Shown: positions 1 through 33,209 of the stretch, piece after piece | How the letters are laid out: every line of letters begins with the position of its first letter | Position numbering within the stretch: position 1 is the first letter of the stretch | Notes under the pieces: model-generated | The model's input: only the letters and a program-made list of their open reading frames with translations | Told to the model about the DNA's origin: nothing | The model's database searches: none | From: Ornithinimicrobium sp. CNJ-824 | GTDB lineage: Bacteria > Actinomycetota > Actinomycetes > Actinomycetales > Dermatophilaceae | Length of the DNA stretch: 33,209 nucleotides | Reading direction: 5' to 3' | Assembly: GCF_001942405.1 (NCBI RefSeq) | Contig: NZ_MKKA01000019.1 | Span: 1 to 33,209 of the forward strand | Position numbers and translations under genes: made by a program

Positions 1-95
1 GGCGGACCTCCCACGCCCAGAACCCCGACCCGCTCCAAAAATCGTCTTCAGCGACGCACGACGCCCCTCACGAAACCCGCTCGGCGGATCCAGGC
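1..95. other. window edge, no gene recognised
   Basis: These 95 bases lie downstream of the minus-strand NSS operon and before the window edge. I see no conserved protein in any frame and no clear hairpin followed by a T-run, so the terminator of the operon, if present, lies outside or is not of a form I can recognise. Confidence 0.4.
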
Positions 96-278
96 TCAGG
101 TGTCGCGGAAGGGGTGCGGCTCGTGCTCGCGCCGCTCGTCGTCGCGGACCAGGTCGGGGTCCTCGTGCAGGCCGTCGGTCACCTCGGGGCGGCTGCGCAG
201 GTAGAGGATGCTGGCGACCAGCCCTCCCCAGACGACGACCATGGCGACGAGCATCATGACGATGGCGCCGGTGTTCAT
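96..278 (-). CDS. metS: MetS family NSS transporter small subunit (60 aa)
   Basis: A 60-residue protein with one N-terminal membrane helix (about residues 3-27, rich in V, M, A, L), a short basic LRSRP stretch, then a charged tail with many D, E, R and H. Size, single helix and position directly after an NSS symporter fit the MetS-type small subunit described for the methionine/alanine importer MetPS of Corynebacterium. The ATG start overlaps the TGA stop of the symporter by four bases (ATGA), so translation is probably coupled and subunits are made together. The role as an accessory subunit is inferred from family and neighbourhood; the substrate is not shown by the sequence. Confidence 0.8.
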   Translation of the reverse strand: MNTGAIVMMLVAMVVVWGGLVASILYLRSRPEVTDGLHEDPDLVRDDERREHEPHPFRDT

Positions 279-1825
279 CGCGTCTCCTCCTCCAGCTCGG
301 GCCAGGCGCGGAAGTCCGGGTCGTCCCGGCCCTTCCAGGGTAGGGCCGCGAGCACGACGGCGGCCAGGATGACGAGGGCGAGCATGCCCCAGCCGAACAG
401 GCCGACGTACCACGTGGGCAGGCCCTCGTAGCCCTCGCCGACCAGCGTGACCAGCTTCTGCCCGAGCATGACGAGCAGGAAGCCCGGCACGAGGATGCCC
501 AGCAGCCCGATCCAGATCCGGCCCACCTTGAAGGTGGACACGGCGTTGAGGTGACGCCGCAGGGTCTCGGAGCGACGGGCCACCCAGACGACGACGACGG
601 TCATGACGATCGCCGACAGGACGATGCCGACGTTGTTGGCGAACTGGTCGACGGTGTCCAGCGCCAGCAGGCCGGAGGTGGTCGAGAACAGCGCGATGGA
701 CAGGGCGCCCGAGACGGAGGCCACCAGGATCGCGGCGGTGCGCCGGCCCAGGCCGAACTTCTCCTGCATCGAGGCGGCCACCCCGAGCAGGATCGAGATG
801 AGCGAGGTGAACCCGGCCAGGACCAGCGCGGCGAAGAACACCACGCCGAAGATGTTGCCGCCCGGCATCTCGGAGATGACCGCCGGGAAGGTGACGAAGG
901 ACAGGATCGGCCCGGTCAGCCCCTCGAGGTCGGCGACGGCCACCTGCTGCTGGTGGGCGAAGAAGCCCAGCGTGGCGAACACGCCGATGCCGGCGAGGAT
1001 CTCGAAGGAGGAGTTGGCGAAGGCCACCACCAGGCCCGAGCTGGTCATGTTGGCCTTGCGCCGCTGGAAGGAGGCGTAGGTGACCATGATGCCGAAGGCG
1101 ATGGACAGCGAGAAGAAGATCTGCGCGTACGCCGAGATCCACACGTTGAGGTCCAGCAGCGCCGACCAGTTGGGGGTGAACAGCGCGTCGAGCCCGTCGG
1201 CGGCGCCGGGCAGCGTCAGGGCGCGGATCACCAGGCCCAGGAAGGCCACGACCAGCAGCGGGATGAAGATGACGTTGACCCGCTGCACGCCGCGGCTGAC
1301 GCCCAGCGCCAGCACGACGAGGATCGCGGCCCAGACGAGCACGAGGGGGATGGCCACCGAGGAGACGATCGTCGTCGAGATCTCCGGGTCGCCGACCTGG
1401 AGGTACTCGCCGGTGAAGAAGCCGAGCGTGTCCTCGCCCCACCGCAGGTCGAAGGCGTAGACGAAGTAGCTCAACGACCAGGCGACCACCGCGGCGTAGT
1501 AGACCGCGATGACGAACGACAGGCCGATCTGGAACCAGCCCAGGGTCTCGGCCGGCTTGGCCATCCGCCGGTAGGCCAGCGGGGCGGCCGCCCGGTAGCG
1601 GTGGCCGATCGCGTAGTCGAGGAACAGGATCGGGATGCCGGCGGTCAGCAGCGCCAGGAGGTAGGGGATGAGGAAGGCCCCGCCCCCGCTCTCGTAGGCG
1701 ACCCCCGGGAACCGCCAGATGTTGCCCAGGCCGACGGCCGAGCCGATCGCCGCGAGGATGAACCCGGTGTTGTGGGTCCACGTGTCGCGCTGCTCGGCGG
1801 CCGGGGCGGTGTTCGTGCCAGCCAC
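275..1825 (-). CDS. sodium-dependent amino-acid symporter, NSS (SNF) family, MetP-like
   Basis: A 516-residue polytopic membrane protein. The N-terminus carries the family hallmark of the unwound first helix, SAVGLGNIWRFP, where backbone and side chains bind sodium and the amino-acid substrate in LeuT-type transporters, followed by YESGGGAFLIPY. About 11-12 hydrophobic segments follow and the length is normal for bacterial NSS proteins. I chose the GTG at 1825 because AAGGAGGT lies 5 nt upstream and the homology starts right after it; a longer open frame upstream has no support. The neighbouring MetS-like gene suggests a methionine/alanine-type importer, but substrate choice cannot be read here. 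Confidence 0.9.
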   Translation of the reverse strand: MAGTNTAPAAEQRDTWTHNTGFILAAIGSAVGLGNIWRFPGVAYESGGGAFLIPYLLALLTAGIPILFLDYAIGHRYRAAAPLAYRRMAKPAETLGWFQIGLSFVIAVYYAAVVAWSLSYFVYAFDLRWGEDTLGFFTGEYLQVGDPEISTTIVSSVAIPLVLVWAAILVVLALGVSRGVQRVNVIFIPLLVVAFLGLVIRALTLPGAADGLDALFTPNWSALLDLNVWISAYAQIFFSLSIAFGIMVTYASFQRRKANMTSSGLVVAFANSSFEILAGIGVFATLGFFAHQQQVAVADLEGLTGPILSFVTFPAVISEMPGGNIFGVVFFAALVLAGFTSLISILLGVAASMQEKFGLGRRTAAILVASVSGALSIALFSTTSGLLALDTVDQFANNVGIVLSAIVMTVVVVWVARRSETLRRHLNAVSTFKVGRIWIGLLGILVPGFLLVMLGQKLVTLVGEGYEGLPTWYVGLFGWGMLALVILAAVVLAALPWKGRDDPDFRAWPELEEETR

Positions 1826-1842
1826 GGCGGACCTCCTTGGAA
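1823..1842 (-). promoter_or_regulatory. strong ribosome binding site of the NSS symporter
   Basis: On the minus strand AAGGAGGTCCGCC precedes GTG. The full AAGGAGGT match to the anti-Shine-Dalgarno sequence fixes the GTG at 1825 as the start. Confidence 0.8.
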
Positions 1843-1969
1843 AGGATGGTGCGGTATGAACGTGCCGCAGGTCGGGCGGCGCCCGCCCCGCTGCCGGGGC
1901 AGGCCCGGACGGTTGGCAACCTAGTCCACATCCGCGCGGTTGGGTAGTGGCCACGCCCGCCCCCTGTGC

Positions 1970-1975
1970 CACGCT
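1970..1975 (+). promoter_or_regulatory. possible -10 hexamer for leaderless aroQ transcript
   Basis: CACGCT ends six bases before the aroQ ATG and there is no Shine-Dalgarno sequence in between. The placement matches other genes in this window and the known leaderless pattern of Actinobacteria; the hexamer itself is a weak match (A at position 2, T at 6). Confidence 0.35.
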
Positions 1976-1981
1976 GGTCCC

Positions 1982-2428
1982 ATGCCCCGGCGGATCCTCG
2001 TGCTCAACGGCCCCAACCTCAACCTGCTCGGCACCCGCGAGCCCGAGATCTACGGGTCGGCCACGCTCGCCGACGTCGACGACCTCTGCCGCGAGGAGGC
2101 CCGGCGCCATGGGCTGGAGGCCACCTGCCGGCAGACCAACCACGAGGGCGGGCTGGTCGACGCCCTGCACGAGGCGCGCTCCGCCGGCGACGTCGTCGGC
2201 GTGGTCCTCAACGCCGGCGCCTACACGCACACCTCCGTGGCGCTGCTGGACGCCGTCAAGGCCGTGCGGCTGCCGGTCGTCGAGGTGCACCTGAGCAACC
2301 CGCACGCCCGCGAGCCCTTCCGCCACCGCTCCTACCTCTCACCGGTCGCCGAGGCGGTCGTGGCGGGCGCTGGCGTCGACGGCTACCGGTGGGCCGTGGA
2401 GCTGCTGGCGACCCGCTACGGCGGCTGA
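1982..2428 (+). CDS. aroQ: type II 3-dehydroquinate dehydratase
   Basis: A 148-residue protein, the normal size for the class II enzyme that converts 3-dehydroquinate to 3-dehydroshikimate in the shikimate pathway in the cytosol. It shows the N-terminal signature [17 protein letters not shown] with catalytic Arg19 and Tyr24 on the lid loop, the N-A-G-A-Y-T-H-T-S block, and [15 protein letters not shown] with the active-site histidine near residue 102. I start at ATG 1982, where homology begins; ATG-less extension upstream (to 1940) adds unconserved residues. Other aro genes are not nearby, so it appears to stand alone, followed by an unrelated DUF429 gene in the same direction. Confidence 0.95.
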
Positions 2429-2440
2429 CCGGCCGGCGCC

Positions 2441-2446
2441 TATCGT
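2441..2446 (+). promoter_or_regulatory. -10 hexamer TATCGT for a leaderless DUF429 transcript
   Basis: TATCGT is followed by six bases and then the ATG at 2453. No Shine-Dalgarno sequence lies between, so transcription is predicted to begin at or near the start codon. Confidence 0.5.
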
Positions 2447-2452
2447 GTCCTC

Positions 2453-3289
2453 ATGGGTCTGACGCAGTGGTGGCAGCAGCTGACCGGCAAGCGCGGCGCG
2501 AAGGCCGGGGGTGAGCAGGCCAGGGGCGGTGCCCCCGCGCGGCCCCGGCCGGCGATGGCGGCGATGCCCTCGGGGCGCCCGGGCAGGCGCCCCTCGACGC
2601 CGGACGCCTCGCTGCCGGTCCTGGGCGTGGACGTCTCCCGCGGCGGTTGGGTCGGCGCGCTGCTCGACGCCTCGGGCCACGGCACCCCCATGCTGCTGAC
2701 CGGCGCCAGCGTCGCCGAGGTCGTGGAGAAGGCCGGCGACGTGGCCGTCGTGGCCGTGGACATCCCGATCGGTCTGCCCGACGACGCCCGCCGCGAGGCC
2801 GACGTGCAGACCCGGGCGTTCCTGCCGGGCAAGTCCTCCTCGGTGTTCACCACGCCCGTGCGCGAGGCCGTCTACGCCGAGTCCTACGGCCAGGCCAACG
2901 CGGTCAACCGGGAGAAGGTCGGGTCGGGGGTTTCCCAGCAGGCCTTCGAGCTGCGGCGGCGGATCAAGGAGGTCGACGCCTGGGTCCGCCAGGACCTGTC
3001 CTTCCTCGTCGCCGAGTGCCACCCGGAGGCCTCGTTCGCGCAGATGGCCGGTGCGCCGGTCGCGTCGAAGAAGCGGACCGCCGAGGGCTCGGCCGAGCGC
3101 CGGGAGGTCCTGGCCCGGCACGGGATCTACGTGCCGACCACCGCGCCCACCGGCGTGGGCACCGACGACATGCTGGACGCCTGCGCCGCCGCGTGGACCG
3201 CCCACCGGGTCAAGACCGGCTCGGCCCGCACCTTCCCGGACGACCCGCAGACCTTCTCCGACGGCATCCCGGCCGCCATCCACGTCTGA
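2453..3289 (+). CDS. DUF429 family protein (predicted nuclease fold)
   Basis: A 278-residue protein. After a basic, poorly conserved N-terminal stretch of about 50 residues comes VLGVDVSRGGW, the opening strand of DUF429, followed by VAVDIPIGLPD, a block with S-S-V-F-T-T-P-V-R-E-A-V, a helix with Q-A-F-E-L-R-R-R-I-K-E-V-D, E-C-H-P-E-A-S-F, and a C-terminal block with D-D-M-L-D-A-C-A-A-A-W-T. The acidic residues in the first and second strands and in the last block fit an RNase-H-like fold, and the family is often labelled a predicted nuclease, but no biochemical role is established that I can name. The gene is probably transcribed from its own leaderless promoter and is followed 15 nt later by an aldehyde dehydrogenase. 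Confidence 0.85.
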   Translation: MGLTQWWQQLTGKRGAKAGGEQARGGAPARPRPAMAAMPSGRPGRRPSTPDASLPVLGVDVSRGGWVGALLDASGHGTPMLLTGASVAEVVEKAGDVAVVAVDIPIGLPDDARREADVQTRAFLPGKSSSVFTTPVREAVYAESYGQANAVNREKVGSGVSQQAFELRRRIKEVDAWVRQDLSFLVAECHPEASFAQMAGAPVASKKRTAEGSAERREVLARHGIYVPTTAPTGVGTDDMLDACAAAWTAHRVKTGSARTFPDDPQTFSDGIPAAIHV

Positions 3290-3304
3290 CCCCAGGAGCA
3301 CCGC

Positions 3305-4789
3305 ATGACCTCGCAGCCCTTCCCCACGCTCGAGACCGACCGGCCCCGCGACTACGGGATGCTCATCGGCGGCGAGGAGGTGCCCGCCGCGTCGGGGGAG
3401 ACGATCGACGTCATCACCCCCATCGACCGGCACCGCGTCGTGGCCCGCGTGCCCCGGGGGCGCGCCGAGGACGCCGACCGGGCGGTCCGGGCCGCGCGCG
3501 CGGCATACCCCGGCTGGGCCGCGCTGCCCTTCGTCGAGCGGCAGCGGGCGCTGCTGCGGATCGCCGACGACCTCGAGCCCCTCGTGGAGGACCTGGCCCG
3601 GCTCACCGCGGTCGACACCGGCAACGCGATCCGCACCCAGGCCCGCCCCGAGGCGGCCCTGCTGGTCACCGCGTTCCGCTACTTCGCCGGGCTGGCCGGG
3701 GAGACCAAGGGGGTGACCCTGCCCACGGGCGACGACGCGCTGTCCTACACCCGTCGGCTGCCGCTCGGCGTGGTCGCGGCGATCCTGCCGTGGAACTCCC
3801 CGCTGATGATCGCCGCCTTCAAGCTGCCGGCCGCCCTGGTCGCCGGCAACACGGTCGTGCTCAAGGCCGCCGAGGACGCGCCCACGACGATCCTGGAGCT
3901 GGCCGCGGTCTGCCAGCGGCACCTGCCGCCCGGGGCGATCAACGTCGTCACCGGCTACGGCCCGGAGGTCGGCGAGGCCCTCGTCACCCACGGCGACGTC
4001 GACAAGGTCTCCTTCACCGGCTCCACCGTCACGGGGGCGGGAGTGGCGGCCCGGGCCGGGGAGCGGCTGGCCCACGTCTCCCTCGAGCTGGGCGGCAAAT
4101 CGCCCTGCATCGTCTTCCCCGACTCCGACACCGACGAGGTCGTCGAGCAGGTGCTGCTGGCCACCCGGTTCGCCCGGCAGGGGCAGAGCTGCACGTCCGG
4201 CTCCCGGCTGTTCCTCCACGAGGACGTGCACGACAGCTTCCTGGAGAAGCTCGTCGACCGGGTCTCCCGGCTGACGGTCGGCGACCCCCGCGAGGAGGCC
4301 ACCGACATCGGCTGCATCATCAACCAGCGGCAGTGGGACCGGGTGCAGGGCTACGTCGAGGACGGCCTGTCCACCGAGGGCGTGCACGTCGCCTACGACG
4401 GGCGGCCCGCCCTGCAGGTGGGGGAGCCCGGTTTCTACCACGCGCCGATGATCCTGTCCCAGGTGTCCAACGACTGGCGGATCGCCCGGGAGGAGATCTT
4501 CGGCCCGGTGCTGTCGGTGCTGCGCTGGCGCGACGAGGACGAGGTCGTGCGGATGGCCAACGACACGTCCTACGGCCTGGCGGCGTTCGTCTTCGCCCGC
4601 GACGTCTCCGCCGCGCTGCGGACCGCGCACCGGATCGAGTCGGGCTGGGTGCAGGTCAACCAGGGCGGCGGCCAGCAGGTCGGCCAGTCCTACGGCGGGA
4701 TGAAGTCCAGCGGCCACGGGCGGGAGTTCTCCCTGGAGGGCATGCTCGAGGGGTTCACCCAGATCCAGCAGGTCAACGTCCGCCTCTGA
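3305..4789 (+). CDS. NAD(P)-dependent aldehyde dehydrogenase
   Basis: A 494-residue enzyme of the aldehyde dehydrogenase superfamily, which oxidises aldehydes to carboxylates. It has the coofactor-binding and oxyanion region AAILPWNSPLM, the lysine of NTVVLKAAEDAP, S-F-T-G-S-T, the general-base Glu261 in LELGGKSP, the nucleophile Cys296 in GQSCTSGSR, and EEIFGPVLSVL near the C-terminus. Spacing between Glu and Cys is normal. AGGAG six bases before the ATG supports the start. It resembles betaine-aldehyde/gamma-aminobutyraldehyde type enzymes in general layout, but the physiological aldehyde cannot be named. No pathway partner is visible beside it. Confidence 0.9.
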   Translation: MTSQPFPTLETDRPRDYGMLIGGEEVPAASGETIDVITPIDRHRVVARVPRGRAEDADRAVRAARAAYPGWAALPFVERQRALLRIADDLEPLVEDLARLTAVDTGNAIRTQARPEAALLVTAFRYFAGLAGETKGVTLPTGDDALSYTRRLPLGVVAAILPWNSPLMIAAFKLPAALVAGNTVVLKAAEDAPTTILELAAVCQRHLPPGAINVVTGYGPEVGEALVTHGDVDKVSFTGSTVTGAGVAARAGERLAHVSLELGGKSPCIVFPDSDTDEVVEQVLLATRFARQGQSCTSGSRLFLHEDVHDSFLEKLVDRVSRLTVGDPREEATDIGCIINQRQWDRVQGYVEDGLSTEGVHVAYDGRPALQVGEPGFYHAPMILSQVSNDWRIAREEIFGPVLSVLRWRDEDEVVRMANDTSYGLAAFVFARDVSAALRTAHRIESGWVQVNQGGGQQVGQSYGGMKSSGHGREFSLEGMLEGFTQIQQVNVRL

Positions 4790-4817
4790 GGCGGCCGGTG
4801 ACACGTCCCGCATCTGG

Positions 4818-4823
4818 GACACT
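4818..4823 (+). promoter_or_regulatory. possible -10 hexamer GACACT with overlapping inverted repeat
   Basis: GACACT ends seven bases before ATG 4831. The repeat GTCCC (4805-4809) / GGGAC (4816-4820) overlaps it. GGGAGG touches the ATG directly, too close to act as a ribosome binding site, which favours a leaderless transcript. Confidence 0.35.
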
Positions 4824-4830
4824 GGGAGGT

Positions 4831-5232
4831 ATGACGTCCGACACCACCCTGGTCCTGCTCAAGATCACCGCCGTCCTCACCGCCCTTCTGGGGGTGCTGC
4901 AGGCCGTCCTCGGGTTCCTTCTCGTCGGGGGCACCTGGGTCGGCGCCCACGGGATGATCGGCAACACCACGGTCGTGGTCGCCCTCGTCACCGCGGTCGT
5001 GGCCTTCGTCTGGATGCGTGCCTCGGCCAACAAGGGCCTGTTCATGCACGCGGTCGGCGTCCTCGTGCTCGCCGTCGCCCAGGTCGCCCTCGGCGAGATG
5101 GGCCTGCGCACCGTGCACATCGTCGTCGGCGTCCTCTTCCTCCTGGCCGCCGTCCCGCTGGCCACCCTGGCCATCCGCAAGCCGGGCATGCGCCTGGAGC
5201 GGATCGACCCGGCCCGTCTCCAGGGGCACTGA
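4831..5232 (+). CDS. small four-helix integral membrane protein
   Basis: A 133-residue hydrophobic protein with about four membrane helices (residues roughly 5-30, 40-62, 70-92 and 95-118) and a short basic C-terminal tail ending in R-I-D-P-A-R-L-Q-G-H. I do not recognise a named family; proteins of this kind are annotated as hypothetical membrane proteins in Actinobacteria. No catalytic motif, no signal for export. It follows the aldehyde dehydrogenase after 41 bases with what may be its own leaderless promoter, and it converges on the metal-receptor gene with an 18-base gap that contains no clear terminator. Confidence 0.75.
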   Translation: MTSDTTLVLLKITAVLTALLGVLQAVLGFLLVGGTWVGAHGMIGNTTVVVALVTAVVAFVWMRASANKGLFMHAVGVLVLAVAQVALGEMGLRTVHIVVGVLFLLAAVPLATLAIRKPGMRLERIDPARLQGH

Positions 5233-5250
5233 GCCAGGACCGAGCCGCGC

Positions 5251-6024
5251 TCAGGCCTCCACCGCGGCCAGGTGGTCCCACGCCTCTTCCATGGCGGGGC
5301 CGTACCAGGTGAGCAGCCGGCCGCTGACCAGCCGGGTCGGGGTGCGCCCGAACGCCTCCGGCCCGTCGTCGGCGGTGAACTCGTAGGGCTCGTCGGGCAG
5401 CAGCACGACGTCGGCCCCGGCGCCGTCGACCTCCTCCACCGGCAGGGCGGGGTAGCGCTCGGGGTGGTCGGCGAAGACATTGATGAGCCCCGCCCGCGCC
5501 AGCAGGTCCCCGGTGAAGGTGGCCGAGCCGACGACCATCCACGGGTCCCGCCAGACCGGCACCGCCACGCGGGCCCGCGGCGCCGGCGGGGAGCCGCCGG
5601 CCGGCACCCACAGCTCCCGCACCCGGGCCAGCCAGTCCGGGACGCCCCACGCCAGGACCTCGCCGAAGATCCGCTCCATGGCGTCCACCGCCTGGTCGAC
5701 CGACTCGACGACGCCGACCCACACCGGCACCCCGGCCGCGCGCAGTCGCCGCACGTCCAGCTCGCGGTTCTCCTCCTGGACGGCCAGGACGAGCTCCGGG
5801 TGCAGCCCCGCCACGGCGGCCCGGTCGGGGTTCTTCGTGCCGCGGACCCGGGTCACGTCCAGGTCCGCCGGGTGGGTGCACCAGTCGGTCGCCCCGACCA
5901 GCGCCTCCCGCCGCGTCACGGCCACGGCCTCGGTCAGCGACGGCACGAGCGAGACCACCCGGGTCACCGGCCCGTCCGGCAGCGCGACCTCGGCGCCCAG
6001 GTCGTCGACCACGACCCGGCTCAC
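5251..6024 (-). CDS. helical-backbone metal receptor, BtuF-like, without signal peptide
   Basis: A 257-residue protein with the BtuF/FhuD-like two-lobe pattern: R-V-V-S-L-V-P-S-L-T-E near residue 22-32, V-G-A-T-D-W-C-T-H-P, P-E-L-V-L-A-V-Q-E-E-N, a long backbone helix around V-D-A-M-E-R-I-F-G-E, and A-D-V-V-L-L-P-D-E-P-Y. Such proteins bind cobalamin, siderophores or haem for ABC importers. The sequence starts directly with the folded domain: there is no signal peptide or lipobox and no ABC permease nearby, so an exported binding role is doubtful. GTG at 6024 overlaps the stop of the preceding uridylyltransferase by four bases (GTGA), which indicates coupled translation and supports this start. 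Confidence 0.8.
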   Translation of the reverse strand: MSRVVVDDLGAEVALPDGPVTRVVSLVPSLTEAVAVTRREALVGATDWCTHPADLDVTRVRGTKNPDRAAVAGLHPELVLAVQEENRELDVRRLRAAGVPVWVGVVESVDQAVDAMERIFGEVLAWGVPDWLARVRELWVPAGGSPPAPRARVAVPVWRDPWMVVGSATFTGDLLARAGLINVFADHPERYPALPVEEVDGAGADVVLLPDEPYEFTADDGPEAFGRTPTRLVSGRLLTWYGPAMEEAWDHLAAVEA

Positions 6025-7460
6025 GGGGCCCCCTCCGCCGAGGACCCCTCCAGCACGGTCCCGTCCGGCACCCGCCGGGCCCCGCCCTCGTCGGCCAGCC
6101 GTACCCGTCCGCGGACGACCACGTCGGCCCCGAACGTCCAGTCGCCCTCCACCTCCAGGCCGGCCGCCTCCCGCAGCGACGGCGCCCCCGCGGGGAACCG
6201 GGCGTCGAGGTCGTGCACGAACCGGTAGTGCCGCCGGTCGAGGGTCACGACGGGCAGCGGGTCGGCCTGCGCGACGAGGCGGTACCCCGTGCCCGGCCCC
6301 ACGGCATACGCGTCCGAGCGGAGCAGGAGCAGCTCGTCGGTGCCCTTGACCGGCACGAACCGGTCCCGGCCCACCCCGACGGCCACCGCGTCGTCGAACA
6401 GCTCGACCGCCCCGCCCATCGCGCTCTCGACCTGGACGACCGGCGTGGAGGTGGGGTCGGTCGGGTCGACCGTCTTGGGGTTGCGGATGAGCGGCAGCGG
6501 CAGCGACCCGCCGTGCCGCTCCAGCAGCTCCCGCAGCCGGACCAGGTCCAGCCACAGGTTGTTGGTGTGCGCCCAGGGGTGCCGGTCGCCGTCGGTGAAG
6601 TGGACCAGCTCCTCCTCGGCGGTCTGGGCCGTGTCGCGCAGGAGCAGCCGCCCGTCGGCCCGCCGTCGCACGAGGTGGCCGCCCTTGCGGTCCATCTCGG
6701 TCCGGGGGCAGACCTCGGCGGCGTAGCCGGCGCCGTCCGCGGCGAACCACGCGGCCAGGCGGGCGTCGGGCACCGCGCCGAGGTTGTCGACGTTGGAGAC
6801 GAACAGCTGCCGGTAGCCCTGCTCGAGCAGCGCGTCGAGCACCCCGGAGGCCGCCAGCGTGGGGTAGAGGTCGCCGTGCCCCGGCGGGCACCACTCCAGC
6901 CGCGGGTCGGCCGGGTGGTCGACGGGGGAGAGGTCGTCGGCGCGCAGCTTGGGCTCCCGGCTCTGCAGGACGTCCAGGGGCAGGCCGTCCACGGCCAGGC
7001 CCGGGTATGCCGCGAGCCGCGCCAGGGTGGCGTCGCGGGTGGCGAAGCTGTCCAGGAGCAGCAGCGGAAGCCGGGCCCCCGTCACCTCCCGCAGCGCCAG
7101 CACCTGGCGCACGGTGACGTCCAGGAAGGTCAGGCCGTCGTGCACCGGCAGCAGCGACTTGGGGACGGACAGGCCCATCGAGGTGCCCAGCCCGCCGTTG
7201 AGCACGGCTACGGCCGTCGCGTCGAGCGCGGCGCGGCCGGCGTCGGGGTCGTCGGGCAGGTCGTCCAGCAAGACCTGCGGGGAGGCCGGCTCGACGTCGG
7301 CCTCGCGCACGAGCCCGGTCGCTCCGGACACCAGGGCCTCGTGGTGCCGGACGAACGCCCGCACCGCCGGCTCGTTCACCCCCGCGGCCCGCATCCGGGC
7401 GACCGCCTCGGCCCGGCCCGGGTGGTCGGCGTTCTTCCCGTCGTCCGTCGTCTCTGCCAC
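6021..7460 (-). CDS. UTP--glucose-1-phosphate uridylyltransferase (UDPGP family)
   Basis: A 479-residue protein of the UDPGP family (the larger, eukaryote-like type, not the GalU type), which makes UDP-glucose from UTP and glucose-1-phosphate, a donor for glycans and storage sugars. The nucleotide-binding loop L-N-G-G-L-G-T-S-M-G-L is near residue 84, followed by V-P-K-S-L-L-P-V, L-L-L-L-D-S-F-A-T-R-D-A-T, a W-C-P-P-G-H-G-D-L-Y sugar-nucleotide motif, and V-S-N-V-D-N-L-G-A. I prefer the GTG at 7460: the longer frame runs into the divergent beta-glucosidase promoter and the hexamer CAGGCT sits six bases before GTG. It starts the two-gene operon with the BtuF-like gene. Confidence 0.9.
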   Translation of the reverse strand: MAETTDDGKNADHPGRAEAVARMRAAGVNEPAVRAFVRHHEALVSGATGLVREADVEPASPQVLLDDLPDDPDAGRAALDATAVAVLNGGLGTSMGLSVPKSLLPVHDGLTFLDVTVRQVLALREVTGARLPLLLLDSFATRDATLARLAAYPGLAVDGLPLDVLQSREPKLRADDLSPVDHPADPRLEWCPPGHGDLYPTLAASGVLDALLEQGYRQLFVSNVDNLGAVPDARLAAWFAADGAGYAAEVCPRTEMDRKGGHLVRRRADGRLLLRDTAQTAEEELVHFTDGDRHPWAHTNNLWLDLVRLRELLERHGGSLPLPLIRNPKTVDPTDPTSTPVVQVESAMGGAVELFDDAVAVGVGRDRFVPVKGTDELLLLRSDAYAVGPGTGYRLVAQADPLPVVTLDRRHYRFVHDLDARFPAGAPSLREAAGLEVEGDWTFGADVVVRGRVRLADEGGARRVPDGTVLEGSSAEGAP

Positions 7461-7466
7461 GGTCCC

Positions 7467-7472
7467 AGCCTG
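7467..7472 (-). promoter_or_regulatory. possible -10 hexamer CAGGCT for leaderless uridylyltransferase transcript
   Basis: On the minus strand CAGGCT is followed by six bases and then the GTG at 7460, with no Shine-Dalgarno sequence. It faces the CAGGAT box of the divergent GH1 gene only about 20 bases away. Confidence 0.35.
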
Positions 7473-7490
7473 CCACGGGAGTCGATGCGA

Positions 7491-7496
7491 CAGGAT
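7491..7496 (+). promoter_or_regulatory. -10 hexamer CAGGAT for leaderless beta-glucosidase transcript
   Basis: CAGGAT is followed by GGGACGC (seven bases) and ATG 7504. The same CAGGAT-N7-ATG layout recurs at 19358 before the VOC gene. Confidence 0.5.
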
Positions 7497-7503
7497 GGGA
7501 CGC

Positions 7504-8922
<1,419 letters not shown>

Positions 8923-8932
8923 ACCCCGGGCC

Positions 8933-9880
8933 CTAGCCCTTGACGCCGCCGGCGAGCAGGCCGCGGACGAAGTAGCGCTGCAGGAGCAGGAAGACCGTCA
9001 CCGGGACGACCATCGCCACGAACGCGCCGGAGGACAGCAGGTGCCAGGCCGTGCCGCGGGTGCCGGTCAGGTCGGCCAGGCGGACCGTCAGCGGGGAGAC
9101 GTCCGGGCCGGAGCCGAAGACCAGGCCGACGAGCAGGTCGTTCCAGACCCAGAGGAACTGGAAGATGCCGAAGGCGGCGATCGCCGGCACGAGCAGCGGC
9201 AGGAGCACCTGGAAGAAGATCTTCACGTGCCCGGCACCGTCCACCCGGGCCGCCTCGATGAGGGTCCGGGGGATGTCCATCATGAAGTTGTGCAGCAGGA
9301 AGATCGCCAGCGGGAGGGCGAAGATCGTGTGCGAGATCCACACCGGCCAGAACGATCCGACCAGGCCCCAGTTGTTGTACTGCGTCAGCAGGGGGATGAG
9401 GGTGACCTGGATCGGCACGATCTGCAGGGCGAACACCGCCACGAACAGGATGTTGCGTCCGCGGAACTCCATCCACGCGAAGGCGTAGGCCGCCAGCAGC
9501 GCCAGCGTGATCGGGATGATCACCGCCGGCAGCGTGATGACCACGGTGTTGATGAACGCCGAGGCGAAGTCGGTGCTGCCGCCGGTGAAGACTTCGACGT
9601 AGTTCTCGGTCGTCACCTCCGGGTCGCCGAAGAAGGTCCACCAGCCGCTGGTGCGGATGTCCGCGGGCGGTCGCCACGAGGTGACGAACAGGCCGAAGGT
9701 CGGCACCGTCCACAGCAGCGCGATGACGATCGCGATCGCCGAGGCCCAGGGTGAGGACAGCCGGTTCTTGGTGTCGATCGCCCGCTTCTCGGCCTTGGTG
9801 AGCTTGCGGGGGCGGACCGGTTCGGAGCGTCCGTCGCCGTCGAGGTCCTTGACCGGGGCGACCGGGGCGTTGCTGGTCAT
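8933..9880 (-). CDS. carbohydrate ABC transporter permease (MalG type)
   Basis: A 315-residue inner-membrane permease of the CUT1 sugar importer class. The N-terminal 45 residues are charged and cytosolic (with D-L-D-G-D-G-R-S-E-P and K-K-type basic residues), followed by six membrane helices. The EAA loop that docks on the ATPase is visible as E-A-A-R-V-D-G-A-G-H-V-K-I-F-F-Q-V-L-L-P. The ATG at 9880 overlaps the stop of the upstream permease by four bases (ATGA). The protein ends in G-G-V-K-G, common in MalG-type permeases. It closes the operon; no ATPase gene follows, so a shared MsiK-like ATPase encoded elsewhere is expected. Confidence 0.92.
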   Translation of the reverse strand: MTSNAPVAPVKDLDGDGRSEPVRPRKLTKAEKRAIDTKNRLSSPWASAIAIVIALLWTVPTFGLFVTSWRPPADIRTSGWWTFFGDPEVTTENYVEVFTGGSTDFASAFINTVVITLPAVIIPITLALLAAYAFAWMEFRGRNILFVAVFALQIVPIQVTLIPLLTQYNNWGLVGSFWPVWISHTIFALPLAIFLLHNFMMDIPRTLIEAARVDGAGHVKIFFQVLLPLLVPAIAAFGIFQFLWVWNDLLVGLVFGSGPDVSPLTVRLADLTGTRGTAWHLLSSGAFVAMVVPVTVFLLLQRYFVRGLLAGGVKG

Positions 9881-10857
9881 CGCTGCTCCTCGGAGAGCTT
9901 CATCTGGCGCACGTTGTAGACCACGATCGGGACGACCATGACGAACAGCAGCACGGCCAGGGTGGCGCCGACGCCGCGCTGGGCGGTGCGGAAGGTCTGG
10001 ATGTAGAACTCGTTGGCCACGATCGAGGTGCCGAAGTTGCCGCCGGTCATCGAGTACACGATGTCGAAGACCTTCAGCGTGGCCATGGCCACGGTCGTGA
10101 GGACCACGACCAGGGCCGGGCGGATGGAGGGGACGGTCACCGACCGGAACATCCGGAAGTTGCTCGCGCCGTCCAGCTTGGCGGCCTCGATGATGTCGTC
10201 CGGGATCGCCTTGATCGAGGCCGACAGCACCGTCATCGCGAAGCCGGCCTGGATCCAGACCATGACGGCGATGAGGAAGAGCGTGTTCCACGGCCAGTTG
10301 AGCAGGAACTGCTGGGTGTCCAGGCCCAGCCAGACGAGGAACTGGTTGGCCAGGCCGGTCTGCGGCCGGCTGGCCGGCTTGAAGTCGTAGACGAACTTCC
10401 AGATGATGCTCGCCCCGACCATGGAGATGGCCATCGGCAGGAAGACCAGCGTCTTGGCCAGCTTCTCGAACCGGGTGCGGTCCACGAGCACGGCGTAGAC
10501 GAGGCCGATCGCCGTGGAGACGGTCGGGACCAGCAGCACCCACAGCAGGGTGTTGAGCAGGACCCGTCTCATCGAGGGGTTGGTGAAGACCTCGACGTAG
10601 TTGTCCGTGCCCACCCACTCCTGCAGGTTGGGGCTCTTGAACGAGCTCAGCACCGTGTTGATGGCCGGGTAGACCAGGCCGAAGGCGATGAGCAGCAGGG
10701 CCGGGCCGAGGAAGAAGACGACCGTGGCCCACCGGGGCATCTTCGGCAGCTCGGCGACGAAGAGCACCAGGGCCATCACCCCGACGAAGAGCAGGATAGC
10801 CACGACCATCACGACGAGCTTCTGGGTGGAGGAGTCGGCTCCGAGGAGGTAGTCCAT
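9877..10857 (-). CDS. sugar ABC transporter permease (MalF type)
   Basis: A 326-residue CUT1 permease with about seven or eight membrane helices, including an extra N-terminal helix (residues about 14-33). The EAA loop reads E-A-A-K-L-D-G-A-S-N-F-R-M-F-R-S-V-T-V-P. The segment V-L-K-V-F-D-I-V-Y-S-M-T-G-G-N-F-G-T-S-I-V-A-N resembles AglF-type alpha-glucoside permeases, though that does not fix the sugar. I use the ATG at 10857, which has AAGGA seven bases upstream; a start at 10884 has no such support. The gene is separated from the upstream binding-protein gene by a strong hairpin and coupled to the downstream permease. Confidence 0.92.
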   Translation of the reverse strand: MDYLLGADSSTQKLVVMVVAILLFVGVMALVLFVAELPKMPRWATVVFFLGPALLLIAFGLVYPAINTVLSSFKSPNLQEWVGTDNYVEVFTNPSMRRVLLNTLLWVLLVPTVSTAIGLVYAVLVDRTRFEKLAKTLVFLPMAISMVGASIIWKFVYDFKPASRPQTGLANQFLVWLGLDTQQFLLNWPWNTLFLIAVMVWIQAGFAMTVLSASIKAIPDDIIEAAKLDGASNFRMFRSVTVPSIRPALVVVLTTVAMATLKVFDIVYSMTGGNFGTSIVANEFYIQTFRTAQRGVGATLAVLLFVMVVPIVVYNVRQMKLSEEQR

Positions 10858-10884
10858 TGCGGTTCCTTCGTTCGCAGGCGGCAC

Positions 10885-10931
10885 GACCGGGTGAGGGGTG
10901 CAGCGGCGTGCGCCCCACCCCTCACCCGGTC
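10885..10931 (-). promoter_or_regulatory. 16-bp perfect hairpin between binding-protein and permease genes
   Basis: GACCGGGTGAGGGGTG at 10885-10900 pairs perfectly with CACCCCTCACCCGGTC at 10916-10931 around a 15-base loop. In the minus-strand mRNA it starts 16 bases after the binding-protein stop and ends 27 bases before the permease start. No T-run follows. In several sugar importer operons such a structure protects the 3' end of the binding-protein message and lowers read-through into permease genes; that role here is inferred. Confidence 0.8.
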
Positions 10932-10946
10932 ACGACCGCCGGTGGG

Positions 10947-12337
10947 TCACTCGGCCGGCCAGGAGCTCTCGATGGCCGACAGCGCCTCCTGGGTGTCCTT
11001 GCCGCTGGCGATCCAGTCGGTCATCTCGGTCCAGAAGGTGCCCGCGCCCACGGCCGCCGGCATGAGGTCGGAGGCGTCGAAGCGGAAGGTGGCGTCCTCG
11101 TCGGTCAGCAGCTCGTAGGCCAGCTGGTCGATCGGCGACTCCAGGTTGGCCGGGTCGAGCTCGGAGTTGGCCGATACCCAACCGGGGCCGGAGACCTTGG
11201 CCTTCTCGTTCGACCACTCGGGGCTGGTCAGGTAGGCCTGCAGGGCCGCGACCTCGGGCCGGTCGGCCAGGGCGACGGTGAACTCGCCGGCACCCAGGAC
11301 CGGGCGGTCCTCGGCGCTCTGCCCGGGCAGGAAGAAGGCGAAGACGTCGCCGTCCTCGGCCACCGTCACGTCCTCGGGCCAGTTGGCCTGGTAGAAGGAG
11401 GCCTGCCGGTGCAGGTAGCAGGAACCGTCCAGGATGGGCAGGCCGGCCTCGCCGAACGGGGTGGTGGCGATGGACTGGACCTCGCCCAGGCCGCCGTTGA
11501 CGTAGTCCGGGTTGCGCAGGATCTCGCCGACGGTGTCGACGGCCTCGACGACCTGGGGGTCGTCGAAGGGGATCTCGTGCTCGACCCACTGGTCGTAGGC
11601 CTCGGGGCCGGCGGTGCGCAGCATGACGTCCTCGACCCAGTCGGTGGCCGGCCAGCCGGTCGCGCCGCCGGACTCGATGCCGGCGCACCAGGGCTTGACG
11701 TCCGGGTGGTCGGAGACGATCTGGTCGCTGAGGGCCATGAGGTCGTCCCAGGTCTCGGGGATCTCGTAGCCGTTCTCCTCGAACGCCGCGGGGGAGTACC
11801 AGACGAAGGACTTGGCGTTGGCGCCCAGGGGCGCGCCGTAGAGGGTGTCGTCGACGGTGCCGTAGCCGCGCCAGGCCTCGTTGTAGTACTCGTCGATGTT
11901 GGACTGGGCCTGCTCACCGACCTCGGTGATCTGGTCGGGGAAGTCGTTGGCGATGCGCTCGATCAGGCCGGGCTGGGGCACGTAGGCGATGTCGGGGGCG
12001 TTGCCGGACTCCAGCCGCACCAGCAGCTGGGCCTCGAACTCGCGGGAGCCTCGTACTCCACGGTGGCGCCGGTGCACTCCTCGAACGGGATGTAGGAGTC
12101 GATGTGCGGCTGGTCCTCGGGGGAGATGATCGAGGTGTAGACCGAGACGGACTTGCCCTCCAGGTCGCCGTACTGCTCGAAGGCCGAGCAGTCGGTGTCG
12201 CCGCCGGCGGTCGCGCCGTCGTCCTCGCCCGCGTCACCGCCGCCGTCGTCACCTCCGCAGGCGGCCAGGGTCAGGGTGGCGGCGAGGCTCGCCGCTAGGG
12301 CCAGCTTCATCCGGCGGGGGTTGCGGGTCGTGCGCAT
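10947..12337 (-). pseudogene. sugar ABC transporter substrate-binding lipoprotein, one frameshift
   Basis: About 463 residues if one base is restored. It opens with M-R-T-T-R-N-P-R-R-M-K-L-A-L, a hydrophobic signal and lipobox L-A-A-C, then an acidic linker, so it is a membrane-anchored lipoprotein. The folded part has V-Y-T-S-I-I-S-P-E-D-Q, E-E-C-T-G-A-T-V-E-Y-E, then after the break G-S-R-E-F-E-A-Q-L-L-V-R-L-E-S-G-N-A-P-D-I-A-Y-V-P-Q-P-G, typical of CUT1 (AglE-like) proteins. The frame shifts at 12049-12050, where CC stands in place of the CCC needed to read E-Y-E-G-S-R-E-F. Start 12337 is favoured by AAGGAG upstream. Both permeases are intact, so a sequence error is more likely than decay. 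Confidence 0.85.
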
Positions 12338-12386
12338 CGTTGCAGCTCTCCTTCTTCGCGGGGTCCGGAACGGACGCTCCACGGCC

Positions 12387-12417
12387 ACTATTCCAGAGCG
12401 ATCGGGCGTGCGGGCAA
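12387..12417 (-). promoter_or_regulatory. predicted promoter of the sugar ABC operon
   Basis: On the minus strand TTGCCC (12417-12412) is followed after 19 bases by AATAGT (12392-12387), with a predicted start near 12380 and a leader of about 43 bases. Spacing is slightly long, so the call is tentative. Confidence 0.35.
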
Positions 12418-12426
12418 GGGCCTTGC
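12414..12426. promoter_or_regulatory. palindrome GCAAGG-G-CCTTGC, candidate operator
   Basis: A perfect 6+1+6 inverted repeat overlapping the predicted -35 box of the sugar ABC operon. The position suits a repressor such as a LacI-family sugar regulator, but the odd centre differs from the usual even LacI operator and no regulator gene lies in the window. Confidence 0.4.
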
Positions 12427-12506
12427 GGTCACATCCTGGTAACGATCCCCCCCTGCTCAGCGGCCTGCGGGAGGGTCGCGGGCACCGGCGTCGGGTTGAC
12501 CCGAAC

Positions 12507-12536
12507 GTCAACCGGGAGCGGCGCGTCCCCTACCAT
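12507..12536 (+). promoter_or_regulatory. predicted promoter of icmF
   Basis: GTCAAC at 12507-12512 and TACCAT at 12531-12536 are 18 bases apart and point at the icmF start, predicting a transcript start near 12543. A ribosome binding site AGGAG lies at about 12560, seven to ten bases before GTG 12572. Confidence 0.45.
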
Positions 12537-12571
12537 CGGGGCAGGACCCCGCACTCGACGAGGAGAAGGCC

Positions 12572-15500
12572 GTGAGCACCGACACCGACGTCCGGACGAG
12601 CGACGAGCAGACCGAGCAGGAGCAGCCGGAGGCGGCCCCGGTGACCCCGGAGCGGCACGTGCCGGTCAACCCGGTGCGGATCGTCACCGCCGCCAGCCTG
12701 TTCGACGGGCACGACGCCTCGATCAACATCATGCGGCGGATCATGCAGACCCAGGGCGCCGAGGTGGTCCACCTGGGCCACAACCGCTCCGTGCAGGAGG
12801 TCGTCGACGCCGTGCTCGACGAGGACGCCAACGGCGTGGCCGTCTCCTCCTACCAGGGCGGTCACGTGGAGTACTTCGAGTACCTCGTGGAGAGCCTGCG
12901 CGAGGCCGGGGCGGGGCACGTGCGGGTCGTCGGCGGCGGTGGGGGCGTCATCGTGCCCGAGGAGATCGAGCGGCTGCGTGGCTCCGGGGTGACGATCTTC
13001 TCGCCCGAGGACGGCCAGCGCCTCGGCCTGCCCGGGATGATCAACCAGGTGGTCGCCGACTGCGACTACGACCTGTGGGAGGTCGGGGCCGCCGAGGTCG
13101 ACGCGGTGCTGGCGGGGGAGCGGACCGCCGTGGCCCGCGCCATCACCGGTGCCGAGACCGGGCGCTGCCCGAGCAGGACCGCAGCAGGTATGCCGTGGCC
13201 GCCGCCGCCCGGACCGTGCCGGTCCTGGGGATCACCGGCACGGGCGGGTCGGGCAAGTCCTCGCTGACCGACGAGCTGGTGCGGCGGGTCCGGGTCGACC
13301 AGGGCGACCGGCTGCGGGTGGCCGTCCTGGCGATCGACCCGACCCGGCGCAAGGGCGGCGGGGCGCTGCTGGGCGACCGCATCCGGATGAACTCGTTGGA
13401 CGGCGACCGGGTGCTGTTCCGGTCGATGGCCACCCGGGGCGACCGCGAGGTGCCCGACGCGGTCCCCGCGGCGATCGACATCCTCAAGTCCGCCGGGTTC
13501 GACCTGGTCATCGTGGAGACCCCCGGTATCGGGCAGGGCGACGCGGGGATCGTGCCGTTCGTGGACACCTCCCTCTACGTGATGACGCCGGAGTTCGGCG
13601 CCGCCTCCCAGCTGGAGAAGATCGACATGCTCGACTTCGCCGACGTGGTGGCGATCAACAAGTTCGAGCGGCGCGGGGCGATGGACGCGCTGCGGGACGT
13701 GGGCCGCCAGCTGGTCCGCAACCGGGAGGCCTTCGGCAAGCGCCCCGAGGACATGCCGGTCTTCGGCACCTCGGCGGCCACCTTCAACGACGACGGCGTC
13801 ACCGCGCTCTACCAGCACCTGCTCGAGCTGCTCGGCGGGCACGGGCTCCAGGTGTCCGAGGGCACGCTGCCGCGCGTGGACGTGCGGCACTCCAGCACGA
13901 TCCGCCAGGTGGTGCCCCCGACCCGGGTGCGCTACCTGTCCGAGATCACCGAGACCATCCGCGGCTACCACGCCGACACCGAGCGCTGGGCCGACGCCGC
14001 CTCCCGGATCCAGCGGCTCGAGGCCGTCGACGACGAGCTGGCCTCGCTGGGCCGCACCGACCACGGCGTGGACGAGCTGCTCGAGCAGGCCCGCAGGGAC
14101 CTCCCCGAGGAGGTGCACCAGCTGCAGCAGGCCTGGCCGGGGATCGTGACGGCATACTCCGGGGACGAGCACACGGTGCGCGTGCGCGACCGGGACATCA
14201 CCACCACGCTCACCCGGGAGTCCCTCTCCGGGACCAAGGTGCCGCGGGTGGCCCTGCCGGCCTTCCGCGACGCCGGCGACATGGTGCGCTTCTGGCGGCG
14301 GGAGAACCTGCCCGGCGCCTTCCCCTACACGGCCGGGGTGTTCTCCTTCAAGCGCGACAACGAGGACCCGGCCCGGATGTTCGCCGGCGAGGGCGACCCG
14401 TTCCGCACCAACCGCCGGTTCAAGCTGCTCTCCGAGGGGCTGCCGGCGACCCGGCTGTCCACGGCGTTCGACTCGGTCACCCTCTACGGCCGCGACCCGG
14501 GCGAGCGGCCCGACATCTACGGCAAGGTCGGCACCTCCGGGGTCTCCATCGCCACCCTGGACGACATGAAGGTCCTCTACGACGGGTTCGACCTGCTCTC
14601 GCCGACGACCTCGGTGTCGATGACGATCAACGGCCCGGCCCCCACGGTGCTGGCGTTCTTCCTCAACACCGCGATCGACCAGCAGCTGGACGCCTTCCGC
14701 GAGCGGGAGGGCCGCGAGCCCTCCGGCGCCGAGGCCGAGGAGCTGCGCGCGCACGCCCTGGCGACCGTGCGCGGCACCGTGCAGGCGGACATCCTCAAGG
14801 AGGACCAGGGGCAGAACACCTGCCTGTTCACCACCGAGTTCTCGCTGCGGATGATGGCCGACATCCAGGAGTGGTTCATCGAGAACGGCGTGCGCAACTT
14901 CTACTCGGTGTCCATCTCCGGCTACCACATCGCCGAGGCCGGGGCGAACCCGATCAGCCAGCTGGCCTTCACCCTGGCCAACGGGTTCACCTACGTGGAG
15001 TCCTACCTGGCCCGGGGGATGGACGTCAACGACTTCGCGCCCAACCTGTCCTTCTTCTTCTCCAACGGGATGGACCCGGAGTACTCCGTCATCGGTCGCG
15101 TCGCCCGCCGGATCTGGGCGGTGGCGATGCGGGAGAAGTACGGCGCCAACGAGCGCAGCCAGAAGCTGAAGTACCACGTGCAGACCTCCGGGCGCTCGCT
15201 GCACGCCCAGGAGATGGACTTCAACGACATCCGGACCACGCTGCAGGCGCTCATCGCGATCTACGACAACGCCAACAGCCTGCACACCAACGCCTACGAC
15301 GAGGCGATCACCACGCCCTCGACCGAGTCGGTGCGCCGGGCGCTGGCGATCCAGCTCATCATCAACAAGGAGTGGGGCCTGGCGATGAACGAGAACCCGC
15401 TCCAGGGGTCGTTCATCATCGACCAGCTCACCGATCTGGTGGAGGAGGCCGTGCTGGCCGAGTTCGACCGGATCTCCGAGCGCGGCGGGGTGCTCGGGGC

Positions 15501-15870
15501 GATGGAGACCGGCTACCAGCGGGGCAAGATCCAGGACGAGTCGATGCTCTACGAGCACCGCAAGCACGACGGGTCGCTGTCGATCGTCGGGGTCAACACC
15601 TTCCGGCGGCCGGAGTCCGAGCGCGAGGAGGTCGAGGTCGAGCTGGCCCGCGCGACCGAGCACGAGAAGCAGTCCCAGCTGCGGCGGGTCACCGAGTTCA
15701 AGGAGGCGCACGCCGACGAGGCGGCCGAGGCGCTGGCCCGGCTCAAGGAGGCCGCGCTCGCCGGGGACAACGTCTTCGCCGTGCTCATGGACGCCGCGCG
15801 GGTGTGCACCCTGCAGCAGGTCACCGAGGCGTTCTTCGAGGTGGGCGGGCAGTACCGCCGCAACGTCTGA
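12572..15870 (+). pseudogene. icmF: fused isobutyryl-CoA mutase IcmF, one frameshift
   Basis: About 1,099 residues once one base is restored. Order of domains: B12-binding (about residues 35-165; [11 protein letters not shown] with the cobalt-ligand histidine), MeaB-like GTPase chaperone (Walker [10 protein letters not shown] near 220, E-T-P-G-I-G-Q-G-D-A-G, base motif N-K-F-E), then the acyl-CoA mutase barrel (F-P-Y-T-A-G-V-F, M-T-I-N-G-P-A-P, H-A-Q-E-M-D-F-N-D, N-S-L-H-T-N-A-Y-D-E-A). IcmF interconverts isobutyryl- and n-butyryl-CoA with adenosylcobalamin. The frame breaks at 13160-13162, where GGG stands for an expected GGGG between G-A-E-T-G and A-L-P-E-Q, in the linker between B12 and GTPase domains. 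The GTG start has AGGAG upstream. Confidence 0.92.
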
Positions 15871-15926
15871 GGCCACCGGCCGGGTCGGCTGTGGACGGCC
15901 GGTCCCGGTCTGTCGGACGCAGCCCC

Positions 15927-15932
15927 TACGGT
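15927..15932 (+). promoter_or_regulatory. -10 hexamer TACGGT for a leaderless helicase transcript
   Basis: TACGGT is followed by GTCGGG (six bases) and GTG 15939. No Shine-Dalgarno sequence lies between them, which supports both the promoter and the start choice. Confidence 0.5.
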
Positions 15933-15938
15933 GTCGGG

Positions 15939-19322
<3,384 letters not shown>

Positions 19323-19357
19323 GCGCGGCGATGGTGGCGGTCGCGAGGTCGATGGCC

Positions 19358-19363
19358 CAGGAT
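19358..19363 (+). promoter_or_regulatory. -10 hexamer CAGGAT for a leaderless VOC-gene transcript
   Basis: CAGGAT, seven bases, ATG 19371. This makes the second of two in-frame ATGs (19362 and 19371) the better start. Confidence 0.5.
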
Positions 19364-19370
19364 GGCCCTC

Positions 19371-20039
19371 ATGCCCGCCGCGCTCGACCACCTCGTCCTG
19401 GCCGTGCCCCACCTGGAGGGCGCGGTCCTGGACCTCGCCCGACGCACGGGCGTCCAGCCGGTGTCCGGCGGCAGCCACCCGGGGCGGGGGACCCGCAACG
19501 CCCTCGTCGGGCTGACCTGGCAGGGGGAGCGTCGGTGCTACCTGGAGCTGCTGGCCCCCGATCCCGACCAGCCGCCCGTCGCGCCGGAGGAGACGATGCT
19601 CGGGCTGGGGGCCCTGGGCGCGGAGTTCGTGCCCCGGCTGCACGCGTGGGCCGTGCGGACCCGCGACCTGGACGCCACGCTGGCCGCCGCGGCCGCCGCG
19701 GGGGTGGACACGGGACGCGCGGTGCGGGCCGGTCGCGACCTGCCCGACGGCACCCGGCTGGCCTGGCGGCTGGCCGTGCCCCGGCCCCTCGCGCACGGCG
19801 GCGTCCAGCCCTTCCTCATCGCCTGGGACGGCCCCCACCCCACGGACGGGTCGATGCCCACGCTCGAGCTCGTCGAGCTGGCCGTCGACCATCCCGACCC
19901 GCAGGCCGTGGAACGGGCCCTGGCCGTCCTCGACGTCGACGTCGAGGTGCACCACGGCCCCCATCCCCGGCTGCACGCGGTCCTCGACAGCCCGGAGGGC
20001 CTCGTCGAGCTGGGGGAGTGCTGCCGTGACCGGTGGTGA
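19371..20039 (+). CDS. VOC superfamily (glyoxalase-like) protein
   Basis: A 222-residue protein that starts with A-L-D-H-L-V-L-A-V-P-H-L, the first beta-alpha unit of vicinal oxygen chelate proteins, with the conserved histidine at the metal position, then G-T-R-N-A-L-V-G-L and Y-L-E-L-L-A-P-D-P, where the glutamate is the usual second ligand. The second half (W-A-V-R-T-R-D-L-D-A-T-L-A-A-A) repeats the fold. It matches the glyoxalase-like type with one long chain rather than a lactoylglutathione lyase. Its substrate is unknown. The end overlaps the start of the GH32 gene by 14 bases, so the two are co-transcribed, although their functions have no obvious link. Confidence 0.85.
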   Translation: MPAALDHLVLAVPHLEGAVLDLARRTGVQPVSGGSHPGRGTRNALVGLTWQGERRCYLELLAPDPDQPPVAPEETMLGLGALGAEFVPRLHAWAVRTRDLDATLAAAAAAGVDTGRAVRAGRDLPDGTRLAWRLAVPRPLAHGGVQPFLIAWDGPHPTDGSMPTLELVELAVDHPDPQAVERALAVLDVDVEVHHGPHPRLHAVLDSPEGLVELGECCRDRW

Positions 20040-21375
20040 GCGGACGACCGGGCCGGCGGGCACGGCATACCACCTGAGGCCGCCGAGCGGCTGGCTGAAC
20101 GACCCCAACGGGATGGTGTTCCACCAGGGACGGTGGCACGTCTTCTACCAGCACAACCCGCAGGCGGCCCGGCACGACCGGATCGCCTGGGGGCACGCCA
20201 GCAGCGAGGACCTGGTCCGGTGGGAGCACCACCCGGTCGCGTTCGGTCCGACCGAGGGCGGTCCCGACGCGTTCGGCTGCTGGAGCGGGGTGCTGCTGCC
20301 GACGCCCGGTGGCGCGGTGGCGCTCTACACCGGGGTGGTGGACGAGTCCCAGGTGAGCACGGTGTGCCTGCGGCGGGGGGACGAGGAGCTGGTGCGCTGG
20401 TCCGGCCCCCGGGTCGTCGCCGCGCAGCCCGGACCGCCCGTGCGGGTGACGCGCGACCCGTTCGTCTGGCAGCACGCCGGCCGCCGGTGGGCCCTGCTGG
20501 GGGCCGGGCTGGCCGACGGGACACCGGCGGTGCTGCTCTACGACGCCGAAGACCTCGCCGACTGGCGCTACGCCGACGTCTGGCTGCGGGGCGACCGGGC
20601 CGACCTCGCCGCCGCGGGCCCGGCCGACGTGTGGGAGTGCCCCCAGCTGGTCCTGCTCGACGGCGGGACCGGGGAGGCGTCGCTGGTCCTCTCGCTGCAC
20701 GACCGGGGGCGGCTCACCCAGGTGGTGGGCGTCGGCGGGCACGTGGTCGACGACGACGGCACGCCCCGGTTCGAGCCGTCGGGCGTGGCCGTGCTGGACG
20801 TGGGCACCTCGTTCTACGCGCCGCAGGTCGCGGCCGACCCCGACCCCGGTGCCTGGCTCCTGGGGTGGGTGCGCGAGGAGGACCGGCACCTCGACGGGCC
20901 TGCCGACGGGCCTGCCGACGGGCCCGACCACGCCGGCTGCCTGACCCTGCCGCGGCGGGTGGTCCCCGACGACCACGGGGCGCACGCGGGTGCGGTGCGG
21001 CTGGTGCTCGACCCGCGGGTGGCCGCCGGTCTGCCGCTGGGGCCGCCGGAGGAGGTGACGGCGCACCAGGAGCTCGACCGGCCCCTGCGGGTGGAGGCGC
21101 TCGCGGAGGGGGCCCGGCTCACCCACGCCGAGCTGCCGGAGGTGCCGTTGGCGGCCGGTGACCTGGTCCTCGTCGACGCGGACGTGCTGGAGGTCTACCC
21201 GGCGCAGGGGCCGCCGACCACGCACCGTCACCCCCGGCCGTGGGCGCTGACGGTCCGACCCGGGCGGGCCGGTCCTGCGGGGCAGGTCGTCGAGGTGCGT
21301 GCGGTCGACGTCAGCCGGCTGCGTCCCCCGACCACACCAGCGGACCGTCAGGTCCGGGGCGCGCCCCCTCGCTGA
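20026..21375 (+). CDS. glycoside hydrolase family 32 beta-fructosidase
   Basis: A 449-residue enzyme that hydrolyses sucrose, sucrose-6-phosphate or short fructans. The three catalytic residues are visible: nucleophile Asp26 in G-W-L-N-D-P-N-G, transition-state Asp144 in T-R-D-P-F-V-W, and acid/base Glu204 in V-W-E-C-P-Q-L. A five-blade propeller is followed by a beta-sandwich tail. There is no signal peptide, so it acts inside the cell. GTG 20026 has a GGGGGAG ribosome binding site and lies inside the end of the VOC gene. A loop at about residues 290-300 is built from a small tandem repeat (D-G-P-A). The last 65 bases overlap tail-to-tail with the DUF488 gene. Confidence 0.93.
   Translation: MTGGERTTGPAGTAYHLRPPSGWLNDPNGMVFHQGRWHVFYQHNPQAARHDRIAWGHASSEDLVRWEHHPVAFGPTEGGPDAFGCWSGVLLPTPGGAVALYTGVVDESQVSTVCLRRGDEELVRWSGPRVVAAQPGPPVRVTRDPFVWQHAGRRWALLGAGLADGTPAVLLYDAEDLADWRYADVWLRGDRADLAAAGPADVWECPQLVLLDGGTGEASLVLSLHDRGRLTQVVGVGGHVVDDDGTPRFEPSGVAVLDVGTSFYAPQVAADPDPGAWLLGWVREEDRHLDGPADGPADGPDHAGCLTLPRRVVPDDHGAHAGAVRLVLDPRVAAGLPLGPPEEVTAHQELDRPLRVEALAEGARLTHAELPEVPLAAGDLVLVDADVLEVYPAQGPPTTHRHPRPWALTVRPGRAGPAGQVVEVRAVDVSRLRPPTTPADRQVRGAPPR
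20893..20924 (+). repeat. 12-bp tandem repeat inside GH32 gene
   Basis: GACGGGCCTGCC is repeated about 2.7 times and encodes D-G-P-A-D-G-P-A-D-G-P in a loop. The frame is kept because the unit is a multiple of three. Confidence 0.8.
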
Positions 21376-21877
21376 GCGTGTGCGGGGTGACCCGGCCGTC
21401 GTGCATGAGGTGGCCGACCGCAACCCCGTGCTCGCCCATGACGACGTCGGCCACGATCCGGCGGTGGCAGCGCCACCAGACCGACTCGGAGCACATCACC
21501 GCCGTCCGGCCGTGCCGGTCGCCACCCAGGTCGCGCAGCAGCTCGGCCAGCCCCTCCCGGAACTGCGGGTCCCTCGTCCAGGCCGCGTAGGCGCGGAACT
21601 GCTCGACCCGCCACCAGACGTCGGGGTTGTCGGCCCGCTCGTCGGGGGTCAGCCGGCGCCGCCCGCCGAGCCGTTCGTCCCACCGGTAGGCCACCCCCAC
21701 CTGCCGGAGGGTCTCCTCCAGCGCGGGGCGCTTGGCCGCCGGGTTGGTCCTGCTGCCCGGGTAGCGGCGCACGTCGACGACCAGCTCGATCCCCGCCTCG
21801 AGGACGAGGTCGGCCAGCGCGGGCGAGTCCAGCCGCCCGTGCCCGAACGTCAGCAGCGCCGGTGCCGCCCCTGCCAT
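21311..21877 (-). CDS. DUF488 family protein
   Basis: A 188-residue protein of DUF488. It starts with L-L-T-F-G-H-G-R-L-D, then V-V-D-V-R-R-Y-P-G-S-R-T-N-P, and ends its core with V-M-C-S-E-S-V-W-W-R-C-H-R-R-I-V-A-D, where the paired cysteines and histidine are the most conserved family residues. The biochemical role is unknown to me. ATG 21877 lies seven bases after the stop of the NYN/OST-HTH gene on the same strand, so the two probably share a transcript. The last 65 bases run antisense into the GH32 gene. Confidence 0.88.
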   Translation of the reverse strand: MAGAAPALLTFGHGRLDSPALADLVLEAGIELVVDVRRYPGSRTNPAAKRPALEETLRQVGVAYRWDERLGGRRRLTPDERADNPDVWWRVEQFRAYAAWTRDPQFREGLAELLRDLGGDRHGRTAVMCSESVWWRCHRRIVADVVMGEHGVAVGHLMHDGRVTPHTLSEGARPGPDGPLVWSGDAAG

Positions 21878-21884
21878 CGTGCCG

Positions 21885-23053
21885 TCAGGCGTCCCCGCCG
21901 GCCGGGCTGGTCGTCGCCGAGGTGGCCCGGCGGCCGGCCGTGCGGCGGGTGGCGGTCCTGCGGGTCGGGGTCTCCTGGGCGGCGGGCTCCTCGACCGAGG
22001 ACTCCTGGGCGGGGGCGTCCTGCGCGGCGGACTCCTTGGCGGGCGTCTCCTGGGCCGGGGACTCGTTCGCCGGGGACTCCTTGGAGGCCGACGTCCCCGC
22101 CCTGCTCCGGCTGCGGCTCGTCGCCTGCGCGGGGGTCTTCGCCGTGGCCTTGGCGGTGGTCTTCGCGGCCGTCTTCGCGGCCGTCTTCGCGGGGCCCTTC
22201 GCCGCCGTGCCCTTGGCGGGCGACTTCTCGGCGTCCTTGGCGGCGGCGGCCCGGTCCGTCGTCCTCGTCGTGCGGCCGGACCGCTTCTGCCGCAGGCGCA
22301 CCATGAGGTGCGACCCCTCGGTGGTGGTCTCCAGGTAGGGCTGGTCCTGGACGAGCTGGGAGAGCTTGGCGTAGCCGAACTCCCGCGGGTCGAAGTCGGC
22401 GTGCGCCCGGTTGAGGTGCTGGCCCACGACGCTCAGCCGGCTCCAGCCGTCGTCGTCCGAGGTCGCGTTGACCCCCTTGGTCAGCGCGCTCTGCAGGTTG
22501 ATCGAGGGGGTGCGGCTCTCGCGGTCCTCGTCCCCCGGAGCGTCCGGCTCACGCCGGTCCCCGCCGTCCCCGGCGTCGTCCAGCTGCTGGTCCTGGTCCT
22601 GCTCCTGCTCCTGAAGCACCTCCAGGAAGATGAACTGGTCCACGGCCCGGCGCAGCGACTCCGGCGTCTTGCGCGACCCAGCCCGAAGACCCGCTTGCCC
22701 GACTCCCGCAGCCGGGTGGCCAGCCGGGTGAAGTCGGAGTCGGAGGAGACCAGCGCGAAGGCCTCGACGTTGCCCTGCCACAGCAGGTCCATGGCGTCGA
22801 TGATGAGCGCCGAGTCCGAGGAGTTCTTGCCCACGGTGTAGGCGAACTGCTGGACCGGCTGGATGGCGTGCCGGTGCAGCTCGGGCTTCCAACCCACGAG
22901 GTGCTGCGTCGTCCAGTCGCCGTAGGCGCGCTTGACCGTCGGGGTGCCGTACTTGGCCAGCTCCTCCAGGACGGCCTCGGCATGCTTGCTCGAGACGTTG
23001 TCGCAGTCGATGAGCACGGCGATCCGGGTCCTGCTGCTGGCGTCGGTGTCCAC
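21885..23053 (-). pseudogene. NYN (PIN-like) nuclease domain / OST-HTH protein with histone-H1-like tail, one frameshift
   Basis: About 389 residues when one base is restored. Residues about 8-165 form an NYN domain: I-A-V-L-I-D-C-D-N-V-S-S, Y-G-D-W-T-T, K-N-S-S-D-S-A-L-I-I-D-A-M-D and V-S-S-D-S-D-F-T-R-L-A, giving the acidic metal-binding residues of PIN-like RNases. An acidic Q/E/D linker leads to an OST-HTH/LOTUS domain (L-N-R-A-H-A-D-F-D-P-R-E-F-G-Y-A-K-L-S-Q-L), then a tail of A-K-T repeats and an S/E/P/A-rich end with R-R-T. The frame breaks at 22677-22679, where CCC stands for an expected CCCC, in G-L-G-S-R-K-T-P-E-S. GTG 23053 follows TAGGGT by seven bases. Confidence 0.85.
22159..22194 (-). 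repeat. 12-bp tandem repeat coding for A-K-T-A units
   Basis: On the plus strand GTCTTCGCGGCC occurs twice in tandem with a third copy that ends GGGG. It encodes the lysine/alanine repeats of the histone-H1-like tail. Confidence 0.75.
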
Positions 23054-23060
23054 GCTGGGC

Positions 23061-23066
23061 ACCCTA
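23061..23066 (-). promoter_or_regulatory. -10 hexamer TAGGGT for a leaderless NYN-gene transcript
   Basis: On the minus strand TAGGGT, seven bases, GTG 23053. The identical hexamer precedes the quinone oxidoreductase at 31405. Confidence 0.5.
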
Positions 23067-23075
23067 CGCCAGCAC

Positions 23076-24372
23076 TCAGACGCTGACCCGCTCCAGCTCC
23101 TCCTCCACGAGCGGGACGAGGGCGTCGAGCTCGGCCTGGGGCTCGGCTCCCTCCCGCACGACCCGGCCCACGAGCTCGGTCCACGCGGCCTGGGCCCGGG
23201 GGGTCCACAGCAGCGGGGTCTGCGGGTGCCCGTGCTCGACGACGTAGGTCGCCACGTGCTGGGCCGGCCCCTCGGCCAGCACGTCCGCCTCCGGGACGAG
23301 GGACAGCCGCGCCGGGATGTGCACCCCGTAGGAGGTCGCGAAGTCGAGCTGGTGCTCGGTCTTCTCCACCCACAGCCAGCGGGCGAAATCCCTGGCGGCC
23401 TCGATGTCCGAGGCCCGCGCCGAGACGCAGCAGCCGTAGGCGCGACGGGCACCGAGGGCGACCCGCCGGGCATCGAGGGCCACGGGATGGCCCCGAAGTC
23501 GTCGCCGAGCTCGGCGCGGATCTGCGGGAAGGTCCACAGGCCGGTCCACTGCATGGCCGTCCGCCCCGACGTCAGGGGGGTCGGGTCGTCCCAGTCCTCG
23601 GGGGAGTCGAGCAGGAGCACCTCGTCGGTCCAGAAGGTGCGCAGCACGCTCAGCGCCTCGGCCGCCCCCGCCGAGTCGAAGGTCACCTCGTCCTCGTCGA
23701 GGAGGTCCAGCCCCGCCGACCACAGCATGGGCCCGCCCATCCGGCCCGCCCCGCCGTCGTTCCCGAGGAAGAGGCCCTTGACCGTGTCCGTGGTCAGCTC
23801 GCGGGCCGCCTGCTGCAGGTCCGCGATCTTCCGCGGCGGCTCGATCCCCACCTGCTCGAGCAGGCTCGGGCGGTAGACGAGCACCTGCGTGTCGACGACC
23901 TGGGGGATGGCCAGATCTTCCCGTCGTAGGTCATCCGCTCGACGATCCGGGGGTTGAAGTCGGGCAGCGCGTCGCCGAACGCGTCGGTCACGTCGACCAC
24001 GAGGCCGTCCCGGATCATGTCGATCGACGGGCCGTTGGCGTACTCGAACACGTCCGGCCCCTCGCCCCCGACGAGCGCGGTGACCGTCGTCCGGTCGTAG
24101 GACCCCGGCTGCCAGCTCACCGTCACGTCGGCGGCCTCGTACTCCGCCGCGTAGCGCTCGACGGCCTCGCGGACCCCCTCCTCGCCGTACTGGTGGTACC
24201 ACTGGGACAGCTCCGGGGGAGGCCCGCCGGCGGTGCCGGTCACGGTCGCCCCGTCCCCGGTCATCGGCGCCGGCGCGGACCCGTCCTCGCACGCCGCGAG
24301 CAGCGCACCGAGCGCCGCGGTCCCGCCGAGCGCCAGCACGGAACGGCGGGACAGGAGCGGCGACGGTGCCAT
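23076..24372 (-). pseudogene. extracellular solute-binding lipoprotein (sugar type), two frameshifts
   Basis: About 432 residues when two bases are restored. The N-terminus has a twin-arginine-like signal S-R-R-S-V-L-A-L-G-G and a lipobox L-L-A-A-C, so it is an anchored lipoprotein. Folded parts: L-S-Q-W-Y-H-Q-Y-G-E-E-G, G-G-E-G-P-D-V-F-E-Y-A-N, A-I-P-Q-V-V-D-T-Q-V-L-V-Y-R-P-S-L-L, T-A-M-Q-W-T-G-L-W-T-F-P-Q, G-A-R-R-A-Y-G-C-C-V-S-A. Breaks: 23911-23912 (CC for CCC, restoring K-I-W-A-I-P) and about 23462-23464 (CCC for CCCC, restoring P-S-M-P-G-G-V-A-L-G). GGGAGG upstream supports ATG 24372. No permease or ATPase gene is beside it. Confidence 0.82.
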
Positions 24373-24545
24373 GCGGGTCCTCCCGGAAGGATCGGCCGGA
24401 CGTGTGTGCCCAGAGTATGCCGTGGGCCGCACCCGCCCCTCCCGTGGTCACGATTCGACAACGAAGGCGTGTCGCCGGTGGACCCTGGGGGCGCTCCGTG
24501 CGTCCAATGGCGGACGCGCCGTCGCAGCACAGGGGAGGACCACGG

Positions 24546-25361
24546 ATGAGGATGCAGCGCTACGAGGGGGTGCCGCGGGCCCTCGCCCGCCTGCCGCTCC
24601 ACCGCCGCGACCTGCTGCGCGGGGGGCTGGGGCTGGTCACCGGGGCGGTCCTGGGCGGGCTGGCCGACAGCTACGACAGGGTCGCCGTCCCACCGCCGCC
24701 CCCGCCCGAGCCGGAACCCGAGCCCGAGCCGCCGCCCCCGCCGCCCGAGCCCGCGGCATACCAGCGCGGCGACGCCGGGGACGGGGTGCTGGCGCTGCAG
24801 CAGCAGCTGGGCGCGACCGGCTACTGGTGCGGAGAACCCGACGGCGGCTTCGGCCACCTGACGCAGCAGGCGGTCTGGGCGGTGCAGAAGGCCCACGGGC
24901 TGGTGCGCGACGGGATCGCCGGCCCTGCGACCCAGGCCGCGATCGAGACCGGCTACCGCCCGGCCCCCGTGGCCGGCGGCGACCACGTCGAGGTCCACCT
25001 GGGCCCGCAGCTGCTCCTCGTCGTCCGCGGCGGGGCCACCACGATGGTGCTCAACACCTCCACCGGGAACGAGGAGCCCTACGAGTTCCGGGGCGAGGAG
25101 TACACCGCGCAGACGCCCACGGGCGACTACGTCGTCGGCTTCATGGACTCCGTCGGCACCGCCGGAGACGGCTGGCGTGAGGGTGAGCTGGGCGAGCTGT
25201 ACCGGCCGATGTTCTACGACGGCAACTACGCCGTCCACGGCTCCGGGTCGATCCCGCCCTGGCCGGCCTCCCACGGCTGCGCCCGCATCTCGACGGCGGC
25301 GATGGACATGTTCTGGTCCGAGGGGCTGCTCGGCATGGGTGGCCGGGTCGTCGTCGTCTGA
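24546..25361 (+). CDS. L,D-transpeptidase with peptidoglycan-binding domain
   Basis: A 271-residue exported protein. The N-terminus carries a twin-arginine-like signal H-R-R-D-L-L-R-G-G followed by a hydrophobic helix. A proline/glutamate hinge (residues about 50-73) leads to a peptidoglycan-binding domain (G-D-A-G-D-G-V-L-A-L-Q-Q-Q-L-G, then D-G-G-F-G-H-L-T-Q-Q-A-V). The C-terminal YkuD domain has H-G-S-G-S-I-P-P and S-H-G-C-A-R-I with catalytic Cys245. These enzymes form 3-3 cross-links in the cell wall or attach proteins to it. GGGGAGG seven bases before ATG 24546 supports the start. An inverted repeat GCGTCC-N6-GGACGC lies at 24500-24517 upstream. Confidence 0.92.
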   Translation: MRMQRYEGVPRALARLPLHRRDLLRGGLGLVTGAVLGGLADSYDRVAVPPPPPPEPEPEPEPPPPPPEPAAYQRGDAGDGVLALQQQLGATGYWCGEPDGGFGHLTQQAVWAVQKAHGLVRDGIAGPATQAAIETGYRPAPVAGGDHVEVHLGPQLLLVVRGGATTMVLNTSTGNEEPYEFRGEEYTAQTPTGDYVVGFMDSVGTAGDGWREGELGELYRPMFYDGNYAVHGSGSIPPWPASHGCARISTAAMDMFWSEGLLGMGGRVVVV

Positions 25362-25380
25362 GACGGGTCAGCGCAGTCGG

Positions 25381-26094
25381 GTGCTGGAGACCTTCTTCGA
25401 CCGTCATCCGGGGTGGATCACCGTCGGCGGGACCGACCATCTCGTCTACGCCACGCTGCTGGTCCTCGTGGCCACCGGGCTGGTCGCCGGCCGCCGCTGG
25501 GTGCGCGCCCACGAGCCCGGAGTGCGCCGGGTGCTCGTCGGCGTGGTGGTCCTCCAGCAGCTGACCCTCTACGGCTTCTACGCCACCGCCGGGTGGGACT
25601 GGGGCGAGTCGCTGCCCCTCCACCTGTCCCGGATCTCGGCCCTGCTGGGGCTGGTCTGGCTGCTCACGCGCGAGCGACGGGTGATGGACGTGCTCTTCTT
25701 CTTCGGGCTCTACGCCTGGGGCAGCTTCTCGTACCCGATGCTCATCCAGCCGGCGACCAACGTGCTCGGCTGGAGCTTCTGGGTCAACCACACGGTCACC
25801 CTGCTCCTGCCGGCCTACGCCTGGATCACCACGGGGTGGCGTCCCACGGCGAGGGCGTTGTGGCGGGCCTTCGGCTGGTTCCTCGCCTACCTGTCCCTCG
25901 CCCTGGTGGTCAACCGGCTCACCGGAGGCAACTACTTCTACCTGCGGGACCGGCCCTTCTTCGGCGACCTCCCGCTGGCGCTCTACCTGCCGGTGGCCGT
26001 CGCGGCCACCCTGGCCCTCTTCTGGCTGGGGTATGCCGTCGCGCGCCTGGTGGGGGAGCGCACCGGGACCTGGCGGGCCGGGGCGGTGGCCTGA
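25381..26094 (+). CDS. TIGR02206/YwaF family integral membrane protein
   Basis: A 237-residue protein with about seven membrane helices. The motif S-L-P-L-H-L-S-R-I-S-A-L-L-G near residue 80 and the later N-R-L-T-G-G-N-Y-F-Y-L match the YwaF/TIGR02206 family, whose role is not known to me. The GTG at 25381 begins M-L-E-T-F-F-D-R-H-P-G-W, typical for the family's N-terminus; I see no good ribosome binding site, so the start is less certain. It lies 19 bases after the L,D-transpeptidase gene and is likely on the same transcript. It converges with the acyl-CoA dehydrogenase, with only six bases between stops. Confidence 0.85.
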   Translation: MLETFFDRHPGWITVGGTDHLVYATLLVLVATGLVAGRRWVRAHEPGVRRVLVGVVVLQQLTLYGFYATAGWDWGESLPLHLSRISALLGLVWLLTRERRVMDVLFFFGLYAWGSFSYPMLIQPATNVLGWSFWVNHTVTLLLPAYAWITTGWRPTARALWRAFGWFLAYLSLALVVNRLTGGNYFYLRDRPFFGDLPLALYLPVAVAATLALFWLGYAVARLVGERTGTWRAGAVA

Positions 26095-26100
26095 GGATCG

Positions 26101-27300
26101 TCAGCGGAAGGCCTGGTGCCCCGTCAGCGCCTGCCCGACGACCAGGGTGTGCATCTCCTCGGTGCCCTCGTAGGTGAGCACCGACTCCAGGTTGTTGGCG
26201 TGCCGCATGACCGGGTAGTCCCCGGAGACGCCGTTGGCGCCCAGCACCGTGCGGGCGCTGCGACAGACCTCGATGGCCGCCGTGACGTTGTTGAGCTTGC
26301 CGACGCTGACCTGCTCGGGGCGCAGCAGCTCCCGGTCCTTCAGCCGGCCCAGGTGCAGGGCGAGCAGCTGCCCGGTCGTCAGCGCCTGGTGCATCCGGGC
26401 CAGCTTGGCCTGGGTCAGCTGGAAGGCGGCGACCGGCCGCCCGAACTGCTCGCGCTCCACCGCGTAGTCGCGCGCCGCGACGAACGCGGTCCGGGCCGCG
26501 CCCATCGAGCCCCAGACGATCCCGTAGCGCGCCTCGTTGAGGCAGGCCAGCGGCGAGCGCAGCCCCCGCGACTCCGGCAGGACGGCGTCCGCGGGCAGCC
26601 GGACGCCGTCGAGGACCAGCTCGGAGGTGACCGAGGCGCGCAGCGACATCTTCCCGGTGATCTCGGGGGCCGAGAAGCCGGGGGTGCCGGTCGGGACGAC
26701 GAACCCGCGCACGGTGTCCCTGCTGTCGGGGTCGCCCTCGGTGCGCGCCCAGACGACGGCCACGTCGGCGACCGACCCGTTGGTGATCCACATCTTCGAC
26801 CCGTCCAGGACCCAGTCCCCGCCGTCGCGCCGGGCCCGCGTGCGCATCGCCCCGGGGTCGGAGCCGTGGTCGGGCTCGGTGAGGCCGAAGCAGCCGATCG
26901 CCTCCCCGGTGGCCATCGGGGGCAGCCAGCGCTGCTTGTGCTCCTCGCTGCCGAAGCGCCAGATCGCGAACATCGCCAGGCTGCCCTGCACCGACACCAG
27001 CGAGCGCACCCCCGAGTCGGCGGCCTCCAGCTCCAGGCAGGCCAGCCCGTAGTCCACCGCGCTCATCCCCGCGCACCCGTAGCCCTCCAGGTGCATGCCC
27101 ATGAGCCCGTGCTCCCCGAACACCCGGGCCAGCTCGCGGACGGGTGCCTGCCCCTGCTCGTACCACCCGGCCACGTGCGGCAGCACGTGCTCGGCGCACA
27201 CCTCGCGCACGCTGTCCCGCACGGCGCGCTCGTCGTCGGTGAGGACCGCGTCCAGGTCGACGAGGTCGACGGGCAGGTCGGTGGTGCTCAGGCGGGCCAC
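26101..27300 (-). CDS. gcdH: acyl-CoA dehydrogenase, glutaryl-CoA dehydrogenase-like
   Basis: A 399-residue FAD enzyme. Seen: C-F-G-L-T-E-P-D-H-G-S-D-P, the flavin/substrate loop; W-I-T-N-G-S-V-A-D; R-Q/E-Q-F-G-R-P-V-A-A-F-Q; and L-T-Y-E-G-T-E-E-M-H with the likely catalytic base Glu378, the position and context used by glutaryl-CoA dehydrogenase. That enzyme oxidises and decarboxylates glutaryl-CoA to crotonyl-CoA at the end of lysine and tryptophan breakdown. Other acyl-CoA dehydrogenases share much of this, so substrate is inferred. GTG 27300 has AGGAG seven bases upstream. A dehydrogenase of aminoadipate-semialdehyde type lies 1.4 kb away, which fits lysine catabolism. Confidence 0.85.
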   Translation of the reverse strand: MARLSTTDLPVDLVDLDAVLTDDERAVRDSVREVCAEHVLPHVAGWYEQGQAPVRELARVFGEHGLMGMHLEGYGCAGMSAVDYGLACLELEAADSGVRSLVSVQGSLAMFAIWRFGSEEHKQRWLPPMATGEAIGCFGLTEPDHGSDPGAMRTRARRDGGDWVLDGSKMWITNGSVADVAVVWARTEGDPDSRDTVRGFVVPTGTPGFSAPEITGKMSLRASVTSELVLDGVRLPADAVLPESRGLRSPLACLNEARYGIVWGSMGAARTAFVAARDYAVEREQFGRPVAAFQLTQAKLARMHQALTTGQLLALHLGRLKDRELLRPEQVSVGKLNNVTAAIEVCRSARTVLGANGVSGDYPVMRHANNLESVLTYEGTEEMHTLVVGQALTGHQAFR

Positions 27301-27366
27301 GGTGCGCTCCTGGGGGTATGCGGTGCTGCTGGGTCGGGCGGTCGCGCCCACCCTACGGGCTGAGGC

Positions 27367-27395
27367 TTGCGCGACGGCGAGGTCGGTGCCACACT
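27367..27395 (+). promoter_or_regulatory. predicted promoter of the 90-aa/FHA gene pair
   Basis: TTGCGC (27367-27372), 17 bases, CACACT (27390-27395). The predicted transcript start near 27402 lies right at the palindrome that follows. Confidence 0.4.
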
Positions 27396-27403
27396 GACAG
27401 ACA

Positions 27404-27422
27404 TTGGACAAACGTTGTCCAA
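27404..27422. promoter_or_regulatory. perfect palindrome TTGGACAA-ACG-TTGTCCAA, candidate operator
   Basis: Two perfect 8-bp arms around three bases, unusually A/T-rich for the window. It sits between the divergent gcdH-like gene and the 90-aa gene, next to the predicted transcript start. The form suits a dimeric repressor of TetR or MarR type; no such gene is in the window. Confidence 0.65.
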
Positions 27423-27445
27423 AGCATTCTTCCCAAGGAGTCGTC

Positions 27446-27718
27446 ATGACCGAGATCACCAGCCCCGCCAGCACGACCGTCAGCCCGGGCGGTCCGGGCT
27501 CCGCGCCGACCGACGCCGTCTCCTGGACCGACCTGGCCAAGGAGATGTGGAGCTACCTCACCGGACAGGGTGCGGCCATCAACTACAGCTTCGTCGACAT
27601 GGCCGTCGAGGTGCCGCGCGACACCGGCCCCGACGCCCCGCGGGCGACCTGGAAGCTGGACGGCACGCTGCGCATCACGACCGAGGAGCACGCCGGCGGC
27701 ACCTCCGAGAAGGCATGA
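27446..27718 (+). CDS. hypothetical 90-residue protein
   Basis: A small acidic protein without signal or membrane segment. The first 22 residues are rich in S, T, P and G, followed by a helix-like W-T-D-L-A-K-E-M-W-S-Y-L-T-G and a strand-like part with V-D-M-A-V-E-V-P-R, A-T-W-K-L-D-G-T-L-R-I-T. I do not recognise the family. AAGGAG five bases before the ATG is a good ribosome binding site. Its stop overlaps the start of the FHA gene (ATGA), so the two are translated together. The strand-rich part resembles in pattern the first part of the FHA neighbour, which hints at a common origin, but this is only a visual impression. Confidence 0.8.
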   Translation: MTEITSPASTTVSPGGPGSAPTDAVSWTDLAKEMWSYLTGQGAAINYSFVDMAVEVPRDTGPDAPRATWKLDGTLRITTEEHAGGTSEKA

Positions 27719-28638
27719 GCGCCATGGCCGCGCCCCCGACGGCTCCGGCGGCCCCGGACGCCGCCCGCCTGCGGGTCGAGGCCGACCTGACCCTCACGGT
27801 CGACACGCCCCGCGCCGAGGACGACCCCGGCCGGCGGCTGACCGGCCGGGTCACCGGGTCGGGGTCGACCCTGACGGTGCGCCTCGAGGGACTGGACGCC
27901 CTGCCGCTGGGCAACGACCTGCGCACCGCCATGGACCCGGTCCGGGACGTCGCCCGGCTGCTCGCCGACGACGGCCTGACCGTGGTCGTCGAGGGGGACC
28001 AGGGCCGGATCCTGTCCCTGGGACGGGTCCGCGCCTCTTTCCTGGACCGGGCGGTCACGGGGTCGCGCCACATCGCGCTCCACGACCGGCGGGCGGCGCT
28101 GCGGCTCGCCCGGGCGAAGGGGGACGAGGGGGCGCCGTCGCTGCGGGCCCTGGTGCCGCCGTCCACGCCGTGGCCGCTGGCCCCGACGGTCACCCCGCCC
28201 CGACGTCGGCACGTCACCACCACCCACGACCCGCTCGGGGGCGGTCGGCCACGTCTGGTCTACTACCCGACGCCGCCGGAGCAGGGCGGCGCCCGGACGG
28301 AGCTGGACCTCCGGCGGGGCACGACGACGATCGGCTCGGACCCCCAGGACGACCTGGTCCTGCCGGGCCTGTCGCCCGGCCACGTCCAGGTGCGCCGCAA
28401 CCCCGCCACCGACGAGTACGAGGTGGTCCCGGTCGCGGGCCGGCCGGTTCGGGTGCACGGGGCCGAGGTCGACCGGCCGGTGGCCCTCCGGACCGGGTCC
28501 GTCGTGACCGCCGGCGACTCGTCGCTGACCTACCGGCGGGAGGAGTACGCCGACCACGGGCGCCCCTACGGCGGCCGGACCGGCGGGGAGTTCGCCCGGC
28601 AACGGCCGCAGCCGCCACGGCCCCGGTACGACCGCTGA
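27715..28638 (+). CDS. FHA-domain protein with unknown N-terminal region
   Basis: A 307-residue protein. Residues about 15-130 form an unrecognised region with strand-like V-E-A-D-L-T-L-T-V-D and V-R-L-E-G-L-D-A-L. The C-terminal FHA domain, which reads phosphothreonine, shows L-R-R-G-T-T-T-I-G-S-D-P, D-D-L-V-L-P-G-L-S-P-G-H-V-Q-V-R-R and G-R-P-V-R-V-H-G-A-E-V. The usual Arg of the GR motif is replaced by Ser in G-S-D, while S-P-G-H is kept, so phosphopeptide binding may be altered. The end is rich in R, P and G. ATG 27715 overlaps the stop of the 90-aa gene; a second ATG at 27724 is possible. Confidence 0.82.
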   Translation: MSAMAAPPTAPAAPDAARLRVEADLTLTVDTPRAEDDPGRRLTGRVTGSGSTLTVRLEGLDALPLGNDLRTAMDPVRDVARLLADDGLTVVVEGDQGRILSLGRVRASFLDRAVTGSRHIALHDRRAALRLARAKGDEGAPSLRALVPPSTPWPLAPTVTPPRRRHVTTTHDPLGGGRPRLVYYPTPPEQGGARTELDLRRGTTTIGSDPQDDLVLPGLSPGHVQVRRNPATDEYEVVPVAGRPVRVHGAEVDRPVALRTGSVVTAGDSSLTYRREEYADHGRPYGGRTGGEFARQRPQPPRPRYDR

Positions 28639-28701
28639 GGGGTCGGTGGGCTGTGGCAGGGTGAGCTCGACCCCTGCCCACCCCACCGGAGGTGCCGACC
28701 C

Positions 28702-30255
28702 GTGCAGCCCCAGCCCGACCGCATACCCCCGTCCCTGCCGGCCGAGGAGGAGCTGCGCGGCCGGGCCGAGGCCGCGGCCCGGGCCTGCGGCGTCGACCTG
28801 GAGGCGCACGCCGGGCCGCAGGAGGGCCGGTCCCCGGTGACCGGGACCGTGGTCTCCTCCCTGGCCTGGACCGCCGCCGACGAGGTGCCGCGCGCGGTGG
28901 AGCGGGCCCGGGAGGCCTTCCTCGACTGGCGCGTGGTGCCCGCGCCGGTGCGGGGCGCGCTCGTCAAGCGCTGGGCCGAGCTGCTGACCGAGCACAAGGA
29001 GGACCTGGCCACGCTGGTGACCGTCGAGGCGGGGAAGGTGACCTCCGAGGCGCTCGGCGAGGTGCAGGAGATGATCGACGTCTGCGACTTCGCGGTCGGG
29101 CTCTCGCGGCAGCTGTACGGGCGGACAATGCCCTCCGAGCGGCCCGGCCACCGGCTCAGCGAGACGTGGCACCCGCTGGGGGTCGTCGGGGTCGTCTCCG
29201 CGTTCAACTTCCCCGTCGCCGTGTGGTCGTGGAACACCGCCGTCGCCCTCGTCTGCGGCGACCCGGTGGTGTGGAAGCCCTCCGAGCGGACGCCGCTGTG
29301 CGCGCTCGCGGCCGATGCCCTGCTGGGACGCGCGGTCCGGGAGGCCGGTCACCCCGAGGCCCTCTCGCAGGTGCTGCTCGGCGGTCCGGAGGTGGGCGAG
29401 GCGCTCGCCGCCGACCGCGGCGTGGCCCTGCTCAGCGCCACCGGGTCGACCCGGATGGGCCGGTCGGTGGGGCCGGTCGTGGCCGGACGGCTCGGCCGCA
29501 GCCTGCTCGAGCTCGGCGGCAACAACGCCGCGGTCGTCGCCCCCAGCGCCGACCTCGACCTGGCGGTCCGGGGCATCGTCTTCGCCGCCGCCGGGACCGC
29601 CGGCCAGCGGTGCACCACGATGCGCCGGGTGATCGCCCACCGGGACGTGGTGGAGGAGCTGACGGAGCGGCTCGTCGCGGCCTACCGCAGCCTGTCCGTG
29701 GGGGACCCCTCCCGGCCGGGCACCCTCGTGGGGCCGTTGCTGGACGCCCGCTCCGCCGTGGCGTTCCGGGCGGCCGTGGACCGGGCCGTCGAGGACGGCG
29801 GCGAGCTGCTGGTCGGGGGTGAGCGGGTGCTCGAGGAGGAGGCCCCGGAGGCCTTCTACGTGCGACCGGCCGTCGTCCGGATGCGCGCGCAGACCGAGGT
29901 GGTGCACACCGAGACGTTCGCACCGCTGCTCTACGTGATGACCTACGACACCCTCGAGGAGGCGGTGGCGATGAACAACGCCGTGCCCCAGGGACTCTCG
30001 TCCAGCATCTTCACGCGGGACCAGGCCGAGGCCGAGCTGTTCTGCTCCGCGGAGGGCTCCGACTGCGGCATCGTCAACGTCAACATCGGCACCTCCGGGG
30101 CGGAGATCGGAGGAGCCTTCGGCGGGGAGAAGGACACCGGCGGGGGACGGGAGTCCGGGTCCGACGCGTGGAAGGCCTACATGCGGCGGAGCACCACGAC
30201 GGTGAACTACTCCGGGGAGCTGCCGCTGGCCCAGGGGGTGACGTTCGAGGTGTGA
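28702..30255 (+). CDS. ALDH7-type aldehyde dehydrogenase (aminoadipate-semialdehyde / P6C dehydrogenase-like)
   Basis: A 517-residue aldehyde dehydrogenase. Catalytic residues: Glu270 in L-L-E-L-G-G-N-N-A and Cys304 in A-G-Q-R-C-T-T. The end, G-T-S-G-A-E-I-G-G-A-F-G-G-E-K followed by T-G-G-G-R-E-S-G-S-D-A-W-K, is the signature of the antiquitin/ALDH7 group, which oxidises 2-aminoadipate-6-semialdehyde (in equilibrium with piperideine-6-carboxylate) in lysine breakdown. GGAGGT eight bases before the GTG supports the start. The nearby GcdH-like gene would act later in the same pathway; no lysine 6-aminotransferase is seen here. Residues 7-10 (D-R-I-P) use a rare ATA codon inside the recurring GCATAC motif. 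Confidence 0.9.
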   Translation: MQPQPDRIPPSLPAEEELRGRAEAAARACGVDLEAHAGPQEGRSPVTGTVVSSLAWTAADEVPRAVERAREAFLDWRVVPAPVRGALVKRWAELLTEHKEDLATLVTVEAGKVTSEALGEVQEMIDVCDFAVGLSRQLYGRTMPSERPGHRLSETWHPLGVVGVVSAFNFPVAVWSWNTAVALVCGDPVVWKPSERTPLCALAADALLGRAVREAGHPEALSQVLLGGPEVGEALAADRGVALLSATGSTRMGRSVGPVVAGRLGRSLLELGGNNAAVVAPSADLDLAVRGIVFAAAGTAGQRCTTMRRVIAHRDVVEELTERLVAAYRSLSVGDPSRPGTLVGPLLDARSAVAFRAAVDRAVEDGGELLVGGERVLEEEAPEAFYVRPAVVRMRAQTEVVHTETFAPLLYVMTYDTLEEAVAMNNAVPQGLSSSIFTRDQAEAELFCSAEGSDCGIVNVNIGTSGAEIGGAFGGEKDTGGGRESGSDAWKAYMRRSTTTVNYSGELPLAQGVTFEV

Positions 30256-30318
30256 GCGGCCAGACTGGCCAGGAGGCGTCGACCTGCGGGGTTGACGTCC
30301 GGACGAAGGAGTGAGCAG

Positions 30319-30510
30319 ATGAGCCGCAGCACCGACCGCTCGCAGGACCCCTCGCCGTTCGCGTGGATCCTCGGCGGGGCTCTGGCGATGATCGCCGCCG
30401 GCAGCGTGATCCGGGCGGTCACCGGACGACGGGGGAGCGGAGGACAGGACGTGGCGGGCGGCCGGGACGCCGGGGACGCCGATGCCGACCTCGCCGGTCA
30501 CCCCAGCTGA
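30319..30510 (+). CDS. small single-helix membrane protein (63 aa)
   Basis: Sixty-three residues with one hydrophobic helix (about 13-35, F-A-W-I-L-G-G-A-L-A-M-I-A-A-G), then a basic G-R-R-G stretch and an acidic tail with D-A-G-D-A-D-A-D. No family recognised. AAGGAG seven bases before the ATG is a clear ribosome binding site. The last 29 bases overlap the start of the LOG-like gene, which implies coupled translation. The 63 bases upstream hold a 13-bp palindrome (30258-30270) but no convincing promoter. Confidence 0.7.
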   Translation: MSRSTDRSQDPSPFAWILGGALAMIAAGSVIRAVTGRRGSGGQDVAGGRDAGDADADLAGHPS

Positions 30511-31003
30511 CCGCCCGCCGGCCTACGTCGGGGTCGTCGGGCCGGGGGCCGGCGCGACGACCGGGCAGGTCGGACAGGCGCGGGAGCTCGGCCGGTCGTT
30601 GGCCGGGCGGGGTCTGGTCCTGGTCACCGGGGGCCTGGACGGGGTGATGGACGCGGCGGCGGCCGGGTGCGAGGAGGTCGGTGGCGTGAGCCTCGGGCTG
30701 CTGCCGGGGTCGGACCGGACGACCGCCGGCCCCCACCACACCGTCAGCGTGCCCACCGGCCTGGGCGAGCTGCGCAACGGGCTCGTCGTCCGGGCCAGCG
30801 ACGCCGTCGTCGCGGTCGGGCCCAGCTGGGGAACGCTGAGCGAGGTGGCGCTCGCCTGCCGCACGGGGGTGCCCGTCGTGCTGCTGGGCTGGCCGGAGCA
30901 CGCGCTGGAGGGGATCGGCGGCCCTGGTCGCCCGCCGGTGCGGTCCGCCTCGGTCACCGAGGCCGTCGACCTGGTCCTGGAGACGCTGCAGAGGTCGTCC
31001 TGA
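30482..31003 (+). CDS. LOG/SLOG-superfamily protein (TIGR00725-like)
   Basis: A 173-residue Rossmann-like protein: Y-V-G-V-V-G-P-G, L-A-G-R-G-L-V-L-V-T-G-G-L-D-G-V-M-D-A-A-A-A-G, L-G-L-L-P-G, and S-W-G-T-L-S-E-V-A near residue 118. The G-G-x-x-G-V-M and G-T-L-S-E blocks are those of the LOG-like/SLOG families that bind nucleotides; the shorter TIGR00725 type is not a proven cytokinin-riboside phosphohydrolase. The usual glycine of the P-G-G-x-G-T-x-x-E motif is replaced by S-W-G-T, so catalysis may differ. Starts at ATG 30482 inside the small membrane-protein gene. Confidence 0.82.
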   Translation: MPTSPVTPADRPPAYVGVVGPGAGATTGQVGQARELGRSLAGRGLVLVTGGLDGVMDAAAAGCEEVGGVSLGLLPGSDRTTAGPHHTVSVPTGLGELRNGLVVRASDAVVAVGPSWGTLSEVALACRTGVPVVLLGWPEHALEGIGGPGRPPVRSASVTEAVDLVLETLQRSS

Positions 31004-31009
31004 CGCCAG

Positions 31010-31300
31010 GGAGCAGATGACGTGGTCGCTCGAAGAACACGGCGGCGACAGCCCCCAGGCAGGATGACGGCCACCGGCAGCAGCAGGGCGTCGGCCAGGG
31101 CCGACGCCACCCCGGCATCGCCCGCTGCGCCCCACCGCGGAGGGGGGTTTCCCCGCCCGGCGGGAGCGACCCCATACGCTCCGATCCTGAGCGGGCCGAC
31201 AGCCGGGCCTCCATGAGGACGGCGATCGCCGCGCTGCCGAGGACCGCCCCCAGCTGCCGGGTGGTGTTGTAGCCGATGACCAGCGCCCGCAGCGCCGGCC
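31010..31300 (-). pseudogene. C-terminal remnant of a DHA2/EmrB-QacA drug exporter (MFS)
   Basis: On the minus strand one frame reads I-G-Y-N-T-T-R-Q-L-G-A-V-L-G-S-A, matching the penultimate region of 14-helix MFS exporters, then a second frame gives A-S-A-L-A-D-A-L-L-L-P-V-A-V-I-L, then the first frame resumes with G-A-V-A-A-V-F-F-E-R-P-R. About 90 residues remain; the first 350 or more are gone, as the quinone-oxidoreductase promoter begins directly upstream. Two compensating indels, one of them an extra C near 31057-31060, mark decay. Confidence rests on motif recognition. Confidence 0.6.
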
Positions 31301-31379
31301 ACGGGCTCGTCGGGGTGCCGGCCGGGGTTCCCGTGCCGGCGGTGCCCGTGGACACGGGGGCACTGTATGGGGTGCCTCC

Positions 31380-31396
31380 GACGGAGTCTGTCCGTC
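31380..31396. promoter_or_regulatory. inverted repeat GACGGA-N5-TCCGTC in the quinone-oxidoreductase promoter
   Basis: Perfect 6-bp arms around GTCTG, centred about 20 bases before the TAGGGT -10 hexamer, thus over the -35 region. A binding site for a redox-responsive regulator is possible but unproven. Confidence 0.4.
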
Positions 31397-31404
31397 GCCG
31401 TGGG

Positions 31405-31410
31405 TAGGGT
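31405..31410 (+). promoter_or_regulatory. -10 hexamer TAGGGT for a leaderless quinone-oxidoreductase transcript
   Basis: TAGGGT, six bases (CGGGAC), ATG 31417, without a Shine-Dalgarno sequence. Confidence 0.5.
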
Positions 31411-31416
31411 CGGGAC

Positions 31417-32387
31417 ATGCGCGCAGTCATCGTGGAGCAGCCCGGAGGGCCCGAGGCCCTCACCCTCGTCGAGCGGGAGACGCCCGAGCCCGGCCCCGGC
31501 GAGGTCCGCGTCGACCTGGCGGCCGGTGGGATCAACTTCATCGACGTCTACCAGCGCAGCGGACGCTACCCGTTGCCGCTGCCGTTCGTCGGCGGGAACG
31601 AGGGGTCCGGCACCGTCTCGGCAGTCGGGGAGGGTGTCGAGGACGTGCAGCTGGGCGACCGCGTCGCCTGGGCCATGACTCCCGGGAGCGGGTATGCCGA
31701 GCAGGTCCTGGTCCCGGCTGCGCGCGTCGTCCCGGTGCCCGACGGGATGGACCTGGAGCTCGGTGCCGCGGTCATGCTGCAGGGGATGACGGCGCACTAC
31801 CTGGTCAACTCGACGTTCGAGGCGAAGGAGGGGCAGACCGCCGTGGTGACGGCCGCCGCCGGTGGTGTCGGCCTGCTGCTGTGCCAGATGCTGCGAGACA
31901 AGGGGGTGCGGGTCATTGGGACCGTCGGCAACCGGGAGAAGGTGGAGCTGGCCAAGGAGGCGGGGGCCGACGAGGTCGTGCTCTACCGGGAGGTCGACCT
32001 GGCCGAGGAGGTTCAGCGGCTGACGACGGGGAGGGCGTGCACGTGGTCTACGACGGCGTGGGCAAGGACACCTTCGACGCAGGGATCTCGGTGCTGCGTC
32101 CGCGGGGGATGATGGTGCTGTTCGGCGCGGCGAGCGGGCCGGTGCCTCCGGTGGATCCGATGGTGCTCAACCACGGTGGTTCGCTCTACCTGACCCGGCC
32201 CACGCTGGCGCACTACGCCGCCGAGCGTGAGGAGCTGCTGTGGCGTGCCGGCGAGGTGCTCGGCGGGGTGGCCGACGGGTCGCTGAAGGTGCGGGTCGGT
32301 GGGCGTTACCCGCTCGCCGAGGCCCGGCGTGCCCACGAGGACCTCGAGGCGGGCGGCACGACGGGCAAGCTGCTGCTCGTGCCCTGA
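31417..32387 (+). pseudogene. NADPH:quinone oxidoreductase (zinc-independent MDR family), one frameshift
   Basis: About 323 residues when one base is restored. Seen: G-G-I-N-F-I-D-V-Y-Q-R-S-G-R-Y, G-N-E-G-S-G-T-V, and the NADPH-binding T-A-A-A-G-G-V-G-L-L-L-C-Q, all typical of zeta-crystallin-like quinone reductases, which lack the zinc ligands of alcohol dehydrogenases. After the break come V-H-V-V-Y-D-G-V-G-K-D-T-F, P-R-G-M-M-V-L-F-G-A-A-S-G and a C-terminal G-K-L-L-L-V-P. The frame breaks at 32028-32031, where GGGG stands for an expected GGGGG (L-T-T-G-E-G-V-H). Both halves keep full conservation, so a sequence error is more likely than a dead gene. Confidence 0.88.
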
Positions 32388-32440
32388 CCTGCCTGCCTGC
32401 CCCGGTCCGCCCTGCCTGACCTGAGCTGGACCTCGTGTCC

Positions 32441-32475
32441 GAGCGGCCCCCACATCCCTGACGTGGGGGCCGCTC
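32441..32475 (+). terminator. 13-bp hairpin after quinone oxidoreductase
   Basis: GAGCGGCCCCCAC (32441-32453) pairs perfectly with GTGGGGGCCGCTC (32463-32475) around a nine-base loop. No T-run follows, as in many actinobacterial terminators. Confidence 0.7.
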
Positions 32476-32530
32476 GCGTCTGCACGGCCGCCCGAGGTCC
32501 CCGTGAGCCGGGCCCGCGGGGTCCCCGCCC

Positions 32531-32575
32531 GGTGGGGACACGGCACCTGGGGACACGACACCTGGGGACAACCTC
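32531..32575 (+). repeat. three imperfect 15-bp direct repeats
   Basis: Units GGTGGGGACACGGCA, CCTGGGGACACGACA and CCTGGGGACAACCTC run head to tail directly upstream of the SOS-like promoter. Confidence 0.65.
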
Positions 32576-32604
32576 TTGCGATGTTCGAACACATGTCCTA
32601 AAAT
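32576..32604 (+). promoter_or_regulatory. strong promoter with LexA (SOS) box-like spacer
   Basis: TTGCGA (32576-32581), exactly 17 bases, TAAAAT (32599-32604). The spacer holds TCGAAC-ACAT-GTCCTA (32585-32600); the actinobacterial SOS box is TCGAAC-N4-GTTCGA, so the left half is perfect and the right half partial. A LexA-like repressor bound here would block the polymerase. Confidence 0.65.
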
Positions 32605-32648
32605 GGGGTCAGCGGCGAGGGTATCGACGTCGGGGGAGGAGGGGTTCG

Positions 32649-33113
32649 ATGAGTCGCAGTGTCGGTGGTCGAGAGGTGTCCTGGGTGGCCGGTGGTGGTG
32701 GCCAGTCCGGCGGTGTGGCCGTTGTCGAACCGCCCTGGGAGGACCTGGAGCCCTACGACGCGGAGGCGTGCGCGGTCGGGGAGTCGTTGGAGTGGCAGGA
32801 GCTGGCCGGCCCTGGGGCCTGGGCGGAGCCTGCGGTCGAGCACGACCAGGGGCTGACGTTGCGGGATCCGGTCGGCGCCGTGGGTCGTGTGCTTTCCGAC
32901 CTCGGTCTGGGGGCTGCGACCGTGGAGGCGATGGCCGGTGCGGCCGTCGTGGCGGCCGAGCACGAAGGGGCCCTGGCGGTGCCGGCGGTGGACCTGGAGG
33001 CCGTCCGGGGCGTGGGTGCGCTGGCACTGCTGAGGTGTCGGATGGAGGCGGTGCAGCTGGTGGCGGTGGCGGATCTGGCGGTGCGCACGGGGCGGCGGCT
33101 GCTGGAGGAGTGA
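32649..33113 (+). pseudogene. N-terminal fragment of a DUF222/HNH-endonuclease-type gene, truncated by an IS element
   Basis: A 154-residue fragment. It starts with M-S-R-S-V-G-G-R-E-V, runs through an acidic variable region, and has a helical A-L-A-L-L-R-C-R-M-E-A-V-Q-L-V-A-V-A-D-L-A-V-R-T-G-R-R-L-L-E-E that resembles the helical start of DUF222 proteins (13E12-type), which normally go on to about 400-600 residues with a C-terminal HNH nuclease. The open frame ends with TGA at 33111, which is also the probable first base of an IS3 element. An SOS-like promoter is common before genes of this family. The family call rests on a weak pattern plus promoter context. Confidence 0.55.
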
Positions 33114-33209
33114 GGTTCCCCCCCGGAGCGTAGAGGCATCCACAATGAGGATCGAGATGCCAGAGACAAGGAAGAAGTACGACCGGGAGTTCCGTGAGGG
33201 AGCGGTCCG
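33111..33209 (+). mobile_element. left end of an IS3-family insertion sequence (runs off the window)
   Basis: The element probably starts with TGAGGTTCCCCCCCGG at 33111; IS3-family ends begin with TG. An OrfA-like reading frame starts 34 bases inside. The right end, second orf and target duplication lie outside, so the boundary is inferred. Confidence 0.65.
33145..33209 (+). CDS. IS3-family transposase OrfA, 5' part
   Basis: The first 21 residues are visible and include M-P-E-T-R-K-K-Y-D-R-E-F-R-E-G-A-V, the typical opening of the helix-turn-helix OrfA of IS3-family elements, which binds the ends of the element and is extended by frameshifting into the OrfAB transposase. Starts at ATG 33145 or ATG 33157 are both in frame; the second gives the more usual N-terminus, and GAGGATCGAG before it could serve as a ribosome binding site. 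The gene is cut by the window edge. Confidence 0.75.
   Translation, partial: MRIEMPETRKKYDREFREGAV

Follow-up and report, generated by a model that had tools for sequence, protein, structure and literature searches.

The octamer in the window

The window, i.e., the whole stretch of 33,209 nt analysed here, comes from an Ornithinimicrobium-like actinobacterium (assembly G000, 3.45 Mb) and carries ten exact copies of the octamer GGTATGCC; an exact search returned every position given in the earlier note. On the minus strand the word occurs at 3502..3509 within an aldehyde dehydrogenase gene (3305-4789, +; codons GCG GCA TAC CCC), at 8515..8522 within a family-1 glycosyl hydrolase gene (7504-8922, +; GGC ATA CCC, with the rare ATA), at 17598..17605 within the called gene 15939-19322 (+; GGC ATA CCC), at 20064..20071 within 20026-21375 (+; ACG GCA TAC CAC), and at 24755..24762 within 24552-25361 (+; GCG GCA TAC CAG). 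Plus-strand copies lie at 7004..7011 within the called gene 6021-7460 (−; GCG GCA TAC CCG), at 13187..13194 directly 5' of a gene for a fused MeaB/methylmalonyl-CoA mutase, called at 13195-15870 (+), at 16036..16043 within 15939-19322 (+), at 26030..26037 within 25381-26094 (+), and at 31691..31698 within 31417-32112 (+), the last three being read as GGG TAT GCC. Dinucleotide shuffles of the window give 0.33 expected copies (maximum of 2 in 100 shuffles), and Markov models of order 1, 2, and 3 fitted on it give 0.35, 0.33, and 0.52, respectively (Poisson p ~3e-10 at order 3). The order-4 expectation climbs to 5.06 because GGTATGCC itself fills the 5-mer counts. The window has one copy per 3.3 kb and the genome one per 4.9 kb, not one about every 2 kb as had been proposed.

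Five one-mismatch forms that had been singled out do exist: CGTATGCC at 6303..6310 (−), AGTATGCC at 14151..14158 (−) and 24414..24421 (+, outside called genes), and GGTATGCG at 27315..27322 (+) and 28720..28727 (−, codons CGC ATA CCC). Taken as a whole set, one-mismatch words are just mildly enriched: the window holds 21 of them, or 31 together with the exact copies vs. 17.7 expected. The five forms, as well as GGTATGAC at 4828..4835 (+, outside called genes), all keep the GTATG core intact and belong to the tolerated class, which is the one enriched in the wider sample.

Reading phases, codons, and abundance among relatives

The copies occupy all six reading phases and non-coding DNA both in G000 and in G006, the complete genome of a congener. 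Phase use is uneven: two of the six phases account for 57 of the 71 coding copies from G000 and for 31 of the 53 from G006. The density of the word outside called genes is 1.7-fold (G000) and 3.6-fold (G006) that inside them. In a 433-kb sample of G000, the word supplies 33 of 91 TAT, 5 of 13 ATA, and 24 of 381 GCA codons. The rare ATA codons ascribed to it at 8515, 17598, and 28720 are indeed there, and so is TAT at 16036, 26030, and 31691; the TAT ascribed to 13187 is at most putative, since that copy precedes the called start of the gene. With 24 of its 381 occurrences coming from the word, GCA is rare but not, as had been stated, nearly absent.

The complete G000 assembly contains 705 copies of GGTATGCC (344 and 361 by strand) vs. 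6 (4 and 2) of the reversed word, an excess of 118-fold; in G006 the excess is 198-fold. A 400-kb sample of G000 has 89 copies vs. 4.5 expected at Markov order 3, so that the enrichment, for which a count in the full genome and in relatives had been suggested, is genome-wide. Together with the use of all six phases and non-coding DNA and with the rare codons, this excess supports the proposal that selection acts on the DNA word itself.

GGTATGCC is frequent in 29 of 30 congeners (285-2,180 copies, with the maximum in G006), the full range across congeners being 38 to 2,180. GTATGCCG exceeds 350 copies in 108 of the 186 genomes of the host's family and reaches 4,724 in G155; each of the 361 genomes sampled from the order outside this family has at most 180. 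Among the genomes sampled, the word is thus restricted to one family, within which it is patchy: whole genera are devoid of it, and it is near-absent in single species. G022, G065, and G140 are poor in the word although they belong to genera rich in it; Ornithinimicrobium tianjinense, Knoellia, and Phycicoccus are among the word-rich taxa. A candidate replacement word, CGTAGASC, was noticed in G065 with 1,924 copies vs. 477-650 in four congeners; most of its copies there (22 of 32 in 40 kb) share a single coding phase.

Core, dialects, and position

A one-mismatch scan reveals that changes within GTATG are barely enriched, while those at positions 1, 7, 8, and 9 mostly are. The core is therefore GTATG, mostly found inside GTATGnCG, around which the dialects differ between species and even inside one genus: [GA]GGTATGCCG[TC][GC] in G000, a form relaxed 3' of GGTATGCC in G006, GTATGnCG in G014, G033, and G034, and CGTATGCCG in G155. 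The share of GTATG pentamers lying within GTATGnCG is 20-100% in 27 word-rich samples (at least 80% in 14 of them) vs. 0-50% in those 7 word-poor samples where GTATG occurs at all. The flanks have nothing in common past a few bases.

Around the complete G006 chromosome, counted in 26 stretches of which two overlap by 7 kb, the word displays no replication-linked polarity (172 vs. 178, heterogeneity p 0.87), which contradicts a signal of the KOPS or AIMS type, polar along each replichore. Single 20-kb stretches from G062, G063, and G064 hold 6, 8, and 9 copies of GTATGCCG on the plus strand and 3, 5, and 5 on the minus strand, respectively. One small 80-kb sample, that of G033, is strand-lopsided, with 11 to 2 for GGTATGCC (p 0.02) and 25 to 15 for GTATGCCG.

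Two prophages, inserted in comEC of the word-rich species G002 and G017, carry 3 word sites in 80.5 kb vs. 27 in 79.5 kb of flanks, i.e., the word is ninefold rarer in them (p 4e-6); for GTATGCCG the counts are 5 vs. 31. Between species with about 70% protein identity, word positions are kept in 10 of 19 directed comparisons vs. 22% for GC-matched 8-mers. An alignment of comEC from 11 species covers just two word positions and hence provides little information. Pairs of words in facing orientation no more than 60 bases apart were encountered once in 433 kb of G000 and once in 100 kb of G006; such hairpins are too rare to be the function of the word.

Possible function of the word

Occurrence in all phases and both orientations, lack of polarity, and shortage in prophages exclude codon bias and polar words that guide the chromosome, and they speak against Chi. 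By analogy, the profile of the word matches that of the DUS and USS of Neisseriaceae and Pasteurellaceae, and GGTATGCC is probably a DNA uptake sequence, a tag of self-DNA for natural transformation. A putative surface receptor, which is likely to be either a minor Tad/Flp pilus subunit or a different DNA-binding protein of the surface, would bind the GTATG core and read the bases around it with species-specific preferences. The bound DNA would then be pulled to ComEA and enter via ComEC, and recombination of the tagged fragments would maintain and spread the word. Among the roles offered in the earlier note, the data agree best with an uptake-like sequence. They contradict a polar site for organising the chromosome and weaken Chi, and the three methyltransferase families tested lend no support to a methylation target.

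The alternative that survives best, albeit an unlikely one, is a word resembling HIP1 of cyanobacteria, which an orphan DNA methyltransferase together with mismatch repair would make and maintain without any uptake. HIP1 is likewise described as an octamer of very high frequency that varies mainly at its two end bases and is near-absent or replaced in some lineages (PMC4390886); such a word would also be compatible with few copies in prophages and with a core whose edges tolerate change. However, HIP1 is a methyltransferase-associated palindrome, whereas GGTATGCC is asymmetric, its other strand being GGCATACC. PF01555 was found in 6 of 24 word-rich vs. 11 of 24 word-poor genomes, PF00145 in 15 of 24 vs. 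11 of 24, and PF02384, searched in the word-rich set alone, in 12 of 16. None of these three families is common to every word-rich genome tested: G006 has PF02384 alone, and all three are missing from G192, in which GTATGCCG occurs 2,163 times.

A site for an abundant nucleoid or chromosome-organising protein acting without polarity would account for both orientations and for the genic and intergenic spread. The spread of copy number across congeners, near-absence in single species, and drift of the dialect argue against it, and we know of no nucleoid protein with such sites; we consider this role improbable. It seems still less probable that RecBCD or AdnAB reads the word as a Chi-like recombination signal. 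Such a role would suit an octamer that is abundant in coding DNA, but Chi is usually polar, and no polarity is seen around the G006 chromosome. Nor is Chi favoured by the more than hundredfold excess that both G000 and G006 show relative to the reversed word, by the lack of the word in whole genera of the host's family and in the 361 other genomes of the order sampled, or by dialects that vary within one genus. Finally, it is very unlikely that the word merely reflects preferred codons or dipeptides or belongs to a mobile repeat dispersed in the genome: although the Gly-Tyr-Ala, Arg-Tyr-Ala, and Ala-Tyr phases lead in G000, the six phases and the non-coding copies, with higher density outside called genes, rule out such an artefact, rare TAT and ATA codons are concentrated in the word, and flanks are not shared past a few bases.

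Comparison with known uptake systems

PMC3630211 describes for the DUS of Neisseriaceae dialects between relatives and relatives that lack the word, and PMC7371117 reports an atypical distribution of DUS in integrated elements. The word studied here is similarly short and non-palindromic, occurs in hundreds to thousands of copies, has a short invariant core, dialects, and relatives without it, and is scarce in mobile DNA, as represented by the two comEC prophages. It differs in that its core is GTATG and not the CTG of DUS, its hosts are Gram-positive actinobacteria, and its role in uptake is proposed by analogy. The DUS ATGCCGTCTGAA, as given in PMC5031613, and the extended G000 word both contain ATGCCGT, which we take as coincidence. 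The same paper states that the USS of Pasteurellaceae has hundreds to thousands of chromosomal copies, often intragenic; its sequence (AAGTGCGGT, PMC5031613) is unrelated, and the phylum and the pilus type are other than here. What is shared with USS is the hundreds to thousands of copies across the chromosome, many of them within genes. USS has extended AT-rich flanks; none were seen around the present word.

Uptake sequences are named for two Gram-negative families in PMC5031613 and PMC7811141. Among the papers listed by our literature search, none showed an uptake-sequence system in Actinomycetota or transformation data on these species, and a search with the letters of GGTATGCC gave unrelated titles among the matches listed. 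In Micrococcus luteus, of the same phylum, transformation proceeds via Flp pili and ComEA/ComEC and requires Tad clusters, as set out in PMC4322843, a paper from which the phrase 'uptake sequence' is absent. The present bacteria resemble it in being actinobacteria with comEA/comEC and Tad clusters. A wider reading, to which we give even weight either way, is that GTATGnCG may be a family-wide password for self-DNA with species dialects in Gram-positive actinobacteria, read by Tad/Flp pili; uptake sequences would then have arisen independently for a third time, in monoderm cells and through a type of pilus that is not known to read sequence.

If true, an independent case in Actinomycetota would mean that sequence-specific DNA uptake evolves repeatedly, and tagged DNA could make these bacteria transformable. 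The approximately 30 word-bearing genera with several dialects and single-species absences would constitute a natural experiment on the origin of tags, also informative about tags as barriers between species. Should the role differ, it would still have to be explained why a word confined to one family outnumbers its reversed form more than a hundredfold in the richest genomes.

Candidate uptake machinery

In the host's family, comEC is present in 180 and T2SSE-family (pilus) ATPase genes in 185 of the 186 genomes, with or without the word; both being equally common without it, no gene was found that tracks its presence. In G000, comEC adjoins a comEA-like gene, which is spread over two reading frames in this assembly. 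This split, the lack of a tracking gene, and the prophages within comEC of G002 and G017 count against the uptake reading. No candidate for the receptor emerged. A ComP-like receptor was not found, and the type IVa marker PilM_2, in a further difference from DUS systems, occurs in just 7 of the 186 genomes of the host's family; a ComP-type receptor is therefore unlikely. Tad clusters occur in word-rich as well as word-poor genomes; the word-rich G016, for example, has genes with RcpC, Tad, and T2SSF domains. A Flp-type cluster adjoins ftsZ in the word-rich G013 and G016 and also in the word-poor G022, a second DivIVA-like gene being the only gene seen at this locus in both G013 and G016 and missing from G022.

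Abundance of the Word

All ten copies of the octamer GGTATGCC (GGCATACC on the other strand; "the word" below) that the earlier note claimed for the window were found exactly where it had placed them, compared with 0.33 expected, or 0.52 at Markov order 3 fitted to the window. The enrichment extends to the full genome. The source assembly, G000 (3,445,055 bases, 62 contigs), carries 344 + 361 copies versus 4 + 2 of the word spelled backwards, a 118-fold excess. Similarly, a third-order Markov model gave 4.5 expected versus 89 observed copies in 400 kb of G000, about 20-fold with the word itself left in the background; with copies masked, the excess of the related spelling GGTATGCCG is 64- to 80-fold in the samples of G000 and its congener G006 used for the mismatch scan below. 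GGTATGCC, its extensions and overlaps rank first among the enriched 8-mers, 9-mers and 10-mers (433 kb of G000, window included). The excess over the reversed word is 198-fold in G006 and only 8–15 in weaker congeners (G023, G018).

Selection on DNA

Selection acts on the DNA word, not on the protein. As for codon position, which the earlier note proposed to check, copies occupy all six phases in both G000 and G006 and also lie outside genes. With our simple gene caller, by which missed genes count as non-coding, G000 has 71 coding and 28 non-coding copies (202 and 339 per Mb), and 100 kb of G006 has 53 and 16 (574 and 2,066 per Mb). The phases are unequal, two of the six carrying 57 of the 71 coding copies in G000 and 31 of the 53 in G006; orientations same as and opposite to the gene are near equal (39 vs. 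32 and 24 vs. 29). The word was also said to bring in rare codons, and indeed 33 of 91 TAT and 5 of 13 ATA codons in G000 lie within it, as do 92 of 284 and 52 of 76 in G006.

The whole word stands at the same codons in 10 of 19 directed between-species comparisons (about 70% protein identity), versus 22% of the remaining 8-mers that have five G/C and 13% of words containing TAT or ATA; the p value (0.004) overstates the significance, since shared sites enter twice. No word sites are retained against the word-poor G022 (0/3 and 0/6) or from O. cavernae to G016 (0/1).

Core and Dialects

A one-mismatch scan of GGTATGCCG covered 433 kb of G000 and 500 kb of G006. GTATG is the core, because variants altered within it are at most twofold enriched where counts exceed 3, whereas those at positions 1, 7 and 8 are mostly enriched several-fold to more than tenfold, and those at position 9 chiefly in G006 (to C: 114 observed vs. 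1.5 expected). Position 8 to T is the exception to this tolerance in both genomes.

GTATGnCG is the commonest frame in most of 27 word-rich samples, and species differ in the base preceding the core, the n and the following bases. The dialect is [GA]GGTATGCCG[TC][GC] in G000, GGTATGCC with a looser next base in G006, GTATGnCG in G014, G033 and G034, CGTATGCCG in G155 and GTATGCCGC in G105; several samples are just 14–40 kb, and locus L127 is nearly the same stretch as the G105 sample. G095 and G097 are weak, GTATGnCG making up 20% and 50% of their GTATG. In the word-poor G022, G031, G032 (100 kb each) and G140 (60 kb) the top-listed words are less extreme and, by our impression, look codon-like.

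Distribution across Family and Order

The source probably belongs to Ornithinimicrobium or a neighbouring genus, in the Actinomycetota: among named genomes, its closest comEC relatives come from Ornithinimicrobium tianjinense (70%), then O. cavernae (55%), with Phycicoccus, Knoellia, Dermacoccus, Tetrasphaera and further genera next. We take the family to be the Dermatophilaceae of GTDB; NCBI places its member names in Ornithinimicrobiaceae and Intrasporangiaceae.

GGTATGCC has 285 (G023) to 2,180 (G006) copies in 29 of 30 congeners, the exception being G022 with 38. By our hand tally, GTATGCCG exceeds 350 copies, a cut-off of our choice, in 108 of 186 family genomes and 30 of 53 genera, with a maximum of 4,724 (G155); intermediate counts of 288–341 occur, e.g., in G061, G075, G082, G084, G091 and G204. 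The reversed word, as a control, runs too high in some genomes whose dialect favours C ahead of the core. Some genera are low throughout (g2, 12/12 genomes; g52, 16/16), and word-rich genera have low single members (G022, 50; G065, 37; G140, 19, vs. 3,681 in G141 of the same genus). The order sample comprised 396 genomes, 35 of them within the family. None of the 361 outside it has more than 180 copies, the top genome having 195 reversed words; any excess over the reversed word reaches no more than about fourfold, and the counts involved are small.

At named loci spanning about 22 kb, the word is common in O. tianjinense, O. cavernae, Phycicoccus sp. Soil802 and a Tetrasphaera MAG, as it is in 14.5 kb from Knoellia remsis; Phycicoccus jejuensis, Dermacoccus abyssi and an uncultured Phycicoccus (L130) have few copies or none. 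G065 (L212, L213), the sole member of its genus without the GTATG word, has 1,924 copies of CGTAGASC, about 3–4 times as many as four congeners. Most are in one coding phase, and either codon usage or a new dialect may account for them.

Prophages, Gaps and comEC

In two congeners of the source, G002 (C1:1161212-1201313) and G017 (C46:68541-108976), a prophage of about 40 kb is inserted in comEC, splitting the comEC matches at profile positions 30–37 (loci L097, L098, L204, L205, L207 and L208 were sampled). Both occupy about the same site, near conserved Ser-Gly-Ser-Asn-Val codons, and recall the phage in comK of Listeria. A serine integrase adjoins the right junction in both; other matches are tail and SSB genes (G002) and an endolysin (G017), and 2 of the 9 proteins searched gave no match.

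The prophage of G017 has 2 word sites in 40.4 kb versus 10 in 39.6 kb of flank, and that of G002 has 1 in 40.1 kb versus 17 in 39.9 kb (combined p 4e-6); GTATGCCG sums to 5 and 31. An 8-kb word-free gap of G006 (L244 463-8461) contains the 16S-23S-5S rRNA genes, and L255 (G006) opens with IS110- and IS21-type transposase genes that also lack the word. An 18.9-kb gap of G000 (L040) contains ordinary genes, among them PPK2, DXP synthase and a Na+/H+ antiporter (five proteins searched). Foreign DNA is poor in the word, yet some gaps are not foreign. Nine further genomes (G118, G123, G124, G150, G157, G170, G183, G190, G202) of the family show unusually weak, duplicated or split comEC matches. Either the gene may have been interrupted repeatedly in this family, or these may be assembly errors.

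Possible Role

By analogy, the word is probably a DNA uptake sequence. Its copy number, tolerant-edged core and dialects, its presence in both orientations, its rarity in integrated elements and its patchy absence match the profile of the neisserial DUS (PMC3630211, PMC7371117). Word-bearing DNA would be taken up through Flp pili, ComEA and then ComEC, the actinobacterial route shown for Micrococcus luteus (PMC4322843). G000 has four T2SSE matches and encodes a ComEC of 746 aa with the Pfam domains Competence and Lactamase_B, its gene adjoining a comEA-like gene. We stop at "probably" because comEC and T2SSE genes are equally common in genomes that lack the word, and the family genomes examined yielded no candidate for a receptor. 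Among the open-access papers that our searches brought up, none showed an uptake sequence in Actinomycetota, which does not prove absence.

It is unlikely that the word resembles HIP1, the frequent cyanobacterial octamer, and is tied to a methyltransferase. Of three methyltransferase families, PF00145 occurs in 15/24 word-rich and 11/24 word-poor genomes, PF01555 in 6/24 and 11/24, and PF02384 in 12/16 word-rich genomes, the only ones counted; G192 lacks all three. This pattern speaks against a HIP1-like word (PMC4390886), though other families remain.

Strand bias, which the earlier note proposed to check around the origin, is absent in G006, assembled as one contig of 3,597,394 bases: 26 stretches spaced around the circle (L232 and L249 share 7 kb) hold 172 and 178 copies by strand. 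The stretches show no heterogeneity among themselves (chi-square 17.3, 25 degrees of freedom), and the relation to GC skew is not significant (rho -0.34, p 0.09). Smaller samples gave 47 and 42 (G000), 13 and 11 (G034) and, as the only lopsided case of these, 11 and 2 in G033 (GTATGCCG 25 and 15); GTATGCCG in 20 kb each gave 6 + 3 (G062), 8 + 5 (G063) and 9 + 5 (G064). A site for a non-polar nucleoid protein is improbable. A Chi-like recombination signal is a very poor prospect.

In the comEA-like gene of G000 (L070 1-817), the SLBB and helix-hairpin-helix parts lie in different reading frames; either the gene is broken or the sequence contains an error. Next to ftsZ, the word-rich G016 (L227 13604-14908) and G013 (L226 13308) have an additional, second DivIVA-like gene after the Tad genes, which is missing at the same locus (L051) of the word-poor congener G022. 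The window itself contains a fused MeaB and methylmalonyl-CoA mutase gene (13075-15870), presumably IcmF-like.
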